Assembly: GCA_951799445.1 (NCBI GenBank)
Contig: OX637291.1
Span: forward strand, 312,501-376,500
Length of the DNA: 64,000 nt
Origin: Pseudisothecium myosuroides
Lineage: Eukaryota > Streptophyta > Bryopsida > Hypnales > Lembophyllaceae
Direction: 5' to 3'
A model generated the notes under the pieces. The model was not told the DNA's origin, did not search any database, and saw only the letters and a program-made list of their open reading frames with translations. A program made the position numbers and the translations under genes. This document shows positions 1 to 64,000 of this stretch, in pieces. Numbering within the stretch: position 1 is the stretch's first letter; the number at the start of each line of letters is the position of its first letter.

Positions 1-1769
1 AAGCCGTCCAGAAAACTATAACATTCGTTTCCGGAAACGTGATCTAGTATGATATCCATGAATGGCAGCGGAAAGTAATCTTTCCGGGTTGCGGTATTCA
101 ACTTCCTGAAGTCCTGACAAACTCGGATCTTGATCTTCCCTTCCGGTCCTGCCTTCTTGGGAACAACAACAATGGGGGAGACCCATTCCGAGTTGTTCAC
201 TGGATAGATAAATCCAGCCTCCAAAAGGGAATCGATTTCCTCTTTTACCATCAAGGAATACTTCGGATTCAACCGATACTGGCGTTGTCGAATAGGGACT
301 GCCCCTTCGATTAGATCAATCCGGTGTTCTCCCAAGTCTGGTGGGATTCCGGTCAGATCGGAAGGTACCCAAGCAAAGATATCCAAATATTCGTCCAGTA
401 ATTTGCCGTATTCCTTCCTTTCTGCTACAGTCATAGATTTACTCATAAAGAAAGTCTTTCCGGAATGAAGTTCTACTTTCTCGTAATCTGAAGGACTTAC
501 AATGGTTTTGATCCGTTCAGGTTCCGATTCTTCGGCTACACTCCGGAACTCGCTCCATGATGATTCTTGACCGGATTCACCCAGACCCATAGCTGGAAGA
601 CTTCCTCCCTCTATTTGCTGTTTGATCCAGTCGAAAGACAGCGGTACATCCAATTCTCCTAGAGATCGATCTTCCAGTGGAATACCCGGAATCTTGATGA
701 CGAGTTCTTCTGTTGCAACCTCCAGAGTGGGTTCCGGAAACTCAAAATCGATTTCCATGACAGAGGTGAAGTAGCTCGGAACCGAGTCGGAGTCTTCCGG
801 ATCGGACCAATCTGTAGTGTATCCGTCCGATTCACTGGTTTCCCCGAGATGATCCTCATGTTTCCAGGGAATCCGGATTGCTGGTTTTCCAACAACAAAC
901 TCCTTGGCTCCCCAATCTACCAATACTCTGGCGGCATACAGCTAGGGTCTTCCGAGTAACATAGGAAAAGGTCTTCCCTTAGTTACCCGGATGACTACGA
1001 AGTTCAGGAGGTAAGTTTCCTTTCCTATCCGGGTTGGTACTTGGGATAGTCTTCCCACCGGAAATACTCGTGACTGATCCGCCAAACGTAATACTTGATC
1101 CGTTGCTTGGAAAGACATGTAACCGAGGTCAAAAGCCGTATCTTCCAACATCAAGTTTACCCCGGATCCTCCGTCAACTAGAATTCGTGACACCATACAT
1201 CCGCCAATATCAACTTCCAGTTCAGGCGCTCCGTAATCCTCCATCTGGGAGAAGTTAACAACCACTGATGGCAGCTTCAACCTTCTCTTTCTTCTCTTGG
1301 TCCAGGCTTCCCGGATCAACTTCTGGTAGTTGACGTTGTCGTGAAGGAGTTGTCCGATAGTAACATTTGCCTTCTGATTCTTGACGTCTTGCAAAATATC
1401 ATATTCATTGACCTTGAGTTCCGGGTTAATGAAAACCGGAACATCCTCGAACGTAACTTTCCGTCCTATAGGTTCCGGAAGATTGACAGTTTTGCCTAGA
1501 TCTTTCCGTACCTCTTGACTAATGTCAATGGGGATTGGGCGTGATCCTACCCCTTTTTCTAACTCTACTACGGGTGAGATAGGTTCTCGTCTTGCCGAGC
1601 GATCAGAATCACTCGGATCCGAACCTGCATCTATACTGTCTGGTATGGATCTACTTTTCTTCCTTCTATCTCTACTCCTATGCTTATCTAACCGGTCTTT
1701 GGCGGAACTCCGGGTTACTACTCGATGAACAGATCCGTCTCGCCTTTCCGGAAGTTCCACCGTTGATTG
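1..1769 (-). pseudogene. Ty3/gypsy pol remnant: aspartic protease and N-terminal reverse transcriptase
   Basis: Continues the gag frame. The retropepsin-like region reads ILVDGGSGVNLM and ends near LLGRP, with DGGSG in place of the usual D-T/S-G catalytic motif. After an acidic linker comes the start of the reverse transcriptase: RLNPKYSLMVKEEIDSLLEA, the segment SEWVSPIVVVPKK, then FRKLNTATRKDYFPLPF. The window edge cuts it at SFLDG, before the YxDD catalytic box. In-frame stops lie at 1770-1772 (TGA, at the gag-pol junction) and 942-944 (TAG). The second replaces an expected Trp in LLGRPW, a TGG to TAG transition. No frameshift is seen. The clade is probably a plant non-chromovirus Ty3/gypsy group; RNase H and integrase lie outside the window. 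Confidence 0.9.
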
Positions 1770-3452
1770 TCACTTATCCGGTTTCTCAATCCCGACAGTA
1801 GAGCCGTAATTGAGCGCAGTCTGATCTCGCGGTGGGACTTCTACTTGCCTATAGAGGGTTCGAACTTGCTGGGGTTTGGGACACTCGCCACTTCCGTGTC
1901 CGTACTCATGGCAATTCTGACAAGGTAAGGCCAAGGGCGCACCTTGCCCATGTCCCTTATGAGGACAGGTATTCGCGTAATGTTGAGGACTCCCGCAAAT
2001 GAAACAGCATCCGGGTGGAAATCTAGAAGGTGGAAAATTCCCTTGACTAGATCCGGCCATCCCAGTATGCGGATTCACACTGGTCCGAATCAGCTGTTGC
2101 GGAATCTTCCCTCTTCCGTATCCTGCCTGGATCTGGAATACCGGATTGATGTGCTCCTCGTATTCTTCCGGATCAAGTAGAGTGTAGTACACCCCTTCCT
2201 CGTCCACAAATTGCACTTGTTTCTGAGGTCGTGGTTGACACTCATTCGCATAATGACCCGGTCCTCCACATCTTGTACACCAAACATTTGCACGTGTGGT
2301 TGGCACTATCCGTCTTGGCGTCCGATTCTCCGCCATGTTGACCTTGATCGCTTCCAAGGTTTCTTGGATATTCTTCAGAAATTTCTTGGAATCGTCATCT
2401 TCTATCTTCACTTTGACCGCCTTACGACCGGATCCAGCAGCCTTGCTTTGCATAGTGCGCTTTCCTCTGGAAGTTTCCGCTTCGCTGGTAAAGCTGTTAG
2501 ATTCCGTGGTAGACGAATCCGTCCCGGTTCCGGAACTCGCGGTCTCGGAATCGAAAAACTTCCGTCTACGTCTTTCCTTTCTTTCATACTTCTTGCTTCG
2601 TCCCTTCTCTATCTTCTCGCTCTTCTTGATGGATCTTCTCAGGGACTGCGCCGAGTTCTCGTAATTCTGAGCTGACTCCATAGCCTCACGTAGCGTGGTG
2701 GGTCGGGATTGTCGGATCTGAAAGCCCATTGCCTCCGGGAATCCTGCCACATACCATTCCACCTGTATACTCGGAGCTATTTCCGTAGTTAGCTTTTAAA
2801 GCAGATCTTTCACTCTCTGTCCATATGATCTCACAGACTCATGAGAACGCATAATCACTTTACTGATTCTACCCAACGCTCTGGCCTCTCCTCCAACTTC
2901 TCTAAAAGTTCGGAGGAACAGATTGGTGAGCTGGTTCCAGTCATTCCGGATAGCTTCCGGAACGTCCTGATACCATCTCAGAGCCTCTCTTTTCAGTAAC
3001 CCTTGAAAGATTCGCTGTCGGGCAGCTGGGTCTTCCTAATTAGCTACTGTTGTAGCCTCAAATTCTCCCAGCCAGTCATCTACATCCTTACTGCCATCCC
3101 CTCGGAACCTATTATACCTGAGGCGTGTGGTGGATACCATGATCTCAGCTTCGTCAGAGGATGGCTCCTCTTCAGAAGTTTCCGATGTGGATCCTCTCTC
3201 GGGTTCCTCCCTAACTTCTTCCGGTTCCGCAACTGGTTCCGGGCTAGCCAGACGTTCCGGGTGAATATCCGGTCTATTACCTAAGTTAGGGACCACTACC
3301 AAATCTTCCTCTGATTCTGAGGCTGGAATTCCGTGTACTATAACTCTTCTGGAAAGCTCTTCCAAACGGGCTGACCTTCGACCTATCGGAGTAGTATTCT
3401 CAGTTCTACTCATGAAGTAGGGGCTTGGTAGCTTTTCCAATCCTAGCTTCAA
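1770..3452 (-). pseudogene. Ty3/gypsy gag remnant with three CCHC zinc knuckles
   Basis: One reading frame, broken by TAG at 3036-3038 and TAA at 2796-2798. The acidic N-terminus is followed by a retrotransposon gag (capsid) domain that starts around FRGDGSKDVDDWLGEFEA and includes REALRWYQDVPEAIRNDW. A Lys/Arg- and Ser-rich linker follows, then three zinc knuckles of the form C-x2-C-x4-H-x4-C: CTRCGGPGHYANEC, CFICGSPQHYANTC and CQNCHEYGHGSGEC. The protein would package element RNA into virus-like particles. Gag and pol appear to share one frame. The region is indel-free in the reading frame although it carries several nonsense codons. Confidence 0.88.
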
Positions 3453-3533
3453 CAGATGGTCCTTAAATTAAATTTTCTCTATCTTTTGGTCACTCTCCGG
3501 ATTCTATCCAGAGCTTGCTTCAAGCTTTCAGAA

Positions 3534-3551
3534 TCCCCGGCAGCGGCGCCA
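3534..3551 (-). other. Primer binding site, tRNA-Asp type
   Basis: On the minus strand TGGCGCCGCTGCCGGGGA lies 4 nt inside the end of the LTR (...GTACGACA) and upstream of gag. It differs by one base from the tRNA-Asp primer site common in plant Ty3/gypsy elements (TGGCGCCGTTGCCGGGGA). Its place between LTR and gag fixes the orientation of the element and shows which end of the giant LTR family is the 3' end. Confidence 0.85.
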
Positions 3552-3555
3552 AAAG

Positions 3556-3597
3556 TGTCGTACGCGCAATCTAGGCGTAAGTATCCTTAACACAACA
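3556..3597 (-). mobile_element. 3' terminal stub of the element's LTR
   Basis: The plus strand begins TGTCGTACGCGCAATCTAGG and stays similar for about 40 bp to the terminus of the giant LTRs at 35661 and 44491 (reverse complement). After about 3597 the similarity stops and unrelated AT-rich sequence begins, so the LTR is truncated. This stub is the physical link between the gag-pol remnant and the giant solo LTRs elsewhere in the window. Confidence 0.75.
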
Positions 3598-4261
3598 CCA
3601 TATTCATTAATTTGAGAGAATTCTCAGATTATGAGAGTTTTGATAGCCCTTTTCAATCCAATTATATGCTACAATTGCATACAGTCATGGTGAAAAATAT
3701 CAATCATTTGCAATGCAGAAGTCATTCATTCACAGTCAATAATCAAATCGTAACATTAATACTTAAAGTAAGAGCAACATAAACTAAAAAAAACAATTGG
3801 AGATTGATGGTCCACATATTTATAGTAAGATTGCCAAATATGACAAGCATTAGATTAGCTTTGGACTTCTAGAATGCCTATTTCATTGTAAATCTAATAA
3901 TGTGATTCAATCTTGCATCCAAATGTCAAATGATTGTATAGAATTTATTGTAATATATATAGGTATAACATATACCATATAATACATAACAGGTATAGCA
4001 GGTATATAACATATATACATAAAGGTATAACATATACCGTATAATATATAACAGATAAATCATCTTACTTGATCCATGAAATCCCTATAGATACACATAG
4101 TTTCATGCATGAGATCTACTCCTTAGATCTACCATTGCTTTCCATATCTCAGGTCCTCGACTACATTCTTGAGGGCGTATTTGGTGGTGATGTTGCAGTT
4201 CTTGCATCTTCAAGGACCTCCTCTCCCATGCATCCCAAGGTCGACGGGTACAATGCATGAG
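3598..4261. other. AT-rich noncoding stretch
   Basis: No supported gene. At 3955-4055 a motif of the form ggtataacatatacc(a/g)tataata is repeated imperfectly. The only ORF (plus strand, 4069-4260) shows no recognisable domain. Confidence 0.6.
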
Positions 4262-4911
4262 TCATTCATCATGTGACTTCAATGGACGATGACGTTGTAC
4301 CAATTTTTTAGGAAGTAGACCAGGTTGAACTTGTAATCCTAATTTCCTCGGATATTCAGCATTTGCTGAATTGATAGGTCGTGGAGGTATTGGAATGGAC
4401 TTTGTGCCTATACAATCTTTTCTTTGGGATCCACTCGATACCTATAAAACAAAGAAGACAATAAATGAAAAAGTTATAATTGCAATAATATGTGTTAAAG
4501 TAATCCAACACGTGCATAGAACACAATTGTAGCAAATGGATAAAAAACCAAATTCATTCATACCTTAGAAGTTGTAGGAATGTGTCTGTTGTCAACATAC
4601 AACTTTCTTTGTGGAACAATAACATCAGCTGAACGTAGACAAGCTGAAGGAGCTATTTTTCGAGATTTGAGTGGCGATGGGGAGCTCACTGGAAGCAATC
4701 GCTTTCTCCGGCTTGGTGGACTATCCACCACACCATCATTAATGGGTCTTGTGGAGAAGTCCATAGTAGATAGTGCAGTAGCTGCCGAGACCATAATGTG
4801 ACCCACACCGCTTTGAGATAATGCATATTGGCCGTATTCTAAAATGGAATCCACCGACGCATTACACTTGGAAACACTACCAGTATATGGTACGGAACAA
4901 TCACGCAAATC
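4262..4911 (-). CDS. Exons 6-7: C-terminal tail of the multidomain gene
   Basis: Exon 6 (4911-4564) follows CTTCAG and ends TCTAAG|GTATGA. Exon 7 (4441-4262) follows TTTTATAG and ends in TGA. Both are open in phase 0, which supports real splicing. The sequence is Ser/Pro/Lys-rich with basic patches (SRRKRLLPVS, PLKSRKIAPS) and no recognised domain. The join from exon 5 depends on a weak GTTAAG donor; if unused, the phosphatase-like protein ends at 5114-5116. Confidence 0.5.
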
Positions 4912-5140
4912 CTGAAGAGTCACAAAAGTCAGTGTGATTACAAAGAATAAAGGGTGGACAATTGGAATACAAACAATAAAACAACTCGAAATGAATTAAA
5001 CAATCATCCATTTTGCAAGACGACTATGATAGAACTATAATGGATACACTCGTCTTTAATGAAACACCATAGCAATAGATAAAATGCACAAACGCAAGGA
5101 AAATTGTTCAGTATTAGCGACGACTGGAATGATCCTTAAC

Positions 5141-6380
5141 TAGCATCTTAGACTCCTCTATGGCGTCTATAAGTTCATCATATTCTCGCGTTTCCTGCTC
5201 CTCAACAAGCATCCGCCGTCCAATGTTGTCATTCTTCCGAAAGGACAATAGTCCACGATCCTTGGTGCCATGCAAGCGTGTAATCCAAGGCAAAAGCTCA
5301 TCCATCAAGAAAGTGTCTTTAAAACCATCTCCTTCCTTTGACCACGAATCCAAAAGCACAACGTTTTCAGGCTCGTTCAGAACATGCTTCTCAGGACTGT
5401 CGTCTACCATAATAGTATTGCCAATAGTAAACTTTGAGTTCTGTGCATCGAACAATTTGTCTAGAGGTTTGAGGAACATGTCTTTGTCGGTTCCCTTCAC
5501 TTTCAAAGTTGTGATGTTTCCTCGCAGACCCCTACACTTCAGATTGTCGCAAAACTCTTGCCCAAGGATACTCCATGGTGTCTCTAATCCTCTAAATAGG
5601 TACTCGCATATGAATTTTGTTGTAGAAGTCATCATGGAACTCCAAACAGAAATGTATGCAACTGTGGCTAATTGTCGAAGGAATTCCTCGCAATGAGGTC
5701 GAACATATACAGCTTTTGAACCAATAGATACTGGGAAAACGCTGGAATGTGGCTCCGAGAGATCATTGTAGACTGTGCCCTTAGGAAGATTTTTCTTTTC
5801 TTTAGATACACAAAGGATCCCATTCAGGTCTAGAATGACATTGAGCCACCTTCTTCTTGGCCTGGAAGCGAGCGGTTTTAGGATAGGCTCTTGTGTTGCA
5901 CCTATACGTATTTTTGAAAGATCGCTCCTCTGTTAAAATCAAGGCAGAGAAATACGCCAACAAGTGTTAGTAAACATTTGAACACAAAATAGAAACACAA
6001 ATGAAGGGACTCAAACAGTAGAAGATCCAAGTCACAAGAACAAATATCTCAATAGATGCACATTAGAATAAAGAAAAGTTGACCACTTACAATTTCCTCA
6101 GACGTAGGACTTTGTAAGGATTCTTTAGTGCATGCATTATTTGTTGGAGGCGGTATATGAACCTCCATGAGAACATCATCTGGAATATTCACATCAACCT
6201 CCATATCCTCTTGCAATTGGACTCCTTGAAGTGACACTTCCAAATTAGGGTCGACTCTTCCACCAGAATTTGGATGGTTTGATCTTGGAACACATGAAGG
6301 GCTCTTTGGGAAGGACACATTCGAGGGATCAATGGTAGAAGGTGGAAGAGGTTGGGGCACTATGTCCTCATTAAGAGAAC
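5141..6380 (-). CDS. Exons 4-5: FCP1/NIF-like HAD phosphatase domain
   Basis: Exon 4 (6380-6091) follows TTCGCAG and ends ATT|GTAAGT; exon 5 (5929-5141) follows AACAG. Exon 5 encodes an FCP1-homology domain of the small CTD phosphatase type. Features in order are RRRWLNVILDLNGILC (motif I), VYVRPHCEEFLRQL, VWSS, a Lys-bearing region KGTDKDMFLKPLDKLF, then MVDDSPEK (motif IV) and NVVLLDSW. The canonical DxDx(T/V) is DLNGI, so the second catalytic Asp is Asn; activity may be lost or altered, although DLNG forms are seen in some plant relatives. Known relatives dephosphorylate Ser residues, for example on the RNA polymerase II tail. Confidence 0.65.
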
Positions 6381-6942
6381 CTGCGAATTAATACAAGTGG
6401 ATAATGAGTAGTTTCCAAAACAAATGTAGATTTACACTTCAAATCTTATGAAAATATATTATGTTCACAATCTAATGCACATAAGTGTGGACTCACATCA
6501 AAAATCACCAAACAAAAGTCGCACTTATAATTTATGTACATGTAACTATGGATTTACATTTATAATGTAAATGAAAAAAATTCAATATTTATATTTTCAT
6601 GCACTTAAATAGTTAAGTATGAATTCACAATTAAAATCTTGAAAAAAAAATGTAATATTTACAATTCTTTAAAGGTGAAACTGGATTATACATATAAAAG
6701 CAAGCGAAAAAAAGATGGAATACTTTTGCAATTCTATACACATACATTTTGAAAATAACTAAAAATCTTGAAAAATTGATTGCAATATTACAACTTCATA
6801 CTTGTAAATGCAATCTTCTAAATTACATTCAACAATACAAAACAATCGTGTAAAAGGAAAAGAAACCATACATAAAAAAAACAAATATAACGCAACTTCA
6901 AAAGATCCCAAATCATTACAGTGAGAGTTCACTGAGATGAAC

Positions 6943-7723
6943 CTTGGGGATCATTGACTTCCTCATTTCCAACCCCCGAACTCATTGCAGGAGTCTGCAG
7001 GTCATCTGACTGCTGCTGCGCCTCGGAAGGACTATGCAACGTTGGATCCAGTTCCATGGATGTCCTAGGAAGAACATGAGCTCCACTACCTGAAGATACC
7101 GATACATGATTCTCCGAAAAAACGTGAGGGGCCGGCTCATTCATCTCAATAGCTGGAAGGGAAGAGTTTCCAGAAGGTAGAGTTCCCTTGATGATAGTCA
7201 TCAACTGAGCATATTCAATCCTTGAACGTTTCCTCTCCTCAAATTGGTCCTCCTCATACTTCTGCATCCTCTCATGCATCATTTTCATGTAATCCTTCAT
7301 AGTAAGATCTTCTGTTTCATCCAACTTCCTCTTTCCTCGATCACGCTCTGAAGAAGGGGATGGAGAAGTGAACGATGAACCACGACGTTCACTTGCTGGT
7401 GGATCCATAGGGGCAACTGGTCCAGCATGTGGAGTGCTAAACTCTTGGGACGCGGGAGGATTGATCATGAGGACTTCGTCACCTTCTCCTTGGTCAATCA
7501 TGTCGTGCTCCAAATCTTGAGCAACCAATTGAATACGATCTCTCTTGCCCCTACCAGATGACGAGGTGTCATTATCGACCGTCTTTGGATACTTTTCTTC
7601 ATCAACATAGTACCCTGACTGAAGGAAATCCGCCTTGTCCAAGTCCACAGACAATTGCGAGAGGTCATTAAAGGATTTCGTCTCGTCAGAATCCCCAATG
7701 ATATAATTTATCAGCGAATTCAT
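6943..7723 (-). CDS. Exon 3: low-complexity charged linker with short coiled coil
   Basis: Begins right after TTCCAG with MNSLINYIIGDSDETK, in phase with exon 2. It is rich in Ser, Pro, Asp and Glu, and has a predicted helical segment (DYMKMMHERMQKYEEDQFEE) and basic clusters such as RDRGKRK. No known domain. If the weak donor at 6943 is not used, the frame ends at the TGA at 6929-6931 and the gene would stop here. Confidence 0.5.
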
Positions 7724-7796
7724 CTGGAAGAAGATGGAAAAATAGTTAGAATAACATATTTAAGATAATAAATTCCAAGACAAACAAACATGTCAA

Positions 7797-7817
7797 TTCA
7801 CCTTGAATGGAGGTGAA
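7797..7817. repeat. Single intronic copy of the TTCACCT/AGGTGAA palindrome
   Basis: TTCACCTT, 5 nt, GAGGTGAA lies in the intron between exons 2 and 3, 26 nt beyond the donor. It is the same core as the arrays at 11.0-12.3 and 23.5-24.9 kb, but single. Confidence 0.8.
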
Positions 7818-7842
7818 TACTTAGAAAGAACAACATACTCAC

Positions 7843-9207
7843 CCATGCCGCACAGATGATTTTTCCACCCCCGTATATGGTAAAGACCGCATCTCCAGGA
7901 TTGCAAAATAAAGCCAAAATGCTTATGTAGAATTCCATCCGTAGTTCATTCTCATAGATTCGATACTGCATTTCATTGTAAGCTCCCGAGGTAAGGAATT
8001 CATGCGTTTCCGGAGCCTTGAATTTTGTTGGCAAGGAGTTGCATTTTGCCTTGTGGTTCTTCTTAATGAGGAACATGATGTGGACGTTCGCTTCGACTTT
8101 CTTCTTGTTCAACTCAAGATCTTCAAGTCGCTCGTACTTCGCCGGCATGTACTCTGCGTGATGAAGGACATAATTATCTGTAAATACAGAATTGTAAAAA
8201 TGGTGTATGAGACTGGAGTCGGTCTTCTTATCTCCAGATAACCACACCCACACAGGGATATCAAGAATTGCAGGATCAGTTAGCCGCATCAGCAACATCA
8301 AAAAAGAATAAAAATACGGAGTTGCCATCCCTCCAGCCTCCTTCTTGTTGCTTGGAAAAATTCTGAAGTCCATGAATCCCATCTTTATACGGTCGACATC
8401 CAAATGATCCCAATCACCTCTGGCCCACTTCGCTAAGTCGTCTGTATTTTCGTTGAATGGACGGTAGAATGCTTGACCGGTGGGAACTGTAAACCTTCCT
8501 TTATTTCTCAAGAAGACCTTCAGAAATTCCTCGGCATAGGGTGACAATTCTCGAATGCTCTTGTTGATGTTACACAAAAGCTTCGATGCAGTGAAGAATA
8601 TCTCAGATGGACCTGTGATGAGGACATGCATGGCAGCGTCCGTGATCTTGTAATCCTTTTTGAATTTCTTCCACATGTCCTTCTTAGTCTCTCCCGTCGT
8701 GGTTAACAAATCAAGTTCGGGCTTCATATCATTGAGCTGCACCTTTACAATTTGTTTTCTTTTGCGCCTCTCACACCACTGTCGATAAGTACAACAGTTT
8801 GGTACAACCTTCTTCAGCTTCTTAAATGTCACCTTTGGATAATCCTCCATTCTCTTGTTCTTCTTCTCTGGTGGGTTAGGCTTCATCAATAGATGCTCTG
8901 CAAGTCGCTTGAGGCTTGCGTTGGAAAGGTTGCCAAGCCATTTGAAGAACTCTTTACTGATGATGCCATCCTTCTCCGGAACCCAACCCTTGTTGTTCTT
9001 GAACAATGTTCTTGACTCCGGATCGATCAACTCTCCCATTGAGGCAGCGGAAATGAGTTCAGAGTATAACTCATATACATCTGTTGGAGCAGTAATAATT
9101 TTGAGCTCGTTTATAATGTCAACCTTCACGGGCTTGCCAGACTTGGTTCTTTGCTGCTTCTTAATGTCAATCATACCAAACCGTAGCTGGCAAGCAGCGT
9201 CAAATTT
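7843..9207 (-). CDS. Exon 2: degenerate N4/N6 DNA methyltransferase-like region
   Basis: Follows acceptor TGTAG and reads KFDAACQLRFGMIDIKK..., 455 codons with no stop. Near its end is LFCNPGDAVFTIYGGGKII followed by CAAW. This resembles methyltransferase motif I as it occurs late in circularly permuted N4/N6 methylases (PGD-x-V-x-D-x-F-x-G-S-G, then AA). About 240 residues earlier, VLITGPSEIF sits where motif IV (DPPY) would be expected, so the catalytic motif looks lost. A Lys-rich segment (KKNKRMEDYPKVTFKKLKK) could bind nucleic acid. The assignment rests on motif shape and on the adjacent ParB-like domain; an unrelated fold is possible. Confidence 0.45.
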
Positions 9208-9252
9208 CTACACTCAAAGATAATGTAAACAGGTTAGTCACTGAATAGAAAA

Positions 9253-9273
9253 TTCACCTTGGATGGAGGTGAA
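9253..9273. repeat. Second intronic copy of the same palindrome
   Basis: TTCACCTT, 5 nt, GAGGTGAA lies in the intron between exons 1 and 2. The same core occurring in two introns of one gene, and nowhere in its exons that I can see, argues against chance. Confidence 0.8.
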
Positions 9274-9389
9274 TTATGAACTAGAAAATTGCATTCTGCA
9301 AGCTTCAAGAATAGACTGATGACCTCCTAACTTATATGTATTAGAAAGAATTTAGTTGAATAATATAAAACTACTTCCTTATGACATAC

Positions 9390-10829
9390 CTTCCAATTTT
9401 CGGCATTGTTGCCCTTGGATTGTGACTTTGTTCTTGAAACTGATCGTCCCACTTCGGACGCTTGTTTTGGAGGTGTTGGTTCTCCCATCCTTACCCACAC
9501 TCCACGAGCACCAATTATATTAGTTGCCCAGGTAGGTGTATATCTGTCGAAGTGATTCACTCGATTATAATAAGATGAAATTCGTCGTAGAATGGAGTGG
9601 TCCTTGCTCCAGACAATGAAGCATGGCCATTTTTCAAACTTCTCCACGATCTTGGATGCAGATGCCTCGGTCCTCATCTTCTTTGATGCCTCGACACTGT
9701 GCTGGCCATTGATCATGTAGAACTTGCAATCTTGTATGTCTTTCCAATCCTTTGGCATTTCCTCCAAGCCGATAGGCATAGCACAAAGGGCCTGCTTCCT
9801 ATCTTTGTCAGGCATCTCCAACAAATAATGCATGGTGTGGTCGATGCCGGACGGCTCTAGACTGCGGCAGTTCATGTCAGGGAGAGGTACCATCAACTGA
9901 TCAATTGAAATCTCTTCAACTTTATCACTACCAAAACAATATGCTTCTTGGCATTCAGACCAATAACTATCATAGATCTTCAAGGACTCCTCGTAATTCG
10001 CTTTCCCAGAGTCTTTATCCTTGGGTATAAACTTGAAATCCTTTGGTATGTTTGTAAGGACTGAGAGTGAGCTAGACTCGGGATCTTCATCATTGGCTTC
10101 AGCTGTTGTAGTGTCCCACGTCCTCATTGGTGTGCTAGCACGCACCGTTCTTGAAGTACTAGGTCGACGTTTTTTATTTTCACTTCTACCTGTCTCAGGG
10201 GTGAGATTTAGGCGGGACTGCTAGCTCCCGACCACGCCACTTGACTCTCGAGACAAATGTTGAGGGGTCATGTTCTTGTGACTAGTCCTTAATGTTGTTG
10301 TCTCAATTTGAAAAGAGACTAATAGCTGCTTCAGTCGAGTTGCCAGAATTGCTGAAGGTAGCGGTCCTCCATCCTTACTCATCCACCTTCCTTTCTGGAT
10401 TTGTGTTTCCAGCTCCTTATAGAGGCCTTCGTACTGGGTGTTCATAAGAGACGTACAACATTCATGAATACTGAATGGCGTCTCTTGAGGATTGATGGCA
10501 TAAGTGTACTTGTATTCCTCTGGCATGTCTGGGTCGTTCTTGATCAGGCACGTGATCAAAAGCATTCCTGGAGGACCCTTGGCAATATCAACAACTTCTT
10601 CATAGTGAGAAATTGGAAGTGTGGCGTCAGGCCCATTTTTGAATTTCTTTATGAACCCAACGTTTTGCGTCATTGGATAAAGAATGATGCTCCAGAACTC
10701 AACGCTCTCTGGCTCTTTTAGTTTCCAATAATCCCCATTGTCGGCCTCTTCGCCAAATTCTTCGACCAAGTCTTCGGGTACTTCATATTGATTGAAGTAC
10801 AAGTCTAGTTTCTTTTTGTGTTCGTCCAT
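9390..10829 (-). pseudogene. Exon 1: N-terminal region with ParB/DGQ-like domain
   Basis: Starts at MDEHKKKLDLY (10829), just downstream of a repeat array. Residues about 310-385 follow the ParB/sulfiredoxin N-domain plan: a beta strand EISIDQL, an Arg-containing strand, a helical stretch, then KFYMINGQHSVEASKKM. That last part resembles the family's hydrophobic-DGxHR-xxA box, with NGQHS in place of DGQHR. ParB-type domains bind or hydrolyse CTP or cut DNA, and in phages they are often fused to DNA methyltransferases; activity here is not predictable. TAG at 10221-10223 (residue about 203) breaks a frame that is open on both sides. The exon ends at AAG|GTATGT. Confidence 0.5.
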
Positions 10830-11019
10830 ACCTTCACTGAAGCATACAAGAAGAATTTAATTAGAAAAGATATTCAACTGGAGGCCTAAACGTTTTGCTT
10901 ATACAACACGAAATTGGTAGTAACCAAATTTCCATTGGCTCCTAATGGAACACTCTATATATCAATTGAATTGAAGAACCTCATAAATAGGAATAGATTA
11001 AATTCACCACGAATGGAGC

Positions 11020-12262
11020 TACAAGCTATTCACCTCGAGTCAAGGTGATTTTATTTATGGATACTACTTGTACAAGAAAGGCAAGCGGCCGTTGATTCAC
11101 CTCCACTCGAGGTGATTTGAGTCCGGAAACTACTTCTACAAGAAGACAAAGCGTCTTCTGATTCACCTCGAATCAAGGTGAATTGAGTTTTGGATACTAC
11201 TTCTATAAGAAGACAAAGCGGCCTTCAATTCACCTCCACTCGAGGTGATTTAAGTATAGTATACTACTTCTACAAGAAGACAAAGCGGCTTTTGATTCAA
11301 CTCGAATCATGGTGAATTGAGTTTGGGATACTACTTTGACAAGAAGACCAGGCGGCCATTGATTCACCTCGAATCAAGGTGATTTGAGTTTGGCGTTCTA
11401 ATTCTACAAGAAGACAATGAGTCCATTTATTGATTCACCTCCACTCAAGGTGATTTGAGCTTGGGATACTACTTTTATAAGAATACCAAGCGGGCTTCGA
11501 TTCACCTCCATTCAAGGTGAATTGTATTTGGGATACTACTTCTACCAGAAGACAAAATTGCCTTTGATTCACCTCGAATCAAGGTGAATTGAATTTGAGA
11601 TACTACTTTGACAAGAAGACCAAGCGGCCATTGATTCACCTCCACTCAAGGTGATTTGAGCTTGGGATACTACTTTTATAAGAAGACCAAGCGGCCTTTG
11701 ATTCACCTCCATTCAAGGTGAATTGTATTTGGGATACTACTTCTACCAGAAGACAAAGTTGCCTTTGATTCACCTCGAATCAAGGTGAATTGAGTTTGAG
11801 ATACTACTTTGACAAGAAGACCAAGCGGCCATTGATTCACCTCGAATCAAGGTGATTTGAGTTTGGCGTTCTAATTCTACAAGACAATGCGTCCATTGTT
11901 TGATTCACCTCCACTCATGGTGATTTGAGCTTGGGATACTACTTTTATAAGAAGACAAAGCGGTCTTTGATTCACCTCAACTCAAGGTGAAATGTATTTG
12001 GGATACTACTTCTACCAGAAGACAGAGTTGCCTTTGATTCACCTCGAATCAAGGTGAATTGAGTTTGGGATACTACTTCCACAAGAAGACAAAGCGGCCA
12101 CTGATTGATTCACCTCGACTCAAGGTGAATTTTGTACTTCTACAAGAAGACAAAGTGGCCATTCATTCACCTCCACTCAAGGTGAATTGAGTTTGGAATA
12201 CTAATTCTAGAAGAATACAAAGTGGCCTTTGATTCACCTCGAATCAAGGTGATTTGAGTTTG
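11020..12262. repeat. Palindrome-cored tandem array 1, about 19 units of 60-70 bp
   Basis: Each unit has a core of the form TTCACCTC-GAATC-AAGGTGAA/T followed by a conserved spacer like gagtttgggatactacttctacaagaagacaaagcggcc. Cores are near 11025, 11095, 11161, 11229, 11297 and onward to 12234. The array starts about 200 bp upstream of the minus-strand gene beginning at 10829. Its core matches array 2 at 23.5 kb while the spacer sequence is unrelated, so the core, not the spacer, is what the two arrays share. Confidence 0.9.
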
Positions 12263-12889
12263 GAATACTTGTTCTAGATATAGACCAGAAGAAGGAGAAA
12301 AATCATTTTATGTAAGGGAAAGACTAACATCCATTAAAATAGCTCACCTCTAACTTCACAAATGAATGTATATAGCCAAAATGCCACGGAAGTCTTCTAG
12401 AAATTTGGATGTCGTACACGCTGCAAACAATCAAACCACATGTTGAAGTGAGATTGACATTCCTCAAAAAATAGTGACACTTCCACAATGTTATGATGGT
12501 TATAGCCGCAAGAACTTAAAGAATTGGAAACTCAAAAGCTAATAATTAGAACTACTCATTGGAACCTAATTTTGAACTCTTGTTTTAAAATTGCTCATTT
12601 GAACTCTGGCTAAGGAGCTCACAAAGAAATAACGATGACTCAACAGCCTGTAAAGGTCACAATTAATCAACAATGAATCAAAGATGACTACAAAGCTCAC
12701 AAAGAATCAACCATGACTGCAAAGGCAACATCGTATACTCACGGTCCTAAACCCTTAAATGTTCACAACGATTCTCTCAAAATTCATAAAGCGCCTCAGG
12801 AATCATTCAAAATGCATACTGAGTTCAAAGTTCAGAAACATGTCAAAGAACGAGCTTCCTCCAGCTCGAAATTCATGAACATCCTGATT
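12263..12889. other. Noncoding stretch after array 1
   Basis: No gene or repeat that I can support. It is AT-rich, with loosely repeated phrases of the form aaagctcacaaagaatcaa at 12610-12720. Confidence 0.5.
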
Positions 12890-13085
12890 AGTCAGTCGAT
12901 CACGCAATCAAACATAAACTTCCTGATCAATCGATGCAGCCAAACATAAACTTCCTGATCAGTCGATCACTAAATCAATGTAGCCAACCCTAAACTTCCT
13001 GATTAGTCGATCACTGGATCGATGCAGCCAACCCTAAACATCCTGATCAGTCGATCACTGGATCGATGCAGCCAATTGGGTAAAC
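12890..13085. repeat. Tandem repeat with GATC-rich unit, about 53-60 bp
   Basis: Units read approximately cctgatcagtcgatcactggatcgatgcagccaaccctaaac, with about four imperfect copies and a degenerate recurrence at 13215-13300. The inner part is itself partly palindromic (cagtcgatcactggatcga). No coding function is suggested. Confidence 0.7.
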
Positions 13086-13099
13086 ATCCTCGATCATTT

Positions 13100-13208
13100 G
13101 GAAACAGTCGATCACTGCAAGCCCTCGATTATTGGAACGAAAACCCTCGACAGTAAGACCGCCAAACCATACAGTCAAGCTGGAAACCAAATCCAAGGCC
13201 GAATCAAA
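13100..13208 (+). repeat. Direct duplication, copy 1 (109 bp)
   Basis: From ggaaacagtcgatcactgca to ggccgaatcaaa; nearly identical to 13432-13540. The copies are 332 bp apart and mark a local segmental duplication. Confidence 0.85.
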
Positions 13209-13431
13209 TCAACCCTAAACATCCTGATCACTAAATCAATATAGCCAACCCGGATCACTGGATCGATGCAGCCAACCCGGTAAACATCCTCAATCATTTG
13301 GAAACAGTCAATCACTGCAAGCCTAGAAATCACTGATCAGCCTAGAAATCACCGATCATTTCTACGTGCATGTTCCACCTCCCGCAGTATTGCTCGTCTC
13401 TCAGGTTTTCGCAACAATCCGACTCGGGAAC

Positions 13432-13540
13432 GGAAACAGTCGATCACTGCAAGCCCTCGATTATTGAAACGAAAACCCTCGACAGTAAGACCGCCAAACC
13501 ATACAGTCAAGCTGGAAACCAAATCCAAGGCCGAATCAAA
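13432..13540 (+). repeat. Direct duplication, copy 2 (109 bp)
   Basis: Partner of 13100-13208, with only one or two differences by eye. Overlapping ORFs on both strands here have no recognisable product. Confidence 0.85.
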
Positions 13541-14344
13541 AACGGTGAAGCCAAATCCGAAACCCCAGCAACTCAATCGTCACTATTCAAACAATGCAAG
13601 TGCTGAAAGATGTAGTGCAAGTTACGTTGGTACTAGATTTGAATTTTGTGTTCAGATTCTCGTGGGTGAGATTATTGAGGACTGATTGAACCGATACGAG
13701 TACTGAGGTTTAAAAAGCCGGCCGGTGAGATTGCGGTGACACAGTCACGGCATGCCTAGAAACAGGTGCAAATCCAAACTCAGATTGACAACCAGTATCA
13801 CAAAACTTTCCTGCAGTAGCGACTTGCTCTTGAAAGCTAGCACTTCCGAAGTCGACAGAGCCTACATGAGCAACCGAGAGAAATCAAAGCAATAAGAATG
13901 ACAATTTCGGGAAAGCACCTGGCTGCTTGCGCTTCACGACGTGTTTGCAGGGACGTCCGTGAAAAGCACCGCTGCAGGCGCCCAAGAAGAAATCGGTAGT
14001 AGGAGGCACAGCTTCACAAGCCCAAATTGTCCGGTCCTCCTTGGTCTTCTTCGCGACGAGGAACAAGGCAAAAACTGGCAGCACTCACGCAAGTTTCTCC
14101 TGCTGCAAATCTAGCTAGAAAGATACTATAAACCCCAACACCCGCAATGAAAAACGAAGTTACACACCTACGCCCAGCCAACACAAGAGAACTCGAACTA
14201 AAATCTCGGTCCGCGCCCGTACGGAGGGACAAGACAAGCACGCTCGCAAGCGGTACTCTCAGAACCACAACGACGGCAGAGCCCGGGAAAGCAAACCCCA
14301 GAAACCCTAGGAGGCGCTGAAGATAACGAGGAACAACCTCCGTT

Positions 14345-14416
14345 CATACCCGGACCCCAGTAGGTATACCCGGACCCCTGTACATATACCCGGACCCCAG
14401 CATATATACCCGGACC
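14345..14416 (+). repeat. 20-bp tandem repeat, about 3.6 copies
   Basis: Unit tatacccggaccccagtaga-like, exactly 20 bp period. GC-rich against the AT-rich DNA that follows. Confidence 0.85.
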
Positions 14417-15439
14417 ATTCCCGACCCAAACCGTGACCTCAGCGATCACAGTGATTACGAAATATTTATTTTCTTAATTTTCCTTGAAAGATAATCAGAA
14501 ATGACATGTAATCCAAGTTGTTTCATATTAATTGGAGGTTTGCGGAATTAGCTATAAAATTTTGAAGTTGAAATACCATATGGCTCTAAAAGTGACCACC
14601 TCCTAGAATGTACACCTTTTATACATTTTGATATATTAAAGAAAGCAAAATGTACCTCTGTGTCATGTTTGGTTTAAAATGCCCAATCAGAGTGCAAGCC
14701 TCTTACTTTAGTAGACAACAAACATACACTTTAAACGTTCAACGCCAGACTGGTGACCCTTAGAAAGCATGCTATTTGGTACTTTGTGACATCATGCACT
14801 TTTAAAAAATCCATACCTTAACCCCTAAACGTCTGGATTCATCTCCAAAATTGATGATTTGAGAAAAACCATTATAAACTACAATTTGGAAGAATATTTT
14901 GGAATTGGTATACAAATGAAAGCTATAGATTTTGATTTTTAAATTCTATCCGTACGATTAGATCTACGAATGCTATCACCAATCTTTTTCTATAAATTTT
15001 AAGAAGAAAATTTTAGAACTCCTTCTAAATTCAATTACAAGTAGAATATTATCATTTTTTGAGTAGAACTTGTTGGAATGGATTTGAAATAAGGTTATCT
15101 TCATATGGTGATTTTTTGAAATTTTTGTAACCTTTACATCTTTGATCTCATTTTTGCACATCTAGTTTTGAACTAAAGTCAATGCAAATTGACCACTTGA
15201 CATACTTCCACATCTGTAATTTTAGAAATGTATATATTCTAGTAACACCAGATCCAACTGATGGATAGGACAACAACTTGATGAAGTATCACCAAAAATT
15301 AGGATGACTTTCATCCAAGCAGGAATGAGACAAAAACAAGGTTCTGAATCTGTTCATCGTCCAGAAAATGGACGTCGGAGCGCTCCAGGGTTAAGACAGG
15401 CTGTTTGTTTTGTTTTGTTGGTTGGTTTGTCACGTTTAG

Positions 15440-16260
15440 ATTTCCTAGACCGTACGCCCCCCCAGGCGCGTGCTTGGTATCGTCAAAAAGTCCTCAGCAA
15501 GGAGGGGTGCACGGGCTTGGTTTCGTCGCGTTTGGAATTAGGGCGCGGAAGTTATTGAATTAAAAAGTATTTATGGATTAAAAAAACTACTAAACTATGC
15601 TAAATTATATATCTTTTGAACCGTGTGACAATTTGTCATGTTCATGGTAGTATTGGAAAGCCCTAAACTAGGAGGGGTGTATGGGCTTTATTTTTGTGGC
15701 GTTTGGACCAGCGATGTAAAAATTAGAGATTCTTGAGTTATTTTTTGTTTTCAAAATTATTTTTATTTTTATTTTATTCTTTTTTTAAAACAACTTTTAT
15801 TTTTTGGGGGGCTGTGGCAACGGCACAGGGCTACACTTGGTTTTGTGGCGTTTGGATCCACGACGGAGAAATTATTGAATTTGAAAGTTCTTGTTGAATA
15901 AAAAAATTAGAAAATGACTTTTTGGTTGTAGCAACAGCACAGGGCACACTTTGCTTTGTGGAGTTTGGACCTATGGTAGAAAAATTATGGATTTTTGAGT
16001 TATTTTTGGTTTTAAAATGGCTTTTACTTTTGTTTTGATTGTAGCAGCAGCACAAGTCCATACCTTAAGTTTGGCTGTTAGTTTTGTTTGTTTTGTTTTG
16101 ATTTGTTTTGTTTTGTTTGTTTGTTACATTGAGATCTTCCGGACCGTGTGTTCCCCGAGGGCGTGCTTGGTATTGTCAAAAAGCCCTTGGCTAGGAGGGG
16201 TGCACGGGCTTTGTTTCGTGGCAGGGGAACCTGCAATGAGAAAGTTATTGAATTTTGAAG
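15440..16260 (+). repeat. Irregular repeats of a 'gtgcacgggctttgtttcgtggc' block
   Basis: The best pair is 15455-15580 and 16137-16262. Both run from a gac/ggaccgt...gcgtgcttggtat segment through aaaaag(t/c)cct to gttattgaatt. Shorter related pieces occur at 15650-15720, 15815-15900 and 15925-16000. This appears to be a degenerate local amplification. Confidence 0.65.
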
Positions 16261-16335
16261 TTTTTATTGAATAAAAAAATAGAAAAATATTTTTATTTTT
16301 ATTTTTTAGATTGTGGCAACGGTACATGGCACACT

Positions 16336-16336
16336 A

Positions 16337-16367
<31 letters not shown>

Positions 16368-16412
16368 CTTATATGTATATATACTTATATGTATATATAC
16401 TTATATGTATAT
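16336..16412. repeat. AT microsatellite
   Basis: (AT)n followed by three copies of acttatatgtatatat. Confidence 0.95.
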
Positions 16413-19189
16413 AATCAATTCAATGTGAATGATTTTGATCATTGTACTCAAGATGTTATGCAAAGGTGCTTGTTTAAAATCTTCATTTTCTAGTGTTCAG
16501 GGCTTGTAGAAATAAGCCTCAGATGCACTACAATTGTAAGAAAAAATGACAATAAAATTCATTTAAAAAAATTGTAAAGTACATTTTGAAAAGACATGAA
16601 TTGGTTTGAATTATGTAAAATATGCCTTTTATCTTCATATTTTGTTGGTGACAAATTTGACATGTGACAAGAGGATAAAAAGACTTGAAATATGTTTTAA
16701 AATTCAAAAAATTCAAGAAAATGTAGAACTTTTTTTTTCATACAAAGTAATTTATTTTGCATAGAAAGATTTGATTTAGAAGATTTTGGAACAAAACCCA
16801 GACATGCTACAGTATACTATGTTTTCAACATTTTTGAAGTTTAAATTAAAAAAGAAATGTTGAACGTGAATGTTATAAACTATTTGAATAATTCTACTGA
16901 ATTTTTTTTTAATTCTATTTAAATAAAATTGGTTAGTGTAGGGTTTGATTTAAACAATTACCGGTACCTAGATGTAATGTATACATCACATTTTCCAAAT
17001 TATGTTTCATTGTCAGCTTCATTTTTTTCTTTGAAGTTGCATTTTGTAATAATATTCTCAATTTTGGAATTTTGGACATTTCATTGGTCCCATATTTATA
17101 TATATATTAATATTTTTAACAAATAGAAAAATAAAAGCTTGTGATTTTGGATGTTTGCAAAGAATGGTATACTTCAAGTTGAAGTTCAAAAGATATCGTC
17201 AAAATTTTACACAAGGTAACTTTTAAATGCGTTGATCATTGCCCTCTATAATTAACCTTTCTAGAAGCTTTTATGTAGATGATGAGATGGCCTTGAAGAT
17301 AATGAATGCTATTTTGAGATTTTGAGGTAGTACCCAACAATGAGGGGTTTAATTGAATGATTTTATTCTAAAAACAATAAATATCATATTTAGAGGTCAT
17401 AATGGCCATATTGTCGCAAAATAAAGTATACATATTCATAAAAAAATTTATAGTTTATAAATGGACATTTCATATTTCTTGTTAACACGAGAATGCGGTT
17501 GTATGTAATTTATGCTTTAACTTCTAGTACCCTTTATGTTATAGTTGCAACTAATATTGACCCTATCATGTAATGCAAAATAATCATGAACTTGAAACCA
17601 AACGTTGAATTGACTATCAACACTGTGCATTGTAACATTGTAGACATTTATTCAATTAATTGTGTAATGATTGCCAAAATGCAACTAAATAAGGTGTTCC
17701 ATTGTATTCCAATGAAATGATTCAGATTTTGTGACACTTTTCCTTTATAGGCTTTACAAATTTGATTAATGTTTTACATTCTTCAATCTTGCAGTACACA
17801 AGTAAAAGGATGTGTGGTAGAAATTTAAAAAACTTCTCCCACATGTTTAGCAAGATCTTTGCATTCAAAGTAAAGAATGCCAATTTTGAGGGAACCTTCC
17901 GTGATTTGATTTTTTTACTTTGAATCTATTTAACTAAAAAGATTTTGCACTATAGGTATTGAATAAAAAAATTGTGTTCAAGACGTCAGTTTAGGGTCTA
18001 CATTTTTGTTTTAAAAGCACACTTCATTTTAATTCGTCAAGAAATTGAAATGTTGAAGCAAATACTCCATATGAAATACCACAATGAAGGAAAACATGAA
18101 ATCTTCAGTACTTGTAAGATAGAATTTCAATACACTAATTGCAACAAAGACATTGTTTTAGCTAGCAACCTCATCCATATGCAACTTCTTTTCTTACAAA
18201 AATGTGAAAATGGAGTTCAATAATGAATCATGAGTTATTTTTTGAAGAAGATGATGAGATTGCTTGATAAATAAAACACTCCATAATTTTTTCATCACTA
18301 GTCCAAAATTAATGGGATGAATCAAGTTGCCATTTACATACAATAGTACGGAGTATTCTCAATGAGAAAGATAAACTTCTCAATTTATAATTCTAATTCT
18401 TGTGATTTTTTTGGTTTAGGGTCAAATTGATCGATTTTCTTAGTAAGGCATACTTTCAGGGAGAAAGCACTCAATCATTGACTATAATAAAAAGCCTATA
18501 GGGTCCCAACAAATTTATAGGAGATGATTTTGGCATAACCACTGCTTTTTTTAAAGAATCTTTGTTCTAATTGTTGAATATGCCTTAAAACATGAAATCT
18601 TTTTGTAGTACTTTGTTCTTAACTTACGGTTATTTGACATAATACAAAAGAAAATAACTATGTTAAGTTTCTAAGTTTCAATTAAAAAAATTTAGTTGTC
18701 AACACTCATTCAGTCATCCATATTAATGGTTCTTTAATTCATCCAATTCAGGACTATTTTAGATGATTAAGCAACAATTTATGTTAGAATATTCCAATAA
18801 GAACCTGCATGAGCACCTCAATAACGTCCAATACTAGCTCCTATTACTGTGGTTTGAACCTATATATCTACCTCAGTCATATACATTTAGAATTGGAGAA
18901 AATCAAATGCAATATTTTCATGGCCTCTTATACATATTTATAGACATTTGTTGGCACTAATCAATGCTAGGTAGGTTCTCGTTTTCAAAAAATTTAAGAA
19001 AGTCTACTTTATATTTTATTGTTATGAATGTGTATTACTTTCCAAGAACTGAAAGCATTGAATAAAATTGTCTATTTCTTTGAAGACTTCTATTCAAACA
19101 ATTAGTATGTATAAAATTTTAGAAAGTAATTTTAGTTTTCCGAGGTTGGAACTACTACAATGCTTGCCACATTATTCAAATATTAAAAA

Positions 19190-19540
19190 TCCATAAGAAA
19201 TTGGAACTGAAACAAATATCAAAAACTACCTAAAGCGTTATAAAATTGGAAGGTAAGGAAAATGTAACTACCATCAGTCCAAAAAAATGGGAAGGGAAAA
19301 AAATTGTAAACTACCTTAATCACCAAAAAAATGGGAAGGGACAAAAAATCAAAAACTACCTTTAGCCCCCCAAAATGGGAAGGACAAAAACCATAAACTA
19401 CCTTTAGCCCAAAAAAAATGGGATGGAAAAGAAAATGTAAACTACCTTGAGTCCAAAATAAGAAGAAGAAAAAGTAATTGTAGACTACGTTAAGACCCCA
19501 AAAAATGGAAAGGAAAAATAACCATAAACTACTTCAAACT
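19190..19540 (+). repeat. Imperfect tandem repeat, about 45-55 bp unit, 6-7 copies
   Basis: Units contain aaactacctt(a/t)ag-ccaaaaaaatgggaaggg-aaaaa. A-rich, no coding potential. Confidence 0.75.
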
Positions 19541-21390
19541 GGTTGCAACAAAATTCCTGTTGTTTTCCATTCACTACTTAGCTCGCACTTCCTAAAGAAG
19601 TAACCAGCCAGTTGAAACAACATCAAATGAGGAACCTTGAAATTCGCACTGAAAGTTCACAAATTTAAATTGATAAGGTAAGCATGTTTAAAAAAGTAAA
19701 AGCCACAGACACAAATCATGTACTATAATATGTGAATAATATAGTATGCAATACAATATGCACTATAGTATGCAAATACTACAATATGCACAGGAATCCC
19801 CAAACCAGTTCAGTTGCATCCAAAATCCTGACCACCCTACAGTTGGTACGTCGTAGGCAACGGATAGTAGTGGGCAAAATCGTCCATCCAAATTTGACTA
19901 GTACCAATATGTCTTCATCCCCTAAATGGATCAGCAGTTCCATAAATTGAACATAGTAACAAAAAATTTCTAGCATCTATAGCTTGTATCCTACATTGGA
20001 AGCAATTTTTTGAATACGTGGTATTACTTACCTATATATCTTATTTATAATTGAGTGCATATGATTTAGTATACCATGTATTATCTCTAAGTTATTTCTA
20101 AATTTTAGATGTTGTGAATTAATACCTCCCTATATCATGCTGCACATAGTTTGCTAAGTTTTTCTGTATAACCCCCCCATGTGGGATACAAAAGTATCTT
20201 TGATTCTATTTTAATTTCTTTGTATATTTATGCACAAATAGTGAATCTTCAAATACTAAGAGAAGCAATCTACAACAAGGCAATTGTGTGACCCCCCCTA
20301 GAAGGATTAAAGAATTCTTGGAGATTGCATTTAATATGAAAGCGGTTAAAGATAATTTTTACAGCACATTATACTAGTTGAACTCTAGTAACCTAATATA
20401 TTCTTTCAACATAAGAAATTATAAAAAATATGAATGAATTTTTTATTGTTATAAATAATTCAATTACTTAGTTTGAATTTATAGACTTCTCAACCTTGAA
20501 AAAAAATTTAATACTACAAAATTGTAGTCTTTATTTCTTTTCTCTTATGACCAATTAAATTAATGTTATACTTTAATGCTAAAAATATCCTATTAAAAAA
20601 TTAGAATCATGATTAATAATGTACATATGGGATAGATTGAACACAAAATAATCCCTAGAAAATTACATTGTTTTGTAAATTCCAATGCATAAAAAAAATC
20701 CACCTTGAGTCATATTTTTACTTTTAGATTTTATCTAATCAAACTTTTTGGAAATAATTAAATATTAACCAAAGATGTGCTACCTTTCATCTTTACTTTA
20801 GTCTCATTACCTTGGAAAGGCATAGATATAAATAAAGAATTAGTTACTTTGATGTATTGAGAAGTAAAAATTAGTACCCCTAACTTTGTGCTCTCAATTC
20901 TAAAGAAATTGAACGACTCTCCTTCAAAATACAAACATGTCATTTCTATATGGTTTGAGACTTATATAGTACAAAGTCATATTCTAACATCAGAAAGGGT
21001 AAAATAAAGAGCATTCATTGTAAAATTTGATGAATTTTTTGTGTGTGTGCTAAATTTTCATTTACAATATTTAATATTTTTTTATGCATGATTTTTGGCT
21101 AGTTATATAACCCTGAACCGCTGAAAAAAACTTTAATTTACTTAATTCAAAATGATCAAATCACTATTATTTTTTAAAACTAATATTGAATTTCATCTAA
21201 GTATGTATCATTTACTTCTGATATTTATTTCAGTCAATAAATATCACTTAAGTGTGATCCAAGTATCACATAAGTATTGAAGAAGTAGTTGCTTCTTTTG
21301 TAGAGTAATTCCTATAAAATCACTCTAGGTGCCCTTCTTTAGTTTTAATAGATACTACTCTGCCTTGTGTTGTTGCCACATTCAAACCCT

Positions 21391-21412
21391 ATACCCTAAA
21401 CCCTAAACCCAG
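21391..21412. repeat. Short interstitial telomere-like run (CCCTAAA type)
   Basis: ccctataccctaaaccctaaaccc, three units of the plant telomere repeat in reverse orientation. Teloboxes of this size also occur in plant promoters. Confidence 0.7.
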
Positions 21413-22134
21413 TAGCCTCTCTTATGGTATGGATAGAGCGTTATTGCTCCAAAGTTTGCTGGCAATTCGAATTGTCGTCCACTTTAGGAAGAAGAATATA
21501 CGGCAAAAAAATCCATAATTATGAAGATAATTTCATCAATTTCCATTGATAATTTGCTCCAAATGTAATACCTAATGTAAGGTTTTTGGAACCTTGATTT
21601 GAACACTAGATCCAATTTCATTGGATGTATTTTAAATAGCCAAATGGAATGAGGTTGAATGGGATGAGCTATGTAAAGGGTAGGCCTTAGCCATGTCAGG
21701 TGCGTAATGTGCAAATTATCCTACTTAAAATATGTGCACGTGGATCCTGACTCCTGAACCTTGTATTCCTAAAATTCCCTGATGAGGACTGAGCCTCTCA
21801 TAAACTCAAGTAGGTGAATGTGAACTTTTCCCATTTCTGTCGCCTACCTGCAAGTTTAGAGACGGTGGAATAAAGTGACGGCAACATAAATGCCTTTGAA
21901 GTAGTAAATGGAATTTGATTTTGCAGGTGGAGAAGGATCTGTCATTCTTCCGTTGTAAGTGCACTAGATTTGAGGAGAACCATTTCAACTTTGGAAACGC
22001 ACTTCCCTCCCAAAATTTCCCGCCTCAGTGATTATTGTTGCGGCCATTCCAAATTTTTGGACGAAGTTTGTTTGTCTGCTCCTGTGAGGTCTCTTTGCTC
22101 TTGCGCCTGAGATGTGCAAATATTGTTCTTATGA

Positions 22135-22255
22135 GTGTTTGCGATTAAACTTTTGAGTACCGGTGGGCAAGTGGTCGAGTCCGGTGCTATTTCAAGTGTT
22201 TGTGATTAAACTTTTGAGTACTGGTGGGCAAGTGGTCGAGTCCGGTGCTTGTTCA
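22135..22255 (+). repeat. 61-bp tandem duplication
   Basis: Two copies of gtgtttg(c/t)gattaaacttttgagta...gtccggtgct, starting at 22135 and 22196, with three or four differences. Confidence 0.9.
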
Positions 22256-23511
22256 AGTTGTGCTGCGGCGCTTGCTACGAGCTTCATATCGTGTTGAGGT
22301 TGCGGTCGAAGGAGTCAGGCAATTTCTATTGAGGTATGACGTATCCCTTTGATTTGAATTTGATACTCTTTGTATTGTGCAATATGCTCTGTCTTTTCTC
22401 TTGCTTGTGTGGACTCCATGGAAACATCGTCACATCATTCAACCTGTCAATGGTTGTGATTTTGGTTCGTAATCGAGATGTAACGCTGCTAGTTATCTTC
22501 AATTCAGTGCAAGTGTAGAAAAGCTATGTCCAATTCTTGGATTTCTAGTTCTGATTTTTTTTTTCTTCGGTGATTCTCAACTGATGCGGCTTTAGGATTT
22601 AGGCGTTCGCATCGTTATTGTAGTATAGTAGTGCCATCTGAGATAGAAGAGGTAATAGTAAAGGTACAGATTCTGCTCACATCCCTTTGAGAATGTTTTG
22701 TGGAGACAACATTTCTGAATTGAAGTCCTTCAACTTATAATTTAGTATGTAGAAGGTGAATTTCACTGTGCTGATCGTTGTTGTAGTGATGACAAAGTTT
22801 AGTGAATTAGAAAACCCTAAATCTTAAAAAGTAGGATCGAAAATAGAATTGTATTGCATGCACTGAGTTGTTCAATTGAAGACCATTCGTCTTTCGGATT
22901 ATTGAATTGCAGTCCAGAATGTGTGAGGCAATTGACCACAGATGTAGCTTGAATAGCGGAAATTGTGCAATCGTAATGGACAATTTTGTGTTCGATTGTA
23001 TTTCCTGCAACAGTTTGGTCGCAATTGTTGTCACTTGTACTTGTTCAAATGATTTTGTATAAAGGGAGATTTTAAGAGATTGACCGATTTTTTCGAACTT
23101 GTGTGTACATTGCTCTATTATTAACTCTGAAGATTACGCCGAGGAGTTCAAGGAGGCATGCGTCTACATTGGAATTGATGGTTTCAAATGTTTTATTGAC
23201 TGATAATTGCAAGGAAAATTGCACCCCATTATGATTCCTGTTATTAGTGTAGTTGTTTGTATTGGATCTTGTTAGTAAGTGACAGCAGGTTGTAGCACCT
23301 CCCACAGTGAAGGGTGTACATTGCAAGTGGTGTAGTTGTAATTCTTCATTTGAATGGAATTTGCTACGAACAATATGAATTCATAGTCGACCTGAATGTA
23401 CTACTTTATATTCTGATTGGAAAACAAGATGAGAAGAGGTTTTCAAAGTCCATAAATGAGATAGAGTGGAATTATTTAATCACAAATTGGTTATCTAAGA
23501 ATAGGTCAATT

Positions 23512-24868
23512 CATCAATTCACCTCGACTGGAGGTGAATATTGATTATGTGAATATAAGAAGAGGTCAATTCATCAATTCACCTCTAATCGAGGTGAATA
23601 TCAGTTATAGATATCTAAGAACAGGTCAATTCATCAATTTACCTTCAGTCGAGGTGAATATCGATTATACATTTATAATCAATTCATCAATTCACCTCCA
23701 CTCGAGGTGAATATCGATTTTAGATTTATAATCGATAGATCATTTCATCAATTCACCTCCAGTCGAGGTGAATATTGATTAAGTGTATATAAGAAGAGGT
23801 CAATTCATCAATTCACCTCTACTCGAGGTGAATGTCAATTATGGATATCTATAAACAGGTCAATTCATCAGTTCACCTCCACTCGAGGTGAATATCGATT
23901 TTAGATTTATAATCGATAGATCATTTCATCAATTCACCTCCAGTCGAGGTGAATATTGATTATGTGTATATAAGAAGAGGTCAATTCATCAATTCACCTC
24001 TACTCGAGGTGAATGTCAATTATGGGTATCTAAAAACAGGTCAATTCATCAGTTCACCTCCACTCGAGGTGAATATCGATTTTAGATTTACAATCGATAG
24101 ATCAATTCATCAATTCACCTCCACTTGAGGTGAATATCGATTTTAGATTTATAATCGATAGATCAATTCATCAATTCACCTCTACTCGAGGGGAATGTCA
24201 ATTATGGATATCTAAAAACAGGTCAATTCATTAGTTCACCTCCACTCGAGGTGAATATCGATTTTAGATTTACAATCGATAGATCAATTCATCAATTCAC
24301 CTCCACTCGAGGTGAATATCGATTTTAGATTTATAATCGATAGATCAATTCATCAATTCACCTCCAGTCGAGGTGAATATTGATTATGTGTATATAAGAA
24401 GAGGTCAATTCATCAATTCACCTCTACTTGAGGTGAATGTCAATTATGGGTATCTAAAAACAGGTCAATTCATCAGTTCACCTCCAGTCGAGGTGAATAT
24501 TGATTATTGGAACTTGAAAACAAGTCAATTCATCAATTCACCTCCACTCGAGGTGGATATCGATTATAGGTATTTGAAAACAGGTCAATTCATCAATTCA
24601 CCTTCAGTTGAGGTGAATATCGATTATGGGTATTTGAAAATAGGTCAATTCATCAATTCACCTCCACTTGAGGTGAATATTGATTATGGGTATAAAAGAT
24701 TGTCAATTCATCATTTCACCTCCACTCGAGTTGAATATGAATTAGGGGTCTATAAGAGTAGGTCAATTCATCATTTCACCTCCACTCGAGGTGAATATGA
24801 ATTAGGGTTCTATAAGAGTAGGTCAATTCATGAATTCACCTCCACTCGAGGTAAATATCAATTATAGA
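23512..24868. repeat. Palindrome-cored tandem array 2, about 23 units of about 60 bp
   Basis: Each unit has TTCACCTC-CACTC-GAGGTGAA (8-bp arms, 5-bp spacer) followed by tatcgattttagatttataatcgatagatcaattcatcaa or the variant tcaattatgggtatctaaaaacaggtcaattcatcag. Two spacer types alternate in blocks, suggesting higher-order duplications. The array ends about 460 bp before the start codon of the DUF7869 gene. Degenerate outlying cores occur at 24926, 25022 and 25070. The 164-codon ORF inside (24373-24867) is a by-product of the period being a multiple of three. Confidence 0.92.
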
Positions 24869-25329
24869 TTTTAATCAGTTTACTTATACATGAAAAAAAT
24901 TCATCTTGTATAAGGTTTGTAATTCACCTCCAATGAAAGTAAATGTTAATTGAATACCACACCATCATGAAGGCTATTTTTCCTTCTTCTGAGTTGAAAC
25001 TTATTTTTGGAGGTTCTTGATTCACCTTCATTCGAGGTGAATACGACTTGCATTTTATTTTGAACCAACTCCACTTGAAGTGAATACGACTTGATGAAAT
25101 TATTTCATTTAGCTAGACTGCAGGTAATATAGTACTTTCAGGAAGTAGCTATATCACCTTTGCTCACCATAATTGTAAATGAGTTATAGTGACTAAGTAC
25201 TAGCCTTTCTTATGACTTATGAAGTATATGTTTCGCTTGTTCAAAATAGAAAACTCCGTCCCAGTACAACGCCCATATTTTCTTTGTCAAGTTGGCGATT
25301 GAGATCATCTTTGATTTGGTGAACAGATC

Positions 25330-28170
25330 ATGAACCTAGCAAGAGTGAACGAAGCGGAGGATAACTATTCAGATGACAATGTCGAAGTTCATCCAGAGGA
25401 GGCATTGGATATTCCCGAATGCGAAGGTATTCCACGAAGTCTTTGGAGCACAAAGTTAGTAACACTTCTCAATGAGGGTGGTCTTGCAGTAGCGGAAGGG
25501 ATCTGTCACAGTGTAAGCTCCGAGCTTGTAGTTGGCGCTACAGGTGCACTTGGCGACTCTTATGTTGCCGTCCAAATCTCAAAGACGATAGATACCAATC
25601 ATGTTCCAGATGAATGGAGGTTTTCAGTCCGTGCGTGGCCGATTGAGAACGTGTTCTATAATGGTGCAAGTCTTCGGAATCACGAGCTCCGTTACAATTA
25701 CAATTGTCGTCAGGCAGCTCTTTTGTCTCCTCTGTCAACACGGAGCACACGGTATACGAGTACAGTGAGGAACCCGCCAAGAGAAACTTGTGTGAAGGCC
25801 AAAGCTCTTCTCACTCAAGACTCCATAAATAGTGTTTCAAGCAACACTTGCTGTGTCAACAACTGCGTTCAACCGTTTTCCAGAGACAAAATTAGAGCTT
25901 TTCGAGAGCGTATGTATCGAGACACATCGTATAAGTTTCGATACCACATGAAGCTTGATGTTCATAGACAAGTTCATCGTGATACGCAAGGAAAGAGGAT
26001 GGTCACCGTGGAGGGTATAGATGTTTGTGTGTCTGCTTGGAGGCATATTGCTGGAGTATCGGAAGCAACTTTTCATCGTTTCCAAGGATATGCAGACCAG
26101 GGTTTCAATGTCCAGCCCCATGGAAATACTGGTTTGCGGAAGCCTCGGAAGCACACTGAGCAAGCCACTGCCACTTTGAAGTGCATTCTAGAGAAGAACG
26201 CTGATCACATGCCTCACCGTACTTGGACGCTGAAGTCGGGCGAGAAGGTAGTCTCCATGATTCTTCCAGCTACGTGGAAATGGAAGGAAGCTATTCCTGA
26301 AATTAACTCTGTGAACACGGTCTTTGGATTGAAAGAAGTATCTACATCCAATTTGAGCAAGATCAGGAAGGTTAACTTTTCAGAGTTTGACGCTAAGAAA
26401 CCTGGAGACAATTTTGCACGTTGTTCCACATGTGATAGATACCATTCACTTAGGAGAAGTGCACCTGCTGGGTCTCAATCAGCTTTAACATGGGCCAAGA
26501 AGTTAGATTTGCATTTGGTTGTTGCTAGGGCGCACAGGGAATTGTATTATGCAAATCGTTATAGGTCAAGTTCCTACCCACATGAGTGCTTGACGATCAT
26601 GCATGATAAAATGGATCATGCCAAGACCGCTTCCCCCGTTTTCTCCCACAAACATAAGGCTATTGATGGTCTAATCAAGTTGCCTGTATCTGTAACCGGT
26701 ATGATAGCCCACGGTCATGGTGATGTCCGTTATGCCCATTATGGCCTGGACATCTTTTCTCATGATTCCAACTACACAATCGGCTCCTTTGCTAAGTTGT
26801 TGCAAGATTTGGAATTGCCTCCAAAGTATTCCTCCAGGGAGTTGTTTGTTGGCTCCAGATCAGCTCTTCTTTTTGATGCAATTCTACAAGGAGATCACAT
26901 TTGCAAAACATCTCTTCGACCAGCTCCAGAGATCCCAATTTTAGGGCTATCACTCCCTCCGATTTTGAATGTTCAGATGGACAATGCTACTGGTGATAAT
27001 AAGAATAGATTTGTGTTTTGCTTCTGGTCCCTTCTTGTTGCCAAAATTTTTTTCCGGGAAGTGTATGTGACTTTCATGCTCGTGGGACATACTCACGATG
27101 ATATCGATGCACTGTTTGGGAGGTGGAGCATGTTGCTGAAGAAAGAAAACTTTCCCACCATTCCTTCACTTATGAAGTCCTTCATGGACGTAGAATCGGT
27201 TCCTACAATTCCCCATCTTGTAGAAGAAGTGCCTGATTTTAAGGCTTTCATTCAGGGATTCATCATGGAGGGAGACGAGTCTCTTGTTGGGCACACCAAG
27301 GCTCAACAATTCAAATTCTACCTGGAGTCAAATGACTGCCCAGTCATGAAGTACAAGCTTCTGTGCACGGATGTAGACTGGCTTCCTAAAGAAGGTGGAG
27401 GCATTAAATTATGGCAAGAAGACTCTGAAGGTCGGAGTTTGTGGCCGCGTGGAGAGCCGGTCCCCGTTTTTTCACGCCCGATGAGAGGTGTTGATGACAT
27501 ATTCAAGGGTTTAACGGGATTCATCAATTATTGGGAGAAATTGTCCAATGAAGACCAAACTGGGGAGTACAGAAGACGGTATGAGCATTTAATATACTAC
27601 TGGCAAGCAGTGAAAGCAGTGTTGCATGAACCTATTGAACCTCCATCTTCTTTGAAAGATGGCTTTTGGCCATCCACTCGTATTGCACCAACGATCGAAG
27701 ATCAGTTTGAAGATAATGGTGAGATTCGGGAAGAGTTTGCAGAGGATGACATCTATGTTGGGCAATTACGCGATCGCCCACAACAATCCTTTCGGGTAAT
27801 GCGTGATGTCTATGCAGGATACTTTCTTGCTATTCGTCCCGCGGATGGCGATGCAAGGCCTGTTTGGATTGCAAGAGCGTTGTCTGATCCAAATTGCAAC
27901 CCCGAAGAACCCAATTCTGTGCTCATTCAGTATTTCAAGCCTACATCAAGAAACCAAAACATTCAAGAATTCTACACTGGTTGGGATTCTACAGGAGGAT
28001 TACGCTGGAAGGTTGACGAAGCTCTCCGTCCTATTTGGGAGCATACAGATTCCTTGATGACTGCATGGAAGTCACAGATCAAGAAGGATACGACTCAGTG
28101 TAAGCTGAAGATCCCGGCCGCTCAAATTGAAGTGATTCACGACAGTTTAGCTGCCTTGAATTCCACTTGA
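25330..28170 (+). CDS. DUF7869-family DDE transposase-like protein, copy A (intact, 946 aa)
   Basis: A single uninterrupted ORF starting MNLARVNEAEDN. The N-terminal region has a likely zinc site CCVNNC (C174, C175, C179) followed by a basic helix-rich segment and VEGIDVCVSAWRHIAGVSEA (helix-turn-helix-like). A second Cys pair, CSTCDRYH (C365, C368, H372), comes just before the catalytic-type core. The core has IMHDKMD (D426/D429), VQMDNATGDNKN (D551) and LVGHTHDDIDALFGRWS (H587, H589, D590, D591, D593), as expected of an RNase H-like DDE fold. The C-terminus has an SH3/chromo-like module (GYFLAIRPADGDARPVWIAR ... FYTGWDSTGGLRW). I recognise this as the DUF7869 family; transposase function is inferred. 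It is the only long intact ORF of its family here. Copies B and C are its decayed relatives. Palindrome array 2 lies upstream. Confidence 0.8.
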   Translation: MNLARVNEAEDNYSDDNVEVHPEEALDIPECEGIPRSLWSTKLVTLLNEGGLAVAEGICHSVSSELVVGATGALGDSYVAVQISKTIDTNHVPDEWRFSVRAWPIENVFYNGASLRNHELRYNYNCRQAALLSPLSTRSTRYTSTVRNPPRETCVKAKALLTQDSINSVSSNTCCVNNCVQPFSRDKIRAFRERMYRDTSYKFRYHMKLDVHRQVHRDTQGKRMVTVEGIDVCVSAWRHIAGVSEATFHRFQGYADQGFNVQPHGNTGLRKPRKHTEQATATLKCILEKNADHMPHRTWTLKSGEKVVSMILPATWKWKEAIPEINSVNTVFGLKEVSTSNLSKIRKVNFSEFDAKKPGDNFARCSTCDRYHSLRRSAPAGSQSALTWAKKLDLHLVVARAHRELYYANRYRSSSYPHECLTIMHDKMDHAKTASPVFSHKHKAIDGLIKLPVSVTGMIAHGHGDVRYAHYGLDIFSHDSNYTIGSFAKLLQDLELPPKYSSRELFVGSRSALLFDAILQGDHICKTSLRPAPEIPILGLSLPPILNVQMDNATGDNKNRFVFCFWSLLVAKIFFREVYVTFMLVGHTHDDIDALFGRWSMLLKKENFPTIPSLMKSFMDVESVPTIPHLVEEVPDFKAFIQGFIMEGDESLVGHTKAQQFKFYLESNDCPVMKYKLLCTDVDWLPKEGGGIKLWQEDSEGRSLWPRGEPVPVFSRPMRGVDDIFKGLTGFINYWEKLSNEDQTGEYRRRYEHLIYYWQAVKAVLHEPIEPPSSLKDGFWPSTRIAPTIEDQFEDNGEIREEFAEDDIYVGQLRDRPQQSFRVMRDVYAGYFLAIRPADGDARPVWIARALSDPNCNPEEPNSVLIQYFKPTSRNQNIQEFYTGWDSTGGLRWKVDEALRPIWEHTDSLMTAWKSQIKKDTTQCKLKIPAAQIEVIHDSLAALNST

Positions 28171-28703
28171 GCATAAATATTACTCTACTCAGTTCATTCT
28201 ATAGTAATACTTTGCTTTTATATTGTGTAGGTAATGCTTCTGGTTTTCTTATAGAATTTTGTATTGTGCGTCATACAAGAGACGTAATATATTTGCGTGT
28301 TAAGTGTTTTTATACTATAGATTTGCTTTCCATAAGCAATAGAAATTCTATGTTGCGTGGTATACAATAAATAGTATAAGTTTGTATGTTTTGATTTAAC
28401 CTTATGGATTTCCATTGGAATCACGGTTTCAAGACAGTGTATTAATTGCTTTTGTGAAGCAATTGCATTTATATATGAATATATTTTATTATTGCATTCT
28501 ACCTTTACATGTTTCTATGATTGACTTTAGTTTCCTTCTAAATTGACTATAGAAAATGCATTTCAATATCTGAAAGAATTGAAAAAAATGGTAGTAGGTA
28601 TTACCACTTTTTATTTTGTTAACGTGTTAAGCACTTGTCACATTTTGGGATAGGGGCTTCTATGTTGTTACAACTTTTCTACCTACAAAATTTACTTAGC
28701 AGC
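28171..28703. other. 3' flank of copy A, nothing recognised
   Basis: AT-rich. No further copies of the copy A palindrome are seen downstream of the stop codon, and no terminal inverted repeat was identified. Confidence 0.5.
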
Positions 28704-28817
28704 ACCAAGTCATGTATATTTCATAGGTGCTCGTCCAAACTCAACGGGAATCAAACTCGGACCGCTTGAATGAGATAAGCATTCCCGTACAACCAACTGT
28801 AGACCTCATGACTTGGT
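28704..28817 (-). mobile_element. 114-bp short element: tRNA-like SINE fragment or small MITE
   Basis: Bounded by perfect 11-bp inverted ends (accaagtcatg ... catgacttggt). On the minus strand the inside reads like a degenerate tRNA: AGTTGGTTGTACGG (box A-like), TATCTCATTCAAG (anticodon-arm-like), then GAGTTTGATTCCCG (box B-like, one mismatch to GWTCRANNC). Inverted ends favour a MITE; the promoter-like boxes favour a tRNA-derived SINE. No clear target duplication. Confidence 0.4.
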
Positions 28818-29059
28818 ATTCAATGGATGGCATGATCTTCACTTATATAAATTTAAAAACGATTATTATACTGAATTGTATATATTTAAAGACTTTCTGA
28901 GTACAGTAACTCTCATTTTAATGGAAATTTTACTTTACAACTAATGAGCTTAGTGTTTATCATCCTAAATTTGCTAAACTCAAAATTCAATTTTTGGACG
29001 TCTATATGGGTAATGCTATTTTGAGAGGGGCCGACTCTCTCAAAATATTGAATATAGTG

Positions 29060-32000
29060 TTACACCAAAATGATGATAAGATAACACGAAATATCGTCCC
29101 TGGAGATTCTAGTATGTTTCAGCAAGCTAAGGAGTTTCCGAATCGTGATCCAAATGACAAAACCCCAAGTAACATCTCTTTCTTTTCCTATTTCTTACAC
29201 AATGGTCTTCCGGATCCCAATCCGGATCTATCTCTTCCCGGTTTCCGGTATGATCCGGATTCCGGGTCTCACTTCTCGACTTAAACTGGTTTTCTATTCC
29301 CCTGTTTTATCCTCAGGGTGTCCGCATTTGATCTTTAGAGGGGTAGGAACGCACCACTCATAGACATCTATTTCTCTGTACAAAACTTCACACAAAACAA
29401 TCCTAACCGAGTTTTTATTGCAGAGTAGAGAAAGTAACAATCCTCACAATTCCCCGGGTAGCTTGCCCGGAAAACAGGTCACTCAGAATTTCATCCTTCC
29501 GCTTCTACTACAACGACAGATTAAGACAGTCGGAACTGGAAGAGATTCGTGCATCTATCTACCAGACTGATCCTATGGTTGGCAGACCTTCCGGTGAGTG
29601 GGGATTTTCCGCTGGCGGTCGCTTATCTCCGCTCGGAACCCTCCCTGGATTCCGGACTCGCATCCGCACCACTCCTTAGAACCGGATCACCATTACGGCA
29701 ATTTAAAGGTACCACGCACAAGTCCTTACTCACAAGTCTAGTAAAGTTTCCTCACAAACTTACTCGCTCAAATCAGCTCTAACTAAGTCTCAACCCGGAT
29801 TCCCCCTCACCCACCTTCTCTCACACTTTTGACACTCCATAAACAACTCAAGAAAACGCACACATAGCCAGAAATCCGAATGTCCACTTAGTGGCTCAGA
29901 TTAGAGAAAAGAGAATATGCACACAAACTAATGCACACAAACTGGGCAAGGCTGGAATGAAAGGGCAACAAGCTGCCCTCCACTTAAAAACCCAAACAAA
30001 AAGCCAAAAAAAGAACACCTGAAAATCCAGGTGACCAATCAGTAACCAACCGTAATATCCGGAAAGTTCAAAGTCAACTACTCCTAAGAATCCGGAACCG
30101 GGCCCCACGCACGGAAAATCCGCTCCAGATTAAAAATCCTAAAACTGCAAACATACTAATTACTTTCCCCGCTTTGATTTCTTCGCGCTGCTACTTGGCC
30201 CTGCAGGTGGTTTCCTGCTCCCTTTCGGTGGAGTAGACTTCGTTGCAGCCTGGGTCGAAATCTTCCGCTGGATCGGTGGTGGGTCGTCATCCGATTTCGT
30301 CTCATCGCCGGAAGTGAATTCCCCCTTCTCGGACTCTTGGATCATCTCCACTTTGGTCTCTTTCTCTGGCGAATCGTCCAGCTGAATCGGTGTTGTATTC
30401 CTCTTGGGCGATGCCTTCTGCATGTGAGTAAAGTCGATCGGATTGGTCCGAGCCGGATTCGACAAGGCCCCCATCCGGTGGATTAAATCGCTCTGGACGG
30501 ATGTCTCGGATGCCGGAACGGAACTCCCTGCTCCTACCGGAATCGACTGGACACTCCTCGTCTGGCCGAACTTCGTGGTCTTCGTCTGGATCCGTGCCTA
30601 ACCTGGAGTAGGTCTTGGGGATGCCGGTAAACTGATCCCTGACCCCGGCTTCTGGGGTGTCTTCAACAAGTCGACGTTGGGCAGCTCCGGAAAGTGGGTG
30701 AAGTCCAAGGGCTTGTTCGGGTCAAGGTGCCCCAACAGTTGCGCCATCTCCTTCAAAATTCCTTCCATCCGGGCCTGGAAGTCCACCAAGATCGTTACCA
30801 CCTTGGACCCGGATAAGTGGCCTATGCCACTCAGCTGATTGGTGAAGAGTCGGGATTTGACAACAGCTTCCGCGGGCTGCTCCACCAACGCGGTCAGATT
30901 GTGGACGAGTTGGAGAGCTTCTGCCTCCTTCTGCCGTGCAACTACGGCATCCGTATCCGCCCAGTTCACCCGACCTAACAGGTCATCCTTTTCCTTTTCC
31001 AAGCTCTTGATCCGCTCGTCCTTTTCACGAAGCAGATCCGGGCTCGGTAGTTTCCGGATCTGATTTATGATATCTTCCGGCTCCACCTTCAGTTCTGCAG
31101 CAATCCCCAGGATCATATCCGACATGCCAAAATACATGTGTTTGGCCTCCTCCATCCACTGCGTTCCGGCGTCGAAGAAGTCCAACTGCAGTTCCGGTTC
31201 CGGGGGTTGACTCGGCTCTCCCTTTTCCGGGGTCAACTGTTCCACCCTCGAGTTCGGATTGGTCGACTTCCTTCTCTTCTCCCGCTTGTCGACCAGGTCT
31301 TGCTGCTGCGGTTTTTCTTCCTCGTCCTCGTCTTCTTTTTCTTTTTCCTCCTCCTCTCCCTCGATTGGAGTATCCGGTGGAATTTCGTGCATGAGACCGT
31401 ACTTCACGATTTCCAATCCGGTGTTGTAAATCACCATCTCTTCACTCGTCAACACCTCTTGATGGTGATATAGGTGAAACAGGTACGGACTGAGAAGACT
31501 CGGCTTCCCCTTCCCTACGTGCGACACGAGCTTCTTTACTATCCCGGCTAGAACTTTCCCCCAGTGAACTACCTTATCTTCTAAAGACCCAAAGATAGTG
31601 TTGGCCACCGTAACCGTAACTCGGGTGGGCTTTTCCGGATACATGATCGGAATCAAAAATTCCAACACCCGTTTCTGCCTAGCGTCCTTACAGTCACTCA
31701 CTGGGTATCCGTCTTTAGTGGTAACCGGATTGCGGAACTTCCCAATCCCGTATGTCTCTACCCGAGAACCTAATCCGGATCCGTCTTTCCCAAACCCGTA
31801 TACGTCAGCCCATACATCCGCCGTCCATGCTCCGGGTTGGCCTCTCACAGTCAACTCGAACTGATTCGGGACTCCCGAGATCAGCTGCTCCAACATCTCT
31901 GCGTTCTTAACATTCCACGGTCAGTGGATCAAACCTACGCACCCCATCCGGGTCAGATCTGTCTCTAACTCCTTCCGGTGCGTTGGGTCCGCGGGAATAG

Positions 32001-32534
32001 CCGGTCTAACTATCCGAGCTGTGACAGAAGGTCGGCGTGCTACCGGTTTGCTGGACTCCGCCATAGTTTACCGACACCGACTACTAAATCCGGTGCAATC
32101 GGCACCGACCTCACCGGTCTCTCCCTGTCGCGATCTCTAACTCACCACACTTTCTCTCAGCTAAGTGCGCAAGACAATCAGCAAAGTGAAGAATGAGGAA
32201 GATTAGGTCTGACGAGAGTTTAAGTACTAATCGAGCTGCCGATCGTTCCCCTTGGCGAACGGAAAGAGGTCCGTTCCCGTAACGATTCCCTAGCGGCGTA
32301 GGTCGGATACCTATTCCGTAGCTCGTTCCGATCCGACCTAACTCGGATTTAAGATCCGTTCCTGTTCTCGGAAGAACCCAGTTTACAGGATCTGAAATCT
32401 CGGATTCTAACTATCGGAATCTATTCGTATCCGAATCTAATTTCCTACTTTTTACCAAATTTTTGAAATTTTTAACTAACTCCTAACCTATTTCTATGCT
32501 ATCTTCCTTTATTCTAAGTTTCCGTGCTCCCACA
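29060..32534 (-). mobile_element. LTR4: diverged giant LTR, left end eroded
   Basis: Minus-oriented relative of LTR1. Near 29090 it has atcgtccctggagattct, matching the 3' part of LTR1 (atcgtcccaggagattcc). Its U3 end at the right reads ...GTGCTCCCACA, matching ...GTACTCCCACA at 39140. A TACTTAAA promoter-like box at about 32226 and an ORF at 32064-30160 occupy the same places as in LTR1 and LTR2. The left terminus and its target duplication are not recognisable. To the right it abuts repeat R2 at a point where the other R2 copy (62535) is uninterrupted, so LTR4 probably inserted into R2. Confidence 0.7.
30160..32064 (-). pseudogene. LTR-encoded ORF of LTR4 (about 635 codons, two stops)
   Basis: Starts MAESSKPVARRPSVTARIV, parallel to MAEASRSRRSVVTARG of LTR2. 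In-frame TGA at 31921-31923 stands where relatives have Lys or Arg before PW, consistent with CGA to TGA. TAG at 30598-30600 precedes a further open 145 codons ending in a basic tail (AKKSKRGK). The conserved N-terminal domain includes TVANTIFGSL, VHWGKVLAGIVKKLV and LSPYLFHLYHH. A Glu/Lys-rich linker, a coiled coil (LREKDERIKSLEKEKDDLLG) and GSKVVTILVDFQARMEGILK follow, then NPARTNPIDFTHM near the end. The NPART-D/N-P-x-x-FTHM motif is shared with LTR1/LTR2. Confidence 0.7.
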
Positions 32535-34160
32535 CAAAGCTCCACCGCAAAACTTTTAACACACACTTTAGGACTTCAACCTCGTCACAAGTTCAAAGCT
32601 TCGCCGTCTCCAAGGGGAGGTCCACACAATGAGAGAGACTTTAGAAGAAGGAAGAAACAAAACTTTTAAAGACAATACACATAGGGTCAAAGCTTCGCCG
32701 TTCCGGAGGGGGGTCCACTCAACAAGGAGAAGGTTAGAAGAAGGTTTGGGATAAATTTAGAAAAAACATGCACAAAAGATGTTCAAAGCTTCGCCGTCCC
32801 GGAGGGGGGTCCACTCAATAAGGAGAAAGTTAGAAGAGGGTGTAAAAAAAATACAAAGAGAGAACACACGAGTTAAGACTATGTGGCAACACAAAGCTCA
32901 CACGCTATAGGCCCCCCAAAGCGGCATCGCTAAGGTACGGTGGAGGATGGCTTTAGGATTAGTGCAAGATACTAAAAGACTCTTAGAACTTCACAAGTTA
33001 AATCACAAAACTTACAAGAGAGTGAGAGGCTCTCCACTTACAACAAGGTACCAAAAAACTACACAAAAGAGTACACAAAGCAAGGTAGAAGGACCTCCAA
33101 GGACCTTCAAAGCTTGAAAATAAGCAACAATGGAGCCCAAAGTGCTCTGAAAACACCATAGAGGTTTTTGGCTTCAAACGCCAAAATATCCAAAATAACT
33201 TGAACCCACGGACCCAAAATAAGAATTGGGGGTGTTCTAGAGAGAGAAATGGGGCCCTTATATAGGTTTTGAAGGGCCCACCCCTCCTTCTAGAGTTCTA
33301 AGGTAACCTTATCAACTTGGATTTTCTTCCTCATCCTCAAAGATTTTCATCCTAATCCCTAAAAATCTACTTCTACCATCTATGCTGGACCAACATCTTA
33401 ACTTTTAGAGATTAACTTCAATTGCCGAACGGATTGTGCCGTTGGTTCCAGATCGCTGTGTTTAGTCTTAGATCCCCTTTCTTCCGTATCGAGGCCAAAA
33501 ACCCATTATAGACTAATTTAGTTTAAAAACCAAATCGTGGTAAAATCTTAGATCTTGGAGGTCTCCTATTTTGAGAAATGTGAATAGCCTAGGGTCTCCG
33601 GTAGGTGCGAGAGAGTCGATAAGGACTCTTGGTTGACTTTGTTTCGCCATTGTATGGTCCCGAAATGTCGGTCAACGTGGCGGGGACCCCGCCACGTGGT
33701 TAATTCCCGAGGAATCTCACCGGTTCGGGTACTTGCCGCTATCGGAATGTCGTGAAACTTCACGGAGCGCATTATTAACATAAAACAAGGTAGTCTAATT
33801 TTTAGTGAGATTTTATTGTAACCTGGGTAATTTCCAGGAAATTCCCATTGGAGGTTAGAAGAGTTGACCACCCGGAAAAGGTTCTTCTGCAAGTCGGAAG
33901 ATGCCGGGACTTTTCACATGACCTCTCAGGGAGTTGCATGAAAGACGTGTAGGTGCATTTCCGTACCTGGCATGATTGGTCAATAGAGATTAAAACTGGC
34001 CATCTCCTCAAATTAGCGACGGTGCGAGAATCTTCTGCAGGTGAAGGAATCTTGGCAAATCGATTTCGCCTTTGGACTCCTGGCATGGGATTTACCCTAG
34101 AACACCATCCTTGGGCTGTAGATTCTTCCACGGGCCCGGTCTTGCGTTAGTGGCTCCTAC
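32535..34160 (-). mobile_element. Repeat R2, copy 1: LTR-like element with minus-strand promoter
   Basis: Homologous over more than 1.2 kb to 62510-64000 in the same orientation. A tandem sub-array of four caaagcttcgccgtcccggaggggggtcc-type units (32535-32870, about 91-bp period) is followed by ccccccaaagcggcatcgc, then a promoter region. Read on the minus strand: upstream region, TATA box, leader, then the sub-array, which is the U3-R-U5 order of an LTR. No protein gene is recognisable; ORFs at 33566-34131 are not conserved in a convincing way. Confidence 0.6.
33257..33266 (-). promoter_or_regulatory. TATA box of repeat R2, copy 1
   Basis: CCTATATAAG on the minus strand, followed by GGGCCCCATTTCTCTCTC. 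The same box and context recur at 63451-63460. Confidence 0.6.
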
Positions 34161-35235
34161 ATGCTAACAATCGAGATTTTGGAAATTTGTCGATCTAATG
34201 GGGAATTCTAAATCTAATTTTGGAACCTGACCTAGTGGCCTCGTTGTGGATTCCTCGGACCGACTTAGCCATGAATTGCCACCTTCATAGTGGGATTTAG
34301 CCCTTTTGGGGCTGCGTAACTCAGTTCTTCCAAATCTAGCCGTTTCGTTATTTCTACTCTATTTCAGGCTAGGTTTGGGGGATTCTAAGTAAAAACATAA
34401 ATCTAGACCAAATACTATAATGGGTATGATACAACCCTATTTTGGTTCTACACTATTTTTATGGCTTTTTGTATACTTTTATCAACTTTAAATTGCAAAT
34501 TTCCAAAAAAATAATTCTATGAGTCCCAAGTGACAAATTGGAAGCTCGCACGCGTACGTGGTCCAATTGTTGCGAGTTGAAAGCCTCCAGTGTAGGGTTT
34601 TATGGCACGCATCCAACGGTGTAGGGCACGCCATCCAATTCCCAATACAAGAGTGGATATTCAATGGGATCCAAGTACAAGGAAGGCCTTATTCGTTATT
34701 TGAGACAAGTGGAAGTCTCATTTTAATTTTGTACTATATGTAGATTAAAAAAGAGTTCATTAAATTGAGACTTTTTAAGAAATTGAGACTTTAAAGACTC
34801 AAAATTCATGTCTAATTATAGTGCAACAGTTTAAAAAAGCAAAAAAAAATCACAATCAATATTTGGGCATTTTATTTTTTTGAACTATACAAAAAAATTA
34901 AACCACTAAGAGGTCATCAAGTAAAATATTTCTTTAAAATGAGACTTGAATTTGTTTATTGAATACTAATCTTTAGAATGTTGATATCTACACTTTGTCG
35001 TTGAAAAGATTTAAATCAAAGAATTTTCAAAATGAATACATTAATTGAAGAATATGGAGAAGAAATATTACGGAATACCATATATTATTAATAGAAATCA
35101 ACATTTGTTACATAAGCACACCACTATAATAAAATTAACACTATGTATGCTTGCAAATATATCAAAACATGTAAACGTAGAGTCCATTCTACTTCAAACC
35201 TTACAATCAAGTCTACTTACGTAACTACAAACTAT
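34161..35235. other. AT-rich noncoding stretch
   Basis: Nothing supported. It lies just beyond the 3' end of DUF7869 copy B and may include the 3' flank of that element. Confidence 0.5.
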
Positions 35236-35660
35236 TCAACCTTCCATTGCATACTCATCGTTGTTTGTATCACCCATAAAGGCTACCATTGATGCTTTGA
35301 TGATGTCGATTTGCGGCTTCGAAATTGCCACCCTTGGACCTGAAGTCCCTTCTCAAATACGGGGCTTCCAAGCCGTCATGATACAATTCGTGTTTGACCA
35401 TGTTGGAAATATTACTCAATCTTTGCGCCACACATTCCCCTTTTGGGTGTCCCATCCATCATATGTCTCCGTATGAATGTATCTTTTTGAAGTTGGCGTC
35501 CAATACTGGATTTCAATCATATACATGTACCCCGGATCCGGATTCGGATTTGTAATGGCTTTTGCAAGCCAAAATGGCTTGGGGTCACCATCAACAGGAC
35601 GCACCACAACAAAGTAACCTGCGAACGTATTGCGATCAACACAAAACGAAGCACGTGGGC
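35236..35660 (-). pseudogene. DUF7869 copy B, C-terminal part
   Basis: Reads from RASFCVDRNTFAGYFVVVRP through FWLAKAITNPNPDPG to YDGWDTQKGNVWRKD, then MTAWKPRI and a terminal TGA at 35236-35238. It aligns with the SH3-like C-terminus of copy A (SFRVMRDVYAGYFLAIRP ... GWDSTGGLRWKVD ... MTAWKSQI). In-frame TGAs lie at 35416-35418 and 35353-35355. The sequence is severed at 35660/39146 by LTR1; the flanking codons join cleanly across the TGGGC target duplication. Confidence 0.85.
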
Positions 35661-38600
35661 TGTCGTACGCGTAATCTAGGTGTAAGTATCTTTAACCACA
35701 AAAACGTGCTAAGATGACACAAGTTATCGTCCCAGGAGATTCCAGACGTTGCTTCAAAATTAGTTTCTCGAGACCTCTAAGTTTCTGGACTTTGACCACC
35801 TTGAGAGGGGTCCTTTCAACACACAAACACTTTTCCGGAACTACTTCCTTTCTGGATTCTCTTCCGGATCCAGCCCTATCCAATATTCCGGTTCCGTCTT
35901 TCTAACAAGTTGGTTTTCGATACCTCTGTTTTACCCTCAGAGGGTTCCTCACTTGCTCTTTCCGAGGGGTAGGGAACTGCACCACTCCGTATCTGACATA
36001 AACTATAATAACATAAAACAAAACACAACCCAAGAATAAATCTGGTTGAGTAAACAGGGTGGCCTCCTCACAACATTCCGGATGGCCTATCCGGAAAGCT
36101 GGTCACACAGGATAGCGTTAGGTCCTCCTTACTACAACGACGGATACCGGACTTTCGGAACTAAGGGAATGACTTCCTAGCTCTCGACCGCTCATGAGGT
36201 TGACTAGCCTTCCGGACGGGTGGAAATATTCCTCTGGCGGTTGCCTATCTCCGCACGGAACCGCCCCTGCGAATTCCGGACTAGCTTCCGGACCACTCCT
36301 TGGTCTCCACCGGATTACCGTACCAGCGTTTTAAAGGCGCCACTTTCTCACTGCGCAAGTCTAAAAACTCATCTGCAAGACACACTTAGCCTAATCCGGC
36401 AGTCCACGAATCCGGACTCCTCCCCCTTGCACACTCTCACTTACACATCCACACAAGTGACTATAGACGCGATACGCAAGAGAATAATCCAACGAGTGCT
36501 TTCCTGAATGCTTTAGATTAAATGAACAAGGAAAAAGGAATGACAGGCCAACAAACCGGCCTGCCCTTAAAAACCCACAAAAAGGCAGCCCAAACGGCCA
36601 CCAGAAAACCGGCCAACGGCCAACTAAAAAGCAAAAAGGCAACGGCCCTGAAGACCGTTCCGGGAAAACTGCAAAACCGTTTAACTCCTAAAAGTCCGGA
36701 ACTACTGGGCCTACATCCGGAAAATCCGGTTCCGGAACTACCATCCTGGTAAGAATCCTAACTACAATTACTGCTACTGCTACCCTAGATAGTCATTTAT
36801 TTCTCTTAGCCTTCTTTACAGACGTGCCACCCTGAGCTGGCGATCCACCTGTCTTCTGGGGTGGGGTGTTCTTCGTCTTCGACCTGGTCCGGGGAGGCTG
36901 CAACTCTTCCTCCTCCGATTGAGTCGTCTCCCCCTCTTCCGATTCCGGGTCCGTCTCGCTCAGTAGCCGTCGTCCCCTTGGTTTCGGAACAGTAAGATCG
37001 ATGAGCTGGGACGGTGGCGGTGTCTGGAGAAAGGGCTGGAGCATGTGGGTGAAACTCACCGGATCCGTCCGGGCTGGATTCAACACCGTTCCGGGTAAAG
37101 CTGGTTCCCGGAAAGTAGAACCCACCGGTCTGTCGGGGAACAGATTTGCTACGGACGCAGTTCTTCCGACTGGGACGCCTAAGACAACATCTTTTACTGG
37201 AGTGGAGGCCGCAAACTGCTTCACCAACGACCTCCTCTTCTGTGCCGATGCTGTTCCGGCTTGCGACGTTCCGGCGATTGTCTTGCTCTTTGCCGGAGAA
37301 GGCTGATTCTGTGCCCCTCCTTCTTGGAGATCCTGACCTAGGTCAAAAAGGCCTTGGTCTAACCCCTCAAGCGGATCCAAGTTTCCCAACAGTTGCCGGA
37401 CTTCCTTGAGCATTCCCTCAATCCGGACTTCAAAATCCACAAGGATGCTCACCACCTTCGATCCCGCCACGTGACCATCCTTCACCATGTGATTATTCCA
37501 GAGTGTAGCTCTGGCAAGAATATCCGCCGGAGTGTCAAACAGACTTCTGACATTCCGGACCAGATCGAGGGCTTCTCCCTCTTTTGTTTCAGCGGCCATC
37601 CTCTCTTTCTCCGACCACGCAGCTTGTTCTCGAAACCGGTCCCGTTCTTGCTCCAAGGTCAAAATCCGGTCCTCCAGCTGCTTCACCGCTTCCGGATCTG
37701 GCCTTTCCGCCAACGCCACCAGGATTTGGGTTTCTTCCTTCACACCCAATTTCTCGCACATTTGCCGGATCAGCGCCGACATCCGCTCATTCTGTGCCCG
37801 GGTAGCTAACAGCCATTTGATGGTGGCCTCTAGCTGATCTGTTTCCGGAAGTGGTTCTCGGGGCTTCTCTTCCTCCTCGGCTTCTTGCTTACCCCGCGCA
37901 CCCCGATCAGTCGATTTCCGGCGCGTCCCTCCAACGTTTGGTGATGCCTGCTCCGGTTCTGTTCCTCTTCTTCCGGCTCGAGCTCATCCGGTTCATCTTC
38001 GGCGGGAAGTCCATACCTCAACAAATTCTCGCCCTTCTGGTATATGGTCATTTCCGGTCCGGCCAGTGCATCCTCGGAGTGATACAGATGGAAAAGATAG
38101 GGGCTAATCGGACTTGACTTCTTGTTCGCGATATTGACCGCTAACTTTTCCACTACGGAGTGAATGATCACTCCCCAGCTGACCGGCCTGGGAGCCGGAT
38201 TCTCTCTATCTCCCAGCGCTCCGAAAATGGTGTTTGCCACGGTCATTGTAATCCGGGTGGGCTTTTCCGGATACAAGATAGGGATGAGGAATGCTAACAA
38301 CTGCCCATCCCGTGGACTCTTACAATCACTCGCGGTGTTTCCCTCCTTGGAATCCGCATGACTCCGGAATACCTCCACGGCGTAAGTATCCGTCCGGGAC
38401 GCCATTCCGGAACCCCTGCTCGGCGTAAAGTATGCCTTCGCCCACAACTCCGGAGTCCAGGCCTTAGATCAACCCCTAATCGTCAAATCAAACTGATTAC
38501 CTACTCCGGAAACCAGCTCATCAATCATTTCTTCACTCCGGACGTTCCATGGACGTTTTACCAATCCTAAACACCCCATGATTTCTAGGTCCTCTTCTAA

Positions 38601-39140
38601 CTCCTTCAGGCGCTCCGGATCCGATGGGACAACTGGACGTACGCCCCGGGCTGTCACTACCGACCTCCGGGATCGACTCGCTTCCGCCATCTCACCGACT
38701 GCTAGGACAATCCGGTGCAATCGGCACCTTCCTCCCTTTCTCTCCCTAACACGCCCTAACTCACCACTCTTTCTCTCTTCTAACGCACCGTGGAAGAACA
38801 CGGGTAAAAGAGATTGAATGAGGCTGGCGGTGGGGTTTAAGTACCTGTCGGAACCCTAAGTTCCCGCCGCCAAAAACGTTCCCGTAAGTTCCCTAGCCGG
38901 AACCTAGGCGGTAGGTCCCTACGATCCGGAACTTTCCGGAACTTTCCGGCTTTCCGGCTACGGTTTCCGGCAGGCTGCGTAACCTATTTAGAGTTTTATC
39001 CTTTCTACCTAGAAACTAATTTCTATTTCTAATATCTAAGTCCTAACTTGGTATTTAAATGCAAAAATTGAAAAAGTTCTGCTACTTTTATCTCCACTAA
39101 ATTGCTAATTGGGACTTTCCGGATGATACGTACTCCCACA
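35661..39140 (-). mobile_element. LTR1: 3,480-bp solo giant LTR, 5-bp target duplication TGGGC
   Basis: In its sense (minus) orientation it runs TGTGGGAGTACGTATCATCC ... CGCGTACGACA. It is flanked by TGGGC at 35656-35660 and 39141-39145. The 3' terminus matches the stub that adjoins the primer site at 3551, which identifies it as the LTR of that Ty3/gypsy family. No gag-pol is present, so it is a solo LTR left by recombination. It carries a promoter-like TACTTAAA (about 38840) and a long ORF. It is near-identical to LTR2 in inverted orientation and interrupts copy B between DRP and RASF. Confidence 0.9.
36793..38690 (-). pseudogene. LTR-encoded ORF of LTR1 (one stop, one frameshift)
   Basis: Same protein as in LTR2. 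TGA at 38469-38471 replaces the CGA Arg codon found in LTR2 (RGRSRAW). A 1-nt deletion near 37965, in the Glu/Pro-rich linker, shifts frame relative to LTR2. Downstream the coiled-coil part is open through EPALPGTVLNPARTDPVSF and THMLQPFLQTPPP to a basic end KKAKRNK. The full C-terminus here shows what LTR2 would encode beyond its own stop. Confidence 0.8.
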
Positions 39141-40575
39141 TGGGCGATCACGCCTATGTCCAACAAATGGCACGTCTTGTGCATCCTCTTAATGTGCCAT
39201 GACCTCCCTCTGCCGACAAATTGTCTCGTCTTCTTCAATGACCTCTGTAGTGGGCCAAAAACCATATAGTAATGTTGCACGTGGTTCTAAAGGTGCATCC
39301 AAAGCAGCTCTCACACTTTTCCAATACTCCTTAATAGGAGTATTGACCCTCCTGAAATCTCCCAATAGCGGATCATCAGCCATTGCACTCCACAGCGCAA
39401 TGAACCCGTTCAAACCCTTCTTGATTTCATCCAATGCTTTCATATTCCGTGGAAGCAAAGGTGGTGGAACACTGCTTGGCACTTTGGGAAGTCCATCTTC
39501 AGTCTCAAACCACAAGCGAATACCCTTCCCGTGATCTGGCAACCAATCTCTATCCGTACACAAATTTTTATACTCCATCAAAGGCCATCCACTAGCTAAA
39601 TCCATAAGGAACTTGAACTGATGGGATCTGGAATGGCCTTCCAAAAAATCTCCGCTGGTGCCCATGTACCCGTGCACAAATCGCTTGAAATCAGGAACTT
39701 CCTTGATTAAATGAGGAATGACCGGGTGATTTTCAGCAAACATGAAGGATTGCATAAGCATTGGAAGTGTGGGGTAGTTATTTGTCTTCAAGAAACCACT
39801 CCAATTGCCAAAAAGAGCATCGATGTCTTCGTGGGTGTGCCCAACGATGAGGAGGTTGATGTACACTTCGTGGAAAATGCCTTTGTAAATCAAAAGTGAA
39901 CAAAAAGCGAAAACCCATCTATTTTTATTGTCACCAGATGCATTATCGAGCTGTAGAGTCAATATTGGTGGCAGAGGATGAGCAGGAATCGCTTCTGGAG
40001 GAGGAGGAAGGAGGGAGTCCAAACAAATATCCGAGCCGTCCAAGACTGCTTTGGTTAATATGGATTGCATCTCTTCTTGAGAAAATAACGTGCATGATGA
40101 ATTTTTTGGTTCTTGTTCAAGATCACGCAACAACTTTGCAATGGACCCAATGGTATGATTGGAGTCCGTTGGAAAAATGTCTAATCCATAATGTGCGTAT
40201 CAAACGTCCCCATGACCATGGGCAATCATACCCGTCACAGCAACATGCATCTTCATGAAAGAATCTGTTGCTTTGGTCTTGTGAGAGAAGTGCGGAGAAG
40301 CGGTCTTTGAATGATCCATTTTATCATGGATGATGGTTAGCATCTTCTCAGGATAATGCTTGGACATATAGCGATTAGAATAGTATAGTAGTCTATAGGC
40401 CCTTTGCCCATCAATATGAGTATTTAGAATTTGTGACCACTTCTCCTGGGTGTACGAAAGCGGAGTGCATGCAGCCCTCAATTGCTTGTATTGGTCACAC
40501 AGACCACACCAAGCGAAAGTGTCTCCACAAGCCTTTAAAGCAAATTCTAGGAAAGAAGCTCACCGAATGTTGCTC
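39141..40575 (-). pseudogene. DUF7869 copy B, central catalytic-type part
   Basis: Contains CGLCDQYKQLRAAC (Cys pair), TIIHDKMDHSKTASP, VTGMIAHGHGDV, LQLDNASGDNKNRWVFAF and LIVGHTHEDIDALFGNWSGF, matching the motifs of copy A in order. In-frame stops are at 40560-40562 (TGA), 40200-40202 (TGA, where copy A has Arg in DVRYAHYG) and 39189-39191 (TAA). It is bounded on the left by LTR1 (duplication at 39141-39145) and on the right by LTR3 (duplication at 40571-40575). No frameshift. Confidence 0.88.
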
Positions 40576-40802
40576 TGTCGCAGTGTGAATTTTTGATTTT
40601 TTGTAAGTTATCTAAATCTTGGAACGAAAACCGTGATCCGGGATCCGGATTCGAGCAGGAGCTAACGGATAACCGGAAATTAACTACGGAACGGAATAGG
40701 TGACAATCCGGATTCGATCTGAATCTAAACCGGATTAGAGTTGGAGCGGATCTGAGTTGGAACGGATTGGGTCAGGAACGGATTTAGTCATGATGACAGA
40801 TC

Positions 40803-40815
40803 AGATTATAAATAG
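40803..40815 (+). promoter_or_regulatory. TATA box of LTR3
   Basis: gattataaatagg lies about 280 nt upstream of the LTR3 ORF start when LTR2 is excluded. LTR1, LTR2 and LTR4 have the weaker TACTTAAA 150-160 nt upstream of their ORFs. Confidence 0.55.
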
Positions 40816-41047
40816 GCTGACCAATCCAGTTGCCACTCTTTTTAAAACTTCGTTTGCGGAAATCGCTCTCCAGCTTGTACTTAGCTTCCCTTTCAGCGCT
40901 TTGCTTTCTTGTTTTGTGTGTGTGTGCGTATTAGTGTGTTAGAGCGCGCAGCGCTTTAGCGTGTGCTGCAGGTTTAGAGGTATTCCGGTTGAGATCGGAA
41001 GAGCGAAGGTGAGAAACGGGACGTGCGGCTAGGAGAGAGAGAGGTAG

Positions 41048-44000
41048 TGTGGGAGTACGTATCATCCGGAAAGTCCCAATTAGCAATTTAGTGGAGATAA
41101 AAGTAGCAGAACTTTTTCAATTTTTGCATTTAAATACCAAGTTAGGACTTAGATATTAGAAATAGAAATTAGTTTCTAGGTAGAAAGGATAAAACTCTAA
41201 ATAGGTTACGCAGCCTGCCGGAAACCGTAGCCGGAAAGCCGGAAAGTTCCGGAAAGTTCCGGATCGTAGGGACCTACCGCCTAGGTTCCGGCTAGGGAAC
41301 TTACGGGAACGTTTTTGGCGGCGGGAACTTAGGGTTCCGACAGGTACTTAAACCCCACCGCCAGCCTCATTCAATCTCTTTTACCCGTGTTCTTCCACGG
41401 TGCGTTAGAAGAGAGAAAGAGTGGTGAGTTAGGGCGTGTTAGGGAGAGAAAGGGAGGAAGGTGCCGATTGCACCGGATTGTCCTAGCAGTCGGTGAGATG
41501 GCGGAAGCGAGTCGATCCCGGAGGTCGGTAGTGACAGCCCGGGGCGTACGTCCGGTTGTCCCATCGGATCCGGAGCGCCTGAAGGAGTTAGAAGAGGACC
41601 TAGAAATCATGGGGTGTTTAGGATTGGTAAAACGTCCATGGAACGTCCGGAGCGAAGAGATGATTGACGAGCTGGTTTCCGGAGTAGGTAATCAGTTCGA
41701 TTTGACGATTAGAGGTCGATCTAGGGCCTGGACTCCGGAGTTGTGGGCGAAGGCATACTTTACGCCAAGCAGGGGTTCCGGAATGGCGTCCCGGACGGAC
41801 ACTTACGCCGTGGAGGTATTTCGGAGTCATGCGAATTCCAAGGAAGGGAACGCCGCGAGTGACTGTAAGAGTCCACGGGATGGGCAGTTGTTAGCATTCC
41901 TCATCCCTATCTTGTATCCGGAAAAGCCCACCCGGATTACAATGACCGTGGCAAACACTATTTTCGGAGCGCTGGGAGACAGAGAGAATCCGGTTCCCAG
42001 GCCAGTCAGTTGGGGAGTGATCATTCACTCCGTAGTGGAAAAGTTAGCGGTCAATATCGCGAACAAGAAGTCAAGTCCGATTAGCCCCTATCTTTTCCAT
42101 TTGTATCACTCCGAGGATGCACTGACCGGACCGGAAATGACAATGTACCGGAAGGGCGAGAATTTGTTGAAGTACGGACTTCCCGCGGAAGATGAACTGG
42201 ATGAGCTCGAGCCGGAAGAAGAGGAACCGGAACCGGAGCAGGCATCACCTAACGTTGGAGGGACGCGCCGTAAATCAACTGATCAGGGTGCGCGGGGGAA
42301 GCAAGAAGCCGAGGAGGTGGAGAAGCCTCGAGAATCACTTCCGGAAACGGATCAACTAGACGCCACCATCAAATGGCTGTTGGCTACCCGGGCACAGAAT
42401 GAGCGGATGTCGGCGCTGATCCGGGAGATGTGCGAGAAATTGGGTGTGAAGGAAGAAACCCAAATCCTGGTGGCGTTGACAGAAAGGCCAGATCCGGAAG
42501 CAGTGAAGCAACTGGAAGACCGGATTCTGACCTTGGAGCAAGAACGGGACCGGTTCCGAGAACAAGCTGCGTGGTTGGAGAAAGAACGGATGGCTGCTGA
42601 AGCAAAGGAGGGAGAAGCCCTCGATCTGGTCCGGAATGTCAGAAGTCTGTTTGACAATCCGGCGGATATTCTTGCCAGAGCTACACTCTGGAATTCTCAG
42701 ATGGTGAAGGATGGTCACGTGGCCGGAACGAAGGTGGTGAGCATCCTCGTAGATTTTGAAGTCCGGATTGAAGGAATGCTCAAGGAAGTCCGGCAACTGT
42801 TGGGAAACTTGGATCCGCTTGAGGGGTTAGACCAAGGCCTTTTTGACCTAGGTCATGATCTCCAAGAAGGAGGGGCACAGAACCAGCCTTCTCCGGCAAA
42901 GAGCAAGACAATCGCCGGAACGTCGCAAGCCGGAACAGCATCGGCACAGAAGAGGAGGTCGCTGGTGAAGCAGTTTGCGGCCTCGACTCCGGTAAAAGAC
43001 GTTGTCCTAGGCATTCCAGCCGGAAGAACTGCGTCGGTGGCGAATCTCTTCCCCGACAGACCGGTTTCTTCTACGTTCCGGGAACCAGCTGTACCCGGAA
43101 CGGTGTTGAACCCAGCCCGGACGGATCCGGTGAGTTTCACTCACATGCTCTAGCCCCTTTTCCAGACACCGCCACCGTCCCAGCTCATCGATCTTACTGT
43201 TCCGAAACGAAGGGGGCGACGGCTACTGAGCGAGAAGGACCCGAAATCGGAAGAGGAGGAGGAGACGACTCAATCGGAGGAGGAAGAGTTGCAGCCTCCC
43301 CGGACCAGGTCGAAGACAAAGAACACCCCACCCCAGAAGACAGGTGGATCGCCATCTCAGGGTGGCACTTCTGTAAAGAAGGCTAAGAGAAATAGGTGAC
43401 TATCTAGGGTAGCCGTAATAATAGTTAGGATTCTTACCAAGATGGTAGTTCCGGAACCGGATTTTCCGGATGTGGGTCCATTAGTTCCGGACTTTTAGGA
43501 GTTAAACGGTTTTGCAGTTTTCCCGGAACGGTCTTCAGGGCCGTTGCCTTTTTGCTTTCTGTTTGGCCGTTGGCCGGTTTTTCTGGTGGCCGTTTGGGCT
43601 GCCTTTTTGTGGGTTTTTAAGGGCAGGCCGGCTTGTTGGCCTGTCATTCCTTTTCCTTGTTCATTTAATCTGAAGCATTCAGGAAAGCACTCGTTGGATT
43701 ATTCTCTTGCGTATCGCGTCTATAGTCACTTGTGTGGATGTGTAAGTGAGAGTGTGCAAGGGGAAGAGTCCGGATTCTTGGACTGCCGGATTAGGCTGAG
43801 TGTGTTTTACGGATGAGTTTTTAGACTTGCGTAGTGAGAAAGTGGCGCCTTTAAATCGCTGGTACGGTAATCCGGTGGAGACCAAGGAGTGGTCCGGAAG
43901 CTAGTCCGGAATTCGCAGGGGCGGCTCCGTGCGGAGATAGGCAACCGCCAGAGGAATATTTCCACCCATCCGAAAGGCTAGTCAACCTCATGAGCGGTCG

Positions 44001-44491
44001 AGAGCTAGGAAGTCATTCCCTTAGTTCCGGAAGTCCGGTATCCGTCGTTGTAGTAAGGAGGACCTAACGCTACCCTGTGTGACCAACTTTCCGGATAGGC
44101 CATCCGGGATATTGTGAGGATGCCACCCTGTTTACTCGACTAGATCTATTCTTGGGTTGTGTTTTGTTTTATGTTTATGTCAGATACGGAGTGGTGCAGT
44201 TCCCTACCCCTCGGAAAGAGCAAGTGAGGAACCCTCTGAGGGTAAAACAGAGGTATCGAAAACCAACTTGTTAGAAAGACGGAACCGGAAGAGAATCCAA
44301 AAAGGAAGTAGTTCCGGAAAAGAGTTCATGTATTAAAAGGACCCCTCTCGAGGTGGTCAAAGTCCGGAAACTTAGAAGTCTCGAAACTCTAATTTTGAAG
44401 CAACGTCTGGAATCTCCTGGGACGATAACTTGTGTCATCTTAGCACGTTTTTGTTGTTAAAGATACTTACGACTAGATTACGCGTACGACA
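41048..44491 (+). mobile_element. LTR2: 3,444-bp solo giant LTR, target duplication GGTAG
   Basis: Runs TGTGGGAGTACGTATCATCC ... CGCGTACGACA, flanked by GGTAG at 41043-41047 and 44492-44496. Near-identical to LTR1 by eye over its full length, but inverted, so 35661-39140 and 41048-44491 form a large inverted repeat with a 1.9-kb centre. It inserted about 35 nt upstream of the start codon of the LTR3 ORF, separating that ORF from its TATA box. Confidence 0.92.
41498..43399 (+). pseudogene. LTR-encoded ORF of LTR2 (633 codons, one stop)
   Basis: Starts MAEASRSRRSVVTARGVRP. An earlier in-frame ATG at 41387 lies in the probable leader and is not shared with LTR4. Residues about 45-200 form a conserved domain with MIDELVSGVGNQFDLTIRG, TMTVANTIFGAL, VSWGVIIHSVVEKL and SPISPYLFHLYHS. 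A Glu/Pro-rich linker follows, then a coiled coil at about 335-385 (QLEDRILTLEQERDRFREQ), GTKVVSILVDFEVRIEGMLK, and NPARTDPVSFTHML. TAG at 43151-43153 replaces the CAG Gln seen in LTR1; the frame then stays open to 43399. The N-terminal domain recalls the 'putative plant transposon protein' (Transposase_32) family, from memory and unverified. Confidence 0.75.
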
Positions 44492-44531
44492 GGTAGCCTC
44501 AGTGAGAATCCGGTTAGCACAGCTCGTGTCC

Positions 44532-46298
44532 ATGCCTGAGCTCCGCAAGAGTAGAGCAGGACCATCCAGTTCCTCTGCAGTAGAAGTTAAACTCCGGAAG
44601 GTGTGTCCGATTATTCCAGCAGAAGAGAAGGAAAAGGACAACCTCATAGAGGATCTTACCAAGATGGGTTGCGGAGGACTGATCGATAAACCCTGGGGGT
44701 TTAGGGAGGAACGAATGATTCGAGAGCTGTTGGGAAAACTCTCGAATCAGTTCGACAAGACCATCCGCGGAATTCCGGGCAGTTGGACGGAAGAGATGTG
44801 GAGGTCCGTGTACGATTTCCGGTTAGGAGGTCGAGGGATGGCCACCTCGAAGGAAGGTTACACCCGAGGGAAGTTCCGGACCATGGTGGACTCGAAGGAT
44901 GGGCATGCGGTCGCGGATTGTTTGGACGACCGGCATCGAAACCTTCTGCAGTTCCTGGTTCCGATCATCCACCTGGAGAAGCCGACGAGGGTGACAATTG
45001 CCATCGGGAACCTGATTTTTGGAGCCCTGAGCGGGGAACGGAAAGTGGACTGGGCCAGGATCTTTTCCGATCTGGTCAACCGTCTGGTTCCAAAGATCGG
45101 AGGAAGTAGGCCGACTCCGTTGAGTCCCTACATCTTCCATCTTTACAAGCATAACCAACTCCTCACGGATACGGAGGAGAAGGAGTGGAAGACTCATGAG
45201 TCACTCCTGAAGTATGGGGAATCGGAATCGGAAGAAGAGCAGGAGGAAGTATCCAGTTCCGATGAAGAAGAAGAAGAAGAGGAGGAGCAACACCGGTCGC
45301 AGCACAAGCGGCAGAAGACGACGCCTCCTCACCGAAGAGGAACCCCAACCCCTCCGGTTGAGACCTCCAACCTTGGGAAGAAACCGGTTTCTGAAGAACC
45401 AGGTCCTTCCGGATCGGATCCGACGGATCCGTTCAACCAGCTGATCAACATCTTGAGCGATGTGCGAGCAGACTGGACAGTGAAGAAGCTGATTCTGAAC
45501 CAGATCAGCGAGCTGGTGGGAGCACCAGCGGATAGCAACCTCGCAGGAGTGGTTGCAGAATTCATCTCCAACCCGAATGAGATCCGGAAGCAAGAAGCGG
45601 AGATCCGACGACTCCAAGAGGAGAATGAGTCGTTGAAGACGGAATTGTTGCTCCTCAAGGAGGACATGGCCACCACACGGGAGATGGCAGAGGCTACCCG
45701 GAAAGTAGCTGAGGACGTGAAGGCCACTTTTGGGACAACCGGAGAGGCCGTCATCAAGTCAAAGCTGTTTGACGAGGGAGTCCTCAAGGACAAGAAGATA
45801 TCCGGAACCAGGTTGGTCCGGATCTTGACGGACTACTCCGAGAAAGTGGAATTGGTGATGATGGAAGCGCGAGAAGCTGCAAACCGGATGGAGGAGAGCA
45901 GCAGAAAGCTGAATGGAGTGACGTTGTCAAGGTCGTTCCATCTGTCCGACCTTTCAATGCCCGGGTCTTTTTTGAACGTGGGCATTCAGACGGAAGGAAA
46001 GGAGGGGACTCCCCAGTCAAAGAAGAGTGGGAGGAAGCTCGCGCACACCATCAACTTGGATTCGTCACCTGATCTCCCAGAACGTGAAACCGGGGAGTGG
46101 AACTGGAATCTGACGGACGTCTTCGAACAGCTTGGAGCGGAAAATCCCAGGAGTCCCACACTGAACCAGGGACAGGATCAAAGTATGGATCTAACCCCAG
46201 ATTAGGGTGCGGATCAAGATCAGAGCGTGGACCAAGGCAAAGACCAAGTTATGAACGAAGGAACGGATCAAGGAGTAGATCCGGTTATGATAGGATAG
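44532..46298 (+). pseudogene. LTR-encoded ORF of LTR3 (557 codons to a late stop; about 588 with tail)
   Basis: Starts MPELRKSRAGPSSSSAVE at 44532; the longer upstream frame begins inside LTR2 and is rejected. Conserved blocks are MIRELLGKLSNQFDKTIRG, TIAIGNLIFGAL, VDWARIFSDLVNRLV and PLSPYIFHLYKHNQ. An acidic run follows, then a coiled coil (IRRLQEENESLKTELLLLKE) and GTRLVRILTDYSEKVELVM. TAG at 46203-46205 falls inside a Q-D-rich tail that continues open to TAG at 46296-46298 (GADQDQSVDQGKDQ), so it is likely a CAG to TAG change. The NPART-FTHM motif of the other subfamilies is absent. It is strongly diverged from LTR2 but keeps domain order. Confidence 0.72.
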
Positions 46299-47499
46299 GT
46301 AGGATTAGTTTTGTAAATATTTGTTAGTTAGGACCGGACCGGATTTGATCCGGTGTGTCTGGTCTGGATCGGATGTTTTCCAGTCTGGCCGGCTCGGCAG
46401 GGACCGAAAGTTCCGCGCGGACTTTCCGGGCCACTTTTTTGTTGACTTTTGAGTTTTAAAGTGTATATTAGTCAGTCTCTGCGAAGGAGATTGGGAGTCT
46501 TTTCTCTTGAGTTTTTGTGTATTTTCTATTGATTTCTTGTTGTACGTCTCTCCCGCGCGTGGCAGGGCTGTTTTGGTGAAGAGTCAGGAAAATGTGTGCA
46601 GATTCTAGAGAGATTTCTCCCCTTAGTGTGTTTGTTTTGCTCTTATGTGCATGTGAGTGGGTATTCTAAGTGTTGGGAGTGGATTTCAGTTCCTCAGCAC
46701 CTCTACAGTTCACGGTTCCGGGCGAGAAAACCGTTGTTAGGCTAGGCGGATAGGGAAGGAATCCTTAGTCGCGCTAGAGCTCTGGGATAGGAAATCCGGT
46801 TGAGTGTCCGATCTCCCGTGAGGTCTCGCTGCCCTAGTTGGTAAACGGAAGGACTTTAGTTGATGTTGGAACGGACGGGTTCGCTTGTAACCACCTAACT
46901 TTGCATGGAGGGAACTTGGCATCAAGGTCGTTGTAGTATGAGAGGATTGTACGGGGGGTCTTTGTGTGATCTGCAAACCGGATCGCTGTCCGGGTGGCTG
47001 TGAGAGATCAAACCGGATCCGCGCTAGTGTAGGAAGTAGTGGATTAAAGAAGTGGGTCTTTAGCCACTATAAGTCACGGAAGGAGTGGCGAGCCTGCCAC
47101 TCTCAAAAGCAAGCGGCGAACCCTCTGATGGTGAAACAGAGGCTAAACTAAACCGGAGTGGAGTGAGAGTACGTGTGAGAGGACCGGATCGGATCGGTCC
47201 AGAGGAGTTCCAGGATCTGAAGTTGAAGGATCCTGGGTTGTGGAAGCTTTACATGACCGAATAGCTTGACAGGCCGGAAGAGATAGAGAGAGGTCTGGTC
47301 GTTGTTTTCGGTGTGTTGTTATTTCCGGTTTTAGATCTAGGACCGGAAAGTAGAAATTGGATACTGGCTGAGCTTAAGTTGGGAATAGAGCTAGACACTT
47401 CACAGAATCTCGTGGGTTCGATCTTTAGAGTCATTTTGTTATGCTTTAGAGTGGTTTTTGGGAGTATAACAGGGAATTCACTTACTCTGTGCTGCGACA

Positions 47500-48508
47500 T
47501 GCTCAAACCACTAGAAGAAATTGGCGACAAGTTTAGTTCTGCATTGGCTTCACTGATTAATGGCAGCTGGTTACTCCAAAAGAATGCCGACGACAAAATC
47601 ATTGCAGGGACTTTCTCTCCCAATGCTAGCGTCCTTGTCTTGTGTGGCATTTAGTTAGCATCTAGCACAATAATAGTTTTCAGTGTGGCAGTAGCCTGCA
47701 AGGTTTGCATCCTTGGTTTTCTTGACCCCAGATTTCCATTTCCCTCCGATTTCTTCCCATTTTTGGACATTTCCTTGTATCTGTAAAACATAGCCTTAGA
47801 AATCCCGTGAATGGTCCACCATGCAACGGGGCACACGTTTCTACCTTTTAGGGTAATCCACTCCTTGCCGGAAGGGTCTTTGTGGATCTGACCATGCACA
47901 TCCAAAAGACACCTCTTTCGATTATATACTCCATCGTTTACATGGAGTTGAGTTCGGAGAGCCTGGATTTACCCACGCGGAAATGGCTGCAAGCAATTAC
48001 TCTCGCAACATGTTTTGGTGGAAACTTGATTGATTGCTTCAACAGTGAGAAGGGACTCTTTTTTAGGAGGGAGATCAGGCTCCACCCTCTCACGAGTGGT
48101 TTCATAAGACCGAACCCCTTTACAAACCCTTCAAGTAAGGGCATTGACGGCCATGTTGTAAATGTTTGTCTGGTCATGGTCATACAAACAGACACCGTCG
48201 AGAAATACTTGTTTTATGTGCCAAGAATGGATTGACCACATCCACGCGCACGGAACTTCCTCCTCACGCAACGACTCCGCAATTTGGACAGCCACTCGGT
48301 CGTCACCGAGAGGTGTCCCATCCATGTCCACAACAAGACTTGGATCAACATTTTGACAGACTCCATTTACAACATCAAGTCCCGCTTTGTTTCGTAGCGT
48401 GACAGCCCGAGGATGCTATTTCGCGCTAGGAATCTCGTCGCACTCGGCGATTCCAACAGGTAATACAAGCACAAGGTTAACGAACTCTTCAGGTCTGTGG
48501 ACATCCAT
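47500..48508 (-). pseudogene. DUF7869 copy B, N-terminal part
   Basis: Starts MDVHRPEEFVNLVLVLPVG at 48508. It aligns with copy A through GVCQNVDPSLVVDMDGTPLG, the zinc-type site TCCESNCLQPFPRG, KGRNVCPVAWWTIHGISKAM, KPRMQTLQATATLK and MPHKTRTLALGEKV. In-frame stops are TAG 48416-48418 (Trp in copy A), TGA 48131-48133, TAA 47969-47971 and TAA 47651-47653. With LTR1 and LTR3 removed, the three parts of copy B total 2,859 nt (953 codons) against 2,841 nt for copy A, so there is no net frameshift. Palindromes of the TATCCTCGA type start right upstream of the start codon. Confidence 0.85.
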
Positions 48509-48534
48509 TCTGTAAAATACACATCACCAGTAAG

Positions 48535-49895
48535 AATACATATCCTCGACTCCACGAAAAAATGTGGCAACCAAAACTATTACAATAGCATGTTACTAAC
48601 CTGCATACTTAGAATTCAAACAGAGTTATGCCCTCTATGAAATCAAAGTAAACTAAATCATTGAACTATTGACTACAATTTTATACAAAACTATGACAAA
48701 ATATCTATTAAACATATTCCTGACGTAATTCATTGTGAAAAAAATTAGTGAACTTCACCTCGGCATTCCTATCCTCGAAGCAACGATGTTCACAAATTAA
48801 ACAGAACTACATGATTAGAACTAAACAATAACAACATTATAAACAGTCCAGAGGCTATCTTATTTCTAGAATTTAGACCTTTCTCTTGACGAATAGCTCA
48901 TTATTCTGATTGGTCACCGTCAGATCTATGTATACTTATGTGATCCTATAAATTGAAAATGTGTCCTCGACTCGAGGATAGAGGTTCTATAATTCTTTTC
49001 TAACATTCTGAAGTACCCTATTAAAGGGATTATATCATATATAAATTACCAAAATATTATACTGAAATATGACAAAATCTCTATGAACAAGTTTTCCATA
49101 TAATTGACACTCAAAAGTCAAAACTAGTATCAATAACTTCACTACAGAACTCCGATCCTCGAATCGACGATACCATATAATTGAAAAACTTTATTCAATT
49201 AATAATTATACAATACCAATATTATATACAGTCCAGGATGTAAACTACCTGACACTGTGAACGTAGTTCCCTATCCAAAAAATTGTATTGAAATATGATA
49301 GAATATTAAAGGTTTTTGGTCAAGCAATTTACAAGAAAAAGATAGTATCAATTACACCACCACAACATTCCGATCCTCGAATTGACAATGCCTTCAAATT
49401 GAGAATCATTATACAATTAATTATTATACAAGACCAACCTTATATATAGTCCAGGAAGTGAACAATCTGACTTCTTGTCCTCAGAACCCTATATAAGTCT
49501 GTAGTGAACTATTGAATAGGGTCAATTCAAGCCGTATCCTCGACTCGGGGATAGAGAATCTATGCATTTTATCATCTAGAAGACCTCGTCAAATACATAA
49601 AAGTTTCATAAAATCCTCAAAATTATAGGTTGTTTAATTCTTATAATAAGATAAAACATATTATCGTCGACTCGAGGATATTTCTCAGTATACATCTAAA
49701 TATGTAAACGTTTATTGTTGAGTCAAGGATAGACTTTAATAGTCATTACTAATTATAATTATCTCCTATATATCCTTGAGTCGACGATAATCACAAAACA
49801 TTATAGATTCAAGAGTTATCGTCGACTCGAGGATACATTGACGGGAATAAATATCTCTATAGTCTATCCTTATCGTCAACACAAGGATGTACCTT
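48535..49895. repeat. Dispersed palindromes of the TATCCTCGACTCGAGGATA family upstream of copy B
   Basis: About ten copies lie in 1.35 kb of otherwise AT-rich DNA. Examples are tcctcgactcgaggata (48963-48980), gatcctcgaatcgacgata (about 49150), tatcctcgactcggggata (about 49537), tatcgtcgactcgaggata (about 49663), tatccttgagtcgacgata (about 49769), tatcgtcgactcgaggata (about 49814) and a partial copy next to the start codon (about 48540). They are spaced irregularly, not in tandem. The core differs from the copy A and copy C families. Confidence 0.85.
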
Positions 49896-50559
49896 TCATC
49901 AAATATGCGGTATATAAAATATAACTCTCGTAAATCTCAACGTAAATATCGGAAACTGCGTACTTCAACGTTACGGAAGTCAGACTGAGGTAGAACATCC
50001 CCTTGTACAACATTAATCAATGAGGATCCTATATTTCACTATTCTTTTTAGCAAAAAAACACGACCCTTGAAGACAATAGAGGGCATCAGACGTCCAAAA
50101 ACACATGCAGAACTATATGCGTAACCTAGTCAATACAAAAAATATGTTATGTCTACAAAGAATAGTCTCCAGCAACTATGGCAAGTGTGCGCACCTGTTG
50201 TGGTTACTCTCTTCACTCTCGGCAAGTCTGCAGCACAGGCAGAAAAAATTTGCGGGAAAAAGTTGGCGAAGCAATCATCGGGAACTCTACAAAAACATCT
50301 GAAAGGCGACGAGAAGAAGTGACGTTGCTGCAGAGGAGAAGCAAGGGGACATCCGGCTTGAAGGGGACGAGGAGACACAACGGACCTGTTGGAGGAAGAA
50401 AGGCGGGAAAATATGGGCGCGGAATTCCAAAAATTCGAATTCGCTCCGAATCTACGAGTTATTCACAATCTACTTTCTTTGACATTGCTTTATTCCCACT
50501 TTTGGGACCACTTTCTGTCAGATTTAGGCCATGCAAAATGCGGCTCCATATAGGGTTGG
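49896..50559. other. Noncoding stretch right of the copy B flank
   Basis: No supported gene. ORFs on both strands around 50100-50450 have no recognisable product. Confidence 0.4.
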
Positions 50560-51100
50560 CCGGACGTCTGGACGTCCGTTGTCCGCGTCTGGACGTCCGG
50601 CGTCCGCGTCTGGCACACCCCTGGACGTCATCCGCCAATTGAAAATTCTGTATTTTACCTGGGATAAAAAAAAAGTTGTCCGCATTGCGGACGACCTGGC
50701 CCCGTCCGACCCGACTAAGGCCATCCGCGACAGCGTCCGCCTGATCCAATAGCCTACTTTGAATTCGGACAACTGCGGCCGTCCGCGACTTGGTCCGCCC
50801 GATCCAACGGTTTAGGCTGCACGGTGCCGCGGTCAGTGGGGCGTTCACCGTATCCAACGGCTGCGTGGCGTTGGGAAAAATCGGACGCCCCGACCGGACC
50901 CGACGGTCGGACTTCCCGTCCGCTGTGACTGCGCTAGCTGCCGTCGTCGGACGACTGGGCGTCCGTGGTCCCGTTCGCTAGATACGACGGGCGCGATTGC
51001 GCGGCCGGGTGGGCGTTCGCCGGATCCGACGGCTGGGATGCCTCCGACGGGTTCAATGGGGCATCCGGGTGCCGTCCGGTGGCGGATGGCAGGGACTACG
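50560..51100. repeat. GC-rich island with repeated GGACGTCCG motifs
   Basis: Short direct and inverted repeats such as ctggacgtccg, ggcgtccgcgtctgg and tccgcgac recur, along with gatccaacggct phrases. The block is strongly GC-rich against its surroundings, with sharp borders. ORFs on both strands are by-products of the repeats. It could be the regulatory end of another element. Confidence 0.6.
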
Positions 51101-51599
51101 TGGGTGGATTGGAAATTGTGTAAAAATTGTTCCTAGAATTTTGAAAATCTGTTTCTGACCTCATAAGTGAAATAAATTTATTTTTGGAAAAAAATTATAA
51201 ATATTAATTAATGTTTTTCTAACTTTTTCAGGGAGGGGCCTGTAATTTTGTTTAGCCTTTTTAGGGAATAAGTTATAATTATTTAAATTTGATTAGTGTC
51301 TCATTTTTTAATATTATGGTGGTTGCCAGAAATACCTACCGGTTTCCATAGCATTTTCTACAATACTCATTTTTTCATTTCAAAGTACTATATAATTAAA
51401 AAAATAATTTTTAAAAATGAAAAAATATTTTTAATGTTTAAACCTTTTAGAAGAATATATCTTAAGAAGGAAAAGCATAGGAAAAATCTCTAAGTACGAG
51501 AACTAGAAGAATCTGAAAATTTAGCAAAATGTCAGAAAAATAGGTACTTTTATATTTTAATTTGTAAAAAATGCCATATTTAACTACTTCTGGACTTTC

Positions 51600-52262
51600 A
51601 ATAATCCAGAAGTAAAGAGGCGGTGAAATCCCCTGATGTTTTCCTATGGATCTGGAGATCTCCTGAAATAGGAACGCTTTGCATGCATCCAATTCAGCAC
51701 CCACAAGTATGTCGGGGAGTGCTTCATGTGCTTGGAAATGAAAGAAGTCGTGTAGTTGTAACATAGCGGATCTGTGGTAGAGTTCACATGATTGTATTGG
51801 GAGATCTGTGGACCGGGTTTCCGTAGTTTAGGCATCCAATTTATAGCACAACTGAAGTCTCAGAATCTATCGAGAGATCCCCCGATGACCACCACTTGTT
51901 GCAAACATGGCTCCCATCCCATATTAATCCCTCAGTGAGCGCTGATCTTCACATAATTCTATCGGGAGATCTCTTGACGGGGTGGTAGAATATGAGTCGG
52001 CTTCACTGACAATCTTGGTGTTGAAGTGGTACAATTTGATTCCTGTGCTAAAGTGCAAGTGATATCCGAGTTCATCAAGAATGATTCACAATAAGGCACG
52101 AGGGGGCCGATTCTTTCAAAGATATATGGTATCCCGAGAGTTCAAAGGAAGTACACACAAGTAGATTTGAAATTCAAACATCAATTGACAATTACCAAAT
52201 GAGCAATTGCTCTTGGGAATAAGGAGTCCGGTTCTAGGATTCACCGGAAGATCCCCCGACGG
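51600..52262. repeat. Dispersed GGAGATCTCC/GATCCCCCGA palindrome-like motifs
   Basis: Six or so related motifs: gatctggagatctcctga (51650), tatcgagagatcccccgatga (51869), tatcgggagatctcttgacgg (51960), ggaagatcccccgacgga (52244) and weaker ones. Consensus is roughly TCGGGAGATCTCCCGA. Similar to, but distinct from, the copy C family. Confidence 0.55.
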
Positions 52263-52889
52263 ACTACTAACATAGTGGAGCTAAGGTAGTCAGGATATGA
52301 TGAAGTGACAGGGGCATATCACAGTACTCACAGTGACATTTGAAGAACTGTAGACCACTGAGTTACAGGTGCTCAGATGTTCAATATACATCTGAAGATG
52401 AATAACGGCTAAGTAAACATAATATTCCATCCGAAATAATGACATTAGTTTGAGTTTGTGTAACGAACATCAAGGTTCTTTCACTGCAAAAAATAGATTC
52501 GTACTTGGTTGTCCGCTATATAATTGTGAAGATGCAAAACCTAGAAGACTAGAATTCCAACAGTGTAACTGTGAGAGAAAAGAAATGCATTATTCAGACT
52601 CATTTGAGTGCATGTATGACCCGAGCAATGTATTCTGTTCCGGACACAAACATAAACCACTTCCATTTCAAGAGACGAGAGGAAAAAAGACATCCCGCGC
52701 TTCTGCTATCAAGTCATTGCCCTCGTGCCGCACGCAAAGAATAGAAATCATAAACATATTAATATATTCATACAGATTTATTTTACATATACAAGTCACA
52801 AAAAGTAGCTCTGAAAAATTAATTGAAGAACAGTCCTACTGACTCAACGGACTGTACTTCAAAACCCTCACTTGCGGCTGCGCTTACTG

Positions 52890-52975
52890 GATGTAGAATG
52901 CGTCGTGCGATATCACGATGGCAGTTGCGCCCCGCAGAATGCATTGTGACATCTCACGATTGCCGCGACGACCGA
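52890..52975. repeat. Copy C-type palindromes downstream of copy C
   Basis: cgtcgtgcgatatcacgatgg and gtgacatctcacgattgcc, variants of ATCGTGGGATCCCACGAT, about 60-140 bp beyond the 3' end of copy C. Confidence 0.65.
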
Positions 52976-53031
52976 CACAGTGCGTCAGGAGTTCCCACAA
53001 TGGCAGTAGCAACCCCGGACTAGGCAATCAA

Positions 53032-56000
53032 TCATGGGTCCACCACGTTTGCCCGATTCAAATTCACTAAGGACGCCTCCCTATTCTTCTGAGGAATCAT
53101 CCGTGATTTTTGATCCACTCTCCTGGACCAATTCGCATACACTACAGCACCCGCATCCACCCAGGTGGGGGGACTTTTTTCAACGACCCATTTACCGTAC
53201 CAGCAATTCCGATAATTCAATTCCAGCCTCGTTTCGGAGTTATCGGGTCGCTAGTACTAAAGCAAGAACTTCCCGTTATTCACATCTCCTTCCACTCTGC
53301 ATACAATAGACAATGCTCTTCCCTGCCAAACAGCACATGATTCCGGGACTTCCGGTCTGACAAGTACCCAACAGCTTGGTCGTATGTCTAGCCATGGATT
53401 AAAGCTTTCCCTTGGCGCTTCATTTGCAGGGTCGCAGTAAGGCTCCGGCTCCTCTTCTTCCTCCGGAATCACGTCCATGGGATTCACCGTCGATCTTGGG
53501 CGAGGGACTCCATTACGCGCCACCCTCCAATCGTGTTGTGGCCAGAAGCCTTCCACCAACTCCGGAGGACACTCGGGTAATGGTTCCTTCAGCTCATCGA
53601 GAACACACTTCCAGTAATCCACGTATAGACCGAACGCAGTTGCAAATCCCTCGCATCTAAAAATACCGTATTGCCAGTACTGAATGTATTTCTTGAGTCC
53701 TACCAGCATGAAACCCTTGTTCAAGGTAGCTTTCCGCGCCGCATCCCTTGTCTTCTCTTGATTTCCATTCAATATCGGAACCTCGCTACCCCACATGGGC
53801 TTAAACAGAACAAGCTTTGGACAGCCGTGAGGGAGCATGGGCCGACCATTGTTGTCTGTCTTCCAAATGCGTTCAGAAGGTTTCTTCGATGGCAACCAGT
53901 TCGAATCAACTGCTGACCTTTTGAAGTTCATGACGGGGACCCCATCAGTGTCCACGTAGAACTTGAACAGGTGCATCTCCCCCAATCCAATTAATTTTTC
54001 CCCGCGATTGCATTGGTAACCCTCCACGAACGACTTGAAATCCCCCACCTCCTGTATGAACTCCGGAATAAATGACAGTTCTAGGGACTGCATGAAGGCT
54101 TTCATGAGGTCAGCGACGACAAAAGTGTTCTTGGTCTTCAGGGCCTTGGAAAGGTGGCTGAAATATGCATCGATGTCCTCGTGAGTGTATCCGATTAGTA
54201 GAAACCCAACCTGAATTTCCTTGAAGACACCTTGTGCAGTGAGCAAGGATAAGAATGCCATTAGATATTTGTTCTTGTTATCCTTGGCAGAGTTGTCAAG
54301 CTGAAGATATAAATTTTCAGGAAGAGGGGTACTTCCGACCCGAGCTCCAGGTTCGGTGAGGGTTAGGCTGTCCATACATCTAGACTTTCCTCTAAGCAGT
54401 GCCTCGAACAAGGAGTTAGCCGGCGGATATGGAAAGAGGTCGCCTGCCTCTCGAATAGGTGGACCCTCCAGCCGGCGCAACAACCTCGCCAAAGACGAAA
54501 TGGTGAAGTTGGAGTCCGCCGGCCAGCAAGATGGAGCATAATGGGTGTAAGCACCGTCACCATGGCCATGAGCTACCATTCCAGTAACGCTCATCGGAAG
54601 CTGCCCCAGACCGGCTGTGGCCTTTGTTGTCACTCGGAGTTTGGGTAGAGCCGTCTTGGATGTATCCATCTTGTCGTGAATTATACATAAAATTCTTCGA
54701 GGATCTCGTTTGGATTCCTCACGCCAAGACGCATACAAACGACGGCAAGAAGCTTGGTGATTGAGATGATGAGTCCGCTGCTTCACGAACTCCACGTACT
54801 CGGGGCTTCCTTTCGGAGACTTCAGAATAAACTGCTGTAGGTCGTCGCACTTAGTACATTTTGCAAACAAACTTTCGACAGGCTTAATGGAGACGTTGTT
54901 GAAGTGCTCCCGCTTGAGTCTACTAATAGTCGATTGGCTCACGGGCGGCAGACCGTAGTCAGCATTCAACTGCACATCCAGAATTGGTACGCTTAAGCAT
55001 CGGTACGAGCGAAGGGGAAGGAATGCAAATGACAAGCAATGCACCAGAACAGTGATCGTGATATCTCACGATCATTGATCTCGTCGGGAGATCTCACGAT
55101 CAATAAAGCAGTGATAGGAGATAAGGGGCACTACCTCGTTGGCGTCTGCTTAGACTCGTTTCCAATTTCTTCCGGGAGGAAGGAATTTTAGAGTGTCCGT
55201 TCGCCCGTTCCCGATGCCGCGCATTTGGTGGGGCATTTGATCAGCATTCTCGTCAATAATGGCTTTTATAGTCCCAGCGACCTGAACAATCCGAGCCCGC
55301 GGGCGCTTAACCCCTTTGTTTCCGTGCGTCCCTGATACGACGTCGTCGTTGTACATCTCAATGTAACTGTGGTAAGTGGACTTCAGGATGCCGTGAATTA
55401 TGTACCACGCCTTGCCACAAACATCAACTCCCTCTAGCGTGACGTATTTCCGCTTCCGCTCCCCGTACCTTTCGTGTAGTTGTCCTCCCACTCCAATCCC
55501 ATATTCACGGCGCTCGTCAAACGACTTCAAGTAGTACTTCTGCCTTACTAACAGCGTGAACTCCTGGTTATAATGCTGACAACACAGACGTCTGCAGCAC
55601 TTCTCCGAGCTAACTTTCCGAATCTCCTCGTCTGCCATTTTGCGGGAGTACTGCGATTCCTTCAGTTCCAGATTGGGTTTGCGAACTATAAACCGGTATG
55701 GTGCTTTCATTCTACCTCCGAGGTAAGCGAGAGGGTCGTCCATATCGGGAATGGCGGCAAAATGATCCACTGTCTCCTTCAACGAACGACCGTTGGGAAA
55801 CCAGCACTCCGAAATTGGCCACCTGTCGTGAGACATTATGGCTTCGGTGTCACCCACAAAAACATCGAGGACTGTCACACCTATGAAACCTTCACCAAGT
55901 GTCTCCTCTTGGAAATGATCCTCCGGACTCCAACAAATGATACGACCTGAGGAAACAAGGAGTCCGTCGGCATCCTTCCGATGCACATCAAGTCCAAACC

Positions 56001-56436
56001 AGGCTCCTTGACGATTATACGAACATGGATCCATCAGGGGATCCGTCGACGCTCTAACAACGTCGGCGGCTCTCCACAACACTACATTCTCTTGAACATC
56101 CTCTAATGTGTTCATACCCCTCTGACAAGGAAAGCATTTCAAATCCTGGAATTCTAATTTGATAGAATGAGGTCACACCAGAATGTAAATCCAAGGCTCA
56201 ACAGGTATGGGCACACCCAGCCACTGGCCCTGGGGACGAACCTCTTTAACGATTCTTGATCCAACTTCACCGAATCCAGGCACAAACAGCTTAACCCAAT
56301 CACCATTCACAAACGCTTCACATCCACCGGTGGAATCCTGTGATTCACCCTCTACATGCGTTCCGTCCACATACGGAACTATCGCGTTGGCAGCAGACTC
56401 ACAGAATGAATCCATTGTCAGAGTGAGCTCTATCAA
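53032..56436 (-). pseudogene. DUF7869 copy C, diverged, with one intron and three stops
   Basis: Starts near MIELTLTMDSFCESAAN (56436). The first exon runs to about 55150 and the second from about 54990 to 53032; the exact splice sites are unresolved. Motifs are CCRRLCCQHYNQEF (zinc-type), VTLEGVDVCGKAWYIIHGIL, CTKCDDLQQF, IIHDKMDTSKTALP, VTGMVAHGHGDG, LQLDNSAKDNKNKY and LIGYTHEDIDAYFSHLS (GYTH in place of GHTH). The C-terminal module has a Trp-rich end (CWYGKW). In-frame stops are TGA 56173-56175, TAG 53257-53259 and TAG 53251-53253, with no frameshift. It is much diverged from copies A and B, and its intron and flanks carry its own palindrome family. Confidence 0.82.
55050..55106. repeat. 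Intronic palindrome cluster of copy C
   Basis: gtgatcgtgatatctcacgatc followed by gatctcgtcgggagatctca and cgatc, inside the intron between the two copy C exons. This parallels the intronic palindromes of the gene at 4262-10829. Confidence 0.8.
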
Positions 56437-56574
56437 ATCCCTTGGACGAGATTAAAACGATCTGTAAAACCTGTACATCATACATTCAAGGAGTTAGGCA
56501 TGTCTACAGAAGAGCGCTGCATTCATGGCATTATAACCTCACAACATGAAGGACAGAAGCATCAACGTCTGTAC

Positions 56575-57330
56575 ATTCGTGGGAACTCACGATCACATGG
56601 CAACACAACATGAATAAGTGAATCTAGTTATTGTCAACAAGAAGTTCGAAAGCCCAGACGCGATAGTGCGATCTCACGAGGGCCGTTCCAGAACCACTGG
56701 GAAGAAGCCAAGGCATCCAGGAAAACGTCGCAGAAGTTTAGAAGACATTAACCAAAGAACATTCAGTACATCGTCGGATCCCACAACACTCTTGGCGTTG
56801 AATCATTTAAACCAGAGATCGCAGTATTCCAAGATCCTCCTAAGGGATCACATAGACCGCTACAGAAATACAAATGAAGTAGTGGGTCAAACTGAATCAC
56901 TCTGACGAGTCCCCGACATATTATCAATCAATCGTGGGATCCCACGAGTTCGGTATCATGTAAATTCCGGAAGAGTGTTTGTGAACCCCCCCGAGTAGGA
57001 GAACTTGGTGCCAACCGAAAATGTGATCGTGAGATCCCACGATGCTTATACAAGATCGACAAGGAGTATGACGGTCATCAAAAAGTAAGGCACCTAGACG
57101 TACACCAGGAAGGCCACAGCCAAGGTTCAATCGATCGTGGGATCCCACGACGAAATGATAGAACATCCCTCGACTACCAGACCGCGATATCTCTATACTC
57201 AAAGACTGAGAGGTCTCGCCCACGCTCAATAAGCAAAGATCGTGGGATCCCACGATGCTTACGTATGTTGGATATATACATGTATTCTACTATCGTAGAC
57301 TAACGTATCTACAAAAGATCGTGAAATTAG
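56575..57330. repeat. ATCGTGGGATCCCACGAT palindromes upstream of copy C
   Basis: About seven copies: 56577 (cgtgggaactcacga), 56663 (atagtgcgatctcacga), 56931 (atcgtgggatcccacga), 57025 (atcgtgagatcccacgat), 57133 (atcgtgggatcccacga), 57239 (atcgtgggatcccacgat, perfect) and a half site at 57319. They are spaced about 100 bp apart. The core is an 18-bp perfect palindrome. Confidence 0.88.
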
Positions 57331-58589
57331 GTTTCCTGTCACTGGTTTCATGACATTCGACACTCTATAACTATTCTCAGTTACTGTACAAAAATTCTCT
57401 ACTTTTAAAGTGGATTTTGTTGTAATTCAGACTCTTGAACCTCCATGGGTACAATAAGAAACGTTCTTAGAAGTAGTTGAATTTGATGGCTGGGTTTTCC
57501 TCATGTAAGTCCGCCTAATTCCTAACGCAACCTAATTTCAGTACTTTGTGAAGACGTTCTGACCGGTTGTCATCCACGTACAAGGTTCTCATATCAACTT
57601 GCCCTCAGGGCAGTGCCGTCCCGCGATTCAAAAGGAACCTCGATGTCACCACAGCATGGTGATCCCTTAAGCACGTGAGTTTTTCGCAAAATGAGACCAA
57701 TGCGCGAAGAAAATTATCGCAGACTCCGTTTCACTTTCAATCTACGACATCCTCAGTTTGTGACAGAGTGCAGTGGCGTCAATTTGACTACAAAATCCTC
57801 GACATTGGGAATCGCATAACACTTGCAAGGGATGCATTCTTACCTTGCAGCAACTGGCTCGGTCAGAACTTCGTGCGCCTCCACGCCCACTCTGTCGCCA
57901 ACGCCGGCAGACACCCACTCGCCACTCCGCAGCCTGCTCCACCTGTTCACGTGTGCAATCGAAAAGAGCAAGCTCCAGGTTCTTTTCGGGTTATGAACCA
58001 GGTGGCTGGTTGGAATTCTTCAGCTCTGAATTCCTGCCGCGAATTTTGAAATCACCAAGCGATCCTTGATTTCGAATGTTGGATGCGTTCTTGAATGCCG
58101 TGCCACAATCAACAACGGTTGGGGGGTACGTGCGGTCCTTCACTTTGGAAGTTGATTGCATTCTCGAATTCCGCGCATCTCTGACTACAAGGAGGGAGGG
58201 CGTGGGGCTCTTGACTTTCTGACTGGAACTTCGCAAATCCAGGCTTCAATGAAATTCCGATTCTTCACTGACATTTTGAAATTCGCCGCATTCAAGGATG
58301 GTATCGTTGCACCGTTTTCTAGGAGTCAATGATGCTTTGACCAAAGCGGATCAAACTCTGAAGACTTTCACTTGACAGAATGTCACACGCTTCCCCGATC
58401 ATTACTCAGAATTCTTCCCCTACACGACCTGATTATACGTATCCTACAGAAACGAACTGTACCAAATCTCGTGAACCCAAAAACTTGAGCACCTGAAACA
58501 TGTGGAACACCTCACTTACAAAAAGAATCAACAAAAATTTTGAACTCCCGAATGTTCATATTTGTTATTTTCTATTCCAATGAATGCAA
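57331..58589. other. Noncoding stretch, nothing recognised
   Basis: Mixed composition. ORFs on both strands at 57675-58236 overlap and show no domain. Confidence 0.4.
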
Positions 58590-58815
58590 TCTTAGGGTCT
58601 AGGGTCCACAGTCATAGGGTCTACAGTCCACGGTCATAGGGTTTAGGGTACATGTTGTAGTGTAGTGTTCACGGTTTCAAGGTCATGGTTCTTGGTTTCA
58701 GGGTTCAGGGTTTCAGGGTTTAATAGGGTTTATGGTATACAGTGGCAGCGCTTTACATTAACGTTTTCAGGGTCTGCAGTTCATGGTTTACGGCTTTTAG
58801 GGTTTAGGGTATTAT
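58590..58815 (+). repeat. Degenerate telomere-like repeats (TTTAGGG type)
   Basis: Many imperfect agggt(t/c)tagggt, tcatagggt and gttcagggtttcagggttt units, ending in ttttagggtttagggt. An old interstitial telomeric tract, or a repeat derived from one. Confidence 0.7.
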
Positions 58816-59072
58816 GAAAAATGAAAATGACGCTGATTATTTGTTTCCAACTTTTTCCTCAATTAAGTTTACGTCATCTCAGACTGGGAACATATAAACT
58901 TAAAATTCAATCTAACTCAATATTGCTAATTAAAAATGTCAGTGAACAGATTGATTTCATATATAATTCTTGTTATGTAGTACAACATCCTATGATTTAA
59001 TATGGGACTTCACGGATTAAACAATGATTGACACAATTTTTATTTCATCTAGGAATTTTTAAATAAAGCACC

Positions 59073-59226
59073 AGGGGCTTTTTTGCGTTTCCCTCTCTCA
59101 TTTTTCCTTGCGTAAACGGCAATCCATGACTTCTCCTTGTGTCACAATCCATTGACACAAGGAAAAGTCATAAGATTGCTGTTTACATAGGGGAAAGTGA
59201 GAGAGGGAAACGCAAAAAAGCCCCTT
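59073..59226. repeat. 154-bp long hairpin (MITE-like)
   Basis: Two arms of about 71 bp, from aggggcttttttgcgtttcc to ccttgtgtc and its inverse (59154-59226), separated by about 10 nt. Arms are about 90% complementary by eye. No clear target duplication. A foldback MITE is likely; a small-RNA hairpin locus is the alternative. Confidence 0.75.
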
Positions 59227-62099
59227 GTGAAGGACTTTGGATGTGCAATCATGATGGAACAAAGAACAAACTGAACCATTATTTATTTTGTATTTTAAAT
59301 CTCAGTCTGAATGATTTAATGAGTTAAATGCTTTCAAATTTGTTAATGCACTTTGACGGGTGATGAATGCTTAAACCTGGAATCATGTCATTCATGAGAA
59401 TATAATTGTAGGTCATGCAATCTTCATCTGGATTTTTGAAATGATCGAACGTGGTATACATCTACATCATTATTTGACAACGATGTACGTAATATTGTTC
59501 TTTGTTATTGTTATTTGAACAATCTCCACCAATGTGAAACAAAAAATCGGGAATGAAATGCGTGATGGCTTGAAACGGCTTAAATAATATTTAAAAAGTC
59601 ATGAAATTTCATACATGCATGCATAAAATTTGATTTGGAAAAATGTAATTGCTCCAGCCTTAGATTCCACCACTATTTTCTAATTTTGCCCGTTGAAAAA
59701 ATCTAATTCACATGAAAATAAAAAAATTGGGAATGAAATGGGCCCTGTGTGGGCGCTAGATTACCCACCCTTGGTAATAGAACGAACACCGACCAGGTTC
59801 TATGCCTTTATCCACAATTTTTAATATATGGGGGTGATGTGAGCGCGGTCCACTGTGCCTTCCAAGCAATGGATCTTTTTTGCTAACGTTTCTTAAGTGT
59901 CGTAGATGGCAGCGAATAATTAGAATGCATGTAATAACTCACAAGTTAACTGCGATGTTCAGAGTGATGGTGAAATTCTAACTCTCTAACTATTTACCCT
60001 ATGTAGAGGGTAGACTGGGTAGTTGGCGTCCTTTCTAACGTCCCCAACTACGTAAAAGGAGAACCCCTATGTTCCTTCCATGAACCTCTAAAACTATCGT
60101 GGATTTTTAAGACTCTACCTAGAAGTTCTACTTCTAAAGACTAATTCTAAAGTCCAATTCTTATTCTAATTCTCAACCTCTAATTGAAACTCTAGACTTT
60201 TACTCTTTTAACTTGGCTTTAAGTATTAACTATCGACTTCTATTCTATGTTTTGACTTTTGATTCTAAGTTTTTACTCCTCTATTCTATTCTAAATTTAC
60301 CCCTTCTAAATTTAACTCTAACTTTCCACTTTCTACTGTAGATTTTTATTCCTAATTTAACTCTAGGCTTTTGACTTTTAACTCTAAATTTTTACTTCTA
60401 AAATTAATTCCTAATTTTAACCTCTAGGTTTGACTCTACGTTTTCACTTTGACTCTAGATTTTTTTCTACTTCCAACTAACTCTAAAATTTAACTTCTAC
60501 CTCTAACTTTTGACTCTAACCTTTTACTTCCCAATTGACTCTAAAATTTAACCTTTAACTTTAATCTAAACTTTTGACTATTAACTTCTGACTTTGACTT
60601 CCAAGTTTAATCCTATCGTTTTAATCCTGGATTAACTCTAAATGTTACCCTCCTAGATTTAATTCCAACTTTTAACTCTAGGGTTTTGACTTCTAATGTT
60701 AACTCTATTCCTAACTCAACAATCTACTTCCTAAGTGGATTCTACTTTTGACTTCTATTTCCTACTCTACTTCTTACTTCTCAAAGTTAACTCCAACTTC
60801 CGGCTTTTGAATTTTTACTCCCCTAATTAAAATCTTAATTTAATTCTAGGTTTTTAACTGTTAATTGATCTTTAATCTTTATCCTAAATTCTCCTTCTAA
60901 TCTAATCCTAATTTCCGTCCATTGTTCCTTGTGGATCAAATTTAATTAAAATTCCTCCGTTCTACCCCTTACCGCTTAACTTAGCCTAACGCGGTCAATT
61001 TACGGTCAAATCTTAATTATAAGATGTTTCCGGAAACCTCTATTCCTAATCTATCAACTTTTGAATCTAAACTTCTAATTTGCACTAATCTCGGATGCTA
61101 ATCACGCTCTAAGGGCTGATTAGGAAAACAATTGCTAATTAGGGAGAAACAACTAGGATTAGTTTAATGACCCACCTCGTTACTGCTAGTGTCGGAAATG
61201 ACGTCATTCCCGTCCACATGCGCGTCCTCGTGCTCCATGGTGGCCACTCGCGATTGTCTTCTTTTATTTTTTGCGTTACGGTTTGTATTTATTTTATTTT
61301 ATTTTTTTCCAAGGCCCACGGCTTAATTTGTAGGAAAGAAAATGTTACACGTATGATGTTCTAACCCTTTCCCCCCATTTCCTTCTCCTTTTCTTTCTCT
61401 CCGCCTCTTCCTTCTACTCTTGAACTATTCCACCAACCGTAGTGATGGTGGTCTTACGCTTCTAGTCTCAAACTTCGTGAAGTTTTAAATGAGCCTCCTA
61501 CCCTCTTACGCAACTTTGCTTTGTGTCATCCTAATCCTCCTCCCAACGGTTGCAAGGAGTTCTTCTAGATTTCCTACCTAATCTCCTAGCTAGGCACTAT
61601 TTATCGTCTCTCTCCTCTCCACTCCTATAACACATCCTTCCCCCTAATTTCCTTCCATTGTGTGTAGGTGTGAGTGGTGAAACAATTTGGTGTGCAGGTA
61701 CGGTGGTGCTCTGCTCTTTTCTCCCTTCTCCCTTTTTGGTTTAGACCCTAATCCTACTCCTTCCCTAGCTAGTAATAGGTTAGTCCCACATCTTTGTTGT
61801 GTTTTAGGTCTGATTTTTGCGTTAGTTTGAGAGAACCCAAAAAACCAGAACCCAAAAGATCAAAAATTTGAGTTCAAAAAAGAGCAACCATGCGGGGGAG
61901 GGTGCTGGACCACCGAGCCTGCCCACCTGCCTCCCGGCTGGCTGGCTTCCGGCTGGCTGGCTGGGCTGGTCAAAAATTAATTTAATTAATTAATTAATTT
62001 TTTTTAATATGTTTTTTTTTTCGCTGCTGGCTCCTGACGTTGCTGCTGTATGCTGGTCCTGATGTTGCTGCTGTATGCTCGTCCCAATGTTGCTGGTTG
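59227..62099. other. Noncoding, largely pyrimidine-rich low-complexity DNA
   Basis: From about 60080 to 60960 the plus strand is a degenerate run of ctcta(a/g)(a/t)tttt(a)ac(t)tcta units. Later parts have ctggctggcttccgg repeats (61920-61965) and (taat)n (61978-62000). No gene recognised. Confidence 0.55.
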
Positions 62100-62295
62100 T
62101 ATAAACTGGATTTCCGGCTAGGCTAAAAAGACTGGATTTTTTGCTAAGGCTATCTAAGACTGGATTTTTGCTAAGGCTAAAAAGACTGGATTTTTGCTAA
62201 GGCTAAAAAAGACTGAATTTTTGCTAAGGCTATTTTAAGACTGGAATTTTGCTAAGGCTAATTTAAGACTGGATTTTTGCTAAGGCTAGGGGGGA
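62100..62295 (+). repeat. Tandem repeat, about 26-bp unit, seven copies
   Basis: Unit gactggatttttgctaaggctaaaaa with small length changes. Confidence 0.85.
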
Positions 62296-62469
62296 ATAAA
62301 CCTTCGGGGGTACTAAACTTACTAAAACATTGGAAACCACTAAACTAAATAAAACTTTGGAAGACACTACACTAGACAAATGCAAAAGAACCTACATATC
62401 TTGGAAGCTAAACTCTGGAGGTTTCCACAAAGGTCTTGGAAACTAGACTTTGGAACTAAACACGGGGTA

Positions 62470-64000
62470 GGTGCAAAGCTTCGCCGTCAAATTGGTTTTA
62501 ACACCAACTTTAGGACTTTTTTACACCCCGGGGGTTCAAAGCTCCGCCGTCTACACTTTTAACACATGCTTTAGGACTTCTACCTTGTCACTAGTTCAAA
62601 GCTTCGCCGTTTCCAAGGGGGGTCCACACAAGGAGAGAGACTTAGAAGAGGGAAGACTAAACTTTTAAAGAAAAACATACACACAGGGTCAAAGCTTCGC
62701 CGTCCCGGAGGGGGGTTCACACAAGGAGAGAGACTTTAGAAGAGGGAAGACTAAACTTTTAAAGGAAAAAACATACACACAGGGTCAAAGCTTCGCCGTC
62801 CCGGAGGGGGGTCCACACAAGGAGAGAGACTTTAGAAGAGGGAAGACTAAACTTTTAAAGAAAAACATACACACAAGGTCAAAGCTTCGCCGTCCCGGAG
62901 GGGGGTCCACTCAACAAGTAGAAGATTAGAAGAGGGTTTGGAGAAAACTTCGCAAAACATGTATAAGGAGGTCCAAAGCTTCGCCGTCCCGGAGGGGGGT
63001 CCACTCAACAAGGAGAATATTAGACGAGGGTGTAAGAAAAACTACAAAGGGGAAAACTGGCAAGTTAGATCACGTGGCAACACAACGCTCACACGCTAAA
63101 GGCCCCCCAAAGCGGCATCGCCAAGGTACGGTGGGGGGTGACTTTAGGATTAGTGCAAGATACAACAAAAAAGACTCTTAACTTCACAAGTTAGATCACA
63201 ACACGTACAAGAGGGAGAGAGAGGCTCTCTACTTACAACAAAGTACCAAAAAATGCACAAAAGAGTACACAAAGCAAGGTAGAAGGACCCCCAAGGACCT
63301 TCAAAGCTTGAAAATAAGCAACAATGGAGCCAAAAGTGCTCCGAAAACACCGTAGAAGTTTTTGGCTTCAAACGCCAAAATATCCAAAATAACTTGGACC
63401 CACGGACCCAAAACAAGAATTGGGGGTGTTCTAGAGAGAGAAATGGGGCCCTTATATAGGTTTCCAAGGGCTCACCCCTCCCTTTAGAGTTCTAAGGTAA
63501 CCTTATCAACGGGGATTTTCATCCTCATCCTCAAAGATTTTCATCCTACATCCTAAATTTCTATTTCTACCATCTATGCTGGACCAACATCCTAACTTTT
63601 GGAGATTAGCTCCAATCGCCAAACGGATTGCGCCGTTGGATCCAGAACGCCGTGTTTAGTCCTAAACCCCGCTTCCCCCCGTACCGAGGCCAAAAACCCA
63701 TTGTAGGCTAATTTAGTTTAAAAACCAAATCGTGGTAAAATCCTAGATCTTAGGGGTCTCCTATTTTGAGAAATGTGAATAGCCTAGGGTCTCCGGTAGG
63801 TGCAAGAGAGTTGGGAAGGACTTTTGGTTGACTTTGTTTCGCCATCGTATGGTCCCGGGATGCCGGTCAACGCGGCGGGGACCCCGCCACGTGGTTAATT
63901 CCCGAGGAATCTCGCCGGTTTGGGTACTTGCCGCTATTGGAATGTCGTGAAACTTCATGGAGCGCATTATTAACATAAAACAAGCTAGTCTAATTTTTAG
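62470..64000 (-). mobile_element. Repeat R2, copy 2: LTR-like element running to the window edge
   Basis: Homologous to 32535-33820. Seven units of caaagcttcgccgtcccggaggggggtcc with about 94-bp period (62470-63010) are followed by ggccccccaaagcggcatcgcc, the CTATATAAGG promoter and the ggggaccccgccacgtgg block. The copy number of the sub-array differs between the two R2 copies (seven versus four). It is uninterrupted at the point where LTR4 joins the first copy. Confidence 0.6.
63451..63460 (-). promoter_or_regulatory. TATA box of repeat R2, copy 2
   Basis: CCTATATAAG on the minus strand, in the same context as 33257-33266. Conservation of the box in both copies supports a real promoter. 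Confidence 0.6.

What the first reader, a model, noticed from the sequence alone, without database searches (positions are those of the whole stretch)
7797..57330. Each DUF7869 gene lineage is paired with its own palindrome family
Three DUF7869 copies have three different palindromic repeats: TTCACCTC-5 nt-GAGGTGAA around copy A (25330), TATCCTCGACTCGAGGATA around copy B (48508), and ATCGTGGGATCCCACGAT around copy C (56436). In each case the repeats crowd the 5' flank; in copy C and in copy A's divergent neighbour they also sit in introns. The simplest reading is that a dimeric element-encoded protein binds them, and that protein and site diverged together. They could act as subterminal transposase sites, self-regulatory sites or anti-silencing sites.
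Basis: partly seen in the sequence, partly recalled or inferred. Interest (0 to 1): 0.88.

Follow-up and report, generated by a model that had tools for sequence, protein, structure and literature searches.

The report
Moss transposons with lineage-specific palindromic addresses
In a moss genome, a large group of jumping genes each carries clusters of its own short mirror-symmetric DNA motif in front of its genes, and these motifs change along with the element's protein, as if each family had a private address that only its own protein can read.

Summary
The window lies in a moss-like 388 Mb assembly. Copy A is the right-hand gene of a complete DNA transposon (window 3594-29061, 23/26 bp terminal inverted repeat, 4-bp target-site duplications). 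Of 32 further DUF7869 loci fetched without regard to palindromes, 23 carry a recurrent palindrome family in the 5' flank; six lack a readable 5' end, and three from a remote lineage have none. A contaminant contig (56% identical protein) also has its own family. In the 23 loci, sites number 287 in 44 kb of 5' flank and 1 in 44 kb of gene. Palindrome families follow protein clades (Mantel r 0.79, nine representatives). Six of the nine share a 10-1-10 bp layout with core TCGA-n-TCGA and lineage-specific arms. In ten loci with dispersed sites, sites stay 77-90% alike in unrelated surroundings.

In four whole A elements every site found lies in two promoter-proximal arrays and two introns, at least 4 kb inside the ends, so the sites are probably not the transposase's end sites. 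Most likely they bind an element-encoded dimer that controls or un-silences the element's own genes, as VANC does in VANDAL elements. Which protein binds, and with what effect, is not shown.

The parts
3590..3593 (.). left 4-bp target-site duplication ACAC
   Evidence: matches ACAC at 29062-29065; copies R1, R2 and R4 have CTAA, TATA and AGTA
3594..3619 (+). left terminal inverted repeat of the copy A element
   Evidence: homology of R1, R2 and R4 starts exactly here; 23 of 26 identical to the right end reversed (counted)
5114..5932 (-). ORF with FCP1/NIF phosphatase domain (PF03031), possibly the 3' part of gene D
   Evidence: Pfam E 1.7e-15; PF03031 listed in 9 of 16 D homologues in Ceratodon (also 39); 94.6-99.6% identical in three other copies
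6929..10829 (-). gene D (divergent neighbour), 3 exons modelled, one in-frame stop left in the model
   Evidence: splice model; homologue KC19_3G000200 numbered next to the A homologue KC19_3G000300 in Ceratodon
7797..7817 (.). A-type palindrome in second modelled intron of D
   Evidence: same place in R1, R2 and R4
9253..9273 (.). A-type palindrome in first modelled intron of D
11028..12276 (.). 67-bp tandem array of A-type palindromes in front of D
   Evidence: best recurrent family n=19, shuffle maximum 1
23496..25041 (.). 60-bp tandem array plus outlying A-type palindromes in front of copy A
   Evidence: n=25, shuffle maximum 2
25330..28170 (+). copy A: intact 946-aa DUF7869 protein, putative RNase H-fold transposase
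   Evidence: Pfam E 5.9e-41; model and fold comparison
29036..29061 (-). right terminal inverted repeat of the copy A element
   Evidence: homology of four other copies ends here
29062..29065 (.). right target-site duplication ACAC
35278..48508 (-). copy B: broken DUF7869 gene in three pieces, interrupted by inserts
   Evidence: tblastn pieces; inserts include 35660-39140 and 41048-44492, 94% identical and inverted
48541..49900 (.). B palindromes TATCCTCGA-n-TCGAGGATA in the 5' flank
   Evidence: n=10, shuffle maximum 1
53257..56415 (-). copy C DUF7869 gene, 31% identical to A
52903..52959 (.). two C-type palindromes 3' of copy C
55055..55100 (.). two C-type palindromes in a C intron; both also in the C-like copy L040, which is 96% identical there
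56576..57256 (.). seven C palindromes of the type ATCGTGGGATCCCACGAT in the 5' flank

Best explanation
The window holds three lineages of one group of DNA transposons whose likely transposase is the DUF7869 protein. Each lineage carries clusters of a two-fold symmetric 20-21 bp site (10-bp half-sites, 1 or 0 bp between them) in front of its genes and, in A and C, in introns. SHOWN: the sites are non-random, almost absent from coding DNA, lineage-specific, and track the protein tree; six of nine families share a TCGA-n-TCGA core with lineage-specific arms; in the A element the sites are promoter-proximal or intronic and internal. INFERRED: a dimeric protein encoded by the element (the divergent gene D product or the DUF7869 protein itself) binds them and raises or un-silences transcription of the element's own genes. 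Protein and site change together, so each lineage acts only on itself, as VANC proteins do for VANDAL elements.
For: Of 32 loci picked from the Pfam list without looking for palindromes, 23 have a recurrent family (5-21 sites; maximum 1-2 in 40 shuffles at the same site length). Contaminant contig L001 shows its own family: 3 sites in 603 bp, at most 1 in 2000 shuffles, none in the coding sequence. 287 sites in 44.2 kb of flank vs 1 in 44.0 kb of gene part in the 23 loci. Mantel r 0.89 over 31 loci (p 0.0001), 0.79 over 9 representatives (p 0.0002), 0.70 over 6 odd-centred representatives (p 0.014). Sites are 77-90% alike but their 25-bp surroundings 30-38% in ten loci with dispersed sites. 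The bases beside the dyad are kept in A-type (38/41 and 40/41) and B-type sites (17/17 and 16/17), which favours a double-stranded site over an RNA loop. In four whole A elements the 41-53 sites per element (<=4 mismatches) all lie in two promoter arrays and two introns. VANC21 sites are likewise mainly non-coding, often tandem and fast-changing (PMC5735166; outline, abstract and two results sections read).
Against: No binding, expression or methylation data. The correlation cannot by itself separate co-evolution from joint inheritance of gene and flank. Three remote loci (L014, L015, L025, about 23% identity) had none in 2.1-2.6 kb, so the system is not universal for DUF7869. The bases beside the dyad are less kept in TTTAAC (10/19, 12/19) and TTATCT sites (48/64, 43/64). 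The ends of A differ from other lineages' ends about as much as the half-sites do. Gene D was seen only in A elements; the whole-genome search for D did not complete, and the stretch beside C is too short to exclude it. A repressor role fits the anatomy equally well. TATCC and TATCT forms are intermixed on the tree.
Confidence: 0.58

Rival explanations
1. The palindromes are internal binding sites by which the DUF7869 transposase assembles the transposition complex.
For: Each lineage that has them encodes a DUF7869 protein; the model has an RNase H-like core and a helical region before it. In the three pairs that involve A, ends and half-sites differ to a like degree (15/21 vs 7/10, 13/21 vs 6/10, 9/21 vs 5/10). 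Transposases with internal sites exist (recalled: Ac/Ds, Spm).
Against: In four A elements no site lies within 4 kb of an end; arrays sit in front of both genes and single sites in introns. In the three pairs without A the ends are more alike than the half-sites (19/21 vs 6/10, 17/21 vs 4/10, 15/21 vs 5/10).
Confidence: 0.14
2. The sites bind an element-encoded repressor that limits copy number (autoregulation), not an activator or anti-silencer.
For: Promoter-proximal arrays and dyad symmetry are equally typical of repressor operators (recalled).
Against: Intron sites and the density and turnover of the arrays (17-34 sites before DUF7869, 17-22 before D, per copy) resemble VANC targets more (PMC5735166), but this is analogy only.
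Confidence: 0.2
3. A host transcription factor or host silencing factor reads the palindromes; elements copied different host sites.
For: None direct; promoter position is compatible.
Against: Seven or eight site families in this genome, and a further one in L001, follow the element's own protein tree. On the one contig listed in full, A-type sites occur only beside A-type genes (32 of 32).
Confidence: 0.05
4. Neutral by-product: tandem-repeat growth of DNA that happened to be palindromic, diverging passively with the element.
For: A and D arrays are true tandem repeats, and vertical inheritance alone gives a correlation with the protein tree.
Against: In ten loci sites are dispersed in unrelated surroundings yet stay 77-90% alike; families stay symmetric while their arms differ; near-absence from coding sequence.
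Confidence: 0.03

Closest known systems
VANDAL / VANC sequence-specific anti-silencing (Arabidopsis; PMC5735166, PMC10398659)
   Same: Multi-gene plant DNA transposon; motifs in non-coding parts (upstream regions and introns), often in tandem arrays, different between related lineages; an accessory gene that changes faster than the transposase (here D 42% over 75% of the query vs DUF7869 73% over 98% to Ceratodon).
   Different: Likely transposase is DUF7869; 4-bp duplications; motif is a 20-21 bp two-fold palindrome with a core shared by six of nine families, not a 9-bp motif; D shows no VANC domain in Pfam. Binding and demethylation are untested.
Sola2 superfamily
   Same: DNA transposon with short terminal inverted repeats and 4-bp duplications, large transposase (PMC3627910, passages read). 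The paper's AT-rich duplications are compatible: 12 of 16 duplicated bases here are A or T.
   Different: No Sola2 protein sequence was compared here, so the link is a lead only.
En/Spm TnpA and Ac transposase sites (recalled)
   Same: Element-encoded protein binding repeated motifs near its own promoter; TnpA is also said to relieve methylation.
   Different: Those sites are subterminal; in the A element here they are at least 4 kb inside the ends.

Membership tests
DUF7869 (PF25273) | domain match above Pfam cut-off | tested here: met
   A 140.6, B piece 123.2, C 142.8 bits, cut-off 26
TIR DNA transposon | fixed ends shared by copies, inverted terminal repeats, target-site duplication | tested here: met
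   A element: ends identical in copies, 23/26 bp repeat, four different 4-bp duplications. For three other lineages only the right end was seen
DDE/D RNase H-fold transposase | RNase H-like fold with three acidic residues in order | tested here: inconclusive
VANC-type anti-silencing system | lineage-specific motifs in non-coding parts of the element | tested here: met
VANC-type anti-silencing system | protein binds the motifs | not testable with these tools
   needs gel shift or ChIP/DAP-seq
VANC-type anti-silencing system | protein causes loss of DNA methylation | not testable with these tools
   needs methylome data
VANC-type anti-silencing system | VANC protein homology (DUF1985) | tested here: not met
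   no such Pfam match in D or in four of the 16 Ceratodon homologues
Sola2 | 4-bp target-site duplication | tested here: met
   A element only, four copies
Sola2 | homology to Sola2 transposase | not tested
   no reference sequence at hand

The most novel reading that the evidence does not exclude
A whole moss transposon superfamily runs a set of mutually orthogonal, element-encoded address systems: a dimeric protein reads a modular palindrome (constant TCGA-n-TCGA core plus lineage-specific arms, CpG inside the core) in promoters and introns, and recruits an element-borne CTD-phosphatase-like (FCP1/NIF) module to switch the element's own genes on. This would be an anti-silencing or self-activation mechanism that arose independently of VANC.
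Probability: 0.35. Interest if true: 0.9.

Novelty: new variant of a known kind. Interest (0 to 1): 0.76.

Why it matters
If true, one genome offers seven or eight protein/site pairs of graded relatedness (a ninth lies in the contaminant contig). That would make the evolution of DNA-binding specificity, and of transposon self-recognition, directly testable in a haploid plant. It would also show that sequence-specific self-regulation by transposons, known in detail from Arabidopsis VANDALs, arose in an unrelated transposon group and land-plant lineage, and it would give a function to a so far nameless protein domain.

Tried and rejected
Rejected or weakened: (1) RNA hairpins: the pair next to the dyad, which a hairpin could not form, is kept in A- and B-type sites, though only partly in TTTAAC and TTATCT sites. 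(2) Passive tandem duplication as the whole cause. (3) Subterminal transposase sites for the A element. The comparison of ends between lineages is mixed: ends more alike than half-sites in the three pairs without A, not in the three pairs with A. (4) B as a private family; it belongs to a broad TATCY clade.

Led nowhere: AlphaFold model of the D homologue P0106 (mean pLDDT 32, 16 sequences). Foldseek on A gave no match with E<=0.001. PDB sequence search with profiles of D (0 hits) and A (3 weak, unrelated). NCBIfam gave only weak, below-cut-off matches. DUF7869 scan of viral contigs found nothing; of genome contigs, 1 locus of 16 candidate stretches (L001). The ParB-like (NGQHxxxA) and methyltransferase-like (GGGK) reading of D is recalled pattern-matching; the only support is a DUF6551 hit at E 0.06, below cut-off. 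Literature: no paper in the held library has 'DUF7869'. A search on moss/DNA transposon/palindrome terms listed 8 of 20 papers, none describing this by title and abstract start; one on transposon/FCP1/bryophyte terms found 0. Of the papers found, and of most in 19 and 102, I saw listings only.

Limits: the 32 loci were hand-picked for variety from the listed best-scoring places (153 matches, 150 of 1224 first-look candidates scored), not a random sample. The rule for a readable 5' end (gene aligned to A or C from residue 50 or earlier) was set after seeing the results; the six left out by it are L029, L031, L035, L036, L038 and L040, all without a recurrent family. In the far lineage (L014, L015, L025) alignment to A starts at residue 134-150 and the gene start is uncertain. 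Motif counts use motifs found in the same loci; the de novo test against shuffles is. R1-R4 were chosen by palindromes and are not part of the 32.

Full report
WHAT IS THERE. The window (contig C5:312501-376500 of a 388 Mb assembly) is from a moss or near relative: the listed relatives of copy A that bear a species name are from Ceratodon and Physcomitrium. All three palindrome families reported are present and far above shuffles. Copy A (25330-28170) is intact. B is a broken copy in three pieces. C is 31% identical to A.

THE ELEMENT AROUND COPY A. Four other places with exact A palindromes were fetched (R1-R4). All four have an A-type DUF7869 gene (94-99% identical) directly beside the array; R1's is interrupted and R1's and R2's carry stops. 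Alignment of these copies to the window ends at the same base on the right (29061) in four of four and on the left (3594) in the three of three whose left side was fetched. The ends are inverted repeats (23 of 26 bp). The flanks show 4-bp duplications, different in each copy: ACAC (window), CTAA, TATA, AGTA. The element is thus a 23.9-26.3 kb DNA transposon (25.5 kb in the window). It carries, on the left, gene D and an FCP1/NIF phosphatase frame on the minus strand and, on the right, DUF7869 on the plus strand. D's nearest relative found is KC19_3G000200 of Ceratodon, numbered next to KC19_3G000300, the nearest Ceratodon relative of A; 9 of the 16 D relatives found are listed with the FCP1 domain. 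D relates at 42% and A at 73% to this Ceratodon pair, so D changes faster.

WHERE THE SITES LIE. In four whole A elements (window, R1, R2, R4) the 41-53 sites per element (<=4 mismatches) all lie in the array before D, the array before DUF7869, and one in each of two modelled D introns. The D array begins 7.0-7.4 kb from the left end and the other array ends 4.0-4.5 kb from the right end; the intron sites are 4.2-5.7 kb from the left end. The number of array sites differs between copies (17-22 before D, 17-34 before DUF7869).

BLIND TEST IN THE GENOME. A Pfam search gave 153 DUF7869 matches from 150 scored of 1224 first-look candidates. I took 32 places chosen for varied scores and frame lengths, without looking for palindromes. 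A de novo search for recurrent palindromes in the 5' flank found a family in 23 of 32, with 5-21 sites each against maxima of 1-2 in 40 shuffles at the same site length. The other nine: six have no readable 5' end by a rule set afterwards (L029, L031, L035, L036, L038, L040), and three belong to a remote lineage (L014, L015, L025; about 23% identity) with none. Counting with each locus's own motif in the 23, there are 287 sites in 44.2 kb of flank and 1 in 44.0 kb of gene part. A contig misfiled in a cyanobacterial bin (L001), 56% identical in protein, has its own family: three sites in 603 bp of flank, none in the coding sequence, and weaker ones behind the gene.

ONE DESIGN, MANY ARMS. Half-sites read outward-in, majority base: A TTCACCTCcA; TTTAACTCGA (L020, L021, L023, L024, L043); TTCAAgTCGa (L045); TTTAGCTCGA (L001); TTATCCTCGA (B, L033, L034); TTATCTTCGA (eight loci and L037; L018, L041, L042 end in g). 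These are joined by one central base, giving a common TCGA-n-TCGA core, loosened in A and in L018, L041, L042. Two further clades have no central base: TTCAGaGcGG and TTCaGACCGC (L019, L039; L044), and C (gATCGTGGGA). In the protein tree the A, TTTAAC and TTCAG groups are clades (support 0.94-0.999). The TATCC/TATCT loci form one clade (0.988), mixed among themselves and joined only by two copies without a readable flank (L029, L035). Distances between half-sites follow protein distances: r 0.89 for 31 loci, 0.79 for nine representatives, 0.70 for the six odd-centred ones. No clade carries the family of another; weak cross-matches occur among near relatives (such as L001 and the TTTAAC loci) and one C-like match in L030.

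WHY SELECTION AND NOT DRIFT. In ten loci with dispersed sites (B, C, L001, L018, L020, L022, L033, L037, L044, L045) the sites are 77-90% alike while the 25 bp on either side are at 30-38%, i.e. unrelated; in the tandem families A and L026 surroundings are at 61% and 41%. Families stay symmetric although their arms differ. The bases next to the dyad are kept in A-type (38/41, 40/41) and B-type sites (17/17, 16/17) and less so in TTTAAC (10/19, 12/19) and TTATCT sites (48/64, 43/64). This favours a double-stranded site bound by a dimer over an RNA hairpin, without closing the question for the last two.

PROBABLY NOT THE TRANSPOSASE'S END SITES. Position is the main argument: no site within 4 kb of an end. 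Right ends of three more lineages were located where pairs of copies stop matching...TTTTAATGAATATGATGTT...TTTTAATGAATATGACCTT and ...TTTTAACGAAATTGACCAT, beside ...AAAATATTGAATATAGTGTT in A. Over 21 bp the three non-A ends share 15-19 bases while their half-sites share 4-6 of 10; A shares 9-15 of 21 with them and 5-7 of 10 of the half-site. So the ends point the same way only for the pairs without A.

MECHANISM. Most likely an element-encoded dimer reads the sites to control, most likely to free, its own two genes. The closest precedent is VANC: motifs in non-coding regions, arrays in upstream regions and introns, rapid divergence between relatives (PMC5735166: outline, abstract and two results sections read; PMC10398659: abstract and outline only). 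The system works like VANC by anatomy. It is not a member: D has no VANC domain by Pfam, and binding and demethylation are untested. Activation versus repression, and D versus DUF7869 as the binder, remain open.

Noticed in passing
5' flanks of C and of the TATCY-clade loci L018, L022, L026, L037: Spacing between sites is often about 53-54 or 105-108 bp, near 5 and 10 helical turns; the A arrays use 60 and 67 bp.
   Followed up: no
palindrome cores, odd-centred families: The core holds a CpG in each half (TCGA-n-TCGA); in A-type sites one of the two is often lost (position 9 G in 13 of 41, position 13 C in 25 of 41). Possible methylation sensitivity.
   Followed up: partly
L001 (CADCWO010000071.1): Contig filed under a Synechococcales MAG encodes a moss-type DUF7869 gene: probable moss contamination of that bin.
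   Followed up: partly
5114-5932 and Ceratodon P0107-P0121: Transposon-borne FCP1/NIF phosphatase domain beside or fused to gene D; 11 of the 16 D homologues have UG or VG in their locus names, which I read, from recall, as the sex chromosomes.
   Followed up: partly
59069-59229: About 160-bp inverted repeat (84%), fold-back or MITE-like.
   Followed up: no
35660-39140 and 41048-44492: Two 94% identical gag-like retroelement copies in opposite orientation, both inside copy B.
   Followed up: no
29018-29047: Imperfect hairpin TTTTGAGAG...CTCTCTCAAAA just inside the right end of the A element.
   Followed up: no
32586-33805 and 62778-64000: 1.2 kb direct repeat, 89% identical, with 94-bp tandem units at 62.6-63.0 kb.
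   Followed up: no
gene D, 10221-10223: In-frame stop in the D model. R4 and R2 also have one stop in the corresponding aligned piece, R1 none in its aligned pieces, although the window's exact letters there occur in none of the three. A short unmodelled intron or an old nonsense change; not resolved.
   Followed up: partly
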